Source of the DNA: Sycon ciliatum
Taxonomy: Eukaryota > Porifera > Calcarea > Leucosolenida > Sycettidae
Assembly: GCF_964019385.1 (NCBI RefSeq)
Contig: NC_088654.1
Location: 11,520,471-11,584,470 of the forward strand
Direction: 5' to 3'
Length of the DNA: 64,000 nucleotides
In this document: piece by piece, positions 1 through 64,000 of the stretch
Layout: the number at the start of each line of letters is the position of its first letter
Numbering within the stretch: the first letter of the stretch is position 1
Translations under genes and position numbers: made by a program
Notes under the pieces: generated by a model
The model's input: only the letters and a program-made list of their open reading frames with translations
Told to the model about the DNA's origin: nothing
Databases searched by the model: none

Positions 1-572
1 GCAACAGTTTTTTTCTCCTCTTACAAATGAAAGCTAGAAGCTGTTGCTGTTGCTCAAGCTTTCCAGAAAGCCCAAGATTGCTAATTTCACCCAAGGGAAA
101 CTAAGGTTATCGTCAAAATGGGTCGTGGTGTGTCACCGGGACTGGAAAATTGTCTGCTTTGTCGGTCGGATAAGGGCTAAACACACTAAATTACAACTCA
201 GTGTTGGACGGTTGTGAGGTGCTTCACGGCGCCTAGTGCAACACTGGCTCAACGCGACTTGACTGCCGGGTCTAGTGGCTCACCGCAGCAGTCCAAGCTG
301 CAGTGATCCACTGCGTGGCATATCGAGTCGAGTGCAATGCCCCCCACGTGTTTGTGTGCAATCACTTGAAACGCAATGTACATGTGAGTACACAGTGATG
401 CCAACTGAAATCCGACCCATGAGTGTTTGCATGCGATTGCTGTGCTGGGGAGCTAAAGCCAGTCAGTCGGATGAGTAGTGTGCTGGCCCCTGGCATGCCA
501 GCAAAGCGTGAAGATCACTTTTTGGCATTCATTTCCTGGTTTTGGGTATGCACGTGTACGAATATGTACGAA
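1..572. other. Anonymous DNA with a solo MITE arm
   Basis: No gene is visible. Positions about 392-415 carry one arm (CAACTGAAATCCGACCC) of the hairpin MITE found complete at 16.4, 30.6 and 46.7 kb. The remainder shows no recognisable structure. Confidence 0.4.
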
Positions 573-751
573 TGGACTCAGATGGAGAGCCAATGATTAA
601 TTTACAGTAAGGAAAAGGACCAAGGAACTACAAGCTACGCTATAATGTCCACTAACACTACCAGTTACCAGTCACCAGCTTTGTGCAATGTTATCGCATG
701 AGCTGACTGTCAAGTACCTGATGGTGTCAGTGGACAGCATAGCATAACTAG
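573..751 (+). repeat. GAGAGCCAAGGAT-type MITE, partial copy
   Basis: The copy starts with GGAGAGCCAATGATTAA and includes GGACCAAGGAACTACAAG and the segment around TCCACTAACACTACCAG. The same blocks occur at 20.77-20.98 and 27.9-28.08 kb. It is a non-coding dispersed repeat and the inverted half is degraded. Confidence 0.55.
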
Positions 752-1120
752 TGTGTACATGTGTATGTTTGTACTGTGAACTTCCCCATCGTTGCTCTGG
801 TGTAACTGAATGATTCCGCATGCGCTTATGGACCGGAGCTACGGTGTAGCAGTAACCGCTGTGCTGTTGCGAACAGTGAAATCCGTTGAGAAGTCGAGCG
901 GCCACGGGGCACTAGCCTTGCAGCCGTGAGCACTGCTGGTCCATTTCTTACAGTGTGTGCATGAACTACAGTGCATGTACATGTATGCGCTAAAAGCAGT
1001 AAAGGGCGCCGGCGCCAGCTATCCCATAGGATTTCGATTCCCGTGACAGTAGGAGATGCAAGCACCCACTGGGCATGCTTTGTGTACCCAGGGTGTTGGT
1101 GCAGTGCGAGGGAGCTGCTA

Positions 1121-1320
1121 CAGGGGTCGGATTTCAGTCCCCCCCCCCCCCGCAATTGTCTATGCACTGTACAATCACCATGTTCCCCTCCAGGGATCGG
1201 ATTTCAGTTTACATCACTCTCTATGCACATGGTACAATCATCATGTGCTCCTCCAGGGATCGGATTTCAGTTTCCGCCCCTGCCTATGCACTGTACAATC
1301 AGCATACGCCCCTCCAAAAA
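1121..1320. repeat. Tandem repeat, about 63-70 bp unit, three units
   Basis: Three successive units each contain GGRTCGGATTTCAG followed by TATGCAC and GTACAATCA. Unit starts are near 1121, 1191 and 1254. The first unit is longer because it holds a run of C residues. The GGTCGGATTTCAG core is the arm of the hairpin MITE seen elsewhere in the window, so the array probably arose from a MITE fragment. Confidence 0.6.
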
Positions 1321-2044
1321 GCTGTGCAGCACAGGTACACGTACAATCATAGTCATGAAGCTTACCGGACCATTGCCGCAGCACTTCGCACAGCTCGAAC
1401 TGTCTCCTCCTCGCCTGCCTTCTCTTCTTGCCCACCCCACTCCTCCAGCGTCTGAGCACGTTTTGAGTGTAGTTGTCCAGGACCGGGAAAAGTCCTATCT
1501 TGCTGTTGTTCAGCCAGCGATTAACGCCTTGCAGATCTTTCGAGTAGCATTTCCTGACATCGATATCTTTGCGGCTGACTGTGCCCTCAGTTGTTTGCTC
1601 GGATACACTTCGTCTGCTCCGCGCCATAGCCTGAGTTTGCCCACTAACGGCAGGGATACTGCGGCCTGAGAGCATCGCCATGCTCACGACCAATACTAGC
1701 AGCAGAATAACCAGCAGTACCACGACCGACGGCAGTGACCGCCACAGGGTGTTAGTAAGCGTGCGAGGATGGCTCCGGCGAGAAGGGATCGGCGCTGTTG
1801 GCTGCGGCAAGGCATTCAGGCAAACGTAGCAGGTGTGCGCAGCGCCCGCCCGCTCCATCCAGCAGTGAGCCGCGACCGGAATTGTCGACACTCGTGTGTC
1901 CGCCGCTCCCGGGCACGGGCAACGTACAATGGTCGACAGCACACGCACACACAGGTCACGATTGCCGTCGGTCGGGCACGCAGGAAAGCACACGTAGATC
2001 CACGTGGCACGCCACTCTCTGACTGCTCGCACCGGTGTTCTCAC
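1241..2044 (-). CDS. Uncertain ORF with one strong hydrophobic segment
   Basis: This is a 267-codon open frame that I do not recognise. It has one convincing membrane-length segment (SVVVLLVILLLVLVVSMAML), followed about 20 residues later by a dibasic RSRR site that would suit a furin-type protease. That layout would fit a type II membrane precursor, but no ligand domain follows. The C-terminal part reads through the GGATCGGATTTCAG tandem repeat, which is probably not coding. If real, only the middle (roughly 1450-1800) is likely an exon. Confidence 0.2.
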   Translation of the reverse strand: MRTPVRAVREWRATWIYVCFPACPTDGNRDLCVRVLSTIVRCPCPGAADTRVSTIPVAAHCWMERAGAAHTCYVCLNALPQPTAPIPSRRSHPRTLTNTLWRSLPSVVVLLVILLLVLVVSMAMLSGRSIPAVSGQTQAMARSRRSVSEQTTEGTVSRKDIDVRKCYSKDLQGVNRWLNNSKIGLFPVLDNYTQNVLRRWRSGVGKKRRQARRRQFELCEVLRQWSGKLHDYDCTCTCAAQLFGGAYADCTVHRQGRKLKSDPWRST

Positions 2045-4570
2045 CTTTCAGCAAGCCGCTTCCGGCGTGCGAACGAATCATCCGCAAAATCTTGATCCTC
2101 TTATGCCAAACAAGCCGTCCTCCAGCGTGCAGCACAGCACGGCAATCAGGCAATCAGGGTACTGCGCAGCCGGCGAGGCGCACTTCCCTTGCTCGGCTTT
2201 TCAGTCACCGGCAGGCAGCGGCCTGTGCGAATCGAATGAATGAGGACAACAAGGCTTCATCGACGAGGACGATGCGGAGTTCGTCCACATTCTGCTTCGA
2301 AACGTCAGCTACTGGCAGCAAGCCAAACCGAGAAACAGAAAGGACTTTAGGAGATAACCTCCCACCTAAATAGTCCACAGGCCACCGTTGGGGGGCCCGG
2401 GACGGCTGTGAGAGATAACGGGAAGAGCTTCAGTACTCCCTTTTTCATCTAAAAAAACTTGCGCATCTACACCCATACGCTCTACTACACATATGGATGA
2501 ACTGCTTGGTGCTGTTAGCACCATCACCGCTGACAAGTGACAGCGATAATTTTTTTTATTTCAGGTGCATGATATTGTGCAGCGTTGCATTATGCAACGG
2601 CCTTAGCTTTGGGTCATGCTAAGTAAGAGTATAAAGATGACCTGTTTTACTCTGTCGTGTCGCGATGATGATGCGGTGCCAGGGCTGTGTGTTGTCAGTT
2701 GGCATCGCACGGGACCGTGCCACGCGGGTCAGCGATGTACATGTACTTGACATAAGATCCTCGATCGCACTAATTATCATAATGTGCTTCAACGAATAGG
2801 GACTCGAACTAGCTCGCCGGTCCGAGCGTTACTGCGCAGGAAGTTTGTGGGTGCAGTTATGTGTCGTTGACACTGGGCGCGATCCTGAGGGCTAGGGCCG
2901 GGGAAATGCTTCCGATCTCCGCTCGAGCGCTCTAACGCGGTCACGGGACATGGATTTGCATACTAGTACTCAGTAACCTCATCCAGAACCTATCATCATC
3001 AAGCGACGTTCACTGATTGCTCTTTTGTAACCATCACATTGTACGTTTCTTTTGGCTCGAGAGATACATCACAAGTACATGTATAGTGAGATAGACCGCA
3101 ACGTGTGATCACTACGTGTACAAAACTAGTACTAGCAGTACATGTAATCTCGTTTAGACATGCCCACTGTGTGCAGATGGTGGTGCGAGGGCGTGATCAT
3201 CGGACGTGTCACACGATCGGCGAAAGGACCATCATCGCCATTATCATCATCATCACCGTCCTTCAGCAGAATCTAGGAGAAGAAGAATACCATTCTGTCA
3301 CCTCACTGAAATGCATATCCACACGTGCCACAAAGTGCGAAGTCTAGGGCGGTGCAGAGAAGACCATGGAAGTAGTGTGATCTGCGTGGTCATTCAGCGC
3401 CGCAGCTACACCTCTCAGACCGCAGTGCCTGACTCTAGCATGATGCCGGTTTGGCCGGTTCCCGTGTCACTGCTCCTCTCCATAGATCTACGACCTACGC
3501 GTCCCCACCCCAACACATTACATGAGAAAGGACAGGATTCTGTAGCCAGTGTACATGGTGTAGCTCTCAAAGCCGCTTGGAAGTGTCCTCCGACCAGTGC
3601 GGATTTCAGCAGCTGCTTCCGTGTCTTTAACCCCGTGAATGGGACCTGGGGGACGTTCTCACACTCGACAGGGTTTCCACCGCCGGTGCCTTGGGCCGCG
3701 TGGCGTTCGACGTGTGTGCGAAAGGCGACCCCAGGAACACCTGCCACAAGTCCCCAAGCAAGAGTTCCACAGGTCGACTCCGATAACGGTGGCTCCACTA
3801 CTGGCACTAGGATGAAACGATCCGACCGTGCATGCCTTTCTGCTCGCACTGTGTCTTGATCTCGGTGATGAGTACGAGTGTGAGCGATGTGACACGTGAC
3901 ACGTGGGATTCGGAGAACTAACTTTCATTTTTAAATTAAGTCAACAGCGACGTGTTATCGCGATCTAATCACCAATCCGGTTTCATAGCTGCTACACGAG
4001 GTACTGGTACTGGCCCTTGTAGTACAGTACAAACCCGCTCATACTTCCAAAGCCAACCCCAACTATTACTTGCCTAAGCTTTAGGAACGTCACATGACCA
4101 TACAGGCGCATACTACACGGTGATAATGACCACTGTCACTGACTAGTCTGGTCTCTGGCGATGGAAGGCTGAGGCACCAGTGCAGAAGCGTCGTCGGTGG
4201 TCGGGCCATTGTCACTACTAGTACTAGACACTATGACTATGACTCAGTATGAGTATGAGATAAGAATAGACCGGCGTCCGTCAGCATGGTCAGTGTTCGG
4301 GCTGCAGCTTGTTCTTGGTACATACTAACATAGTGCATTGTGCCCTTGCATGCACTGACTGTTGACAGTGTTGGGACTCGGGAGGTCATGCTGCAAGGGG
4401 AAGTCCCCGCGAGCCCATGTCGGACTTGCGCTCGCGCTCGTGGTACTGTCCCTTGTCATCATCAAGACTGCGTTTTTCAAACGAGTCTTTGAGTTTGAGC
4501 AAGTACAATGACATTACATTTTTGTAAATCAACAAGACTGGTACAGTCATCACTGGTCATAATTATAATA
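2045..4570. other. Anonymous DNA, no supported gene
   Basis: Overlapping open frames on both strands at 3206-3859 have no recognisable domain. No consensus splice-site pair or family motif was found. Confidence 0.35.
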
Positions 4571-4574
4571 TAAG

Positions 4575-4680
4575 GCATAGTGGTGGCCCGCGGAAGCGAA
4601 GGCTATAGCTTGTGTGTTTCTGAACATTCAAGTGATGCTAACGCGGATCCCGCGAATATTATTATTAGTAAAGGCATATA
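4575..4680 (-). repeat. Dispersed repeat, copy 1 (partner near 41.1 kb)
   Basis: The reverse complement contains ACTTGAATGTTCAGAAACAC, then AGCC TTCGC and GGCCACCACTATGCCT. The same blocks occur in the same order at about 41,095-41,200. The GGCCACCACYATGCCT end also resembles the repeat flanking the transposon at 8.0 kb and its empty partner at 45.3 kb. Confidence 0.55.
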
Positions 4681-4734
4681 AATTGTACGAGATATCGGTA
4701 GCGACTTCGGTGATGAAGTAGTAACAGGAAAGGT

Positions 4735-5250
4735 GTTTGCTCCCCACCCCGGAGCTCGCGCTTTTCCGCAGAGCTGACTTGACACTGACTCTGACTCACG
4801 ACTGCCATCCAGAGCACACGAGAAGTCCGTCGAACCTTCGACTCGGAAAACCTGCAAGAAAGCACCAGTCCCTGTTCTCACCGTACAGGAGCGACACTGC
4901 ACTGACTGACACTGCTATCTGGTGTTCACGAGGTGTTTGTCGCGCTGGAAACGGAGCGTATCTGTAAGTTTGTATCCCAGGTGATGATTTGGCCCAAGAG
5001 CACTAGACAACCTACAAAGCACCTCTTCGTGCTCTTCGGACACAATCTTCCTTAGCTAACTCAAGCTCAACTGATGAGGGGTGAATTCCCCGAACAACTG
5101 TGTATTGAGCAGGGAGTGGTGCTTTCCTGCAGGTTTGCAGGTTCGATGGACTTCTCGTGTGCTCTGGATGGCAGTCGTAAGTCAGTCGAGTGCCAAGTAC
5201 TAGTACACGTAAACTCCGCGAGCTCAGGTACTAGGTGTGGGGAGCACTGA
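4735..5250. repeat. Foldback repeat with hammerhead-bearing arm
   Basis: The left arm (about 4735-4890) reads CTGCCATCCAGAGCACACGA and CAAGAAAGCACCAGTCCCTG. The reverse complement of the right arm (about 5100-5250) carries the same blocks. A third copy lies at 55,425-55,620. In the copies where that end survives (5.1 and 55.6 kb) the repeat terminates in a hammerhead-like motif. No protein is encoded. Confidence 0.65.
5065..5110 (+). ncRNA. Hammerhead ribozyme-like motif, decayed (H1)
   Basis: Seen: perfect 6-bp stem I GCTCAA (5065-5070) / TTGAGC (5105-5110), catalytic CTGATGA (5071-5077), stem II GGGG/CCCC (5078-5081/5088-5091) and GAA (5092-5094). The next bases are CAACTGTGT where ACACTGTGT would close stem III, so position 15.1 is C and stem III loses two pairs. 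The related copy at 55.6 kb keeps the normal bases here. Inference: a once-active type I hammerhead, probably inactive now. Confidence 0.6.
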
Positions 5251-5270
5251 AACGCTATTCCTATAAATGC

Positions 5271-5548
5271 ACATTGTACATTGTAATTTTTTTCATCCTT
5301 TCAGTCATGTGACCTTTGAATACATTGTGCATTGTAATTTTTTTCATCCTTTCAGTCATGTGACCTTTGAATACATTGTACATTGTAATTTTTTTCATCC
5401 TTTCAGTCATGTGACCTTTGAATACATTGTACATTGTAATTTTTTTCATCCTTTCAGTCATGTGACCTTTGAATACATTGTACATTGTAATTTTTTTCAT
5501 CCTTTCAGTCATGTGACCTTTGAATACATTGTACATTGTAATTTTTTC
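5271..5548. repeat. 51-bp satellite array, left part
   Basis: A 51-bp unit is repeated between five and six times with almost no divergence. Each unit contains ACATTGTRCATTGTAA, a T run, then CATCCTTTCAGTCATGTGAC. As 51 is a multiple of 3, both strands stay open and produce artificial repeat proteins. The array is interrupted at 5549 by a hAT-like insertion and resumes at 6855. Confidence 0.9.
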
Positions 5549-6854
5549 TAGGGCTCAAACGGTTAGTCCGATTAACCGGTTGCAGACCGGTTACGAAGAA
5601 TTAACGGTTAACCGATAAAGATTACGCAGTAACTTTTCAGTCAATTTTTCAAGTATCACTATCAGGTCGTTGCAAAGTATGCACTTTCGCAGGCTGTCGC
5701 ACGCGTACGCAATTTCTGGGCTGTCAACTCGGTCATATCTGGTCTCTTGGTGTGAGAGTATGTATGAATGAGCATGCAAGAGAATGTACATGTGTGCGTT
5801 GTACTGAAAAGGGTACATTTTTTGAATAAGTATACATGTAGTCAAATATACGGTTAAAAAAGAGTCTTTTCTGTGAGTTTTGTTGCTAGGAGACAACTAA
5901 AATGGTGCTCCACGCGTAGCTGAGGTCCAAAGCTTTCCAACGGTGTAAAAAACAACCATACTTACCATACAAATTTTTGCAGTATCGATCGGCTGAAGTC
6001 TGGTGAAATTGGAAAAGACGACCCTCCGCCATGCGCGCATTTCGAGAATGGGAGTGCATATCTTGAGGCCGTGTCAGAAAAGCTTTCTGAGGACACTGAC
6101 GGCACCAGTCTAGGCTGGATGTCCCTGGAGAATTTCCAGTGTAATGTGGTGAGAAAGAGAGCTCCGTTGAGTCCTCCTAGCTCAAATAAATCGTCCCCGA
6201 ATGAAGAAATCAAATTTACCAACCAGCGAGGAAGCACAGCAACAGCAACTCTTACAAGGACTTGTCAGGTGCGATCAGCTGATTCGCCTGGCCGTGAGAA
6301 TCACGGCATGTGTGACATCGCGCCTGAGTACTCATCTGAGCGAGAGTGAATCTGACGCGAGCGGCGATGAGGTGAACGATCCAAAATTGTGATATTGTGG
6401 AACTGTTGCTGCTGGTGCATCGCCGATGGCTAGGTATTGGAGTTCAAGGACGGAATTAGGAGCATATATTCTTCCCAAAAGACGTAGCGCTTACCTGATT
6501 GTTTATCATAGGACTTCAGCTCCATCATGAACTTGGTATGCACTTCGTGCTGTGATTTTTGTGCTTTTTGTTCGCAATTGTATTTTCTCTCAACTTGAAG
6601 GGCTACCACGGGTCATACCCTTGCCTGGACATAGTCATATTTGTGTTTTCTGGATTCGTCAAGGCATACAGATATTGAAAATATATGGTTTACCCATACC
6701 TACAACTAACAGAACTTGAGTTATGGCTGGTTGTTTGTACGGGTGTTTGCGTGACCACCCCTCACATACATTGAGTAAGACCCACAAAGGGTTAAACCGA
6801 CCGTTAGCTTAGCAGTTAACCGTTGGGGGTAAAACCGTGACCGTTTGAGCCCTA
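5549..6854. mobile_element. hAT-like non-autonomous transposon in the satellite
   Basis: Terminal inverted repeats read TAGGGCTCAAACGGT at the left and its exact complement at the right. The 8 bp before the element (ATTTTTTC, 5541-5548) and after it (ATTTTTTT, 6855-6862) differ at one base, as expected for a hAT 8-bp target duplication. Subterminal regions are rich in GGTTAACCG-like motifs. The roughly 1.3-kb interior has no transposase; the small frames at 5591-5896 (-) and 6071-6349 (+) are unrecognised. Confidence 0.75.
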
Positions 6855-6950
6855 ATTTTTTTCATCCTTTCAGTCATGTGACCTAGAATACATTGTGCAT
6901 TGTAATTTTTTTCATCCTTTCAGTCATGTGACCTTTGAATACATTGTACA
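6855..6950. repeat. 51-bp satellite array, right part
   Basis: The satellite resumes after the insertion with about two further units. The first unit lacks the TTT of ACCTTTGAA. The array ends at 6950. Confidence 0.85.
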
Positions 6951-7208
6951 AGCAATGTAGCCTTGTAGGGTGGACGTGGCTCGGCTTCAACGTTCAGAAT
7001 TTCACGCTATACTGCTGACCTTTCACTGTAGACTGTGTAGTACTACATGTGTGTACTACGAACTAGTCACTGCCACTGTGCTAGTACATGTACAGTTAGT
7101 CCCAGTGGTATGGCGAGAGAAATCCGCCGCAAGGTGGCAGTGTGTGGTTCGCAACCAGGCCTTGGCGGGTAATGCTCGACGAATCGACATACAATGTACA
7201 TGTACATG

Positions 7209-7361
7209 TATTCTGCGCGAACAGCAGTGAAATCGGCAGAACCAAACAAACCTTATTGCAGGCACTTCCTTGAATTCTGCTCCATTTCTTTATCCACATA
7301 CCAAACTACTTGCAAGAAACATAACAGGAACAGTACCAAATTCCAGTACCAAATTCCGCCA
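7209..7361 (+). repeat. GCAGAATTC-type dispersed repeat, copy 1
   Basis: This stretch shares TTCTGCTCCATTTCTTTATC, CACATACCAAAC and AGTACCAAATTC blocks with 45,912-46,102 (same strand) and 28,111-28,294 (opposite strand). It is the most diverged of the three and has lost clear ends. Confidence 0.55.
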
Positions 7362-7956
7362 CGGCTGGCTACTGTGCAGCCTGCGGCTGAGGCACTGGCT
7401 CAGGATGGGAGCATGGGAATCCAGTGAAGTGAATTGTGTGTGTGTGCCTGCGGCTGTAATACCGATTAGACACCTGCATTCCCTGTGACATTAATGGCTT
7501 TGTGACGCGCGAAGGACATTGTTCGTCTGCGTTATCAAACTTATTAAAGAAAACATGTCGGCACATTGTAACTAGGGACCCCCCCCCCCCCCCGCACATC
7601 CAGTACAGCACAAGACCAGACCGAGGATGACAGAACTAACTAATTACTTACAATCATGTACATGTAGTTGTCATACATGTCCATGCATCATGTAGTCTGT
7701 TAGTGTTAATGTAGATCTACTAGTAATAATTCATAATCCGTCCTACGTCCTTGCATGCCATGCACTGGATTTGTAAACGCGTACACGTACGCGTCCCGGT
7801 GCATGCAGAATTCCTGCACTCGGCAGCAGAGACATGTTCACAACTAAACAAGTACAATAATCTTCCGACTTCGCTACCAAGTCATGGAGCAGTATCCTCA
7901 ATTCCTCATGTGCTTGAATATACATGAGGTACATGTACTAGCAAAGTAAAGTAAAG
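7362..7956. other. Anonymous spacer
   Basis: No supported gene. It contains a C run at about 7577-7592. Confidence 0.4.
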
Positions 7957-8087
7957 TTTGCACGTCCGCGTTACCACCGGCTATACGAGAAACACAACCA
8001 GCTAGGAAGTAATAATATTTTTAGTTTCGCATGGGCCAGGCCACCACCATGCCTGTGATACCAGGCCAGGGTGGCAGATGCAGCGCC
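7957..8087 (+). repeat. Dispersed repeat that received the two-gene transposon
   Basis: GCACGTCCGCGTTAC, GAAACACAACCAGCT, GGCCACCACCATGCCTGTGA and GGCAGATGCAGCGCC all recur in the same order at 45,249-45,371. The homology stops exactly where the transposon inverted repeat begins and resumes after its right end (CTAACGGCG from 13,988). Confidence 0.85.
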
Positions 8088-8106
8088 TATAGACCCCTTT
8101 CCGGAT
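8088..8106 (+). repeat. Left terminal inverted repeat of the transposon
   Basis: TATAGACCCCTTTCCGGAT is complemented exactly at 13,969-13,987. Beyond the 19 bp the two ends diverge, then match again in the 16-bp block. The exact outer boundary is uncertain by 2 bp because the target is TA-rich. Confidence 0.9.
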
Positions 8107-8236
8107 CGCCGCGAATCTCTATGGTTACCGAGAAATTCAAACTTTGGTGGGCAAGAAGAACCACTCTACTAATTAGTTACTTTGTCTTTTTAGTTGGTTG
8201 GATCTATTTTGTCGTCCTTTCCTTTTAGTTTCAGCC

Positions 8237-10475
8237 ATGGTGCAGACCTGTGCCGTCATAGGATGCACAAATAGGTATACGCGTGGCTGTGGAGGTGGTT
8301 TCCACCGATTTCCAACAAATCCCAAGCGCAGGGGACTCTGGATTGCTGCAATTCGCCGTAAAGAAGCTGATGGATCGCCCTGGACACCAGACACTGACGA
8401 GCGAGTCTGCAAGAAGCATTTTGTTCTTGGCAATCCGAATGCAAAGGAAGCAAAGGATGACGAGTCCCATCCTGACTATGTGCCGTCCTTGAAGCTCGGT
8501 TATGACTCCGCGAACCCTGAAACAGCTACGTCAAAAATCGATCGTTCTGTCCGACGTGAGAAGTTTACTGAGCTGAGGAAAAAGAAATTGGCTGATGCTG
8601 CAAGGCTGAAGCAGAAAGAAGAGGCAAGGAAGGCAAGCCAACGACATGGTGTTTCTCATGACCACTCGTACTTCGCCAAACTTCAACTGTCCTCTCCTAT
8701 TTTCAAGGTAAGAAAAAACTTCTGACTGATTCTGTACGTTGAGTAATTCAAAATTTAGTTGTTTGTACGTTATGAATTTCATACGTTGCAATCAGCTTGT
8801 GCCCCTGATGCATCGATGTTGTACGATGCTGGAAGGTCCCCTTCTTGGAAAGGCCATGCACACTCCATTGGCCAGGCCAGAAAGACGTTATTCTTCAGAT
8901 GCATTTTGAAATTTCTCTTTCTAGATGATGGTGTCTGGAAGAATTAAATTATTTTTTCGAGAATCATAAAGTGTAGGTGTATGTCTACTTGTTTGTTGCT
9001 CAGAACTCAACCGGGATGTCCAGTCTTCTGAATCTTGAAGTGCCAACTATTGCTCCTATCAAGGTGTCTACAGGTAAGGTGTCTGCTGTCTTGGCCTTCA
9101 AGTAGTGTCATATCTGTGATTGGTTTCAACTCTTGTCGCATGTGTACAGTAGTGAGTGAAAATGCTGCGGGTCCCATATTGGTTCAATAATTATTGTACG
9201 TTTCTAAGATGTCCTGACCTTGTGTAATATCGGTAGATTGTTTCTGATCCCTGTTCTTTGAATTGCACCTGGACGTCATGGACGAAACGTACCTAATCTT
9301 CTCCATTGCATCACTCCCATTTGGAGGGTTAGATGTTATGTGCCGGTACTGTGATCTCACTTGTCCCTGGTCAATTGTGACGTGATTTGTGTTATCTTTC
9401 TCTTCCATGTTCTACAGCATGTGGACCTGATGAACCCTACACCTCGGACACTGATCGTTTGGAAGAGGAATGCAAGAAGTTGAGGGCGGAAGTTGAACGG
9501 CTAAAGCGGCGTTGCGGGGAACTAGAGACTGGGCTTTCGAAGGCACAGTTTGGTGTGCACTGGATTGACGAGTCTGATGAGAAGTGTCGCTTCCTCACTG
9601 GTCTGCCGAACCGCTCCGTGTTCCATGCCGTCTTAGGTCATGTGCAGGAGAAGGCCGCAAAGCTCACTGCCTGGCGCGGTGATTCCACCAGTGACCCCAA
9701 GGACAACAAGCCTGGCCCTCGGATGACCAAGGACTTGTCCATTGCCAACCAGTTCTTTGCGACGCTTGTCCGGTTGCGCCATGGTATGTGTGGCGGGTTT
9801 GTGGCAGCCCTGATGCAAATGCCTGACTCCACGTTCAGCAGGATGTACTCCACGTGGATTCTGTTTCTGTCCCGTGAGCTGTCTCTCCTCTTCCCGTTCC
9901 CGTCCAGACAACTTGTGGACAAGTTCATGCCACCGTGCTTTAAGTCCAAGTTTCCGCAGACGAGGATTATCATTGACTGTTTGGAGATCCAGATGGAGCG
10001 CCCAACTTCTCTCCTGAACCAGTCGATCACTTACTCCAGCTACAAGAGCCGGAACACCATGAAGATTCTTGTAGGTGTTTCACCTGCTGGTCTTGTGACT
10101 TTTGTGTCGGATGTTTGGGGTGGCCGAGTCAGTGACAAGGTCATCACAGAGCAGAGCGGTCTGTTGCAGCTTCTGGAGAAGGGTGACAGTGTCATGGCTG
10201 ACAAGGGCTTTGACATCGAGGTGCCTCTTGCTCTCCATGGAGTGAAACTGAACATCCCGCCAAAGCTCGGTGCTGATAGCCAGATGAGCGCCCAGAAGAT
10301 CGAGAAGACCCGCCGCATTGCAGAGCTGCGTATCCATGTCGAACGGGCTATCGGACGTGCACGTTGCTACCGTGTCCTCAACACTGTGTTCCCTGTGAGC
10401 ATGTCGAGTCTGTCGTCTCACATCGTGAAAGTGTGCTTCTTCCTCACAAACTTCGACGCCCCGCTAGTAAATTGA
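8237..10475 (+). CDS. THAP-domain DDE transposase
   Basis: Spliced from exons 8237-8707, 9004-9073 and 9418-10475, giving 1599 nt and 532 residues. Donors AAG|GTAAGA and ACAG|GTAAGG and acceptors TTGCTCAG and TTCTACAG keep the frame. The N-terminus is a THAP zinc finger: C5-x4-C10, then W and VCKKHF giving the C-x2-H pair. A basic, probably coiled, linker follows (KKKLADAARLKQKEEARK). The third exon opens with a second coiled coil (LEEECKKLRAEVERLKRRC), then a helix-turn-helix-like part and a DDE_Tnp_4/Harbinger-like nuclease core. Candidate catalytic acids are D367 (IIDCLEI), D442 (VMADKGFD) and E489 (HVERAIGR). The expected role is binding the element ends and cutting and joining DNA in the nucleus. 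The start is the first ATG of the THAP fold, 130 bp inside the left repeat. No inactivating change is visible. A domesticated host gene is possible but the intact ends argue for a transposon. Confidence 0.9.
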
Positions 10476-10753
10476 AGAGACATGTGAATCACTATATTCA
10501 AGTTCTATCTTCTTTTGTTCTCTTTATTATGGTCTATTTTTCAGCACACTATAATAATAATAATAACCACTCTTATTTTACTTCGGTTTCTCCAACAGAC
10601 GATTCGTCTTATTACTGGAGCCGGAAGGGAGGTGCACAGTTAGAATCATTTTTCTGAACATATCGGAGCTGGATTCGCACGCTATCTTCACATGTAATGT
10701 AAATACAAAGTACGGCTACATGGCGCGGCGGAAGCACAGTGCTCCGGTCATGT

Positions 10754-11090
10754 AAAGGTCTCTGGTTCGAAGTAATATTTTCTGGAAGTGCCATAGCTTG
10801 TGAATATGAACGTACCAACTGCTGCTAGGTCACTGGCTGCGTGCGTGTTGTTTGTGGGGTTGTGATGTGATAAAGAGTGCATTGTCTCCACTCCCCACCG
10901 CATGGCAGGCGGCAAAGTGGAAATGGTGGCGTATGCCACGATCAAGCAAAGGTCTCTGGTTCAAAATACTATTTTGTGTAATTCCCAAAGCTTGTGAATA
11001 TGAACATACCAAATGCTGCCAGGTCACTGGCTGGGTGCATGTTATTTGTGGGGTTGGGATGTGATAAAGAGTGCACTGTCACCGCGATTG
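10754..11090. repeat. 194-bp tandem duplication with nuclease-gene fragment
   Basis: Two copies of a unit start AAAGGTCTCTGGTTC (10,754 and 10,948) and share GCTTGTGAATATGAACRTAC, GGTCACTGGCTG and TGATAAAGAGTGCA. The first copy ends in about 60 bp (10,885-10,942) that match the YqaJ exon of the neighbouring gene around 11,921-11,978, encoding ISTLPPAMRWGVE in reverse. It lies between the 3' ends of the two convergent genes and probably comes from an older copy of the element. Confidence 0.75.
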
Positions 11091-11394
11091 TCACCGAAGC
11101 AAGTTGGTACGGGCTACCAGAAGTAGCATAATATCCAGCCAATATTTATAATGACAGACAGGTACAAGGATGTGTGCGATGTCATCCATAGAATTCCGCA
11201 CAATAACAGAAAAATTGATCGGAACCGCTATGTACAGAATTAAGTTTCAATGCTGGGAACATGAGAAGGTTCCGAGCATATCCCTCGCAGAAGATGGGGC
11301 ATTGCTGTACAAAGTTCCAAAAAATCTAGCGAAGCAAAATAGATTGAAATCCCTATGTACAGAATATAAACACAAAAATATTTTTTCTTGTCAT

Positions 11395-13860
11395 TCATGA
11401 CTTGTACTTTGAAAGGTACAGCTTGTGAGAGCACAGCTCTGGGATAACAAACTGCTCGTAGAAGGATGTTAACTTCATGAGCATGGTTTGCCAATGAGCG
11501 TCATCGAACATGATACGCTCTACAAGCACGCCAGCACATGTGAACACCACAAAGTCACACCACTTCACATCCATGACCGCCATCTCACCAATCACCTGGT
11601 CATAGTACTTGTGATTCTTGCATAAGTGGGCTGACCCGTCCGCGTGGCATTCCAAGAATGACTTGCCAGGGAATTGCTGGGCGATCCGAGTTGGCGTGAG
11701 GTTAACAATAGATGTGCCCTGGATGGAGAAGGGGCATTTTATTTCCAGGCAGCCACGCTCCACCACGCCGCTCTCAAGCTCCTCCACAACGATTCCATCA
11801 GAACTCGCACCAATGAAGTGGTAGTCACGATGGAGGCTAAGACCACACTCTCTTACGGTGATGTTCTTTCCATCTTCGAGTGCCACACTGAGGTACATGT
11901 CCCTCGCCCTGGGCTCATTCTCCACTCCCCATCGCATGGCAGGTGGCAAAGCGGAAATGGTGGTGTATCCCATGATACCGGCCAGCAGCGAGACTGGCTC
12001 CTGGGCTCGAGAGCGAACGATGTCACCAAATCGTGAGCTAGTTAGGCGCCCATGACGTAGGTCGAACCACCACGAGTTGTCTGTCTGGCCTTTGGTGAAG
12101 TCTTCCACTTCCTTTTGGGATACACCGTACTTGGACAGTGGTCCGGTATATCGACCAAGGGCATCTTCACTCGTTCCACCTGGAAGCCTGTCAGAATGGA
12201 ACAGGACCAATGGCGAAAGGTCCTTGGGTTGGCTAACTGGAGTAGCAGCAAGTCCTGATGACTGGTCTTCGACTTCCCAGAAATGGAAGAACCCACAGTT
12301 CTTGGCTGATGCCTTTCCCGCTGCTAATGCCTCCTGCAAGGTGAGTGCGTCAGCAGATGTGACTTGGCGGTGTGACGGTGCACGGGGATCAAACTCCGCT
12401 CGCAGCTGCTTCCTCTCCACTTCATCATCAGTCATGCCATGGCAAGCTTTCACAAACTCCATATTGGCGAGTGGCTGAGGATCGACATGCTTCTTTGGAG
12501 GCTGATTCCAGCGCATAGGTTGTGACGTTTTAGACAACTCCACGGGTAGCTCCACTAGATTCCTTTTTGCAGCGGATTCAATGAAGAAGAGTAGGGCAGC
12601 AACATGATTGCACGCCTCTCCCAGCCTAACATAAACAACAACCGCACACGCACACCATGCACGGGAGACAACAAATATATGCCAACGTCAGATAGAGCTG
12701 TCAGAACTCATCACATCACAAACTTGTTGAACAAAGAAGTTATTATAACAATCATCTGCAAAATACATGTCACTACAAAGGAACTATCACAGCACAGGTA
12801 AGGAGGAAGAGTTATAATAGGATTTATCAGTGCCGCAGGTCAACTGTCACATTTGGACTGAAGAAAACACACCAACTCGTAGTGCGTTTCTGTGAAAACA
12901 CTTACCCGGCAATACAGCTGCATTGCGCAGCGTAGACTTCACCAGTCTCAGTGTTCAACGACACATACACGGTGAGCGGTGTATCACACGACAAGGAATG
13001 GTGGACGTAAGCACGGAGATAGGAGATTGCCACACCGTTCTCCCCAGATGCAGGATATTGCTTGCTCCACACATTCTTCACAAAGCCATCGGCAAAAAAT
13101 TGGTACGCCTTCAAAGACCTGTTGCCAACAAAATTTCCAAAGACACATTTGGAGAAAAGAGACAATATTAGGGATGTGCAATTCAGGGGTTCCCTAGCTG
13201 AATTCCTTCACTGATTAGACATTGATGGCAACTGATTCGAAAATGCTAGCTGACCTCAGTTACAGTAGGTCTTTCAACAAAACTTGACACACAGTGACAC
13301 TGACTTTGTCTTGAGAGATTACGAATTCAAACTGCCTACTATCACAACGTACCCACACCGCCCATGTTCATTACTCACCTAAATGCCTTCATGCTCTCCA
13401 TATCAAACGTCTTGTCTCGTCCATAGACCAAGTACGTCAATAAATCCATGAAGTGGAACCGCACCACAGCAGCACGAAACTCCTTGCACCAGTCTTGCAC
13501 CTCGTTGAAACGAGGCAACGAAGACAAAGTGCCCCGAACGTCTTGAGTTATATACTGCAGTCCAACGGAAGCACCAGAGGACGACGCATCAGCAGCACCA
13601 GCCAAACCAATCTTGGACATCGACACCAAGCGCTCCACGATGTCAGCCTTCTTTGTTGCTCCAGTCAACCGAACATCCAGAAATTTGGCAATTTCCTTCA
13701 GTTCGGCCACCTTCAGCGTCGCAAGAGAAGTCTGAACCCCAACAAAATCGGCATCGCTGGCTTCGGACCCTTTTGAAAGTTGTTCAGCAAGGACAGCCAG
13801 TGGCTGAGGCAAGGGTGGTGGCTGCTCAGCGGCAGCAGAGTCAGGGATGACAGCAGACAT
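11395..13860 (-). CDS. SAP-SWIM-YqaJ nuclease, transposon accessory protein
   Basis: Spliced from exons 13860-13379, 13118-12906 and 12625-11395, giving 1926 nt and 641 residues. Donors are TTTAG|GTGAGT and GCCGG|GTAAGT, acceptors GGCAACAG and TTATGTTAG, and the frame is kept throughout. Residues about 46-81 form a SAP DNA-binding motif (TLKVAELKEIAKFLDVRL). A SWIM zinc finger spans the second intron: C227-x-C229-x7-C237-x-H239, with the typical CNHVAALLF tail. Residues about 420-620 are a YqaJ / lambda-exonuclease-like fold with candidate metal ligands E468 (RWGVENE), D508 (ASSDGI) and the E-x-K pair (CLEIKCPF). The start is the first ATG, 109 bp inside the right repeat. The likely role is DNA-end processing during transposition, inferred from the fold and the pairing with the transposase. 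The precise function of YqaJ proteins in such elements is not established. Confidence 0.88.
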
Positions 13861-13968
13861 TGTTGCTTCCTGGTTGAAAAATTACTTTCACTGCAGTTTG
13901 GGCTGAACTTCTTGCCCACCAAACATTTTTGCGCGTCACCCGTTGCCATGCAACGCGCACTGTGTTCT

Positions 13969-13987
13969 ATCCGGAAAGGGGTCTATA
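13969..13987 (-). repeat. Right terminal inverted repeat of the transposon
   Basis: This is the exact complement of 8088-8106. It is followed by CTAACGGCG, which matches the continuation of the uninterrupted flanking repeat at 45,371-45,379. Confidence 0.9.
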
Positions 13988-14036
13988 CTAACGGCGTGAG
14001 GTACACTGTACTAGTAGAACAATAGAATACAGTCAT

Positions 14037-14270
14037 TTACAAGTACTCAATGATCTCAATCTCCGGACAGCTATCTGTTTCGACCTTGTCAGCGGAGCTC
14101 AGTGACAACAAAGCATGTTTATACCGGCTCAAAACATCAACGTCATTGTGCTCCAATTGGGATAAACACTGCGAGCTTTGGCGGATACTGTTGACGCTTA
14201 CCACAAAGTAGAATTCCATTCCACGTACAGTGTACCTGTATGTCCGTGCAAGCTGGAGAGATGTATAGCA
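14037..14270 (-). CDS. Possible terminal exon, unrecognised
   Basis: An open frame ends in an acidic C-terminus (CPEIEIIEYL, stop at 14,037). It includes a plausible helical stretch (SQLEHNDVDVLSRYKHALLS). I recognise no domain and could not link it to an upstream exon. It lies just outside the right end of the transposon, so it could belong to a host gene. Confidence 0.2.
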   Translation of the reverse strand, partial: CYTSLQLARTYRYTVRGMEFYFVVSVNSIRQSSQCLSQLEHNDVDVLSRYKHALLSLSSADKVETDSCPEIEIIEYL

Positions 14271-14349
14271 ATCCACCATACATGTACATGTATGAGCGAC
14301 AAGGCAGAACGTAGGCGGACAATGAGAAGAGAGCATGGGAACATGCACA

Positions 14350-15335
14350 TCTTAGGGACAAAGACCAGGCAAGGTCCACCCTAGGGGCCCTGTATTGGGA
14401 ATGTCCACTCGGAGACGGGTTTTGTGAATCTGTGAGCACACGTCTCGGAGCGCGCTTGGCAACGCGTGGGTGTGGTAGTCTACGTTGCTCGCGGTTCGAG
14501 GAATGCCCAGGAACTGCAAGACCAGAGAAAAACATTACGGTCTACCCAAGTTCTCTCCATCGAATTCCTCATCGTAAATCACTTTCAGTGGCGAACAGAA
14601 AAGCTTGACGCAACTAAGTGGCCGATTCGCAAGCAATAGCTGTGGTCGCCATTCCACCCGAGCACGTCCTTGCACTGACTATCACCACTTGACCCGGAGA
14701 GGGCACGGAACCAGGCAGCTTCTTTGCACATAGTTGTACAATCATGTACAATGACTGACAGTCTGTACTACAACACACCACGAAATGCATCCGGCACGCA
14801 CGCACGCACACGCAGCGTCACACAGAGCAGACCACGAACGCTGATTCACATCCACCTCAGCGAGCCATACCGGTATACCGCCGGTAGGCGGTAGTGGCCG
14901 AATAGGTGTATGCTCGGAGACAGGAGCCTCAGGGCCTGCGAGAAGGGGTCGTGACAAACCTACTAGCGTCCGAAACAATACACTTGCATACCGGCTCTTC
15001 TGTAGATCGTGAATTTTATTTTTACTTTTCATTTTTTTTCACAAAGACCACTTAAATGCCAAACACGAGATGCAGCTAGGGGAAGCACGCACAACCTGAA
15101 TCGAATAAAGCCATCTCACCCACCAGATCCGGGGTCCTAGAATAAGATTATGATACATTTACATGTATCTACAAACAAACAATCAGAACTGCTAAAGTGT
15201 CCTGGTGTTCTAACCGCCCAAGCTTGAATTGGACAGCTTCCGGCGGTCATTTGTAGCCAGTCAGCTGCCATATTCTGTAAGCCCCTGGGGAAAACTTCAT
15301 CAGGGTCACTCGTACCTCTCCGGAGACACTGAGCT
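14350..15335. other. Anonymous DNA
   Basis: No supported gene. The frame at 15,137-15,394 (-) has several cysteines but no recognised domain. Confidence 0.35.
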
Positions 15336-15716
15336 TCATCTTTGAAAGATGAGTGTGTCTTGTTTACAAAGTCTTGCCTGTTTTGCGCGATCATTACACC
15401 AAGAAATCGGCTTTCCTTTCAGACCCCGGAAATCTACCGGACAACTCCGACCGCAAACCGGGCATCCACATTCATGTACACGTACACGGTCTGGACAAGG
15501 GAGTCCCAAAATCCGTATTTCACGACTCTCTGCTTTCGAGCCGATCCTGCTGGCTCTGCATTGTGGTCTGGCGCATGGCCTGGTCTCCTGGGCTGGCCGT
15601 TCGCAACCGTTCTGTGGACTTAGTGTTGACCGTGCTGCGGTGTAGAGGGCGAGTGACTTGGGCGTGAGTCTGCATGGCCCAGGGCATGGGGCTGCACTGC
15701 CTGCTGCCGGTGCCAA
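15336..15716 (-). CDS. Possible exon with thrombospondin type-1-like end
   Basis: The frame contains NGCERPAQETRPCARPQC, which resembles the last third of a thrombospondin type-1 repeat (C..P..E.R.C...C). A second cysteine-rich stretch follows (CGCPVCGRSCPVDF). The tryptophans and first cysteines of such a repeat would have to be in another exon, which I did not find. It may be an extracellular-protein exon, a relic or coincidence. Confidence 0.22.
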   Translation of the reverse strand: MAPAAGSAAPCPGPCRLTPKSLALYTAARSTLSPQNGCERPAQETRPCARPQCRASRIGSKAESREIRILGLPCPDRVRVHECGCPVCGRSCPVDFRGLKGKPISWCNDRAKQARLCKQDTLIFQR

Positions 15717-15766
15717 GAGATCATAATACTACGGCTTGATTAGCACAAACATCAGGATTCTACAAT

Positions 15767-15896
15767 ACTGGCCAAGTAAATCCAACCTCATGAGAAATAT
15801 AGTGCCGGGCGCCACGCAGCACTAGCACTACGCGTACTGGTCTGTGCACTCGGACGAGGTGCTACTTTATCCATGAGGTTGGATTTCTCTGGCCAG
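15767..15896. repeat. Hairpin MITE
   Basis: Arms TGGCCAAGTAAATCCAACCT and AGGTTGGATTTCTCTGGCCA face each other about 90 bp apart, with one mismatch cluster. There is no coding content. Confidence 0.65.
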
Positions 15897-16433
15897 AACT
15901 TTCAAACCTTCAGGATACATGCTGGGAGGGTGAGGAGAGGAGGGGGGGGGGGGAGGGTCTTTCAGGCTCGCATCTTTCATTCACACATGTATGGGGTAGG
16001 GTCCAGGCATTAGAGCAGGCGGGGGAGGGGGCTGAGGGACTCGTTGACCCAATGTTATTAGCATGTACATTGCACATGTGCCTGTACGCGATGGTTCCGT
16101 GTACTACTGGCACTATCAGATCGTCTTCCATGTTGCACAACATTCTCATTCAGCGCTGTGCCGCCAGGAGTTCAGAGGCACACGGCTTACTTAGACTAGT
16201 CGTTTGGGCGGCCACTGAAATACCGCAATGGTGGTAACCACATCATAAACAGCTGCCACAGCCGAAATCTAGGTGCAAGGTACCAGTATTATGAGGAAGA
16301 GGTTGGTGCGTAGGGAGTAGCACACACAGTTCCCCAAGGTATAGGAATACGGGGTAAGATACCCGTTGCGAATGGCTTCACGAAAGGAAACGAAAAGGGA
16401 GTTTAGGCTCAACTGTGATTAAAAAAGAAGAAG
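15897..16433. other. Anonymous DNA
   Basis: It contains a G-rich run near 15,935-15,957. No gene is visible. Confidence 0.4.
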
Positions 16434-16536
16434 GTGCAGTGCTGGCAACTGAAATCCGACCCTCTGAGCGGTGCGCTCACATCGGAAAGAATGTGAACCC
16501 ACCGCTCAGGGGGTCGGATTTCAGTTGCCTGCACTG
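16434..16536. repeat. Hairpin MITE, copy 1
   Basis: A near-perfect palindrome with arms GCAACTGAAATCCGACCC and GGGTCGGATTTCAGTTGC around CTGAGCGGTG...CACCGCTCAG. Other full copies are at 30,581-30,670 and 46,711-46,849. Outer bases GTGCAGTG/CACTGTAC also pair. Confidence 0.8.
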
Positions 16537-16835
16537 TACATGTAGTGCCTATAAAGCATAAACCGAAATCGGGTGCTAATGTTTCTAAATTCTAGTGCTA
16601 GAGCACCTGGGGGGGGGGAAAAAAAGCATCAGAAAAATGCTATTGATGAGGCTGAAGCTCACAGTAGCAGAGTGCTATGGTCCAGAGATTTCGCATCGCA
16701 CCATTGGTGGTGGGAAGCAGAGTGGGACAGGATATGCACACATTCTTCAGCGCAATATGCACCAGGAATGCACATTTTAAATCATGAGATGTTCAGGGAA
16801 GCCTGAGCAGCTGCTTTTGAAAGAGAAAAAAAAAG

Positions 16836-16940
16836 AAAACATTTCGAAAAAGGTCCAGCAATGAACAGAATCAGCTGAAGCGACATGTTGCGACGGTTTT
16901 CACCTCGCCGCCTGTTCAAATATTTCGAAAAAGGTCCGGC
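16836..16940. repeat. Repeat related to the 40.1-kb hairpin
   Basis: ATTTCGAAAAAGGTCC occurs twice (about 16,840 and 16,921). Between them GAACAGAATCAGCTGAAGCG and CACCTCGCCGCCTGTTCAAA match the right arm and tail of the repeat at 40.1-40.26 kb. Confidence 0.5.
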
Positions 16941-17430
16941 AAAATTTTTCAATCGGCATCCTAAGTGGTACGGTATGATAAGTGGTGTGCACTCTTGCAC
17001 AGGCAATGTTTGAGAGCACGTGGCAATTTGCTGCACATGTGCGCATCCCTTGTCTACGTAATCAAGGATAGTGGTCCAAGAAAGAAACGGGGTAAGGGTG
17101 ATTGCTAGGGTTGATATCGAGGTTAGTGGTGGTGGCGGCGGCGGTGGTGGTGGGGGCTCAAGTCATGATATCAATCTCGGAGCAAAAACAAGTCGCCGAG
17201 CCTTGACAGCCTGCATATGGAATCGGGGCATCCAAGAATTGGTGAGCAGGATCACTGATATGCCACTGCACCTGAACACCCTGTGTGCTATGATGCGTCC
17301 CTGCACAGGGTGCTTTGCAATCGGCATGCATCGGCGGGCTTTCCTCAAGTCAGGCAGCAGCCGGACAGCAGCAGCAGCAGATGCAGCACACTCGGAACGA
17401 TAATTCCAGTGTACGGCGTGTCGTCGTGCC

Positions 17431-20400
17431 CTAGGTGCGCCTGCTGCTGGCGCCGCGACGCATGCGTTTCCGATAGCCGCGCACCTGCCGCATGACCGGC
17501 TCAGAGAACTGGTAGACCAGGCGTCCCTCGATCTTGACGAAGATGTTGCGCTTGTAATAGTAGCGCATGGCCCTGCTCATCTTGTCGTAGTTCATCTTGG
17601 TCTTGTGGCGGTAGATTCCCCATTGCTTGCCCAGGCGTACCGAGTCGTGGATGCGCAGCGAGCCGAGCTGCGGGTTGATCCAGTTGATGCACTGCCGGAA
17701 CTTGCCCAGCTCCAGGATGTGCAGGATGTACTCCCACAGCTGCATCTGCGTCGGTATCGAGTCTGCCCAGGGCAGCACAACACAAGAACAAATGTCCACA
17801 CAGACAGACAGACAGACACACACACACACACACACATGTATACACACAATATGATTGTTTCCTTTTAGCGTTGATGAATGGGTCGCACATAGCCAGCTTT
17901 GACAAATCAAACTATATCCACACAAATCTGTTGCTGTTTGTGGGATCTTATGCATATTATGGCTTTCTTGTCTCCATCCATAATGGGATTGTTTTATTGC
18001 TTTGCCGCTTTTTCTCCTCTCCCCTCTCATTCATGCTACTCAGCACAAGCGAAGCTGTGGATTGAGCATTATTCTGTCACACCTCAATGCGGAAATGCGC
18101 ATAACAATTGAGCCACTAGATCCGAAGAGTTATGTCGTTTTGCGCAGTATTGAGAAAAATGCATTTTGAAAGTTGAGTTTTCCGCATAAAGCGATGTATA
18201 GTTCCATAGCTCTGTGAAAGATAAAGATTTTGGACCCAGGTTTTTTACAGAGTGATCCAGTGGGATACAGCAATGCCAGGGTATAGATAACTCAACATGC
18301 TCAAAAATGACATAAGCCCCCTTTCCGGATCAAGATGCTCAATTATCAACGGGACTGAGCCTCTGGGTCAGGCACACCGGGTAAGCCCAGGGGCGTCGGA
18401 CACGCTACGGTCACTACGATATTAACCGTACCACTATTTGTCACGGGCATGGCAGATCTACCCTGGGAATCAAGAAAAAGTAGGGGTGAAAGTTGGCACT
18501 GAGATCCCGAGTTCGAGTACTCTGATTTTCTCCGATTGAATATTTGAGTATTCGAGTATTCTTTATCTCCTAAAAATTGCACACCAAGGCCCTTAAAATC
18601 ACATGATACAACCCTGATTGAACCGAGTAGCAGTCATTTTTCTCGGGTATATCGGTTCGTGGGTCATTTGGGCTCTCTCTACTCGTGAACAAATGTTCAC
18701 CACACAGTCTGCACCTCAATATCTGCCGACTGCTGCTCTGAAACTGCAGATTTCTGTGATAAATGCATGCACCATGTATGAACGAGTACTCTGATTTATT
18801 CCGAGTACGATTATTTTTGAAAAATCCGAGCGAGTACTCGAGTACTCGGTATAATTGTTTCACCCCTAATAAAAAGGCACTGATTCGTGCTCAGAGGAGC
18901 CACCCAACCCCACGAGTAAATTGTACTTCAGGTGGCTGACCGTACCACCCTAGACGGCCTTCCGACGTCCCTGAAGCCACACATGACCCGAAAGTACCGC
19001 TCTGATCAACGCATTGTGAGCACCCCTTGAGCACACTGTGCACACAGCCTTGCACGCAGCACCCGCAATCTTCGAGCAACAACTCTCATCGCATCCGTCG
19101 TCGGTACTCACGTCTGTGGCTAGGGTCGACCGTGTTGCGCCGCACATTGACAGACTTGGTGGCCGCTGCTGCCCCCGTCGCTCCACCATCATCTTCGTCG
19201 TCATCCTCCTCATCATCCTGCTGATCCGCATCATCTTCGTTCTCATCTAGCACAGCGTCATTGTTGCCGATGCTGCTGGCGGCGTCCTCGCACAGACCCT
19301 CTTCGGACGCGTTGTCGTTGTCGAAGTGAAAACGAGCGGCAGCGGCGACGTTTTCCGCTGCCATGATGACCTGCGGCTGCTGCCGGCAGTTCTGCATCAT
19401 GAAGTGGCTGGGTGCGAGGGCGGCTGCCGAGGCGCTAGCGACGGCAGACGACGAGACGGAGTGGAAGAAGAGAGGCGGCGTGAAGTATGGCGTATGCGGC
19501 TTGTTGCCGATGACGGAGCCCGGGTGCGGGAAGTTCTGGTGCGGGATCAGGTGAACGTTGGGGTTGAGCGCGGACCGTGGAGGCAGAGACGTTCCGTGTG
19601 TCGCCATGGAGAACACGCCCACCGGACGCTCCTCTTCGTCCGCGAGGGTGTGCGTTGCTGGCAAGCTACCGCTGGGAGGCATGAAATGCTGTTGGTTGCT
19701 CTGCATGCTGCCTGCGTATGGCATGTGAGAGTGCTGTTGACTGGCATGATAGTCCTGGCATCGGGGCCCGGTGGAGAGTACAGTCTTAAGGAGCGATGGT
19801 GCTTGCGGTTCAGTATTGCTATGTGTAGCAGTGCTCGTGTCTGACGGTGGGGTGCCGTTGCACACTTCGCTGTCGTCGTCATTGTAGTCGCTCATATCCG
19901 ATGTGTCGTCATCGTCCTCCCCGCTGCTGCCCGATGACACGTCGCTGTCCGATTCGCTGCCGGCGTTGACACTCTTGCGAGCCACTTTGTCGTCACCGTT
20001 GGCATCATCCTCGTCATCGTCGTCCTCCTCCCCACTACTTGAGCTATCGTCATCATTGTCCCCGCCGTGATACGTACCAACGAGAAGATCAGCGGCTAGT
20101 TTGGAGAAGTCTAAAAGCAGCGGAAGAGAGCAATAGAATAGTCGCATAAATCCTCAAGTACATTATTTTGATGCAAGCGGGATGGCAGAATTCCTTCCAA
20201 AGTCAACAGTTCGTAACAACTTCTTGCATCGACCTCTACCAATGAGGCACGAAGGAGTGAAATAGTTGTCTGGAGGGTAGGCTATCAAGCCAGGATTACG
20301 CACACCAAGGCCTTTCTTGTAACGGTGGGATGGGGACCGGACACTTACCGTATCTCCCCGGATATAAGTCACACCTTTTTACACTAAACTTCAAGAGCAA

Positions 20401-23400
20401 AGAAGGGGTTGCGACCTACAAGTGAGTATGACTTCTTACTTATGTGAATGAATTGATACAATTTGGCTCAGACCTGAAAATGGGCTGCGGCTTATAATCA
20501 AGTGCGACTTGCGACTTATTATCGGGGAAATACAGTACCTAGGTTTCCCGGCTGTCCCGAGGCTTCGACAATCTCCTTCAGGATCGCGTCATCGTTGTCC
20601 GTCATCATCGGCAAGAACTTCTCGTGCAGCTCCCGCGCTATCTCGTTGTCATGCCGATCCTCGAGACTGGAGTCTGGCGAATCTGTGGATGGCAACCAAC
20701 ATACAATACACCTGTGAGTGACCAGGGTAAACAAATGTGTGCCTAGTCCATTTTTAGACTCGCGTGGAGAGCCAAGGACTAACTTATAAGAAAAGAGAGA
20801 ACCAAAGAGCTACAAGTTACGCTGTAATATCCACTAACACCACCAGTTACTTTACAATCAGCTCATGCGATAACATTGCACGACACAGACCAACTTTACA
20901 AAGCTGATTGTGAAGTAACTGGTGGTGTAAGTGGATACTATAGTGTAACTTGTAGCTCTTTGGTCCTCTTTTCTTCTTATTCATTAGTTCATTTTTCATT
21001 CTTATTTTTAAAGGTTTTCGCTGGATTTAGGTAGCTTACGGTATCAAAAGGCCAGTACTTCCGAACTAGCCGATGGTAACGCGGATGTGCGAACTTTCCT
21101 TTCCTTTTTTTAACTTCACTTCCGTACTCTCAAAAAAACCCTCGTCAGGGAAAAACAAGGAACAGTCCATATTGTCAACATGAACAAAGGACAAGGAGCA
21201 GCAACAACGACCTGTAGAGTTTATACCGCCAATGTACCACATGCAGCACGGAGCGTGCATGCATGCATACTGCTAGATACATGCACATGCACGTACATGA
21301 CGCACAGCTGCATATGAAGTATGGTCATGATGAAACCGGAAATATTCCGCAGCGTGTCTCTACACACTGAGTACTGTAAAACGCCTAATTTTAGCGTCGG
21401 TGAGATCTTAGCAATTTTAGCGAAAGGAGAAAGGAGTTGAATAGTTTGCAGGCAACCTGCTTTAATACACTCAAGAGAGCACTGCATTTCACACAACAAT
21501 CCATTAGAAGTATCGTTTCAACGTTTCGGTCTTCATGACCATCATCAGAAATCAGGCAGGTTGCCTGAAAACTATTCAACTGCAATGAAGCTGTGTGAAG
21601 CGTCGTTCAAAATTTTGGAGAAAGGAGTGTTTTCGCTAAAGTTCTATGACTTGCCTGGTAGGGAGAAGTCACTGTTCCAAAGCCAGGCGCTTTGCTCACA
21701 CGCTTCATCCGTCAGGGTCCTCAAAGCGCCGATGCCTTCCGAGAGCAGTGACGGATATCGCGTCCACTCGTCGTACAAGGATGCCTCAGAGTCGGTGCGT
21801 GACGGAGCGGCGGCTGCAGTGGCGTTCAGCTTTGCCGCTCGCTGTGCATTCTCGGCGCTGCTCATCGGACTGGCGACAACCACCGCGCTGGTGCTCTTCG
21901 CAGTGTTGGCGTCGAGTGCAGCGTCAGACAGCATCGGAGTTTCCTCTCCGTGGTGAGCGCTAGTGTCACTCTTGTTGGTGGTGTCCTTGCCCGTGCTTGT
22001 TCGGTCTTCTGCGCGTGTGCCGTCTTCACGGCTCTGTCTCTTCTCGCGACACTCCTGGCTGACTAGGCGGGACACCGATTTGGCGTGCCGCTCTAGCCAA
22101 TAGTCTGCAAGCAAATAGACACGAGGACAGAGCGAATAGGAAAGACGGATCAGTATGAGGGGGTTCGCGGCAGCTGAACCACCTCCAAGTCAATGAAAAT
22201 TGTGCACGGCTCAATCAGGTCGCCTTTCTGAGTGACCGACAGTGTGTTCCGAAAAACACCCGAGTCCAAGTCATCTAGCCTCACCATGTAATCGGGATAG
22301 GCATACAAGGGCGCCTATTGGGGCCGCCAATTTTAGATTGCTTCACACTGCTTTTTTCTTACTGGTGCTCATCGGGCCGGTCTACAAAATTTAATAACAT
22401 TGGTGCCAACATTAGCTGGCACGGCACCATTGAATGAAATCCACGGTCAGCAGCCACTTAACATGTTCCTTTCCTGCTTTCCGTGCTCAAGAATGCTAGA
22501 AAGTTACAACGAGCACCTCGCTGAGCAAGAGCTCGATCACTAGTCTAGTAGAGAAATGGAGAGAAAGTTGGAGTTGACCTCGGCTCAAATACACGCATGC
22601 ATTCGAGAAACTTTCAGCAGGCGTACACCTCACCGCCGATTGAAGATCAGTGATGCCAGTTCCAGTTGATGCGCAAGTTCGTTAACAGTGAAGCACGTGC
22701 AACTCTGCAACATCGACAGCCCGCACAAGGAACTGGTGGTAATTGAACGCTTGCCGAACATGCCAAACTTGACGGTTGGCGCCATCCGTCAAGGAAAATT
22801 GAAAAGTTTCAATAGCAACAGCCAGCCAGGCTGTCAACGCATGACCAACCAAATCAATCATAGAACTAATCACTGTTCAGACCCGGCGAGTTGCTACAGC
22901 CTGCCTGCTGGCCGTATGTCTCCTTCAGGGCCCGCGGCAAGCAAGTGCCTTACTGATGCTCTCATACCTCGGTTATCCGGATCCCGAAGTTACGGGCATT
23001 TCGGTCTACTGGGCACCCTTCGGGCGACTTTTGCGGACATATTTCTTCTCTTTTGTCGCTTTTTGTTGAAATAGCGACATCGCATGCCATACCTACGGCC
23101 TTTCCCCATGAAAATGTACATGATCCGGAGTGACGGATATTTCAAAGTTACCCCCCCCCCCCCTGTCCCGGACCGCCCGGATAAACGACGTATGAGTATA
23201 CATGTACAGTGCAAGCCTAGCTAGAGCAAAGTGAAGTGATGTTTTCAAAACTTCGGCCAGTATGATTACTACTCCATACATGCCTCTTGCACGCATTTGC
23301 ACTCATCATTGCTATAATTATTACTCGAATAGACCTGGTATATAAGATCTAACGCGTCAGCGAGAATACATTGCATTTGACACATGAGCACAATGCTTGG

Positions 23401-26400
23401 CGCCGTTCTGGCGAGATGCGGTTCGACGTAAGGTAGCTCGATCAAGAGGTTTTGTACCGGAGACGAGGCATTACATCACAGCACGTGTCAGTTCGTATCC
23501 CCAAGATGGCCGCCACACAGGTGCCCTGTGACAACTTGCCTGGAGCAGAAAGGCCACGAGGCTGGTCCACTTAGATTTGGGGAAAACACAGACAGCAAAT
23601 TCTGACACATCCTGAAGAACACCTTGAACAACCTCAGCCTGAAAATGCACTTGAAGTAAGGCTGATGGAGGAGGGAGGCATAGCAACAGCTAGCAAACGC
23701 GATTAGAGATCCATTTGACAGCAACGTTGACTGACTTTGAGCATGCGCGGCGGCCATCTCATAAGCTCCTATCGCCTGCACTCTGGCCATTCAATTGAGG
23801 TCCTTACCAACCATTGCTCTGGCCATAGGACTGGATTGTATAGAGCCACACACGGATACCTCTATGTAGCAAGTGCAATGCTGGGCTGCAGCTAAAGCAA
23901 CATAGCACGGACCATGCGCCCCCTTGAAGTCCTGAGCACTCTGATTCAAAATCGACAGTGCCACTGTACAATGCACAATGTACGAGTCCACCGCCCAGCA
24001 CCAGTAGGCAAAATGTAGTGTCTGCTCCCAGGCACAACAGACTACAGAACTGTTGGGTGCCAAAAAAACGAACAGGGTAAGATTTCACCAAGCACGGCAT
24101 ACCAACGTACACACGGTGATTCAACCATGTACAGACTGCAGTACATGAAAATATACAGGCCATCGCCTCCGGGAGATCCTCAAAACTAAAATAAATAAGA
24201 ATGGCCTAGGCTAGCTCAGCTGCGAATGGACTTGTCAGCAACGAAGCTCGATGCAGTGGCCGTAACTCCAAGGGCGCACGTGGAGAAGTTTCTCCGAGAG
24301 GCGAAACGCGTTGTGCTTGCGGTCACTCTCAATGGACCGTTCACACCAAGGCGCTTTGTTGCCAGCATCAAGGTACATCCGCTGTGGGTTGGACGAGAGC
24401 ACAGCGCATGCGCACGGCACAATCTGCGCCGGCAGCATGGCAATCACCCCCCCCCTCCCCAGTTCTCCGGCAGGCGACAATACTGTAGGCTACTACCGTG
24501 CTTTTTCAATTTTTTTTGAGGAGAATATTTTATTCATATGGTGGTAAACAAGCACCTGGCAATATGGCGGTGAATACATGCCGGATAGTAATTATACAAC
24601 AGGAAGAAAAAGGAGATAAAGTGGCTGTGAATACAGTCTAATGCTGAGGCAGACGCGCCTCAGACTGTACTGTTTCACTGCCACTACAATTGAGTACGGA
24701 TGCCGATAGACAGCTACATTACCAAGGTCTCACTTCAGGTGCGCATTGACGGATATTACAATGCTGTCGGGCGGCCCAAGAACGGAGGAGCGCCGAAGAA
24801 CGAACAGGCCAGGACCTCAACCAGCACAGCATACCATTCAGATTCTACACCTGCGACTCAACTGTGCAGCATCGACTTGTACATGACAAATAAGAACGGC
24901 GTAACTTAGGCTACGACTCCAAACCCCAGTTATCGGCACACGAAAGTACTGTAGTACAAATAATACACAAACTAGCTAAGATTAAACTCGGATGCAGAGC
25001 CAAGGATTAAAATTCAAAAAGAGGACCAAAAGTTTACAAGTTGTCCATTTTGTCCAACTCTAACGGTTATAACTATATAATTATGTTAAGCAGAATACTG
25101 TTGCACATTTTTGACTCAACAGTATTCTGCTTATAACCGTTAGTGTTGGACAAAACGGATAACTAAGTCTTGTAAACTTTTGGTCCTCTTTTTGAAACTA
25201 GCTAAGGTACACCTTTTTCAAGTTCAAGCTGGCGGCATCCCTGAAGGAGAATCTTCCAAGCAGAACAGGCTTATGCCTATGGAGAGCCTTGTACAACTCA
25301 GATCATAATAATTATTATGGCCAGACAGGGTTGGGGACCCCATAGGATTTTTTGAGCGAGGTGTAATCCAGGCTTCTCTTCTTTTGTCCGTCACCTTTGC
25401 CTCTTTGACTGCAGGGAGGAATCCAAACAACCCCCTTGGAGAAATGCTCCCCTTTGTTGCACGAAAAGCCGCCCAGGAGAGAGTTCAACATATGAATTTC
25501 GTTCAGAGCTGACCAACGAAAAGATCACGGTTTTATCAAAGGAGATTTTAATCACGCTTACTAACAGGGTTCTGCGTTACAAGTGCTTGTACACAGTAGA
25601 TGAGTACACACATGAAGAACTGTTATAGTTACAACTCGTTGCATCTTTCTTTACACGTCTATGTACATCCATTATCTAATGCCCAGGGACTGGATGCAGT
25701 CTCCCCAAACCGGTTTTCATAGCTTGCTTAGAGAACAAAATTTTCCGACTCACGAACAAGAGTATAGGATAATCATATGAGTCTCCGTCGCGCGTAACCG
25801 CGGACCGTCGGCCGTCCGTCAACGTACTCCAAGCTTTCACTACTGGAGAAAGCTAACCTCTGGATTCCTATTTTCCTTTCGAGCTACGGCATCGACTCTG
25901 GCGTGTTCCCTACCAGACTCTCTTGCGATTTTCCCGTCGGCACGTTGTCTTTCTCTCAAGCGGGCGCGAACAAAAGTTGGGTTTGCGAGCCGAAAATGAT
26001 AAGTAGAGTCGTGTCCAGGCAGTTACCCCAGTCCGCCTCCGGGATGAATGAATGTGTTGTGGCGATGTCTCCGGCTAGGCAATCGGCGAAATGACGTCCT
26101 GATTGCCTTTGCTCGGCACAAACTATTATTGTTTTCCAATCTCTGTGACCAAACACTTACCCCACACAATGGTATCGCATCCAACTCAGACCGCCACGTG
26201 GCTCTGGCTTCGAGAGATCGTCACGGGTAGCCTTCGCTTCGGAGCTACAGGAGAACATGAACTGCGCTGCTAAACGATTGCAGTAGCGACCTTGTAAGCC
26301 TATTGCAGAACAAGAATTGCTTCGAAAGTGTTCGTTGTATTCTTTGGAAGAGATTTCTGCCGCTGTTGAGAATAGGAGCATTTAGGGCACCTATGTTTTC

Positions 26401-27413
26401 GAGTGAAAGGGAGCCTAGCAGGTGGGGGTACAGCATGAGACAGAACCATAGCATTCATTCGAGTCCGGCTGAGGACAGTTTTCCGCCTGGGCATTCGCCG
26501 CAACCTGACACAAACGGTGGCCAGGCTCGACGGGGCATGTCATTTTCAGTCTGGACCGGCGTGCGCCTGCCAGATACTAGTAGTACGTTCAGCGCGGCGA
26601 CTGAACCGCTGGTGAGTCCTTTGGAACCCTGGCGGTCGTCCGTATTAGATTTGTCAGTAACTCACGCGCACACACATAAACACTCACACATGACTGACTC
26701 CGTGCGAATCCCGCTGTAGTGTAGTGCAGGAGGCGAAGGCAGAACTACAGAAACTACTTCTCCTCGCCTCACGTGATTTCCCAGGAAAAACTGATGCATA
26801 ACAAATGGCTGAAGTGAAGAGGTGTTGCGCCTGGTACCGCCAGCAGCTGACTGTCTGTGGAATGCAACGCAAAAGACTTGGAACAATACAACTGATGGAT
26901 CAGCCAGTGCTGCAGACCTACCTTGAACGTGAATAAGGTTTATCTCGGCTGTGGTTAGTGTCGACGGGTCCGGGTTGTAGGAACGTGCAGGACGGTGATG
27001 ATCTCGGTCGAAGTGTTTATACCACACAGTCTCTCCACACAGTCTCTCCTTCTCTTTGCATAATAGCCAGTTGGGCGGACTATTAATACATACACGACGT
27101 ACATGATTGTACGACACGCACATGTATTAGAAGTAATCCTAATGGTGGTGATGAATGGCGACCGTGTCAGTAATAATTGCATCATGCCGCGGTATTATCA
27201 AACCTGGGTTAGTTTCGCCCAGTAGAGACTGAAGTGCAGCGCAACCCGCCTTGACATGACAACTGAGAAGGCATGCATCTAGAGCCCTCTGCGACGCGCC
27301 AGTTCTGGTCTGGTGTTGACTGTTGGACTCGACGATCGGGTTGAGATCATTCAATTGGGATAATGCCGCTTCACCCACTGGCACATAGATCCTGGAGGCA
27401 CCATTGTCCCGCA
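17431..27413 (-). CDS. ETS-domain transcription factor, ELF/E74-like
   Basis: Six exons are supported: 27413-27204, 27002-26922, 22104-21655, 20682-20539, 20110-19112 and 17762-17431 (stop TAG). Every junction is phase 1 and joins in frame, giving at least 738 residues; the 5' end is not found. The last exon holds the ETS winged helix: LWEYIL, the conserved tryptophans, recognition helix MNYDKMSRAMRYYYKR with both DNA-contacting arginines, and RLVYQF. The tail (KIEGRLVYQF) is closest by eye to ELF/E74 proteins, though the loop before the recognition helix is unusual. The 333-codon exon encodes Ser/Asp/Glu-rich acidic tracts and low-complexity segments, plausible activation regions. No PNT domain was seen. 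The 21,655 junction uses a GC donor (CAG|GCAAGT). The two most 5' exons have weak splice signals and are less certain than the other four. The product should act in the nucleus as a sequence-specific regulator. Confidence 0.8.
17817..17838. repeat. (CA)n microsatellite next to ETS acceptor
   Basis: A short CA run preceded by CAGACAGACAGA lies in the last ETS intron, about 55 bp from the acceptor of the DNA-binding exon. On the coding strand it is GT-rich. Confidence 0.8.
18481..18868. mobile_element. hAT-like MITE in an ETS intron
   Basis: Terminal repeats are TAGGGGTGAAA and its complement TTTCACCCCTA. The flanking 8 bp AGAAAAAG (18,473-18,480) and ATAAAAAG (18,869-18,876) differ at one base. 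Subterminal GAGTACTCG/GAGTATTCG motifs are repeated inward from both ends, as in many hAT elements. There is no ORF. Confidence 0.7.
20767..20985. repeat. GAGAGCCAAGGAT-type MITE, hairpin copy
   Basis: Inverted arms AAAGAGCTACAAGTTAC and GTAACTTGTAGCTCTTT enclose CCACTAACACCACCAGTTAC and its complement. It starts GGAGAGCCAAGGACTAA. It lies in the ETS intron between exons 21655 and 20682. Confidence 0.75.
21512..21548 (-). ncRNA. Hammerhead-like motif, weak (H2)
   Basis: On the minus strand: CUGAUGA (21,548-21,542), one extra U, stem II GGUC/GACC with loop AUGAA, GAA (21,527-21,525), then ACGUUGAAACGAU as an imperfect stem III. No convincing stem I is seen. A 25-bp inverted repeat (AGTTGAATAGTTTGCAGGCA near 21,435 and its partner near 21,556-21,580) brackets the motif. 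It is in an ETS intron on the sense strand. Confidence 0.4.
22200..26300. other. Long ETS intron interval, mostly anonymous
   Basis: Apart from the hairpin at 24,985-25,195 there is no supported gene. A plus-strand frame at 24,226-24,373 ends at a plausible donor (ATCAAG|GTACAT) but matches nothing I know. A C run lies at 23,151-23,163. The block AATATTTTATTCATA...GGTGGTAAACA...GCACCTGGCAATATGGCGG (24,525-24,575) recurs at 36,252-36,310. Confidence 0.4.
24985..25195. repeat. GAGAGCCAAGGAT-type MITE, hairpin copy
   Basis: Arms GAGGACCAAAAGTTTACAAG and CTTGTAAACTTTTGGTCCTC are perfect complements. Inner arms TTGTCCAACTCTAACGGTTA and its near-complement follow. The left end has GCAGAGCCAAGGATTAA. 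Confidence 0.8.
26303..26616 (+). CDS. Possible first exon, unrecognised
   Basis: The open frame runs from an ATG into a strong donor (CCGCTG|GTGAGTCC). The peptide is Ser/Pro-rich (HSSPAEDSFPPGHSPQPDT) with no recognised domain. It lies within the interval proposed as an ETS intron on the other strand, which is allowed but lowers confidence. Confidence 0.22.
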
Positions 27414-27780
27414 CTGTCCGAACTCAGAACCATGACGATACTATTAATTTTATTTTAGTGAAGCCATATCTTGACCGTAAAAGAGGGCCGTTATGATACA
27501 TTATTAGTGACGCCATTGTCGCATGATGGTAGTCGATCCCGAGTTGAACGCTGAAGATCGAGCTTTCGTCCGATTCTACAATGTCATATAAACCCAGTCA
27601 ACATTCACTGTTCATTTAGTTCACCGATGCCATACTGTACAGCTCCAGGTCGTGATATGCAAAGTAGAGATGATACTTCTTCCGTAGGTATGTGCATTGT
27701 GATAAAAAAATAAATAAATAAAATAAAAAAATGCAGATCAGTGAGTCGTCCAATTCCATTATAATAATAATATTGACTGG

Positions 27781-27880
27781 TTTTGAGGGAAAGAGACAAA
27801 CGGGAAAAGTCTGAAGAAAAAATTGACTGTCACCACCAGGACTCGAACCAGGGACCCTCGCTTAATGTTATTAATTATTA
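27781..27880 (-). repeat. tRNA-derived SINE, copy 1
   Basis: The minus strand reads CCTGGTTCGAGTCCTGGTGG, an RNA polymerase III B-box, followed by TGACAGTCAATTTT and CTTTTCCCGTTTGTCTCTTT. The same B-box and tail are at 35.16-35.23 kb. The A-box half is missing here. Confidence 0.65.
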
Positions 27881-27900
27881 TTATGGTGCCCGTACAATGT

Positions 27901-28080
27901 TGGACGCAGATGGAGAGCCAAGGATGAATTGATAGCCGAAATAAAGGACCAAGGAGGGAGCTGATTGGCAGAGACATGTAATTGCACAGCGTCAGTACCG
28001 TCGGTCACAGTGTCGTGGACTGTTATCGCACGAGCTGATTGTCAAGTAACTGGTGGTGTTAGTGGACATCATAGCCGCAA
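27901..28080 (+). repeat. GAGAGCCAAGGAT-type MITE, copy
   Basis: GGAGAGCCAAGGATGAATTG at the left and AAGTAACTGGTGGTGTTAGT on the right match the 20.8-kb hairpin. The inverted arm structure is partly lost. Confidence 0.6.
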
Positions 28081-28110
28081 CTACTACCGGTAGTTCATTG
28101 GTAGGGTTCA

Positions 28111-28294
28111 GCGGATTCTGCCGGCAGAAAAATTGGCAGAATTCGGTACTTTTTCTGGTAAGTTTCATGCATGTTTGGTATGTGGATAAAAAAAGGAGCA
28201 GAATTCGAGGAATTGCCCGCCATAAGGTTTGTATGGTTCTGCCAATTTTACTGCTTTTCGAGCAGAATCTGCCACCTTTTCGAGCAGAATCCGC
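28111..28294 (-). repeat. GCAGAATTC-type dispersed repeat, copy 2
   Basis: GCGGATTCTGCCGGCAGAAA at the left and TTTCGAGCAGAATCCGCC at the right are imperfect inverted ends. The interior (AAAGTACCGAATTCTGCCAA on the complement) aligns with 45,912-46,102 in the opposite orientation. Confidence 0.7.
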
Positions 28295-28802
28295 CGGTGC
28301 CTATTCACTGATGCAGAGCTTACAGTGCAGGGATCGGATTCGAATTCTCTAAACTACTAGTAAGTACGTTACTTGATCGCAGAATCCTCCACTAGCAGGC
28401 CCTGGCAAGTGCACAGTCATGTAGGTCGTATACCAGGTATACGGTATGGTATGGTATGGTATGGTATGGTATTGCATATTGATCTATTTGAATTCGGTAT
28501 CTCAACAGTACAATGTACAACTTGGGAAGATCCGAATGACATACATACATAAACATGAAAGTGGAGTAGGTGCTACAGCTGATCATTTTTATCGTATACA
28601 GCTGCGTTCTACAGCTGCGTTCCTTTCCTGACTTCAACACCGTGCAGTCAAAAATACTTATTTATTCCCGTAGCTATGCAGAAGACGTTACTTCAGTAAC
28701 GTCTGGCTTCAGTAACGTCTGGCGCTAGCCAGGGTCCACACAGCTTTAATTTGGTGTTTGTTTGTGTGTTTGTTTGTGTCACGCCTGGCGCTATCCGTAT
28801 CT

Positions 28803-29307
28803 GACGGCAAAAAAGCATAGGATGTTATAAATTTTTGAATTCTCCTATTTTTTTTTCAGGCATATCCTGGGATTCGAACCCGCACTATCGCCCTACATGC
28901 ATTCCCCCATACACTTCGCATTCATACCCATTCTTCCAAGTTGCTTCACGTTATTATCTTGCGTTTGAAAGCCCTATTTGAATATTGCGGGCGGCTGCAT
29001 GTGGCCAGCTGTGTTTGATGGTACGGTACGGGAGACGGTGTCGTATTACCCTCGATCGTACCTGTCCTGTACCTATCCCCTACCGTACCGTGCCATCAAA
29101 GACGGCTGGCCACATACAGCATATTCAAATAGGGCTTTCAAATGCAAGATCACAATGTGAAACAACTTGGAAGAATTAGTATGTATGCGAAGTGTACCGG
29201 GGGATGCATGCAGGGCGCGCGATAGTGCGGGTTCGAATCCCAGGTCATGTCTTAAAAAAAAAGGATTTTTTTAAAGAATTTATAACATCCCTATGCTTTT
29301 TTTTGTC
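28803..29307. repeat. Foldback element with paired tRNA-like B-boxes
   Basis: Two arms of about 250 bp are mutually complementary. GCAAAAAAGCATAGGATG is at the left end, and TATTTGAATATTGCGGGCGG pairs with the segment near 29,110. Each arm carries GGGTTCGAATCCC, a tRNA/SINE B-box, so the structure may be a head-to-head SINE pair. The centre is GGTACGGTACGG...CCGTACCGTGCC. Confidence 0.7.
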
Positions 29308-30580
29308 TAGGTCATCAAGGCAAAAAAGCATAGCGTAGGGCCCTGAGCTTCCAAGCTCTCTCGTTACATATAGGACAAAACTTGTAAAAGCGATGGCTGA
29401 GTTTTGTGATGTTCACAACTTAATAGTGAGTATTGACAGGGACAAAAAACGTCTAAAACCCAAGGCATCCGGCTTGTTCCTGCATTGTCGTATTTCTTGC
29501 AAACTTTCTCTTTAAAGTGGAGAGAACATTTCCGGGAAGGAGTACTTCACGTTTCGGGGCTTCTTCTCTTTCGGGGCTTCTTCTCTAAACGGAGTGTTTA
29601 TACAAGTGTTCGTTCGTTAACTGAAATATACGCACGCCAACCAACCAACCGACCATGCACTACCCCAGACAACGCTTGAATGTATGCCAAGGGTTGAGCC
29701 ATATGACTCCTGGCAGTTGAAAATCTCGTCCGTTTTGCCCGTATCATTTTTGTGGCGTAGAGTCCGTCCGTTGCTAATGTTGCGACGATGATTGTCTTCA
29801 TTTTATCGATTGCGGAAATCATACAAAAGCCTCACTTTGATCACATCTTCCTCATCCTGAGGTTAATTAAACATCTTCACTTGGATATCAAGGCCCTGGC
29901 GGGGCAGCCTGCTGTGATGCTAGGCTGTCGCCTGATGTTTGCTTTGGCCTTGCCTTAAAGTCGTATCGCCATATTCGGCCATTCAGCCAGATTTCTACTC
30001 GTGTCACAGGCCTCTTGGACTAGAGAGGTCTTTCATTGGTTTTCTCGGGAAAAATGTCGTTTTCAATGGGCAGATCAGAGTCCCCAGAAGTCCCAATGTC
30101 CAGTCACTTGTGCGCCCCCTTTAGCAAGACAGTGGCTGCGGTAGGGCGGCTCTGAACAGGTGCTGGCACGACCAGTTACCATGTACACAGCGTCCATACC
30201 CCACAGTAGCCAAGGTACGTTATGCTTAGTCACGGCAGGAGTGCATTGAAACTAATTACTTGGTCATGGTCAGATCCTCACACCAATAAATATCATCAGT
30301 GGCTAAGTCTCGTCTTGCTAAGTGCATGGTAATCAGCCACCACTCAAGTCAAGAGGCGAGAGCCTGGAATACAGTCATAAGCATTAATCATCGTAACATT
30401 TGAAGCGACCCTGAGTGAGACTGCAGGAGCAGAGCGGAATAGGAACTGCTGTACATTGCTAGTATACATGTACGTGTACATGGCTGTATATATAATACTG
30501 GGTAAGACCAGTAACACATCATGAGCAGCACCTACCCTCTTTCCCCTTACATACATGTACATGTACGTGATTGTACACTG

Positions 30581-30670
30581 CTGGCAAATGAAATCCGACC
30601 CCCTGAGCGGTGGGTTCACATTCTTTGCGATGTGAGACCACCGCTCAGGGGGTCGGATTTCAGTTGCCAG
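30581..30670. repeat. Hairpin MITE, copy 2
   Basis: Complete 90-bp copy: CTGGCAAATGAAATCCGACC to GGTCGGATTTCAGTTGCCAG, with inner arms CCTGAGCGGTGG and CCACCGCTCAGG around a 20-nt loop. One arm mismatch (AAATG for AACTG). Confidence 0.85.
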
Positions 30671-30830
30671 TATATACATGAACATGTTCATGTATATACT
30701 GGCATGCCCAACAGTACGGCGATCACTGACTGTCCTGCCTGAGGATGGCACTTGTGATAATAAATAACCCTACCCTGTCAGAACATGGGTACTACAGTAA
30801 TGGCCAAAGACATCCGATGAAAGTTTAAGA

Positions 30831-30968
30831 AAGGAGAGGACCTTTTTAAAAGTTTACAAGTTATCCGTTTTGTCCAACACTAACTATAAGCAGGATACAG
30901 CAGGAGTCAAACTTGTAAACTCATGGTCCTCTCTTTTTAATTTTAATTCTTGGCTCTCCGTCCGAGTT
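30831..30968. repeat. GAGAGCCAAGGAT-type MITE, deleted copy
   Basis: AAAGTTTACAAGTTATCCG and ACTTGTAAACTCATGGTCCT are the two arms. GGCTCTCCGTCC closes the right end in inverse orientation to the other copies. The middle is shorter than in the 25.0-kb copy. Confidence 0.65.
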
Positions 30969-30999
30969 AAATCCAATCGGTTAGGTGAAAGCAGCGCCA

Positions 31000-32100
31000 G
31001 GGCTCATGCTGCTCCTGCGGCCCTCAGATGGGGTTTTGGACCATGCATAACAAAATTGAAACGGAACGTGACAGGGAACATTCGCCTAGCAGGTTGGATT
31101 CTTTTGGCCAAAAGGGTTGACTCAAATGGTGTGTTCCAGTAGCATGTTTCGAGCCAGTTTGGGCCCATGCATGACGTTTCTTCATATCCATCACATGACC
31201 GCATCAATGTAGGATAGCCATGTTCGTTTTTACTCCATTATACAGTATCTTTGCATCTATGGGTCACGTGATGTGGGCCATGTTACTTCCACTGTCCACA
31301 TGCCATGATCACTTTCCACACAACTTTAGTCATATGACGAAGATGTGAAATCAGGGGGAACCTCTTTCTTGAAACCACGGTCTATAGAGGCCCGACAAGC
31401 AATGCAATTGGGAATCGTTTCTCTGCATCGCAAGCCGTCGCAGCTCCATGGGCAGAAGTGATGCATCGCGCTTTAGACACCTGTCTACGACGATGTCTTT
31501 CGCACAAGTCGATGAGAATCACTAACCTTCATAAATACAATGTCATGTACATGCAGATGTAGATGTCCATGACTGGCTATCAAATGAATCCGGAGGGGGG
31601 GGGGGGGATGCCATGTGAACTCTAATCGTGCGAGTATGGTATTTACAATAATATTTTCACGCTCCCTCGCAAAGTCACCTGCCTCAGTGCAGAGCTTGCT
31701 GTGTTTATCAGTTGTAGTTAGACCGCTCTGACTTTGTTGGTTTGGGTCAGTTTAAAGAATGCTTTGTTATTCGCTAGACTTGATTGCGATTGGCTCGGCC
31801 AATCACCCTGCGCTCCGCTGATTAGGCCTAACAAGGTCCAAACACCCAGCTGTCATGAGATTGTGTATCTTCTAACAGGGTGCCCAATATGCGTATATTT
31901 ATTACATGTGCAGCCAAGCACAGGTACACGATTGTCTACTCAGATTTTCAAATCTGTCGGCAGAAAATAGGGGGTGCAGGGGGGGGGGGGTGTGTGGAGG
32001 GTGTCTGCACCCCCGGGCCCCCCTTGCTCCATGTACATGTATGTGTGTGTCCGTCAGGAGCAGCTTTAGCGTAGTCGGGGGTCAGTGTGCAGTCCCTACT
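31000..32100. other. Anonymous DNA with G runs
   Basis: No supported gene. G runs lie at about 31,595-31,608 and 31,979-31,990, and a C run at 32,114-32,131. Confidence 0.4.
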
Positions 32101-32113
32101 ATCAAAGTTAATG

Positions 32114-32413
32114 CCCCCCCCCCCCCCCCCCCATGTCCAGCATCTGATGATTCTGTGGAATTGAGTAAAAAAATCTTCCCTTCTCCGGGGAAAACCCCCA
32201 CTGAGAACGAAGGGAGTGGTAATGCAGACAATTACACAGTTTTGGACATACGTGTGTATGCCATGTACCTCAAATACAACCTGCGACGAAAAGTGGTCAA
32301 ATTAAGACCAAATACCTGGCCAGTTCTTACTCGAGTTTACATGTCAGAGCATTATCTGCAGTGCAGAGCTCCAGGCCCACAGCACTCCTTCACTCTGTGT
32401 ATCATGCCTCATG
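32114..32413 (+). CDS. Possible exon, unrecognised
   Basis: The frame ends at a strong donor (CATGG|GTGAGTAAT). The peptide includes NYTVLDIRVYAMYLKYN and RVYMSEHYLQCRAPGP, which look like folded protein but match no family I know. Splicing to the nearest good acceptor (TTACTTACCAG at 32,727) would give a stop after ten codons, so the model is incomplete or wrong. Confidence 0.25.
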
Positions 32414-32447
32414 GGTGAGTAATAACTAACTTCGACTGTTGTGCCCT

Positions 32448-32458
32448 GTGTGTGTGTG

Positions 32459-32502
<44 letters not shown>

Positions 32503-32510
32503 TGTGCATG
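32448..32510. repeat. (GT)n microsatellite
   Basis: An interrupted GT/GC dinucleotide run of about 60 bp. The frames through it on both strands are artefacts. Confidence 0.9.
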
Positions 32511-33005
32511 TGTGCCAATGTGCGTGCGTGCGTGTGTACGCCATGAGAAGAGTCCGCAGCAAAGCCGGTCATTGGCCTACATCACAGTCCGCTAGACTTT
32601 GTTTACGTTACTTACATGTACATGTACATTGAGTTGTAGTTCAAAACTCTCAATGCAAGAATCGTGTAACTCACTGCTAGATGAGTACGTTGGTATTTTA
32701 TGACTCTATGAGTAACTATTACTTACCAGTATTGCGGACAGCAACCACGGACGAGCGCTGTGAGCTGTTAGCGTTGCTGCTGGCAAGAATTGAACGCTCT
32801 CCTGCTCTGCCAGGCGCACTTTTGCCGCTTCCAACAACACCTCCGCACGCAGTTGCTGGCATTGGTCGCTGCAGAGCCACAGTTGCCATCACTCGATCAG
32901 CTTCGCCCCTGCCTCCGCTCACGCACTCTTCGCGCTAGACAGCCTTCACAGAGCTCTTGCACCACTCCTGTCCTGGTTTGCCGTGCAGTTGGTACTCTTG
33001 TCTGA

Positions 33006-33404
33006 GCTGGTGGTGTGCGAAGACGTAGTGAAAAAGCAAAAACAACTCGCACGTCTGCCGGGAGATGCCTCGCTAGGGTGAAGAGAGCTGGAGGAGACAA
33101 TATCGGGCGCACCCTGCAAGCACTACAGCTTCAGTCAACCAATATCCGTAATGCTAGCAACAGCTTGAAACCACACATCCAACGTTTAGGGTTTTCATTC
33201 AGCCAAATAGATGCAGCGTGCAGAGACAGTGGGTACCAGACTCCAGAGGACGCAGCGATACACAGCCCCGCTAGATTTACCAGGACGGAAGAAATCGCTT
33301 GGCCGGGCACAGCAAACACAACAAACAAGAAACAAGACAACCGCGTCACGTTCAGTTCAGTGTTTATAGTCTGCTCGTTGTCCGTCGCAGAGGATGCAAT
33401 CTGA
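33006..33404 (+). CDS. Uncertain ORF, helical
   Basis: 129 codons from an ATG at 33,015, with an amphipathic stretch (IGRTLQALQLQSTNIRNASN). A same-frame segment upstream is cut off by a stop at 33,003. No domain is recognised. It could be a terminal exon or chance. Confidence 0.2.
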   Translation, partial: AGGVRRRSEKAKTTRTSAGRCLARVKRAGGDNIGRTLQALQLQSTNIRNASNSLKPHIQRLGFSFSQIDAACRDSGYQTPEDAAIHSPARFTRTEEIAWPGTANTTNKKQDNRVTFSSVFIVCSLSVAEDAI

Positions 33405-34500
33405 CTCCCTAGCCATTACTAGTATTCTGTTCGCACTTTGCCGAGGACAAAGGTATTTTTGATTTGAGCATTGTGTGTGGTGTTCATTTTACAACAGGCT
33501 GCACGAAGTCGACGTGAATCACATGAGACGCTTTCCCGATAGCTCCCATCACTCAGCGCGGCAGTTACATGTAGTCTAGTTGAGCATCACTGATACTGAT
33601 AGGAATCACTGTCACGGTGGCACCTCGACCTCGCTCGTCACTGCCACTGGTCATAACGCTGTGACCAGGTGACCCCATGTGATGTAGCGCTAGTGTGGCG
33701 ACGTGTGTGTACGTCTGCCACTCTCAACAACAACAGCCTTGCGACGATTCCGCACATAAAATATTCCGCACATCTGTACTGTAAAAGCAGCCGAGCTGCG
33801 AAACCTGCCAGTTTCGAGGTCGCACTACAGGGATATTGGAGGGGATTTCCCCAAGACTGTCACTCGCTTCAGAATACAGGGAGTGCTGGGCAATACCCGC
33901 ATGAGTCAATGGCCGCTACGTCAAAGCACATGCACGCAGCTAATGAATTCCTGTCAGCAGAGTACAAAGGACGGGTACTGTGCAGACTGAAATGAAAGAT
34001 CAAATACAACAGGAGTGAGGGAATGTTTCAGCCTCTGGGCGACTGGCTTGCTACCAAAAACTAGCTGGAGAAGCGGCAGCATGCAAAGCTACATACATGT
34101 AATTGTTGGGCCCTTGAGGACCATATCCTTGGATTGATTTGACAGTCTACAGGACAACAGTCAGATATTCCCGTACATGTTGCCAATGGCTGTCCATTTT
34201 CGGATCGCAAACGTTAGCCATTTCCTTGACGGGCCACCACGAAATGACACAGCACAGGCGCTGATGCGGACGCTGCAGAGCCGAGTGCGTCATTGGAGAC
34301 GTTGCTGGTGACACAGCACGTGATTTCAGTACTGGTAATCCAAACATGTATTGCTTGTACATGTACGTCCTTTATCACTGAACCAATCCTGTTAATTTTC
34401 ACAATGCAATGCTTTTTTTAAATGTCGTTGGGTAAACTCTAACTACAAGGGAGAACCAACAAGACTGGATAATATTAATACATGTACATGTACAACAAAC
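33405..34500. other. Anonymous DNA
   Basis: No gene or recognised repeat was seen. Confidence 0.4.
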
Positions 34501-34504
34501 TCTC

Positions 34505-34735
34505 TGTCAGGGCGACCACCTGTCCCAGCGGCCAGGTCCCAGAGGACCACTGCAACGAGGACCAAGCCGGGGCGGGGGAAGGGATGCTGCTTGCATGCAG
34601 TCAACTGACACTGGATAAGAATTAAGAAGACCACCTGGTCACAGAGACCAAACGATGTACATGTACATGTATTTAGAACATCCCTTTGAACGGTCAAGCA
34701 AGACATGTTTCACTGGCCTAGTACAGTGTAACTTG
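34505..34735. repeat. Pogo/Tigger-like MITE, degraded copy
   Basis: CTGTCAGGGCGACCACCTGT at the left and GCAAGACATGTTTCACTGG at the right resemble the better copy at 40.5 kb. The shared middle is GGATGCT...CAGTCAACTGACACTGGATA. The terminal CAGTG repeats are partly lost. Confidence 0.55.
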
Positions 34736-34929
34736 AAGTCTTCAATGTACAGGAAGCAGTGGTGTTTCCCTCTTTTTTTGTAGCCCCTTTGCAGCATATT
34801 GCCGCCGGCTGTGCTGACACGGGCAAAGGCGTGACTTCGCCTTTGCACGCTGGTAGGCCATTTAGGTAACGGTTTCTTGTGAAGCTTTTGTGCTCAACAT
34901 TACATTTCAATTGAGTGTTCTACTTATTT

Positions 34930-35400
34930 GTCATGAACAATGCTCTAACCATGTGAGCTATGGGACCAGGCAGAACCCAGAAGGCGCTGACAGATGTTTC
35001 ACTCCAAAGGCAGCTCACAACACGTGCCACACATACTGATGGCACTTGGGTCTTTTTCCCTGCCCCAGAGTAAATAATCTTATAACATTATGTCATAATT
35101 ATGTGTGCATGTACATGTAGCGTAGTGGCAGAGCATCGCTGGCCATAAGCGATGGTCACGCCCTGGTTCGAGTCCTGGTGGTGACAGTCAATTTTGGCCT
35201 TCAGCATTTTCCCGTTTGCGTCTTTCCCTGAAACTAATGACGTATTTAAACCTTGCTTAATGTCCGAAATTCAAATGGTCAGTCAGGGAAGTGAACTGCC
35301 TGAAAAGAGAACAAATGCCAGACCCGCCGGGTTGCTTGTCATCAGCAATGCTCTGACCATCTGAGCTACATGCTGAACACGAACCCCTAGCGCAGCTAGC
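34930..35400. repeat. SINE-like segments around a clear copy
   Basis: At 35,118-35,240 (+): GTGGCAGAGCATCG resembles an A-box and GGTTCGAGTCC is a B-box, followed by the tail TTTTCCCGTTTGCGTCTTTC. This is the best SINE copy in the window. On the minus strand, GTAGCTCAGATGGTCAGAGC (near 35,365) and ATAGCTCACATGGTTAGAGC (near 34,960) look like tRNA 5' halves without B-boxes. None folds into a complete tRNA. Confidence 0.6.
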
Positions 35401-36430
35401 GCAACGCCAAAAGGAACCACCTAGAAGTCAAACGGACAACACTGCAACGGACAACACTGCAGTGCAGATTCACAGGAGCAGTACATGCACAAGCAGCCTG
35501 CAACTGAGTGATCGCGTCAACGTCTTGTAGGTTATCATTGGAGTCCATAGAAGACGTGCCCTGTGTGCTGCATAATCCATGGTCCTTGCATGGAGGAAAG
35601 GATTCAAATGCGAGCTGATTATTACAGAGTTACGAGGGTTAGAATGCGGAGGGGGGGGGGGGGGGTAATCAGAGGAAATTCCATCATGAACATTTTCTTA
35701 CTACGAAGCAGATGCTCAAGGGTTTGGTTAGCCTCCACCTGCCACTCATTCTGTTGGTCGTAACCTGACAAGATGAAGATGTACAGTGTGCATAGTCATT
35801 ATAATAATTTTATTATGATGTACATGTACATGTACGCAAGAGGTACACAAAAGGAAGTACAATAGGGCGGTTTCGTTGTTTCGTTATCTCCTCTGCTTGC
35901 CTTCATATACCTGCGCTTTTTCTGTTGTCTGAGGATTGGTGTTTGCCATGAAACTCTGAGTAACAACGAAACAGTCCTATTAATTTTTACTTCCTTTCGT
36001 GCACCTCTTGCGCACTGCGCTCTGTCCACTACGGGCATTTGAGCACAATTGCAGATCAAGGTGCACTGCCTCTGTGATATACAATCATGTATTGTATTGT
36101 TGTGCAACGATCTGACGGGGGAGGGGGGGGGGTCAGACCGATAAAGCAGTATCTGAGCACGTTCAGTACACCATGGTACACTGGATGAATCTTTGTGAGA
36201 TGTCTGTCACAATGCATGTTTTTTTGTTTTTTTGAGAAACAAGATCTGACGAGTATTTTATTCATAATAATATTATGGTGGTAAACACGCACCTGGCAAT
36301 ATGGCGGTAAATACACAATTTCACAATGCATGTACTTGTGGTTGAACTATGAGTAAATCCAAAGCAGCTATTGGAGGGTTGTCTTTTACTTCTTGTTGTG
36401 TAAGTGATCAACAATGCAGTGTGTGAAAGG
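35401..36430. other. Anonymous DNA with G runs
   Basis: G runs lie at 35,651-35,665 and 36,122-36,132. A block at 36,252-36,310 matches 24,525-24,575. No gene is supported. Confidence 0.4.
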
Positions 36431-36775
36431 CAAACGGCGCCAACACACACCAGCACAGCTAGCTCCTGGCGCTGTCGAACAGAGGCCAAGATGTTGGCAC
36501 TGACCTTCAGCTTCTGTCCGGCATCCTGTTCAGCTGTAGTGGCCTGCAGCACCTTGTCCAAGTGGATTTTCGTTCTCCTTTTTTTTGTAATGAGTAAGAA
36601 AATAATAGTTTGAGTAAGAATATCCACTTGGATAAGGTACTGCAGGCCACTAGTGTACAGCTGAACAGGATGCCGGATAGAAGCTGAAGATCAATGTCAA
36701 CATCAATTGAGCCTTGGCCTCTGATCTACTGTGCCAGGAGCTGACTGCGCTGGTGTGTGTTGGCGTGCATTTGCG
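36431..36775. repeat. Inverted duplication of coding-like sequence
   Basis: CACACCAGCACAGCTAGCTC at the left and its near-complement around 36,740 define two arms of about 160 bp joined by a short centre near 36,610. The minus-strand reading of the left arm gives KIHLDKVLQATTAEQDAGQK, which looks protein-like; the right arm repeats it with substitutions and indels. The source gene is not recognised. Confidence 0.6.
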
Positions 36776-38300
36776 TTTGTTGCCACGACTCGAGAATTCT
36801 CTCCAAGTAGTGTATGTACGCTGCAATGATGGTCCGCTGGATTGAATCATGGTGCCGATGTTGCCTTCATGCCGATCCGTAAGGCTGTTCCACTGCATGT
36901 TCAACAATGTCAGCCCAGCAGCGAGGCACTCGTGTTTGTCGTCGCTGATTTAGCAAACGGAGAGATTGAAAACGGTGCTTGTACGGGTGATAGTTCAGTA
37001 GTACAGCAAAGAGCAGGGCAGTTGACCTGTGTCAGTGGTAGACTACAGAAATCAAGACCAGACTGATCCAAGGCTTGGCTTGGGCTGGTAAGCATGCTTG
37101 CCGTCTCGTTGCCAGTTTGTGCAAGCCCCACGACCACACGATGGGCACACAGGATGTTCTGCTGCCAGTCATCATCACTAACATCTTCCAGCGGTGGAGA
37201 CAGATCAGGCGCATGCGCCGGTGACCTTCATGGGGGGGGGGGGGGCTTCCGGGGGCCACCCCCAGGGAAATTGTTCAAAAAATAAAGCAAAATCCTGCAT
37301 TTTGACCGAAAAAAGGGGGGTTCCGGGCACCCAGGAACCCATACGAGGCACGCGCCTGAATTCTGACTGCAGGGTTGTAGCGTCACGAAAGGAGCTGCAG
37401 GCCTTGCACTTTGCCGTGATGCTGAAACACGTCATTGCCTATCCAGGCCCAAAAACTCCCCTACGGCATCATACAACATCGGAGTGGACATGCTTTGAAC
37501 AAGACAAGCCCATGGTGAGAGAAGAGCTTGTCGGTCGCCCGTGCTGGTGATTCAGGAACTGGCATCACTTCGGCCTTGATGGCGTTGGTAGCGGAGGATG
37601 CTAGACCATTTGTTTTCCTTTGAGCAGCTCTTCGGCAAGATACTCGGCGTTGTCCCGCGGGTAGAACGGTGGATAGATGGTTGGCCCATTGGATGGCGTT
37701 ATCGTGGTATCCGGACAGGAAGACAAGTGACAGGGTGGTCCTCGGCGCCTCGCAAGACACACGGCGCACATGGAAACAACCGTGGACTGGTTTGTAGCAG
37801 CACATCCATCCAGTTGCTATCCACTTCAATGGCTAAGAGCATCCAGATGCAATGTGCAAGCACCCAAATAGCTAGCCAGTCTAGCCACATTCGTCTCATT
37901 AAGATCATTGCTGGCGACATAACGAGCCACCAGTGCCTCTTGGAGCGTGAGATGGTTGAATCACTGCTGTTGCTTTTCTACGGGTGACTCTTTGTCGCAA
38001 CCTATGAGCAGGCCTATGGATCGTGCACCGAGCAGAGAATCAAAGGCTCTAGAATCCGCATCGGCAAAGAGCGTCGTCTTGCAGACGTCATGCTACCTAT
38101 TTCAGCAGAACATTTATCGGCAAGCACACACGGGCAAGGTGAAATACTAGTACTGTAGTTTGAGATGTTGATGACATCTGTGGACACATCTTCCCAGCTG
38201 CAGGACTGCATGAGCTGTGCGGTGCAAAACCTTCTCCTGCTGCACCTTGACGACCATAGAGTTCAGAATGGTGCCTAGTCTGCCGGGGCAGCTACTCAAT
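36776..38300. other. Region with coding-like remnants
   Basis: Several short frames on both strands are interrupted and none carries a motif I can name. A G run sits at 37,233-37,246. The context (NACHT relic just downstream) suggests decayed gene material. Confidence 0.3.
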
Positions 38301-38309
38301 GCTGCTATA

Positions 38310-38670
38310 CAGCTTGCACAAGGCGTCGGCAAAGAACCATGCACCATAGTCTCCTGACTCCTGACTCCAGCTGTGGCATACTCCGTACCAGGTCCGGCGA
38401 AGCAGCGGAATGCCTGTTCGATAGGATGTTGCGTACATAATGCTCCACGTCATCATTCTCAAAGCCGAGCAGCTCAACTCGGCACTCGAAGGTGATTCTG
38501 TGTGTGAGACCCATTGCCTCGGCTGAATGATGACACTTCTGTATGAGATTCATGCCGGAAAGATCTCGGTCGTTGATGAACTGGCTGCTGTCGTCCAGCT
38601 TCACCTCGGCACATCTAAGCCGTCAAGTATGATCCAAGCGTGTTTGGCATTATCCCATACGGTAGTCGAT
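38310..38670 (-). pseudogene. NACHT-like NTPase fragment
   Basis: The minus strand encodes AKHAWIILDGLDVPR, a Walker B-like motif of the NACHT type (hydrophobic run then DGLD). A stop follows at once. After a one-base frame change, another frame gives RVELLGFENDDVEHYVRNIL, which matches the sequence that typically opens the winged-helix part of NLR proteins (VEVLGF..ED...Y). Walker A was not found upstream. The frameshift, the stop and the lack of flanking exons indicate a relic. The alternative is a chance resemblance, but the two motifs occur in the right order. Confidence 0.45.
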
Positions 38671-38674
38671 CAAA

Positions 38675-38910
38675 GCATGACTGGTCGGTTGGCAGAGTTA
38701 CTCCATCCTTGTCCAGGTACCAGTACAGCAAGACGGCGACGCAATTGGCATCATGCATGGAGGGAAGGCGGTATGATCATTGATGCATAACTGTTCGGGA
38801 TTACCGCGTATGTAGCTGATCATGCATGCCTGTTCGGTTGGCAGAGTTAATGTTGCGCTTGTCCAGTTACTGGTCGGCGACACAATTGGCATTATAAGCG
38901 GAGTAAAGGC
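38675..38910. repeat. Tandem duplication, about 145-bp unit
   Basis: GCATG...GGTTGGCAGAGTTA...TTGTCCAG...GGCGACRCAATTGGCAT occurs at about 38,675-38,752 and again at 38,824-38,894. The two units are separated by roughly 70 bp. Confidence 0.65.
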
Positions 38911-39890
38911 GTAGCTCAAGCGCACAGCATGACAATGTGTTGCCCGGTAAGACCCTTGGCCCAATCGTGCAGACTCATCTTTGCAAACAGCTTCAGGTTT
39001 CCACCACCGGAACACGAGAGCGCAATCTACCGGAACGTCCTATCGTCCGTCTACCAGAGTTCTGAGCGCTGAGAACGTCGGCAAGTTTGATTTTGCTCAG
39101 CTTCTTAGCAACGGCAACAAACTAGTGCTAGAGCTGTTCTATGCCAGCCATAGTTGTGAAGTTTGTCAGTGTGGCGCATCTAGCCGCTGACAGTGTGACG
39201 CGACACAATGTGCATGCTGGCAAGGATTCCACCCATCTGCAGACGTTTTGCTTTCTGCTTGCTTTGTAGCAGCGTTCCAAGATGATACTCCCACCTGGCA
39301 TAGACTGAGCGCAGTCGAGCACGGTACCTCTCAGCGACAGCTTCGGCAAGTCCAGGCCTATTCTCGACCTGGTCTGATATTGCCTCTGGCTCGGACCTAG
39401 ATGTATTTGTACTTGCTCACTGCAAAAACTGGTCACGGGGGTCTCCCCGGGAGAGGGGGGGGGGGAGATTTTCAAAAGGGAATCTTGGAAAGATGATTTG
39501 ATAGGCTATTGAACAGCCCAATGGCTGACACCCCCTAGAAATCCCCAAACTTGGTGTAATGGGATCTTGACTCGGAACGGCACCAGCTGCGGGCTAGTTT
39601 TGTGTCCTAGGCGAGGCTTGATACATGTAGCCGTTGCTTTTATGCTCTTGCCGTTCTTCGGCGGCTTTCTCCATGCGGGAAAGCTCCAGATCGCAGCACC
39701 CGATGCTTGCTTCCTGATTTGGCCATGGGTGTGTCTGATGCGACGCTGTGGGTGCTGAGCAGGACTGGACCATCACACGGTGACATTGAAGACACGCCGG
39801 TGCTGTAGAGAGGTTCCCGGATTGAATTGACTCCACTTGTAGTGCTACGTGACACTGTTCCCTATTTCAGCTGAACAATTTATTGGCAGC
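38911..39890. other. Anonymous DNA
   Basis: A G run lies at 39,456-39,465. No supported gene. Confidence 0.4.
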
Positions 39891-39894
39891 CACA

Positions 39895-39925
39895 CACAGG
39901 CACACACACAGGCACACACACACAG

Positions 39926-39991
<66 letters not shown>

Positions 39992-40010
39992 ATACACACA
40001 CACACATGTG
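39895..40010. repeat. (CA)n microsatellite
   Basis: About 110 bp of nearly pure CA dinucleotide. The His/Thr and Val/Cys-rich frames through it are artefacts. Confidence 0.95.
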
Positions 40011-40105
40011 CACACGAGTGAGAACAATAACAAGTTTATCCACAGGAAGATGGATGCGCAAGAGGCACACAAAGGAAAGAAAGGACTCTTGTTGACAAGA
40101 ATTGC

Positions 40106-40214
40106 AATAAACAGAACCAGCCGAAGCATCATTTCACGAAGGTTTCTCTAGAATTTGTTCATGACATCAAATTAAAATCTTCGTGAAATGACGCTTCAGC
40201 TGGTTCTGTTTGTT
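40106..40214. repeat. Hairpin MITE
   Basis: AAACAGAACCAGCCGAAGC with ATTTCACGAAG at the left is complemented by CTTCGTGAAAT and GCTTCAGCTGGTTCTGTTT at the right. A related single copy is at 16.84-16.94 kb. Confidence 0.75.
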
Positions 40215-40475
40215 TCAATCCTGTAAAACACCTTTTGTCACCTCGTCGCCTTTTCAAATATTTCTTTTGTTCATACTCAGACATTCATGGTGTAACAGCC
40301 AATCATCATGCAGCAGTGAAGGCGCTCTACCTATCACGGCCATTCAGCACACAGGCCCGCCGGAACCGGTACGGTACGGTTAGTCAGGGCCTCACCGCAC
40401 CAACTTGGTGGCCACCACCAATGCATGTGTACCGCTGAGGAGGTCGTACGTACCCAATATATCATACACTAGGCA

Positions 40476-40653
40476 CAGTACAACCTGTCAAGGCGACCAC
40501 TCGGATAAGGCGACCACCTGTCCCAGACGACCACTGCAGCCAGCACCAAGGGATGCTATTTCCAGTCAAATGACCCTGGATAAGGAGACCACCTGGGTAC
40601 AGAGGCCACACTTTGAAGGTCCCTTGAGCGGTCGTCTTAGACAGGTTTCACTG
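40476..40653. mobile_element. Pogo/Tigger-like MITE
   Basis: Ends are CAGTACAACCTGTCAAGGCG and, complemented from the right, CAGTGAAACCTGTCTAAGAC. Internal GGCGACCACCTGTCCCAGAC blocks are repeated. Element ends of this form are typical of non-autonomous pogo/Tigger transposons. A degraded copy is at 34.5-34.7 kb. Confidence 0.65.
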
Positions 40654-40971
40654 TGTGAAAGATCATGGTATGGCCAGACCAATCAAAACCTGCTTCAGGC
40701 GGTCCTGGCACTCTAGCAGGTTAAGGCGCACTGCCTCTATGTACGAGGATGGATGTGCATCATGCTAGCCTGCACCCCCGGTCATACACTTTACCTTGTC
40801 TTTAGTAGAGGGCTCCGGACACACTACGGCCATGCACTACTGTGTTGACCCTACCACTTCTCATCGTTGGTACGTAATCTCTTTCTTCTCTTTTTTATTA
40901 CTATTATTCACAAACCTAACTCGTAAAATAAAGTTGATCTTGAATGAAATGCTTTGATTAGCCGTGGTTGG

Positions 40972-41040
40972 CTATAAAACCCCTGCAATCGCCACGCAAA
41001 GTGGTCATTGGCTACCCCAGCCATGCATTGCCTGGAATAC
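40972..41040 (+). repeat. Dispersed repeat shared with 45.7 kb
   Basis: CCCTGCAATCGCCACGCAAA and GTCATTGGCTACCCCAGCCA recur as the reverse complement at 45,700-45,765. Confidence 0.6.
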
Positions 41041-41094
41041 AACTAAAACTCAACTAAATTGATCAGTGACTTTAAATTTCGAGTGCCCTGAAAT

Positions 41095-41200
41095 GGAAAT
41101 AATAATATAAATATTATTTGCGGGATCTGCGTCGGCATCGCTTGAATGTTCAGAAACACACACCTAGCCTTCGCATCCGCAGGCCACCACTATGCCTGTT
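41095..41200 (+). repeat. Dispersed repeat, copy 2 (partner at 4.6 kb)
   Basis: GCTTGAATGTTCAGAAACAC followed by AGCCTTCGCATCCGCAGGCC and ACCACTATGCCTGTTGACC. It matches 4,575-4,680 in the opposite orientation. Confidence 0.55.
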
Positions 41201-42490
41201 GACCTTAGTGGCGAATGCAGACCTCGCAAGTGTGTCAGGGGAGGACCATATCTCCCTGAAATGAAATCTACACTAATCGCTGACCCTACTACTAAAATGG
41301 TAGCAACGCTAGTTGTGCAAATCCACGATACATGTACATGTACATGTAAGTCTTCACAAATAATGCACTTGCAGTGCTCGTGTTGTAGCACAAACGGCCA
41401 TTGGCATTGTTAGATAACACGGCTGAACGGGGGCGTCAGAAGGTGTGTTGCAATGGTAAGGTCAGCGATTAGTGTAACACCTTCTGACATCCCTGTTTGT
41501 GTTTAGACATCTCATCGTGCAACGCCAATGGCCATGTATGTCACATCAGCACAAGTGCATTTTTTATATGAAAATCCACTGTACCAAGTTGCCGGCTAGG
41601 CACGAGAAATGGGGGCATCACGTGTGAAGACTTACGATGGACATGCACAACTAGCTAGGCTAACATCCAGTACTAGTAGCTAGGGAATTGATGACCAGTA
41701 ACTGGTCATCAATTTGCCGAGTGATCCTTTCGTGGAAGTACATTCATTTTCAACGCGGCTGTGCTTATGATTTTAGCTGTGGAGTGATGACGTCAGAATG
41801 GAATGGCTAGCACCAAAAGCGAGCCCTGTGTTTTGATTTTGCACGTACACGTACTGTATTGTGTTTCAAGAACAAGACAATCATTCAGAGCAGATTCGCA
41901 ATTTGATGCTTCACCCAATGACCCACAACCACTGCACTTCCGATGCCGAGAGGCAGGCCCTCACCCCAGTTTGTCAACCGTTCCCCGTGTCTAAACCCCA
42001 AGACGAAGTGAGTACAGTTACTCAGTGGTGGATAGATTTTTTTAAAGGAAAAAGTTACAATTTCGAAAGAAGTCGGTCAGCAACGAAGCAGTTCACACAT
42101 TCAAGTAAAGCCAATGATTATTGTAACCGAACACACTTTAATACAATTCCATTTTTTCTTTCTCCTAAGCTTCCAGCCAACGCTTGGCCGCTGAGTGGAC
42201 GTACACGTATCGACTCCACCACGGTCTGTGAGCAACAGCAGTTTGACCTTCTGGAAACCTCCCGACTGTGACAACGCGTTCTAGATTTTTACTGAAATAG
42301 AAAGATAAAACCCATTGGCTTCGAGTTCTCAGTTTTTCGCTCCTAGCCTGTCACGAGCATTGGCATCAGGGAGTCCGGCGTAAGGTACGACTCCCTGATT
42401 GGCACTGTGTCTGTGTGTGCTCCAGCCCGACTTGGCAGCCATCACAATTGATGTCGATGTGTTAGTATGAGCGTGTGAGAAACTCACCAT
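41201..42490. other. Anonymous DNA
   Basis: An ACATGTACATGTACATGTA run lies near 41,330-41,348. No gene is supported; the frame at 41,861-42,271 has no recognised domain. Confidence 0.4.
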
Positions 42491-42496
42491 ACACCG

Positions 42497-43369
42497 TTAA
42501 AGGGGAAGTTAAGGCAAAAATTAAAATTTCACCAGTTGTAGTCTTCGGGGTGCTGAGTCGAATGGTCGTGGTCCGAGGAAGCTGAGACGCTCCCTTCCTA
42601 CTTGAATCCCAATCGAACTCGCGCACTTCCACCGAAACTGGGTGACTGCGCCCTACGAGATGGGGATTTGTATGCAAAATGTCACTAAAAGCGCCATTTC
42701 GTTCTTATAAAAGCACGGATGACCGCGATTGGCCCATATGTTGTAGTCTTTTGGACGCTGAGTCGACTGGTTTTGGTCCGAAAAGGCTGCGATGCAGCGT
42801 TCCGCCTTTATTCCCAATCGAACATGGTTGAACAAGCGTCACGTGCTCCTGCGTACGCCAGTCACCTGGTCACCGTGCCTGCAGGGTACAACTTTACTTA
42901 CTAGCTTGTTTGACCTTTTTTGGGTGCAGTCCTGTCACTCGAGTTGAACTCGAGTTGAACCTTGGTGTGAAAGTTGTCACCTGCTGGCGTGGTGACCAGG
43001 TGATTTGGGCACCCAGGAGCACGTGACCACTTGTTCAACCATGTTCGATTGGGAATAAAGGAGGCACGCTGCATCGCAGCCTTTTCGGACCAAAACCAGT
43101 CGACTCAGCGTCCAAAAGACTACAACATATGGGCCAATCGCGGTCATCCGTGCTTTTATAAGAACGAAATGGCGCTTTTAGTGACATTTTGCATACAAAT
43201 CCCCATCTCGTAGGGCGCAGTCACCCAGTTTCGGTGGAAGTGCGCGAGTTCGATTGGGATTCAAGTAGGAAGGGAGCATCTCAGCTTCCTCGGACCACGA
43301 CCATTCGACTCAGCACCGCGAAGACTACAACTGGTGAAATTTTAATTTTTGCCTTAACTTCCCCTTTAA
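42497..43369. mobile_element. TTAA-flanked foldback transposon
   Basis: TTAA target copies lie at 42,497-42,500 and 43,366-43,369. The inverted ends AGGGGAAGTTAAGGCAAAAA continue as arms of about 370 bp (outer AATCCCAATCGAACTCGCGC, inner AACATGGTTGAACAAG) around a spacer near 42,880-43,000. TTAA duplication with AGGGGAAGT ends resembles piggyBac-type non-autonomous elements. There is no transposase ORF. It is related to the element at 56.2 kb. Confidence 0.8.
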
Positions 43370-43372
43370 CGC

Positions 43373-43416
43373 GTTGCCTGATGATCGTAGTAATACGTGA
43401 AACTGAGAGTTGTGAC
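43373..43416 (+). ncRNA. Hammerhead ribozyme, type I (H3)
   Basis: Stem I GUUGC (43,373-43,377) pairs with GUGAC (43,412-43,416) through three Watson-Crick and two G-U pairs. The catalytic CUGAUGA is at 43,378-43,384. Stem II CGU/ACG (43,386-43,388/43,395-43,397) closes a 6-nt loop. GAA follows at 43,399-43,401, then stem III ACU-GAG-AGU ending in U (43,410). The predicted cut is after U43,411. All core bases are present. The weak points are a U-U pair at the base of stem II and the very short stem III, which is usual for animal repeat-encoded hammerheads. A TTAA-element end lies 3 bp upstream. Confidence 0.75.
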
Positions 43417-43419
43417 AAA

Positions 43420-44384
43420 GCTTCCAATCTCTCTCGTGGAAACTCACCATACATGTACAATGTAGTTTCATACAGTCTTAGGGTAACCATGGTAACTGTG
43501 ACGGCTCAGTACTCAGTAGTACTGTACAGCACGCTATGACGAGACTCGAGTCGTAGAAGACGAAAAAGGCCCAACCCTGCCCTGCCAGTTACAGTGTACA
43601 TGGCCTTACGCAAGTTACGGGGGCCGCCATGGCAAAATGATCAATCATCAATCAGATCAAGATCAAGATCAATCATGCGCTACACAAAACCTTGCTAAAG
43701 GGTAACAGGGTAGTGTGAGGGGGGTTCCCCAGCCCAGGCCAGAGTGCACATAACAGCGACTTTCACGACTCGATGATTGTTCACTCGAAATATTATTATG
43801 TTTGTGAAAGGAAGCTGGCATGTGGAAGTTTGCTCTGAGGCCAGAGTCTATCAAACTGAGCCACTCCTTTGTGTTTGCCCGTTGCCTCCAAATTTTTATT
43901 TCAAATTTTGGTGTCACAGAGGTGGCTCCAAACCCAAACAGTTTTGGAGTGCACATCAAGTTCACCCTGAGTTCTGAAATTAGGTAATTGCTATCGCTCC
44001 ATGACGGCCAGTATAGAGCAACAATAAGCCTTGTGTGTGCTTCCATTAGTTTTCATTGGTATGCTGTGCATTATTGGCGAGAGGCGAGCCGCTGTTTACC
44101 TGCGACAAGAAGTTGACTTTTCGAAAGACGTTCAACTCAACTCGCAGTGCGAAGCAACACGTCAAAAACCCACCTGCTTGGTTTGGCGCTTCTGGTCATC
44201 GCAGAGCCATGAACTTTTGGCTCGGAGTAAAACACATCGTAGTCTCACTGCGGCATATGTGTTCTAATCAAAATACGAAGAAAGAAAGTGAATATTGAGC
44301 CCGTTCCGGTTTGCAACCCTAAACCGTCTCCTTTACAGTGGCTGTGCTAGGAACGCACAGTGCCCTCAGTTGGGTTGACAGCAA
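43420..44384. other. Anonymous DNA
   Basis: GTGGAAACTCACCATACA at about 43,436 repeats the segment GAGAAACTCACCATACA at 42,478, on the other side of the TTAA element, which suggests the locus was a tandem repeat before the insertion. No supported gene. Confidence 0.35.
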
Positions 44385-44515
44385 CACCCTAGCTCAGTGG
44401 TCATAGCATCGCTTGCTTCAAGCGAAGGTTCCTGCCGATCCTGGTTTGAATCCTTGTGATGAAGGTCAAGTTTTTCTTCTGACGTTTTTCCTTTTCAACA
44501 CCCTCAACTAACGGA
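44385..44515 (+). repeat. tRNA-derived SINE, copy with A and B boxes
   Basis: CCTAGCTCAGTGGTCATAGC resembles a tRNA A-box region. CCTGGTTTGAATCCTTGTGA is a B-box one base from consensus. The tail GACGTTTTTCCTTTTC resembles the 35.2-kb copy. The head does not form a full cloverleaf. Confidence 0.65.
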
Positions 44516-44854
44516 TCATCGAAATGCAGATTGAGAACCTGTCTATTATGGCACGAACCTGACCCTGGAGATGTGGCTTACATTAGACACACTTTCATTG
44601 GACCGATGGCGATGGCCGACGGTAGGTTGTAGTCGTTTCCTGTGGTGTGCCGGAGTTTGATTATATTGTAAGGAACATTATGTCATTTCTCATTGCGTGC
44701 TTCATTTCTGTCATACTACCGAGAGTGTATGCCTGTATGGCATTCTCATTCTACGACAGTGCTCGCTTCAATGAATTTTGCTGTATTTGGGTAGGGTTCA
44801 CATTCTTCCTTTCATGCAATTGTTTCCTGTATTTGAACTGTGTTCTACTCCTCC

Positions 44855-45029
44855 ATAAATTGCAAATCGCACACAAAAGGCACAATGGTGTTTTACAGAT
44901 TTGTCGCAACTCAGAGTTTCTTGCTCAATGCAATCATCAGGCGACTCTTGTATGTAATAGTGCTCCACATTGTTGTGTCGAGCCCTCTCCGCTGGCAGAA
45001 GGAAGTTTTCCTCCTTATAAATTGCAAAT
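44855..45029. repeat. 162-bp spaced direct repeat bracketing a ribozyme
   Basis: ATAAATTGCAAAT is found at 44,855-44,867 and 45,017-45,029, each preceded by TCCTCC or a variant. The hammerhead H4 is between them. One ribozyme per roughly 160-bp repeat spacing is what a retrozyme-like or satellite monomer would show, but the second unit is not complete. Confidence 0.5.
44903..44945 (-). ncRNA. Hammerhead ribozyme, type I, intact (H4)
   Basis: The best example in the window. Minus-strand order: stem I GUCGC (44,945-44,941), CUGAUGA (44,940-44,934), stem II UUGC-AUUGA-GCAA (44,933-44,921), GAA (44,920-44,918), stem III ACU-CUG-AGU (44,917-44,909), cleavage base U44,908, stem I partner GCGAC (44,907-44,903). 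Stems I and II are fully Watson-Crick and every core base matches the consensus. The weak stem III would favour activity in dimers, as known for animal hammerheads. Confidence 0.85.
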
Positions 45030-45142
45030 TGTGTTTTTTGCCCGTAAAAAGAGGCTGTTATCACTGGACCCTTTGTCACAGTTTGTGTGCAATGACAATG
45101 TGATAAGGTGCTGGCACTGTAACACTATTGTTTTGAGAATCG

Positions 45143-45193
45143 GTGTTCCTGACTGCAACCATAAACTATTTTTATGGTTGTAGTCAGGAACAC
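45143..45193. repeat. Near-perfect hairpin
   Basis: GTGTTCCTGACTGCAACCAT is complemented by ATGGTTGTAGTCAGGAACAC with a single mismatch and an AAACTATTTTT loop. It may be the tip of a MITE or a strong RNA hairpin. Confidence 0.75.
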
Positions 45194-45248
45194 TGTTTTC
45201 CATACAGTGCGGTCCTCCGCCTTGTAAACATGCTGTCATTGTGTGAAA

Positions 45249-45392
45249 AGTTCGCACGTCCGCGTTACAACCGGCTATACAATTGCGTTGAGAAACACAA
45301 CCAGCTTAGGAAGTTTCGCTCGTGCCAGGCCACCACCATGCCTGTGATACCAGGGTGGCAGATGCAGCGCCTAACGGCGAGGGTGAGGTGGT
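45249..45392 (+). repeat. Uninterrupted paralogue of the transposon insertion site
   Basis: This repeat aligns to 7957-8087 and then continues without a break into the sequence found right of the transposon: GCAGCGC then CTAACGGCG (45,364-45,379). It therefore represents the pre-insertion state of the 8.09-13.99 kb element. Confidence 0.85.
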
Positions 45393-45911
45393 AACTCTCA
45401 CAGACTCTCACAACCATTATGTTCATTGTGAAAACCCCATTTCTCTCCTCATCAATCCCTACTTCTCTTTGTACATACATCTACATCTACTGTTCTTTCA
45501 ATCAAATGAACCCCTCGATAGGCACATTGCCTTTGGGTCATTTCATAATAATAAAACATGCTAAACCTATCAAGGAAGGCTTGCATACCGTAAACCATAA
45601 TTATTATTCTTCACACATGCTGTTGTGGTTTGACAGCATATCTAATACCGTACGGTACTGTAGTGCAGTCTGTGCAGAGAGTTTCTTTAATTTTATTCCA
45701 AGCAATACATGGCTGGGGTAGCCAATGACCGCTTTGCGTGGCGATTGCAGGGTTTTTGAGTGAAATTAGGTTCCATAATGGCCATAGCTGCAAAAAGGGT
45801 GCCCAACGTGCTTGACAGGCAACATGAAAGATGGAGCACGCACGTCAACGAGCAATGGACAACCCCGGCTGAGTGCTACTGTTAGTTAGTGAGGTAAATG
45901 ACTAGAGGTGT

Positions 45912-46102
45912 GCGGATAATGCTCGAAAAGGTGGCATATTCTGCTCGAAAAGCAGTGAAAATGGCAGAACCATACAAACCTTAAAAGTTATGGCTGGCAT
46001 TCCTCGAATTCTGCTCCATTTCTTTATCCACATACCAAACATGCATGAAACTTACCAGAAAAAGTACCGAATTCTGCCAATTTTTCTGCCGGCATTATCC
46101 GC
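45912..46102 (+). repeat. GCAGAATTC-type dispersed repeat, best-preserved copy
   Basis: Inverted ends TGCGGATAATGC and GCATTATCCGC bound 190 bp. The interior shares TTCTGCTCCATTTCTTTATC and CACATACCAAACATGCATGA with the copies at 7.2 and 28.1 kb. There is no ORF. Confidence 0.8.
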
Positions 46103-46254
46103 ATATGCCTCAACCTGTAAGAAGGCCATAGTCCTGTTGGGTATACCCAAGTAAAATAATAAATACTACTACTGGTACTAGTATACATGACCACATGTAT
46201 CCCACACTAGTACAGACTGTCCAACCTTGCCACCTTTCCAAAGCAGGACACCTA

Positions 46255-46325
46255 CATGTACATGTACATGTACATGTAGATAAAATGTATGCGAAGGCAA
46301 TTGTCTCCCATGTACATGTAAATGT
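46255..46325. repeat. ACATGT palindromic run
   Basis: Four tandem ACATGT units occur at 46,255-46,279 and more at 46,310-46,325. This is the longest example of a motif scattered through the window. Confidence 0.85.
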
Positions 46326-46710
46326 ATCCAAAGCGGGAAAGTTGAACAGCCTGCCACAATAGTAACGCTCTTGCAGTGTCGGACGCCCACACCTCGCCAG
46401 GCTAGATTATCAGTCCTCCCTTGCCTCCTGCGCGTTTTACGCGCTTGTGTGGTCTGCATGCTCATGTTTGCTCTTGTTTTGTTCACGTTTCTTTTTCTCG
46501 ATTTGCTTCGTTTAGGGAACACAGCCCAACGCTATGTGATCAGTTATGTTGAGTGCTGCAGGTTGGGTGATGAGGACTGCCAGTAGTTGCCAGTTACTCA
46601 GTGGCAAAGGTTGCACGAAAGACGCACTGAATGCATGGCTATCGATCGAATGCCATGATTATGATTGTGGCTACTTTTGTAGTTCCGTTATGTGTACAAC
46701 ATGTACAGTG

Positions 46711-46849
46711 CTGGTAACTGAAATCCGACCCCTGAGTTGTGCGTTCACGTTCTAGCTGTCTCTATTAATATATTTTCGTAGTTTTACTATCCCGTGTTAG
46801 GTCTTTGCGATGTGAGGCCACCTCTCAGGGGTCGGATTTCAGTTGCCAG
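46711..46849. repeat. Hairpin MITE, copy 3, with loop insertion
   Basis: CTGGTAACTGAAATCCGACC and GGTCGGATTTCAGTTGCCAG are the arms. The loop is about 40 bp longer than in the other copies because of an AT-rich segment near 46,760-46,798. Confidence 0.8.
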
Positions 46850-46945
46850 CAATGTGCTACATGTAGTTCCACAGTATGAGCTCAGAGTGAACGTCGCAGA
46901 CAGTCTCTGTGGCCATCAGTGCAGCGTGTCCAGTCTCCCTACGTA

Positions 46946-47077
46946 TACAATAAATGAGGAGGCCGAGGGTTTATGACCAATAAAAACTATTAATTATTAT
47001 AAAAACCGAGGTCCCCCGAGGTTTTAATATTTAGTTTTTATTAGTCATAAACCCAAGGCCGGAGCATTTATTGTATT
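46946..47077. repeat. Hairpin MITE
   Basis: ACAATAAATG...GGTTTATGACCAATAAAAAC at the left faces GTTTTTATTAGTCATAAACC...CATTTATTGT at the right. The centre is AAAACCGAGGTCCCCCGAGG. Confidence 0.75.
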
Positions 47078-47518
47078 TAGAATCAACCAGTAAAAACTCC
47101 TACTCAATCTCCAACAACAAAGTTAGTGGACAGCTGTTATTTGTGTTGCTATGAAAACTCGTGTGCTGGACGAGTATTTGTTGTCATTGGTTCAAGTTCT
47201 TTTACTCTTCATAGGCTATCAGAACATTTTCCTTATTCGGTCTATTTATAACCAGTATCTATAATGAGAGTGTGGTCTGTCTCCATGGTTACCGGTGTTC
47301 ATTTCATAACTATAGCCACTTCTCCTTGTTAGACCTTATCTGGAAGGCCCATTCTTGCATATTCCAACAGCAGCCAAGGGAGCTAGCTCTCTTGGTTATG
47401 CGGACTGGGTCCGATCCTAAACAGCTGTTTTTTTATGAACTGTTTTTATGAACTGTTTTTATTGGATATAGATAGGATATGATTATGTTTAATAAACGAG
47501 GTTTGTGTCAATGGGAGA

Positions 47519-48031
47519 TAGGCCTTGACGGATTATGCTAATATTTTCGTGGAATTATGCTTTTCGCATTGCTGAAAAAATTGCAGAATTATGCTATTTT
47601 TATGCTAAAAGTTATCACATTATGCACATTATGCCGCATTATGCTTATTATGCTTATTATGCTGCTAATATTGTGATGGTTCTGTGCAAAATAACAGGGG
47701 AATTTTTGTAGAGGGCGTTGTACTGTAGATCTACATGTAGTAGCAAAAGTTCAACGGGGTCAACGCACCGTCCGACCTAGCTACGACCGTAACTGATAGT
47801 AGTGGACTGGACATGTTATCAAGGGAGTCGTAAACCTACGACTTCCTGGTGCATCTACTTGTACATGTACTTGTAGAACATTGTACAACTGTATGGAATT
47901 TGATGCGAACAGGCGGATTATTCCAATTTACATGTATGCGATTCGTATGCAATTTGCCTCAAATTATGCGATTATTCGATTTTGGTAGGAATTATGCGAA
48001 AAATTATGCTAGCATAATCCGTCAAGGCCTA
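47519..48031. mobile_element. hAT-like MITE, copy 1
   Basis: Ends TAGGCCTTGACGGATTATGC and its complement at 48,012-48,031 are perfect. The 8-bp target duplication ATGGGAGA (47,511-47,518 and 48,032-48,039) is exact. The interior is AT-rich with many TTATGC motifs and no ORF. It sits inside an older inverted repeat (AGAATCAACCAGTAAAAACT near 47,080 and its complement near 48,055). Confidence 0.88.
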
Positions 48032-48095
48032 ATGGGAGATTGACTTGGAGTTTTTACGAGTTGATTCTAATGTACTATAAAAGGAAGGTTATCTT

Positions 48096-48585
48096 TAGGC
48101 CTTGACAGATTATGCTAATATTTTCGTGAAATTATGCTTTTCGCATTGCTGAAAAAATTGCAGAATTATGCTATTATTATGCGAAAAGTTATCATATTAT
48201 GCGGCATTATGCTCACATATGCTGCTAATGTATATGATGGTTCTGTGCAAAATAATAGGTGAATTTTTTTGTAGAGGGCGTTGTACTGTAGTAGCAAAAG
48301 TTCAACGGGGTCAACGCACCGTCCGACCTAGCTATGACCGTCACCCTGGTCACTGATTGTAGTGGACTGGACATGCTATCAAGGGAGTCGTAAACCTACG
48401 CCTTCCTGGTGTGTATACTTGTACTTGTACTTGTAGAACATGTACAACTGTATGGAATTTGATGCGAACAGGCGGATTAGTCCAATTTTATGCGATTCGT
48501 ATGCAATTTGCCTCGAATAATCCGATTATTCGATTTTGGTAGGAATTATGCGAAAATTTATGCTAGCATAATCTGTCAAGGCCTA
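48096..48585. mobile_element. hAT-like MITE, copy 2
   Basis: The same family lies 64 bp further on: TAGGCCTTGACAGATTATGC and its complement. The 8-bp target duplication GTTATCTT (48,088-48,095 and 48,586-48,593) is exact. It is closely similar to copy 1, so both insertions are probably fairly recent. Confidence 0.88.
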
Positions 48586-48599
48586 GTTATCTTGATCAT

Positions 48600-49820
48600 G
48601 TTAATAATTGGCCTCACAGACATCACGGGCACTTCACACTCATTGTGTCACCAGGACGTCACGTGCTTGCCCTTGTGACTGCCCGTTGACAGGCATCTGT
48701 CGAAAACAAGGCCAGCGGGACACGAAGGGAGGGAATTGCCCGCCCAGCTCGACACGTTCCCTTCAAGTGCATCAAAACATAAGCAAAACGTGCTTGATTG
48801 CGTGGCAGAATCGAGAATCATCAAACAGCTCGCAGCCAATGACACCGTCGTTTTGTCCTGTCCTGTCCTGGTCATGCACCGTGGCAAACGAGACAGGTTG
48901 CTTCCGTGATGGCTGCTACTAGTACTAGTACTAGTAGTAGTATCCCATAAACACGATAATTTTGACCTGGTGTTGCGCTGTTCGCTGTTAGGGCTACACG
49001 CTGCAAACTCTTATGCAATCTGGGGGTCAAAGGTTGACAATTACTGGTGCAATAAAATAATTATGGCGCCTGTGATAAAAGGCAAGTAGTCATTGATACT
49101 GAGTGTAGATATACAAGTACTAGTTGGTGGCCGTGCGAAACGACAGTCAGCATGCGTCTGTCGGAGTGTCCTGTGCGTGCCTTCCGTCAGTGTTGTGAAA
49201 CGTTACTGCTAGCATTTGGAGCCTAGACGGTCCCCTTCCATCTTCACCACGACCTCCAGCAGATTGAGAACATCCAGGCATCAATCTCACACTCATCCCG
49301 GTTCATACACACACTGATTGTGCAAGGAGGTAGCCGCTCCGCCTCGGACACCAAAGACAAGTCATGATGCGGCTGTCTCCAACGTCCGCACGTCGGTCGA
49401 CCATGGTCCAGTGTAGAAGAGCCTAGATGGCTACACAACGAGTTACGTTCTGCTGCAGTATTGATGCCTGATGGTAGATCTACCATGTTGATCTCCCATG
49501 ATCTCTGTGGTGGCTGCGGCAAGAGTCGCATTGATCTCCTCGGGCCGCAGCGCAACATGTGCTAGATGATCCTTCAATGATTATGTGCCTACTGTATCAT
49601 GTATGCCCATTTTGCTCAGTGGGCTTACAGTTACACTTTCAGCCTTACACACACGCACGCACGCACACAGAATCCTGCGCCCATCGTCCAGTCATAATAA
49701 AAATTTAAATTATCATGGATTGCACACTGACACTCAGTGTCAGACGTCATGCGTCAGACGACAAAACAAATGACTACCGGCATCTAGATCTAGACTAGAC
49801 TACTCATACACACCTACAAC
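48600..49820. other. Anonymous DNA
   Basis: The minus-strand frame at 49,244-49,558 is open for 104 codons but has no recognised motif. No other structure was seen. Confidence 0.35.
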
Positions 49821-49822
49821 TA

Positions 49823-50018
49823 CAGTCAACTTCGCTTATAACGACACCTGGCGGGGCATCAAACATCAAAAAGGTATCCTTATTCGCGAAGTGTCGTTAT
49901 ACCCGAAGTCTCATTTTTATGTATTACAGTGGGATGGGACTTTGCTCTGGGCATGGAGATTCTGTCGTTATTCGCGAATTGTCGTTATATCCGCAGTCGT
50001 TATTAGCGAAGTTGACTG
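49823..50018. mobile_element. Mariner/pogo-type MITE
   Basis: CAGTCAACTTCGCTTATAAC and, complemented from the right, CAGTCAACTTCGCTAATAAC differ at one base. A TA dinucleotide lies on each side (49,821-49,822 and 50,019-50,020). These features match Tc1/mariner/pogo-type insertion at TA. Confidence 0.85.
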
Positions 50019-50478
50019 TAGTCTAGACTAAAGACAGCCACAACTGTAGTACAGGAGCATCATGCTGCCTGCTGGGGTGCTCCTTCAGCTCAGCTTGCAG
50101 ACCCTACATCCACCACTAGAAACCTTTTCCCAATTCATAGGTGATCCAAGTCCACACAACAAGAGACCAACACAGTTACATGCTTCTGTGGGCACCTGCA
50201 ACGTCTCACAGCAAACTGGAGAACGATACGCATGCAGCACTGAACATGACGATGATCATGACAACAAACACATCATATTATTATTATTGACGGGCAGGAT
50301 AAACTATGGCAGATGATTCTATAAGATTAAGACAGAATGGCTGGTATCTAGTGGCTGCGAGAATACCTAGTGCTGCAATGAACCACAGCAATGCATATAC
50401 ATGTAAAACAGAGAGGTTACAGGCTGTCCAAGAGAGTGCTCAGTACAGAGAAGCAGATAAGAGAACTGAAAACTTGAG

Positions 50479-50528
50479 TGTTTTAACTCTGAGTTTCACG
50501 CACTACATAAAGCGGTCATCAGAAAACA
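50479..50528 (-). ncRNA. Hammerhead ribozyme, type I (H5)
   Basis: On the minus strand: stem I UGUUUU (50,528-50,523) and AAAACA (50,484-50,479), six Watson-Crick pairs. CUGAUGA is at 50,522-50,516. Stem II is CGC/GCG with a C-U mismatch at its base and a 10-nt loop. GAA is at 50,497-50,495. Stem III is ACU-CAG-AGU (50,494-50,486) and the predicted cut follows U50,485. The mismatch next to the core may reduce activity. Confidence 0.72.
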
Positions 50529-51161
50529 GTAAGCGGTAAATCTGGATCAGTACTGCTGGTACTGATACACACCAGTCACAGAGTAACTAATAGCTCCATG
50601 TGTAATATATATCGAGCAGATCAAAACAATATCAAGCAGTGGCTGAGTGAGCGAGCAGCTGACCAATGCACACCGACTCATTGACAGATATTACTAGTAT
50701 GCTGCGTAAAGCAGGCACCAGTGTACTTAGAGCGTTCTGCCGGAATGCACAGCATGACTGGAGCGAATGCATTTCAAACGAAGAACAGAAGTAGAGGGAA
50801 TGAAAAAAAAGGAAAGAAAAAAGGATAAAAAGGGGACTCACACTCAAGACGAAAACAAGTCGGAAGGCCGTTGGTGTGCGCATTGAAAAAGTGAATTTGA
50901 AATCAAGGCCATATGGAAAATACCTGGCATAAAACGATTCGGAAATGTAAGCACAAGAAAAGTGCGATCGCGAGCGGTAGAGATTATTGAAAATATTGTA
51001 CAGAATGTTGCCATGGATATGGATTATGTCAGATCAATAATAGGACAGTGGTGAGGGTGTTGGTATTGGCTGGAATATGGTCTACAGATGCAAAGCTGTG
51101 AGAACGAAATGCGCTGGTGGTAAACGTCAAAACACAGTACGTGCACAATCATGATCAGTTC

Positions 51162-51280
51162 CAGTGTGTGTGTGTGTGTGTCGTGGGGCGGGGGGGGGGG
51201 GGGGGGGGAAGGCGAGGGAGATAAGAGAAGCGGTCGAATTGGGAGTGGGAGCAGGGGGGGGGGGGGGGGATGGACCAGAA
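51162..51280. repeat. GT run and G tracts at the 3' end of the membrane-protein gene
   Basis: A (GT)n stretch (51,162-51,181) is followed by G tracts at about 51,189-51,208 and 51,255-51,269. On the gene's sense strand these are C-rich and start about 20 bp after the stop codon. Confidence 0.85.
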
Positions 51281-51286
51281 TTCTGT

Positions 51287-52333
51287 TTAGACAAACGTAT
51301 TGGAGAAGCGCAGCTTGTTGGACGTGACGTCTTTGTACATCGGATTACGCGATCGGTTTGAGCTCTGTCGGCCTGGCGGAGCTGGTGCCACAGTAACTCC
51401 AGTGCTTGATCGCTCGCTGCAGCGCTTCTGGCTCGGGCCACGGCTCAGCTCGTAGATCGGGTTGCTGGAGTCGTTTCCGATGTTGAAGTCCAGCCTTGGA
51501 ACAGCGGCGGCGTCGGGGGTGGCTGGGAAAACGCCGTCATCCCCGCCGCTCTCACTAGCCAGCTCCCGCTGTGCATGGTCGTCAGCGCCGGTGTTGGTCT
51601 TGGACGGCTGATTGTTGTTGTTAAGTAGAACCGACAGGGACAAGTCGGAGGACGTGCGAGCATCTGTGGCGCGCGGCGGACCTGGCTCATCGGCTGCTGA
51701 GCATTCGATGGCGCTGTCGCCACTGCTGCGATCCGAAGTCTGCTGTCCAGGAGTTGGCTCAACGGCGCTGATGTCGGCATTGGGGCTCAGAGACGATCGG
51801 TTAGTCACCTGCATGCTCACGTCAACAAACACCATCTCACTCTCGGACGGTTCGTCTGGTAGCGGGTGTGATTTCGACCAGTCGCGAGTGGCCACTTTCG
51901 GGCCGTGCAGGGACTGAAAGGACTGGCGGCTGCTCAGGGAGTTGAGTCGATTCAGGTCCGGGTGCGTCTCGTGCTCGATGTCCGCCGCATCGCCCAACAT
52001 CGTCGTACCGCGGTGCGGTGGTGCGTGCCCAGTGGAACCGTGCCGCGACAAGACCGAGCGAGTTTCGCAGAACAGGCTGTCCTCGCTCTCGTGCTGCCCT
52101 CGCTGCAAGTGGTCGTGCGGCATCTCGTAGTCGCTGACACGCACGATGCTCGCCGCCCGCGACGATGGGTTGCGATTGTCCTCATTGTCTTGCACACGCA
52201 CGTGTTCACCGACACCCTTGCTCTTGACCCGCTGCCAATACAGCCACGTCGCTATCAGGACTACGATCATGCAAAACACGACAACGACGAACCCCCAGAG
52301 AACGCCAACCGAAACAGGGCTACTGAGGGCCAT
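51287..52333 (-). CDS. Single-pass membrane protein with two NPxY motifs
   Basis: A 348-codon uninterrupted frame. Residues about 10-32 are strongly hydrophobic (VLWGFVVVVFCMIVVLIATW), with only a short polar N-terminus before them and WQRVKSK after. This predicts a short outer part and a long cytosolic tail. The tail is Ser/Asp/Glu-rich and low in complexity. Near its end it carries NPIY (about residues 291-294) and NPMY (about 330-333), motifs that in other proteins bind PTB domains or direct clathrin-mediated uptake. I know no family with this layout. The start is the first in-frame ATG and fits a membrane anchor. Extra 5' exons encoding an ectodomain cannot be excluded. Confidence 0.7.
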   Translation of the reverse strand: MALSSPVSVGVLWGFVVVVFCMIVVLIATWLYWQRVKSKGVGEHVRVQDNEDNRNPSSRAASIVRVSDYEMPHDHLQRGQHESEDSLFCETRSVLSRHGSTGHAPPHRGTTMLGDAADIEHETHPDLNRLNSLSSRQSFQSLHGPKVATRDWSKSHPLPDEPSESEMVFVDVSMQVTNRSSLSPNADISAVEPTPGQQTSDRSSGDSAIECSAADEPGPPRATDARTSSDLSLSVLLNNNNQPSKTNTGADDHAQRELASESGGDDGVFPATPDAAAVPRLDFNIGNDSSNPIYELSRGPSQKRCSERSSTGVTVAPAPPGRQSSNRSRNPMYKDVTSNKLRFSNTFV

Positions 52334-52436
52334 GTCTGCTCTGCTAGGAAAACGGGCAGTTCACAATTCAACCAATCTGCCAGTGGGAGCTGAGCTGCCT
52401 GCAGTACGCAATACGCCTCTGGGCAAGGGAACAATG

Positions 52437-52467
52437 CAACAACAACAACAACAACAACAACAACAAC
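52437..52467. repeat. (CAA)n microsatellite
   Basis: Ten CAA units lie about 100 bp upstream of the start codon of the membrane-protein gene, perhaps in its 5' leader or promoter. Confidence 0.9.
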
Positions 52468-52469
52468 GT

Positions 52470-54350
52470 GTTAGGCTGCACACAGCTCGAAGCGAAGGTG
52501 CTTGCAGGCTGGACTGGTGTCAGAAATCCTGTATCAAGATCCTGTGTCAATTCCGCGTGTTGCTTCTAGTGCGCACGTCTTTGTGTGCAGTGAATGATGC
52601 TGGGATCAGGACTGGGTGAGGATCTGGTACACCTGTACACCAACGTTTTCTTCTTCAGGAAACTAGGTTTTCACTCAAGTGCCAGTGCTTGGAGAGTGCA
52701 AGCTGCTGCTACATGCACTCCCAATCAGTCATTCACAGTTAGTTACTAAGTTAGCCAAGAGCCACTCAAACTCTTGTTGTCTTGGGGGGCAGCTGCACAG
52801 AACCCTCCCAGGTCACAGAAAACAACGTTGTTTTACTAACTAAAGTCTAAAACCTTGTACTACTACTTCACTCACTTTGACTCAGCGCGTGTACGTGTGG
52901 AAGTATGTTGTTTCCAGCTGATTGTCGACAAGCGCGTGGCGCACAGTTGGAAAGATCTTACACACGACTCAGGATGACAAAAGGTACTTGTACAGCAGTG
53001 GCAGTGCGTGCGTGCGTGCACACGTGTAGCGCTGTCTTCTGCTCAGCACGAAACCGAGGCCAGGAAGAAGATAATGTTACACTCGGCGAATCCTCTCCGG
53101 TGCCGGTGGTGCCCGTAACAAGTAACACTACAGGACGTCCGTTCTCCGACAGCTAGCACACGCTAGTTGAGTGAGAGGCGTTTCGCCGGCCTCGACACAC
53201 AGTAAGGTCGGCCTGCAGCTAGCGCACAGATTGGTCCAGCGATCCGTGTCGACGACAGCAATGGGCAAGATGGTGTGCTGCACCGATCACCACCTGACAG
53301 AGAAAATACTCTTACTTAGTATTCTTCTTCTCCTATCCCAGCTGTCCAGGTCAAAACAAACAACGACTACGTCTGAAACAACACGGAGCTAATTTATTAC
53401 AACTACCAGTACTGGAGGCAAAGAGCTTTAGTGTTTTCAAAGACACGAAACAGTCCTACTTGTACCGTACAACTACTGTCTTCATGTACATCGCTACTGC
53501 CACAGTGCCAGTCACGTAAACTCCTCAAAACACCCACATACCAACAAGGCAGTGATCGAGACGACAATCTTCCAGTAGTGCAGTCCTGCTCTACGAGTAA
53601 TAGTACTAATACGCGCTGTGCCACCTTGCTGAGCGCAGGCAAGTGATTGCGCGAGCAGTCCACAGCTAGCAGCCACTGTGTCTGTGGGACCGGTGGAAAA
53701 TGACCAAAGTCAAACAAGTTCGCGACTCGCCACATTCGTGCTGGCTATATCTTAGGTGATGACTCTATCGCAATGGAATCGGGAAGCGCTGCTTGCTGAG
53801 ATTTTGCAAAGCTCCGCTAGCGCTCACCCTTGCAGCAGGAAAAATGCTTGCGGAGGATAAAACGTATTTTTGTCGTTGATTGACAGTAGACAGCTCTGAC
53901 AGGCAGTCTAATCCGCCCCTGCGCGAACGCACGCCAAACTACTACTGTACTAGTACTACATGACTACATCATGAACAGACTCAGTGTACGCAGAAATGCA
54001 CTGACTGACGACGTGACGTGACGTTCCTCTGTCTGTGACTGCACTGGTCATTGGATTTGGAGAACAGGGCATGATGCAGGCCAGGACGCGTGCGCTGCAT
54101 GGAGGTCTGCACTTGCGGCTGGCGTGCGATGCCGGATCGGACAGGCCAAGTCAGTTCAGACATACCGGTAAATCAAGGTAAATTTACCTGCACAGAAAAG
54201 CATGCCCAGAAGATCAGCTCGAGCAGCATTTCGCATTTACCAGAAATGCACTCCAACGAATGGATTATGACAGGGAGTCGAGTAATCAGGTGACCTCTGA
54301 CACTAGGCTCTGACAATGACGTCTAGATTTGCACTAGTCTTGCTAGCCGC
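52470..54350. other. Anonymous DNA
   Basis: A short plus-strand frame from 53,261 starts MGKMVCC and has a signal-peptide-like hydrophobic run (ILLLSILLLLSQL) next to a possible donor (CCAG|GTCAAA). It could be a first exon but nothing downstream supports it. Confidence 0.3.
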
Positions 54351-54354
54351 GAGG

Positions 54355-54355
<1 letters not shown>

Positions 54356-54424
<69 letters not shown>

Positions 54425-54425
54425 G
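54356..54425. repeat. (GT)n microsatellite
   Basis: About 66 bp of pure GT dinucleotide. Confidence 0.95.
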
Positions 54426-54429
54426 CGAC

Positions 54430-55420
54430 GCGTCGAAAATGAACAGATGATTCTGTCGTCTCGCACGTGTGGTTGCCTTGCCCTTCACTTCAGTGCCATA
54501 ATGCTTTCTCCTTCTTCTGAACAGCCAGTGCCATATGTTGCTGCCTTCACTGTCGCTACTTCGCTTTCACCATGACTTTGGCCACGGGCAGTTGTTTAGC
54601 ACAGGCGCTAGGCGAAGCCCAACGCCGCTGTGCGGTGTATCATATCAGTACAATACCATGTAGATCTACCATTCCCGTCCGGGCTATCTGCAGGCTGCAG
54701 CATTCATTCGACACTGAGTCTGAGGATGTAAAATGTATGGGGCAAGTGGAGCCAATGTTGGATGAGTTCCTCAGCACGTCAATCAGGTGATGCTGCCTCG
54801 AATCCGGCTTAGTAGATCTACTAACGTGAATCATGTGAATGTCAGGGATATGTGCAGGCCGTATCGCGATCGTGCTCTCAGATCATGGCAACACGTGTAC
54901 AACGAGTTAGTCGACTGCATGCACTGTCCCTGCCCTGCCCGGCCAGTCTACGCCACACAGTTTAACTGTTTACAGTTTGGTACATGACGATTGTATTTGT
55001 AGTAAGCTACAGCACTTGCATACTACACATGCAGAGTTTGGATCGGCCAAGTGCCAATGTGGTGGTGTGGTGTATGGCCGGATCGTCGCTACTGCTTCTC
55101 GACTGTACAAAATAGTACTAGTAGTAGCTCAGAAAACACTGCATTCTTTTCGTGGACAGAGTGTAGTACAGTATTGTGGTCTATTCCGTTCACACAATTC
55201 GAACACACCCAGCGCACACCCCCAGCTGTCGGCTCCGCATGAGTTGAGCTTGGCAAGTGCCGATTGGCTGTGTGGCGACCTGCCTGCAGCAATTTTATAC
55301 TGTGACTTGTGAGGAGTGAGGAATCAGTTTATCCGGCCACAAAGCCTGCACAAATACACATGAATAATACAGTTCTACTACAAACTCAGTGTAGGAAAAG
55401 AGTGTGCTGCTCCCTACATG
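54430..55420. other. Anonymous DNA
   Basis: No supported gene or recognised repeat. Confidence 0.4.
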
Positions 55421-55424
55421 GGAG

Positions 55425-55620
55425 CTCGCGGTTTTCCTGCCGACTTGAATTCTCACTTGACTGACTCACGACTACGGACTAGTCGACTGCCATCCAGAGC
55501 ACACGAGAAGTCCATTGAACCGTCCATTAAACCGTCCACTCGGCACACCTACAACTAGTACAAGAAAGTACCAGTCCCTGCTCAAGACACAGTGTTTCGG
55601 GGAATTCACCTCTCATCAGT
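55425..55620. repeat. Hammerhead-bearing repeat, third copy of the 4.7-5.2 kb family
   Basis: GGAGCTCGCGGTTTTCCTGC, CTGCCATCCAGAGCACACGA and AGTACCAGTCCCTGCTCAAG follow in the same order as the left arm at 4.74 kb. The end is the hammerhead H6. Confidence 0.75.
55581..55620 (-). ncRNA. Hammerhead-like motif with intact core (H6)
   Basis: On the minus strand: CUGAUGA (55,619-55,613), stem II GAGG...CCCC with loop UGAAUU and one A-C mismatch, GAA (55,598-55,596), stem III ACA-CUG-UGU (55,595-55,587), C55,586 at the cleavage position, then UUGAG. The 5' strand of stem I (AGGUGA) no longer pairs, whereas the 5.1-kb copy keeps GCUCAA. Core intact, stem I lost. Confidence 0.62.
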
Positions 55621-55739
55621 CACCTCTCTATACAGTGTAGTAAAATAAATGCTAAACACGAATATTGGCAATAGCTGCCTCCTATTGCCTCATGGACTCG
55701 TCGAAGTCAGTGTCCATAATGCAATGCGCCTGTGCTAGA

Positions 55740-55950
55740 CTATTGAATCTCATAATCCAAGGCACAAATAATTGTAAATGAATGATATAATTTATACTCA
55801 ATCTGCGGACGGAACTGTTTCGTCCTTTGTGGACTCATCGGCGCAGCACAGACAAAATGAGGCCGAACCTGGTGGCAATGAAAAATAAATTTTCCAGAAC
55901 CAAGCTCGAAGGGGACCTTGCCAGAGTGCTCAAACTGCACTGACAAGTAG
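55740..55950 (-). repeat. Internally deleted copy of the 60.3-61.6 kb ribozyme repeat
   Basis: Read on the minus strand it begins ACTTGTCAGT...GTTTGAGCACTCTG, as at 60,353, then jumps to TTTTTCATTGC and CAGGTTCGGCCTCA, as at 61,480-61,505, and ends past a hammerhead. It is about 0.2 kb against about 1.25 kb for the longer copy. Confidence 0.65.
55803..55846 (-). ncRNA. Hammerhead ribozyme, one core substitution (H7)
   Basis: On the minus strand: stem I CUGCG (55,846-55,842) and CGCAG (55,807-55,803), stem II GUCC-ACAAA-GGAC, GAA (55,821-55,819), stem III ACAG/CCGU with one mismatch, and a GUC cleavage triplet ending at C55,808. The catalytic segment reads CCGAUGA instead of CUGAUGA. U4 is part of the conserved core, so this copy is probably impaired. 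The 61.5-kb relative has the normal base. Confidence 0.7.
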
Positions 55951-56168
55951 CGAGTACTTCGAAGTAGATTCTACTACTACTGGCCGGAGACTACGCCATT
56001 GGGTTTATAGCACATAAGAATGATGTTATACATGTACGTTTAATTATTACTTACTTACATGTACAAACAAGGCCGGTCTAGGAAGCTCGAGGCACAGTGC
56101 TCAATGTACGAATGTACAGAGCTGTATACACACACAACAGAGGCGAAAGGCTGTGTTAGGTGTACTAC

Positions 56169-57613
56169 TTAAAGGGGAAGTCCGGTGAAAAATTTAAATT
56201 TCACAGTCCGTAGAGTTCGGGTCGCTGAGTCGAATGGTCTTTGTCCGAGGAGGCTGCGGCTTATGGTTCGTCAGATACGCCCAATCGAACATGTGCGAAT
56301 TTGAGCGCGCATCACCCAGATCCAGGTGATGACGTCACAGCGTGCAGCCAGGTAGCCACACCATCTAGTTGTGTACAAAAATGGCCATATTCGGAGCGCG
56401 TTCGATTGGGGAACCGTTTGTCGCAGCTTCTTCGGACCAAGACCATTCGATTCAGTGTTACAAACACTACGTACCCTGTGATTTTCAGCTCGGTAACCCT
56501 GGAGGTTATACCGTATTATAGCCGTTTCCGAGTTGGACTTTTCCGTCAGCCTCTACCGTCTACGCGCTCTGCGCTGCGTGCACTGGTGCATGCAGTGCGT
56601 GCAGTGTGTTATCTAGCTGTAGTGCGGTCAACAAACTCATCACAGACGGAACTACTCCCGCACTGCCGTGCTGGGGTAGTATATACAAGACTCGAGTCAC
56701 AACTGACACAAGACTCAGAAAACTAGTCAACACACGGACTTGTCATGTACTACACTCGTATCAGTCGTATTGTTCAGTCATGTAGTCAGAGAACGTGCGT
56801 TTCTCCTTGCCGGTGCCGGTGGTTGTGCTTTGAGAAAGAAAATTTTAGTTTTCCGCACCCGCCTCATTATTTTATGTTACAGCGATGAGTGCACAACCGT
56901 GACAAGTGACAAAACAGCGAACAGCTCCCGGACCTAGAACTTTCAGATTCCATAGCGTTGCGAGCGAAGAGTCGTGCCCGTGGTTCAAAGAGCCTGCACT
57001 GTTCTCCAATTGAGTAGTCCGAAATATTCCAAGTTCGCACCAAAACATCACCATGTGGCAGGCTACTGGAGTCTAAGCGAATCTAATCGGTATGGAACAA
57101 CATTTAGAGCACTCGCATCACTCTTCTCCATTTTGGCGACCCTGCTCTCCAGCGATCTGATCAGCCTCGTCTGCAATAGCTGCTGCTTCTTCATCAGTCG
57201 GAAACTCAGTAGCGCTCACTCTTGACCGGCCCGCGTGGCCATTTCTTCAGCTGCCGAGGTTCTCAGCCCCAGACCGAACTCATGAAGGTCAGCCATGGCT
57301 GCATCCTCACTCTCACAAGGAGTTACAGGTCTTCGGGGTCGCTTGCACCAAACTATCAGTCGCCAAATCATTTGAAATAGCACTGACACTATTGCTTTCA
57401 CGCACTCCTTTTGACCTAGCTGCACGCTATGACGTTGCAGAGGGTGTGGCGCGGCCGCATGACGTCATGGCGCAGCCCCCGAAACTCAGTTTTTCAAACG
57501 GAAATATCTCGAGAACGCTTTGTCGGAGACACGTGGGACCAACACCATTCGACTCAGCGCCCGAAACTCTACCGACCCTGAAATTTAAATTTTTCACCGG
57601 ACTTCCCCTTTAA
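56169..57613. mobile_element. TTAA-flanked non-autonomous transposon, 1.4 kb
   Basis: TTAA copies lie at 56,169-56,172 and 57,610-57,613. The ends AGGGGAAGTCCGGTGAAAAA and complement match over about 35 bp. The outer 9 bp equal those of the 42.5-kb element. A nested hairpin at about 56,200-56,485 has arms around GTCGCTGAGTCGAATGGTCT. Open frames inside (56,241-56,726) show no transposase features. Confidence 0.8.
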
Positions 57614-57641
57614 AGTTTCACGCATCGGAGCGATCATCAGA
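57614..57641 (-). ncRNA. Hammerhead-like motif interrupted by a TTAA element (H8)
   Basis: On the minus strand: CUGAUGA (57,640-57,634), stem II CGC/GCG with a U-U pair at its base, GAA (57,619-57,617) and ACU, the first strand of stem III. The sequence then enters the transposon. Rejoining conceptually across the insertion at its TTAA target restores an ACU-UUA-AGU stem III. Stem I would be poor. It is of the same class as H3 and H5. Confidence 0.5.
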
Positions 57642-57664
57642 CAGCATCATTCACAGTATTGGGT

Positions 57665-57730
57665 TATAGTAATGCATGTACCATGTACATGTACATGTAC
57701 ATGGACGTGTACATGGACGTGGACGTGTAC
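57665..57730. repeat. ACATGT palindromic run
   Basis: ACCATGTACATGTACATGTA followed by ACGTGTACATGGACGT variants. Confidence 0.8.
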
Positions 57731-57944
57731 TCACGGTGTAGATCTACACGTGGACAACGTCCATATTAGTATTACAGTGCGCGGGCGCACACGCACACAC
57801 ACGCACGCGCACACACCCTCTCTCCTCCTCTCTCCTAATCGATCCTGCCTGCCCATCGCTGAAGCGATGATAGCGAACATTTCAAACACAACTTGCTGTG
57901 TGATCAGTGATCACACGTACACGCACACACACTCGCGGTCAATC

Positions 57945-58345
57945 AATCACGACGAAAAGGAATGAACGAGTGCCACGCAGTAGGACATCATCCCCGAACG
58001 TCTTGGAATGTGATGGCTGCACGTGCTGATGCCTCCGCTCAAAGTCTTGTGGAGCTTTTGAACAATGCGTACACACGCGTAGTAGAGGCAGTCGAACCTA
58101 CACAAACTCAGAAGACAATGCCTGACATAGTCATTCTCTGAACACTGGCCCGCCTTGGCGCATGAATAGACGGTCAATCAATCAAGACGAAAAGAAAAGA
58201 ATGAATGCCACACAGCCACATGTAGTTGAACACCATTCATGAACGTCTTGGAATATTTTGGCTGACCGTGCTGTTTAATGTGTTCTTATGTCTCCGCTCA
58301 AAACTTCAAGGTCATGTGGAGCGTTTGAACAATGTGCAGTATACG
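57945..58345. repeat. Imperfect direct duplication, about 225-bp period
   Basis: AATCAATCA-GACGAAAAG, TGCCAC, GAACGTCTTGGAAT, CTCCGCTCAAA and GTGGAGC-TTTGAACAATG occur in both halves in the same order. Confidence 0.75.
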
Positions 58346-58349
58346 CACT

Positions 58350-59820
58350 CAAACATGTACAAAGTCTACAACACAGTGCCCCACATTCCCTCCACTCTGG
58401 GCCTCTGGTCCGCCTAGCCTAGCTTATGCCATGGTCTGTTCTATAGTTCTGACAAAACATGACTTGTACTTGTAGTAAGCATTGCCTCTCTTCGTCCGGG
58501 TCGACCGGAATAATTGCTGACACAGGCATTCAGCCGTGGTCACTTACATGTAGTAAGGATCATTGAATGGGAGATTCAAGCTGCAACCCAAATCCAAAGT
58601 GTTAAACAATGTAGATCCTGATTCTTACCTGCACCTGCCAGTGCCACCAAATCAGCCCAGCTTTTGTACCAGGAATGGCAGTATAGTGCATTAAATTTGT
58701 ATTGCATTTCCATTCATCGTGCCTTTTTTTCCTGTCATAGGACACTTCCTTCCAGTAATGGCGGCATTCACTAGTGTTCTGCTCTGGACCAGATGGTACG
58801 CCAAGTCACGACCTTGACACGTTGCCACAGCATACCACCAGCGAAGGGACACTGCAATATTTTGCAAATCTTCACGCCTCACGGGCGCATTATGCTTCCC
58901 CTAGGGAATAAGCTCTCAACATATTAATCTTGATACTTGTGTCCCGGTTTTGCTCAGTCGGCAGAGCACGAGGGTACAGTAATGGATAATGGTTATCATA
59001 CAGAATTGCACACTTATTCACAGAGAGAGAGAAAGAGTTCTCAGGTAATACACTGTAGTCTAGCATGAACCTAATCCGTAGGAAACTGGTTTGCGGAGAG
59101 CTGGTCTTAATCGGCAAGAAACTAATCTGTAGGAAACTAAGAATACAGCAGCTTTTATAGCGAAGGTAGAGAACTAAGGTTGGTAAGACAAGGATTACGA
59201 AATCATCCTTCTACAAGTTCTAGAATAGTGGAGAGGGTAAACCTAGATCATCATTGCTATATATGTAGATGAAGTGAGCATTGCGTAACATTAACATAAT
59301 GACTAAGCGAGGTATTCTAGAAGGTGAGATATCTATTATTATGCAATTTAGTCAGCAACATTACTCATCAGGCATATGACGTGGAAGGTATGGATGGAAC
59401 AGTCCGGAATCAACGACGTGATTGACTAACTAAAAGGAAGTGGTAGACGTACGAGTTCTAGAAGTGCTGACAACAAGGTTACAAGCATGGGAGATCTAAT
59501 TATAGCTTATGACGAGGCTTACGTTTACGTGCATGTACTACAGTACTAGTAGTCGCAATCAAGTCATGTGCATGTACATGTACATGTCATAATGTTTGCA
59601 TTTCTACCCTAACACTTGTTTTTTTCTGTTTTGTTTGTCTTGCTATTGTACAGTAAACCCGGACAGTGCATTGTGGACTGAGCTGCGCCGACCCATGCCT
59701 CATCATCAGTTGGTATCCAGAATCTCTACGGTAATGATCACTCAAAGCAGTGCAGTGTGTGAAACGTGACATAAATACATGTACTTGGAAGTAACTAGAG
59801 AATTCGTCGGAGGGAAACAT
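58350..59820. other. Anonymous DNA
   Basis: No supported gene. A tRNA-like head (GCTCAGTCGGCAGAGCACGA) at about 58,955 has no B-box. Confidence 0.4.
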
Positions 59821-59821
59821 A

Positions 59822-60257
59822 TCAGCACACGAAGAGACGAAGCTGGTTGTAAATATGATAAGGCCTTTCGTACCATTACTCTTCAAAATCAGTACATGGT
59901 GATAATGTGACGAAGCACAACGATGTCAATTTATACAGCATATTGGCGGAAAAATTGTGATGAAACGAACACAGGCTGAATGATAGTGTGAGTTGCGCCA
60001 AAGAGGACACGCACTATAACAGGAAGGTGGGAAGTCAAAATAGCACTAGCTTCCTAACAAACTCCTTCTGTCTACACAGCTCAGGCTGTAGCTTGGCAAT
60101 GTAAGCAGCCTCTAGCACATCTAGGTGACAATTTTTCCGCCAATATGCTGAATAAATTGACATCGTTGTGCTTCGTCACATTATCACCATGTACTGATTT
60201 TGAAGAGTAATGGTACGAAATCAGATTTACAACTAGCTTCGTCTCCTCGTGTGCTGG
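59822..60257. repeat. Foldback element
   Basis: Left arm 59,822-59,960 and right arm 60,127-60,257 are complementary over about 130 bp (TTCAAAATCAGTACATGGTG, CATATTGGCGGAAAAATTGT). The centre is about 165 bp. There is no coding content. Confidence 0.85.
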
Positions 60258-60339
60258 TACTTCGCTCCTGCTCTTGTAGTAGTTGAGCACTCTCATGTGG
60301 GGGTAGTACAGTGCCTTTGCTGTTTGCGTCACGCAGACT

Positions 60340-61600
60340 TGGCAGAGCTCACTGACTTGTCAGTTTGAGCACTCTGTCTCTGACAAGGTTCGGGCCTGGT
60401 TGGTGGCATATCACCCAAACATTTCATATGCCATTCACCGTAACTTTGGTGTCTCTCAATGGATTTGAGTGAACTTTGCACCACACACTCCTGCCACTAT
60501 GCTGGCCCTCTGGACATGATTATAAAAGTTCTTGCGCCTCACTGACAGGCTTTACAGGCCGGAAAAACTCAAAATTCCGGCATAGTGCCACGGTGTGCGA
60601 GCCACCCGGGAGCCCAAAAAATACATTTACAATTGTTTACACATTTTCTTGCCCATTCTGTCCGTGCGCGGGATCCAAACCTAACAAAAGTCCAGAAGCA
60701 GCCATGAGTGGTGGGATAGGGCCCCTTAATTAACGTGGCCCTGGAATCTGTCACAACGGCAGAAGTGGGTATTCTCTCACAGACTCCCACAGACCAAAGT
60801 CAATTTTTGAACTTTTTTAGGTTTAGGGTGTGCTACGAGGTCGTACCTTTGATACAACATCCATAACTAGTGCTGGGACCTCCACAGCAAGCCATTTCCA
60901 CAGCGCTGCACACCAAATCCAGGATACCTTCAATAATCGGCAAAGACTACCACTCACGTTCCACTACTGCCTAGTGCTGAATCCTACCTGACTTCTTGAC
61001 ACGACTCAAACTTGCCGAAGTCACTAAATCAACGTCAACTACAATAATCAAGCCACATACATGTACATGTATCTGCAACGTCACGAGGGTGCTGGCAAAA
61101 GTCCTGCTGCACGGCGGCGGGCGAAGCCCGCCTCCGTGCAGCCCAATACATGGCTAAAACGTAATTTTTTGGACTTGGAGCAAAATTCTGCACACTTTCG
61201 CGTGTTTCCATGATACGCAAGTTGCGCACGGTCTGCTCAGACTCAAATACAGTGCTGCCAAAAAATGACAGCGTGCAACAAAAAATCTTTCCTTGCAAGG
61301 GCACATTTTCGGCCATAACTCTTGAACGGCTGGTCAGATCGAGACAAGATTTTCAGAGATTTTGCAGCTATTCATGCTCTTTCAACCGATGTAGCACTCG
61401 ACATGAATTTACAAATTCGATTTTTAGGGAATTTTTGGGTGACATGCCATGTTAAATCTGGCTTTGGAAAATTTTATTTTTCATTGCTATCAGGTTCGGC
61501 CTCAGTTTCTCTGTGCTGCGCTGATGAGTCCACAAAGGGTCGACGAAACAGTTCTGTTCGCAGATTGTGTATGTCATGTATATGTACATGCATCAGCCAC
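60340..61600 (+). mobile_element. Candidate ribozyme-bearing non-autonomous element
   Basis: The 55.7-kb repeat shares both ends of this interval but lacks the middle, so I infer an element from about ACTTGTCAGTTTGAGCACTC (60,353) to just past the hammerhead at 61,563. The interior holds small frames only and no reverse transcriptase. Exact ends are unknown. Confidence 0.45.
61516..61563 (+). ncRNA. Hammerhead ribozyme, type I (H9)
   Basis: Stem I CUGCG (61,516-61,520) and CGCAG (61,559-61,563). CUGAUGA is at 61,521-61,527. Stem II is GUC/GAC, apparently derived from GUCC/GGAC by insertion of three bases in the loop side. GAA is at 61,545-61,547. Stem III is ACAG-UU-CUGU (61,548-61,557) and the predicted cut follows U61,558. 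The core is complete. It shares a stem I and the ACAAAGG loop with H7. Confidence 0.75.
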
Positions 61601-61699
61601 ACCAACCTCATTCTGGACACTAGTCCAGTATCCAATATATCCATACATCCAGAATGATAATGAGGAGCCTGCCATTCGAGTATAATGAAATTAGGAGCT

Positions 61700-64000
61700 C
61701 AGCTAGCTAGTACTAGAATTGCGGAGAGCTAACAACCTGAGTGTCAACAATGAGACAACAGTGAATGCACAATTACAATGCACTCGAGTCCGTAAGTAGC
61801 AGCAATCAGGCATTCGTCAGGCACTCTTGATTCGAAGATATTCATGCTGTGCCGCTTACACGTAAATACCCTCAGCACTTTAAAACAAGTTCATTGTACT
61901 TGTGAGGTGTTGTAGGTGAAGCTTGAAAGGTGTAGACCGTGGTTAAAGACTGCTGCAGTGCTGGATCAGAAGTAACACTAATCGGATTATTGCTGATAAA
62001 ATCTCGTTAGGCAATTAGCTTGCCACAGTGCTCCACAATCCAGTCGTGTTGGTCACTGGATAGTGGCTGGTAGTCTTGGGGATGACCCATGATCCGGACA
62101 GATCCTCTGCTGTTCCGTTGCCAGCCCCCCCCCCCCCCCCCCCACCATTGCCCCACCTAAACATTGTTGTTTTAGAATACAATATTGTAGGTGCGGGACT
62201 AATTCCTTAGTGTGGATACAAGTGACAGGCACACGCTAACACAGTGTTCGACTACCGCAATAGTCTTGTTGTCTACGATGCATACCTTGTACATATAGAA
62301 CAACTTTGAAAGTTGGACTTACATGTATTTTGTCTTCACAGGAGTACAACACTTTCGAATGGAGACCAAATTCCAATACTCACGTGTGCATGCCACTCAG
62401 GCACGGATTATTGTGCTACATACAATGCATGCCTGGTTAGGAACTCAAGAATGTTTATTCTAATTTGAGCACAATCATGTATTCTACGAATTGGCAAATC
62501 ACACAAGGTGACAAGGGTCCGTAGAAACATCATGATCAAGGAAGTTGAAATTATAATCAACAGAGAAAAATACCGATAAACCGGTACTACCTGGTTATGG
62601 GTGCCCTTAGGACAAAACAAAGAGTTCACTATAATTATAAAACATGGCCGACATGCAGAACTGGTGTTTGCCTTTTGGGAACTGGGCACTGGAGCACAGA
62701 GAGTTACTTCATGCACATGTATTATGTACAGTGGAGAGATTGGACCGAAGCTGGAAGCACTCGTTAATGTCTACATGTACATTGTACATGGTAGATGCTT
62801 GTGACAGCCCATATTCAGATATTGGTGCTAACAAAGTAAGTTGATGTTATCCGTCAGTAGCGCTATTACCATGATTACCCATTTGTTATGTAGATTAATG
62901 TTTATCCGTCCTCTGTTTGGCAGATTGAAGTGGGGATCGTTCGTGCTTATCTCGCAAGCGGTCTTTGCAGGCACTTGTACTGGCGTCAGATTGATATCCT
63001 CACCTCCAACAGTTGCAGCAGTACAAGTACCTGCAAACGACTTCCAACTCTACTATCAATCGTTACGTGACCAAGTAGTCAGTACCTCAACGCACATACT
63101 ACAAGTAATTGGAAACGGGTTTATTCACAAAGCCAATAACGTGAAACCATGAAGTGTACATGAAAAGCAAAACGACAACTCATTAATTCAGCATTAAATT
63201 ATTATGTAGAGCACTCAATTGAGGTGTAAGATTGAACACAGACGCTTGACAAGAAACCAAGTGATACTACTACTGAAGTACTAGTAGTTGGTAATAGCGT
63301 TGAACGGAATGGCCATACCATGCCACAAACACATACCCAGTATCGAATCGTGCACCACTTGACCACTGGTCCATCACACAAGAGCGCGTTCCCTCTCCAT
63401 GGAATATTCCTCTTCTAGCAACTAAGTACTGTGCATGACATACTGTACTGGCACTAGACGAAAGCCGCGAGTGGATTTCTTGCCGTTTATCAGGCCACAA
63501 GGTGCGCAAGCATCGCTGCACCCATATACCTGTAATTATGAATAACATGGAAAACCCAACACTATCACAAACACAAGTGGTCAATTTGCTGCAAAATTGC
63601 AAATAATTATTAATCCGCACAATCTCCTGAGATTGAGTTATAATTATGTTCATGTACAGTGTACCTGAAATACGCGGGGTGGCTGGCATAGTACAATAAC
63701 CTTTACTCATACTAAGTCTTCTAATGGCGTTTACCTCGAATGGCTCTTCACATTTTCTGTATCGCATGCTGCAAATGATCTGTGGGACACTACTGTGGTG
63801 GTGTGACAAGCATTGAGATTGAGATCGTACGCATTTGCAGCAAACAGACCACTTGCGCTGATGAAGGTGTAGAATTTCCAGGGTTAACTAACTAATAAAC
63901 ACGTCAGCCACATGCAAAGGGTTAAACTACACAGCAGTGACGTTTGAACCAGTAGGAGGGGTAACCGTAAGTAGCAGAGTTCAGCCTGTGCATACAATCA
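61700..64000. other. Anonymous DNA
   Basis: A C run of about 18 bases lies at 62,127-62,143. The plus-strand frame at 62,841-63,152 and the minus-strand frame at 63,270-63,809 show no recognised domain. No gene is supported. Confidence 0.35.

What the first reader, a model, noticed from the sequence alone, without database searches (positions are those of the whole stretch)
5065..61563. Nine hammerhead ribozyme motifs from several repeat families in 64 kb
Seen: CUGAUGA and GAA cores separated by a stem II hairpin at 5.07, 21.53, 43.39, 44.92, 50.50, 55.60, 55.82, 57.63 and 61.54 kb. Stem I sequences differ completely between families yet still pair, for example GUCGC/GCGAC, UGUUUU/AAAACA and CUGCG/CGCAG, which is compensatory evidence for real RNA structure. 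Known: type I hammerheads with tiny stem III occur in animal retrozymes, satellites and Penelope-like elements. Inference: this genome hosts several independent ribozyme-carrying repeats, some possibly active.
Basis: partly seen in the sequence, partly recalled or inferred. Interest (0 to 1): 0.92.

Follow-up and report, generated by a model that had tools for sequence, protein, structure and literature searches.

The report
Penelope and retrozyme hammerheads sharing hairpins
The hammerhead ribozymes in this animal DNA are real and mostly belong to two kinds of jumping element, and both kinds carry the same pair of small RNA hairpins just beyond the point where their copies end, which suggests that one kind uses the other's copying enzyme to spread.

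Summary
Ten hammerhead-like (HHR) motifs are known to me in the window, one of them unlisted. Four listed motifs and the new one (35,923) meet a strict type I descriptor; 100 resampled windows gave none. The other five are decayed, interrupted or minimal.

Genome searches (538 Mb) say what they are. Five (35.9, 43.4, 44.9, 50.5, 57.6 kb) go with a superfamily of 2,335 exact core matches (0 in the reversed control) that I read as Penelope-like elements (PLEs). Two (55.8, 61.5 kb) are relics of tandem 226-bp retrozymes. Two smaller families (5.07/55.6 kb; 21.5 kb) stay undecided.

New: PLEs and this retrozyme share two UU-bulged hairpins (GCUC-stem-UU-GAGCACUCU, starts 62-68 nt apart) 3' of the HHR; the hairpin pattern has 8,032 genome matches, 11 reversed. 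Aligned copies end 0-11 nt 5' of hairpin 1 (18 of 33 PLE, 9 of 9 retrozyme copies) or 51-62 nt past its start, where hairpin 2 begins (9 of 33). I infer these are reverse-transcription start sites and that PLE enzyme copies retrozymes in trans, until now argued from shared traits only. No RNA or protein was tested.

The parts
35923..35968 (+).
   Evidence: aligns with subfamily L045/L038/L028
36019..36049 (+). hairpin 1 (UUU bulge) 3' of C5
42479..42493 (+). left 15-bp target-site duplication GAAACTCACCATACA of the C1 insert
43439..43453 (+). right 15-bp target-site duplication of the C1 insert
42495..43371 (.). palindromic TTAA-flanked repeat inside the C1 element, 5' of its hammerhead
43373..43416 (+). 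C1: superfamily C hammerhead
   Evidence: insert ends 8 nt before the hairpin-1 position
44855..44867 (+). left 13-bp target-site duplication ATAAATTGCAAAT of the C2 insert
44903..44945 (-). C2: superfamily C hammerhead
44960..44984 (+). hairpin 1 variant (UC bulge, no ACUCU) in the opposite arm of the C2 insert
   Evidence: hairpin read by eye
45017..45029 (+). right 13-bp target-site duplication of the C2 insert
50479..50528 (-). C3: superfamily C hammerhead, same subfamily as the tandem element L067
50433..50452 (-). decayed hairpin 1 of C3; the insert ends 1 nt before the hairpin-2 position
57614..57646 (-). C4: 5' part of a superfamily C hammerhead, cut in stem III
   Evidence: assigned by eye
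56169..57613 (.). TTAA-flanked repeat (78-bp terminal inverted repeats) splitting C4
56094..56122 (-). hairpin 1 of the C4 element, beyond the inserted repeat
   Evidence: 27.8 bits, E 0.0019; z -2.99
60257..60403 (+). retrozyme D unit, first part, starting just 5' of hairpin 1
60264..60293 (+). hairpin 1 of the retrozyme relic
   Evidence: (E 0.029)
60347..60375 (+). hairpin 2 of the retrozyme relic (83 nt from hairpin 1 here, 68 in intact units)
   Evidence: (E 0.15)
60421..61433 (.). 1-kb repeat that splits the retrozyme unit
   Evidence: 87.7% match to sequence beside L030
61516..61563 (+). D1: retrozyme type I hammerhead (extra bases in stem II)
55803..55846 (-). D2: decayed retrozyme hammerhead (core CCGATGA)
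5065..5110 (+). B1: hammerhead of family B beside an inverted arm
55580..55619 (-). B2: decayed copy of family B
21514..21548 (-). A1: minimal hammerhead-like motif (2-bp stem III)

Best explanation
The motifs are type I hammerheads of mobile elements copied through RNA. Superfamily C is the hammerhead of Penelope-like elements, lying between tandem ORF copies; D is a non-autonomous retrozyme made of tandem units. Both have the same layout: hammerhead, 12 to 48 nt, hairpin 1, and a second hairpin that starts 62-68 nt after the first. Each hairpin has an outer GCUC/GAGC stem, a UU bulge, an inner stem that varies but pairs, and a 3' ACUCU. Inferred mechanism: the Penelope protein binds the hairpins, cuts target DNA and starts cDNA just 5' of hairpin 1 or hairpin 2. 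Synthesis running back through the hammerhead gives 5'-truncated inserts with 10-16 bp duplications; starts on both strands at different hairpins give head-to-head copies with a tail on one arm. Retrozymes carry the same module, so the Penelope enzyme copies them in trans from circular or multimeric RNA. Shown: motifs, pairing, common order, insert ends, duplications. Inferred: protein binding, priming, circular template, trans copying, ribozyme activity.
For: Superfamily C: 2,335 genome matches, 0 reversed. L067: ORF (646 codons in the stretch), hammerhead about 140 nt after its stop, two hairpins, next ORF copy. 94 of 3,710 candidate ORF relatives scored, several open to 733-749 codons, some tandem or head-to-head. 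Hairpin: 8,032 vs 11 reversed; hammerhead then hairpin 547 vs 0; two TTGAGCACTCT 36-66 nt apart 407 vs 0. In the 35 distinct inserts among the first 100 places listed, 111 of 140 inner positions pair, shuffled mean 66, maximum 95 of 10,000. 26 distinct model-aligned rows: 96.5% of cells pair, covariation 0.397 vs 0.114, 0 of 500 shuffles. A model of 5 PLE hairpins finds retrozyme hairpin 1 at E 0.011 and hairpin 2 at 0.15 in 343 kb. Hairpins of L067 and L004 fold as drawn. Ends: 18 of 33 PLE copies 1-10 nt 5' of hairpin 1, 9 of 33 at 51-62 nt past its start, 6 elsewhere; 9 of 9 retrozyme copies 0-11 nt 5' of hairpin 1. Duplications of 10 nt or more in 15 of 24 inserts vs 0 of 480 control positions. 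Two start sites, tail, cutting of both strands and head-to-head copies are in print for Penelope elements (PMC11167929, PMC3846280).
Against: No Pfam or NCBIfam model recognises the ORF and no solved structure matches by sequence; the Penelope reading rests on motifs I recall and on architecture. Only 2 of the 5 window C motifs match the exact pattern; C1 and C5 were assigned by alignment, C4 by eye. Only 16 of 52 C-type hammerheads in the loci (some loci overlap) have the hairpin within 170 nt, the rest being shorter inserts, variants or cut by the stretch. Hairpin 2 was read in one PLE subfamily (L067, L073); elsewhere its place is inferred. In the second retrozyme family (L072) TTGAGCACTCT occurs twice, but hairpin 1 has an interrupted inner stem and hairpin 2 lacks the outer stem. 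The covariation alignment was fitted to the model, and shuffles ignore relatedness. 6 of 33 PLE ends lie elsewhere; L055 and L056 may be one duplication; one reference (L053, with an insertion) was replaced after it gave shifted ends (then 103). At least five of the 15 duplications (L004, L005, L047, L052, L058) lie in or beside simple repeats. 18 of 19 C hammerheads have a U-U mismatch beside the core. Common descent without present trans copying would explain much.
Confidence: 0.7

Rival explanations
1. Retrozymes arose from Penelope elements that lost the ORF and merely inherited the hairpins; they are now moved by another enzyme, for instance a LINE.
For: Same order of hammerhead and hairpins in both; descent explains it without present use; the second retrozyme family has weaker hairpins.
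Against: In family D the inner stems differ from those of the Penelope elements yet pair, and 9 of 9 aligned retrozyme copies end at hairpin 1.
Confidence: 0.22
2. The hammerhead-like motifs are chance or satellite sequence without RNA function.
For: No Rfam match at gathering score in the window; ordinary folding energies.
Against: 0 in 100 resamplings, 2,335 vs 0 genome-wide, paired changes in stems I and II.
Confidence: 0.03
3. Families A and B are something else, for example DNA transposons with a captured hammerhead; B1 lies in an element with inverted arms of about 100 bp whose outer ends read TGCTCCCC by eye.
For: Arms at -294..-194 and +36..+127 of the B1 core; no UU-bulged hairpin by the descriptor in L068-L071; no Penelope ORF match in them.
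Against: In L043 the B copy is a head-to-head palindrome with hammerheads in both arms, as in Penelope copies. I did not test for a transposase or for duplications.
Confidence: 0.3

Closest known systems
Penelope-like elements with hammerheads in pseudo-LTRs (PMC11167929, parts 1-2 of 4 read; PMC3846280, passages read; the first hammerhead report only as a reference entry)
   Same: Tandem and head-to-head copies, hammerhead between ORF copies, short target-site duplications (8-10 bp in the passages read, 10-16 here), optional tail on one inverted arm, two start sites.
   Different: Stem III is 3 bp with a 3-nt loop; the two end positions are about 60 nt apart, not 30-40; each lies just 5' of a UU-bulged hairpin; the ORF is not recognised by Pfam.
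Metazoan non-LTR retrozymes (PMC7229834, part 2 of 6 and passages read)
   Same: Tandem repeats of about 226 and 237 bp with canonical type I hammerheads; duplications longer than 4 bp.
   Different: Family D carries two hairpins of the same plan as the resident Penelope elements; a 626-bp array (about 2.8 units) is bracketed by one 13-bp repeat.
SINE/LINE pairs with a shared 3' tail (recalled)
   Same: A non-autonomous element shares the start signal of an autonomous one.
   Different: Here the shared signal is a pair of hairpins, and the inserts end 5' of them.

Membership tests
Type I hammerhead ribozyme | Core CUGANGA...GAA with stems I, II, III and cleavage site UH | tested here: met
   5 of 10 window motifs; the other 5 are incomplete
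Type I hammerhead ribozyme | Scores above the Rfam RF00163 cut-off | tested here: not met
   0 in the window; 4 genome copies of family D exceed it
Type I hammerhead ribozyme | Self-cleavage | not testable with these tools
   no wet assay
Penelope-like element (superfamily C) | ORF with telomerase-like RT and GIY-YIG endonuclease | tested here: inconclusive
   FDIVDFYPSI, YRDD, CNCR..CPL..C, YTGLT..TFK.R read as Penelope motifs from memory; no Pfam, NCBIfam or PDB match
Penelope-like element (superfamily C) | Tandem or head-to-head copies with pseudo-LTRs and hammerhead | tested here: met
   L067 tandem; L028-L033 head-to-head
Penelope-like element (superfamily C) | Optional tail on one of the inverted arms | tested here: met
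   7 of 7 palindromes that I classified: L028, L029, L030, L032, L033 by alignment, L031 and L059 by eye; L050, L054, L073 and a second palindrome in L029 were not classified
Metazoan retrozyme (family D) | Tandem repeats of 150-450 bp with a type I hammerhead | tested here: met
   L002, L003, L004 arrays of about 226 bp; second family of 237 bp, L072
Metazoan retrozyme (family D) | No LTR, primer site or polypurine tract | not tested
   not searched for
Metazoan retrozyme (family D) | Circular RNA | not testable with these tools
   no RNA data

The most novel reading that the evidence does not exclude
The pair of UU-bulged hairpins is the reverse-transcription start signal of Penelope-like elements, one hairpin per start site, and retrozymes are ORF-less Penelope elements that keep this signal and are copied in trans from circular RNA, so that arrays arise in one insertion.
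Probability: 0.5. Interest if true: 0.85.

Novelty: new variant of a known kind. Interest (0 to 1): 0.7.

Why it matters
How animal retrozymes move is open: the 2020 paper names Penelope elements as strong candidates from shared hammerheads, tandem copies and co-existence (PMC7229834, passages). A shared RNA structure with paired changes, sitting just 3' of where the inserts of both kinds end, gives that idea a testable molecular basis. It would also give the two start sites and the tail of Penelope elements a structural explanation, and make the hammerhead one part of a larger module.

Tried and rejected
Rejected: chance. Rejected: that C elements are DNA transposons with inverted terminal repeats, which the palindromes first suggested, because single inserts share a 3' end, differ at the 5' end and have duplications. 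Rejected as a rule: that the inner ends of inverted arms lie at the cleavage site (B1 and C5); in L028-L033 the arms run on through the hammerhead.

Led nowhere: Pfam, NCBIfam and PDB for the ORF; relatives in prokaryote and viral contigs (12 and 8 stretches matched a pattern, none encoded a relative); a first alignment that misplaced the hairpin stems (not used). Three papers were not held and one paper search returned nothing. The count of retrozyme D hammerheads by pattern did not complete.

Not in print: the listings of searches (open-licence PubMed Central only) showed no title or abstract on a hairpin shared by retrozymes and Penelope elements; only four papers were opened, each in part (PMC7229834, PMC7761336, PMC11167929, PMC3846280).

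Full report
What was given. The window lies in a 538 Mb genome held without a name; its genes and repeats look animal. I did not identify the species.

Check of the observation. CUGAUGA cores with a hairpin and GAA are at eight of nine places; at 55.8 kb the core reads CCGATGA. A type I descriptor gives five motifs in the window (35.9, 43.4, 44.9, 50.5, 61.5 kb; the first unlisted) and none in 100 first-order resamplings. Rfam's model gives nothing at its cut-off and one weak match, and the seven HHRs folded have ordinary energies and not the full three-stem fold as their best structure. In 19 arbitrary stretches (190 kb, of which 5,000 N) a slightly looser descriptor gave 3 hits, one a clear canonical HHR (L015) and two copies of a doubtful one (L020), against 0.1 per resampled set and 0 in reversed sequence; a C-type motif in L027 was missed by it. 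The window is thus richer than these stretches, as expected of one picked for this.

Family D is a retrozyme. The genome's best Rfam type I matches (21 at E<=0.001 of 74 candidates scored, 4 over cut-off; 0 of 14 control genomes) include eight that I hold, all relatives of the motifs at 55.8 and 61.5 kb. L002, L003 and L004 are tandem arrays of about 226 bp. In the window one unit runs from 60,257, is split by a 1-kb repeat and ends after the HHR at 61,563. A second tandem family of 237 bp with another perfect HHR is in L072.

Superfamily C is read as Penelope-like. CTGANGA-(8..18)-GAAACTCNGAGTT has 2,335 exact genome matches and 0 in the reversed control. Two of the five window motifs match it exactly; C1 and C5 join by alignment, C4 by eye. 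Stems I and II differ between subfamilies but pair (two of five measures do not exceed shuffles). L067 shows ORF, about 140 nt, HHR, two hairpins, next ORF copy. The ORF has motifs that I recall as those of Penelope RT and endonuclease; no library model confirms it. Related ORFs open to 733-749 codons occur, six copies have one identical score, and some stand in tandem or head-to-head pairs. Six fetched head-to-head copies with outward-pointing HHRs run from 131 bp to 3.5 kb. C1 and C2 in the window have 15-bp and 13-bp duplications. C4 was cut by a TTAA-flanked repeat, and its hairpin lies beyond it.

The hairpin module. 3' of C-family HHRs I noticed GCTC-stem-loop-stem-TT-GAGCACTCT. A descriptor over the window and L001-L071 found it in PLE loci, in random stretches (L019 twice, L021), and twice per unit in D retrozymes; reversed sequence gave 0. 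Of 52 C-type HHRs in the loci (overlaps included) 16 have it within 170 nt; the others that I looked at mostly end before it. Genome-wide: 8,032 against 11; HHR then hairpin 547 against 0; two TTGAGCACTCT 36-66 nt apart 407 against 0, most of the listed ones from one tandem retrozyme family. The 35 distinct inserts among the first 100 listed places pair in 111 of 140 inner positions, shuffled mean 66, maximum 95 of 10,000. On 26 distinct rows, 96.5% of cells pair, covariation 0.397 against 0.114 (0 of 500), but this alignment was fitted to the model. A model from five PLE hairpins finds D hairpins only at the margin (E 0.011 and 0.15), so the stronger evidence is the shared outer stem, bulge, ACUCU and spacing. 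L067 and L004 hairpins fold as drawn; in L072 hairpin 1 is interrupted and hairpin 2 lacks the outer stem. Hairpin 1 starts 51 nt (D), 54 nt (L072) and 68-87 nt (six PLE references) after the HHR core start; the next starts 62 nt (L067), 68 nt (D) and 70 nt (L072) later, 83 nt in the window relic.

Where inserts end. For six PLE subfamilies I aligned 33 copies to a longer one: 18 end 1-10 nt before hairpin 1; 9 end 51-62 nt after its start, which in L067 is where hairpin 2 begins; 6 end elsewhere (L063, L053, L054, L060, L039, window C5). The L053 reference was replaced by L050 because it carries an insertion and had given shifted ends (then 103). Left out, most for want of a reference with a hairpin: L031, L034, L035, L041, L042, window C2 and C4. 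Nine retrozyme copies at the 3' edge of an insert (L001, L003-L008, window D1 and D2; inner array units and L002 left out) all end 0-11 nt before hairpin 1. Repeats of at least 10 nt bracket 15 of 24 inserts (17 PLE, 7 retrozyme), 0 of 480 control positions; at least five lie in or beside simple repeats. In seven of seven palindromes classified one arm ends at hairpin 1 and the other carries it (five by alignment, two by eye).

Mechanism. Work on a lizard Penelope element showed cutting and extension of both strands and two internal start sites that explain the genomic tail. Here one hairpin lies directly 3' of each end position. I infer that the hairpins are landing sites of the enzyme, that head-to-head copies come from starts on both strands at different sites, and that retrozymes are copied by the same enzyme. 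A window unit that begins and ends at hairpin 1 and runs through its HHR, and a 626-bp array inside one 13-bp repeat (L004; the repeat is ATAC-rich), point to a circular or multimeric template. None of this was tested biochemically.

Families A and B. B: 8 exact matches, HHR with the same 3-bp stem III plan, palindromic copy in L043. A: 43 exact matches, minimal HHR.

Noticed in passing
G000:C11 29.53-29.99 Mb of 30.05 Mb: 10 of the 43 exact matches of the family A motif lie in the last half megabase of one large contig, perhaps subtelomeric.
   Followed up: no
window 5,065-5,110 and L068-L071: In family B the hammerhead stem I is GCTCAA/TTGAGC in B1, the same letters as the outer stem and bulge of the shared hairpin (GCTC...TTGAGC); relation unexplained.
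   Followed up: no
alignment A7: 18 of 19 superfamily C hammerheads have a U-U mismatch at the stem II pair next to the core, where G-C is usual (recalled).
   Followed up: partly
L020 3,633 and 7,270: Two copies of a repeat with an 8-bp stem I and core CTGAAGA that fits the loose hammerhead descriptor.
   Followed up: no
L015 8,978 (-): A further canonical hammerhead in a random stretch, without the strict hairpin in L015.
   Followed up: no
window 40,095-40,224: Palindrome that scores weakly with several unrelated microRNA families, probably only as a long foldback.
   Followed up: no
window 8,177-10,475 and 11,395-12,687: THAP domain ORF followed by a DDE_Tnp_4 transposase ORF, and a YqaJ-type recombinase ORF.
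   Followed up: no
window 17,431-18,030 (-): ETS-domain ORF, E 1.5e-22.
   Followed up: no
window 5,271-5,547: 5.4 copies of a 51-bp tandem unit, 99% alike, with a related stretch at 6,853-6,950.
   Followed up: no
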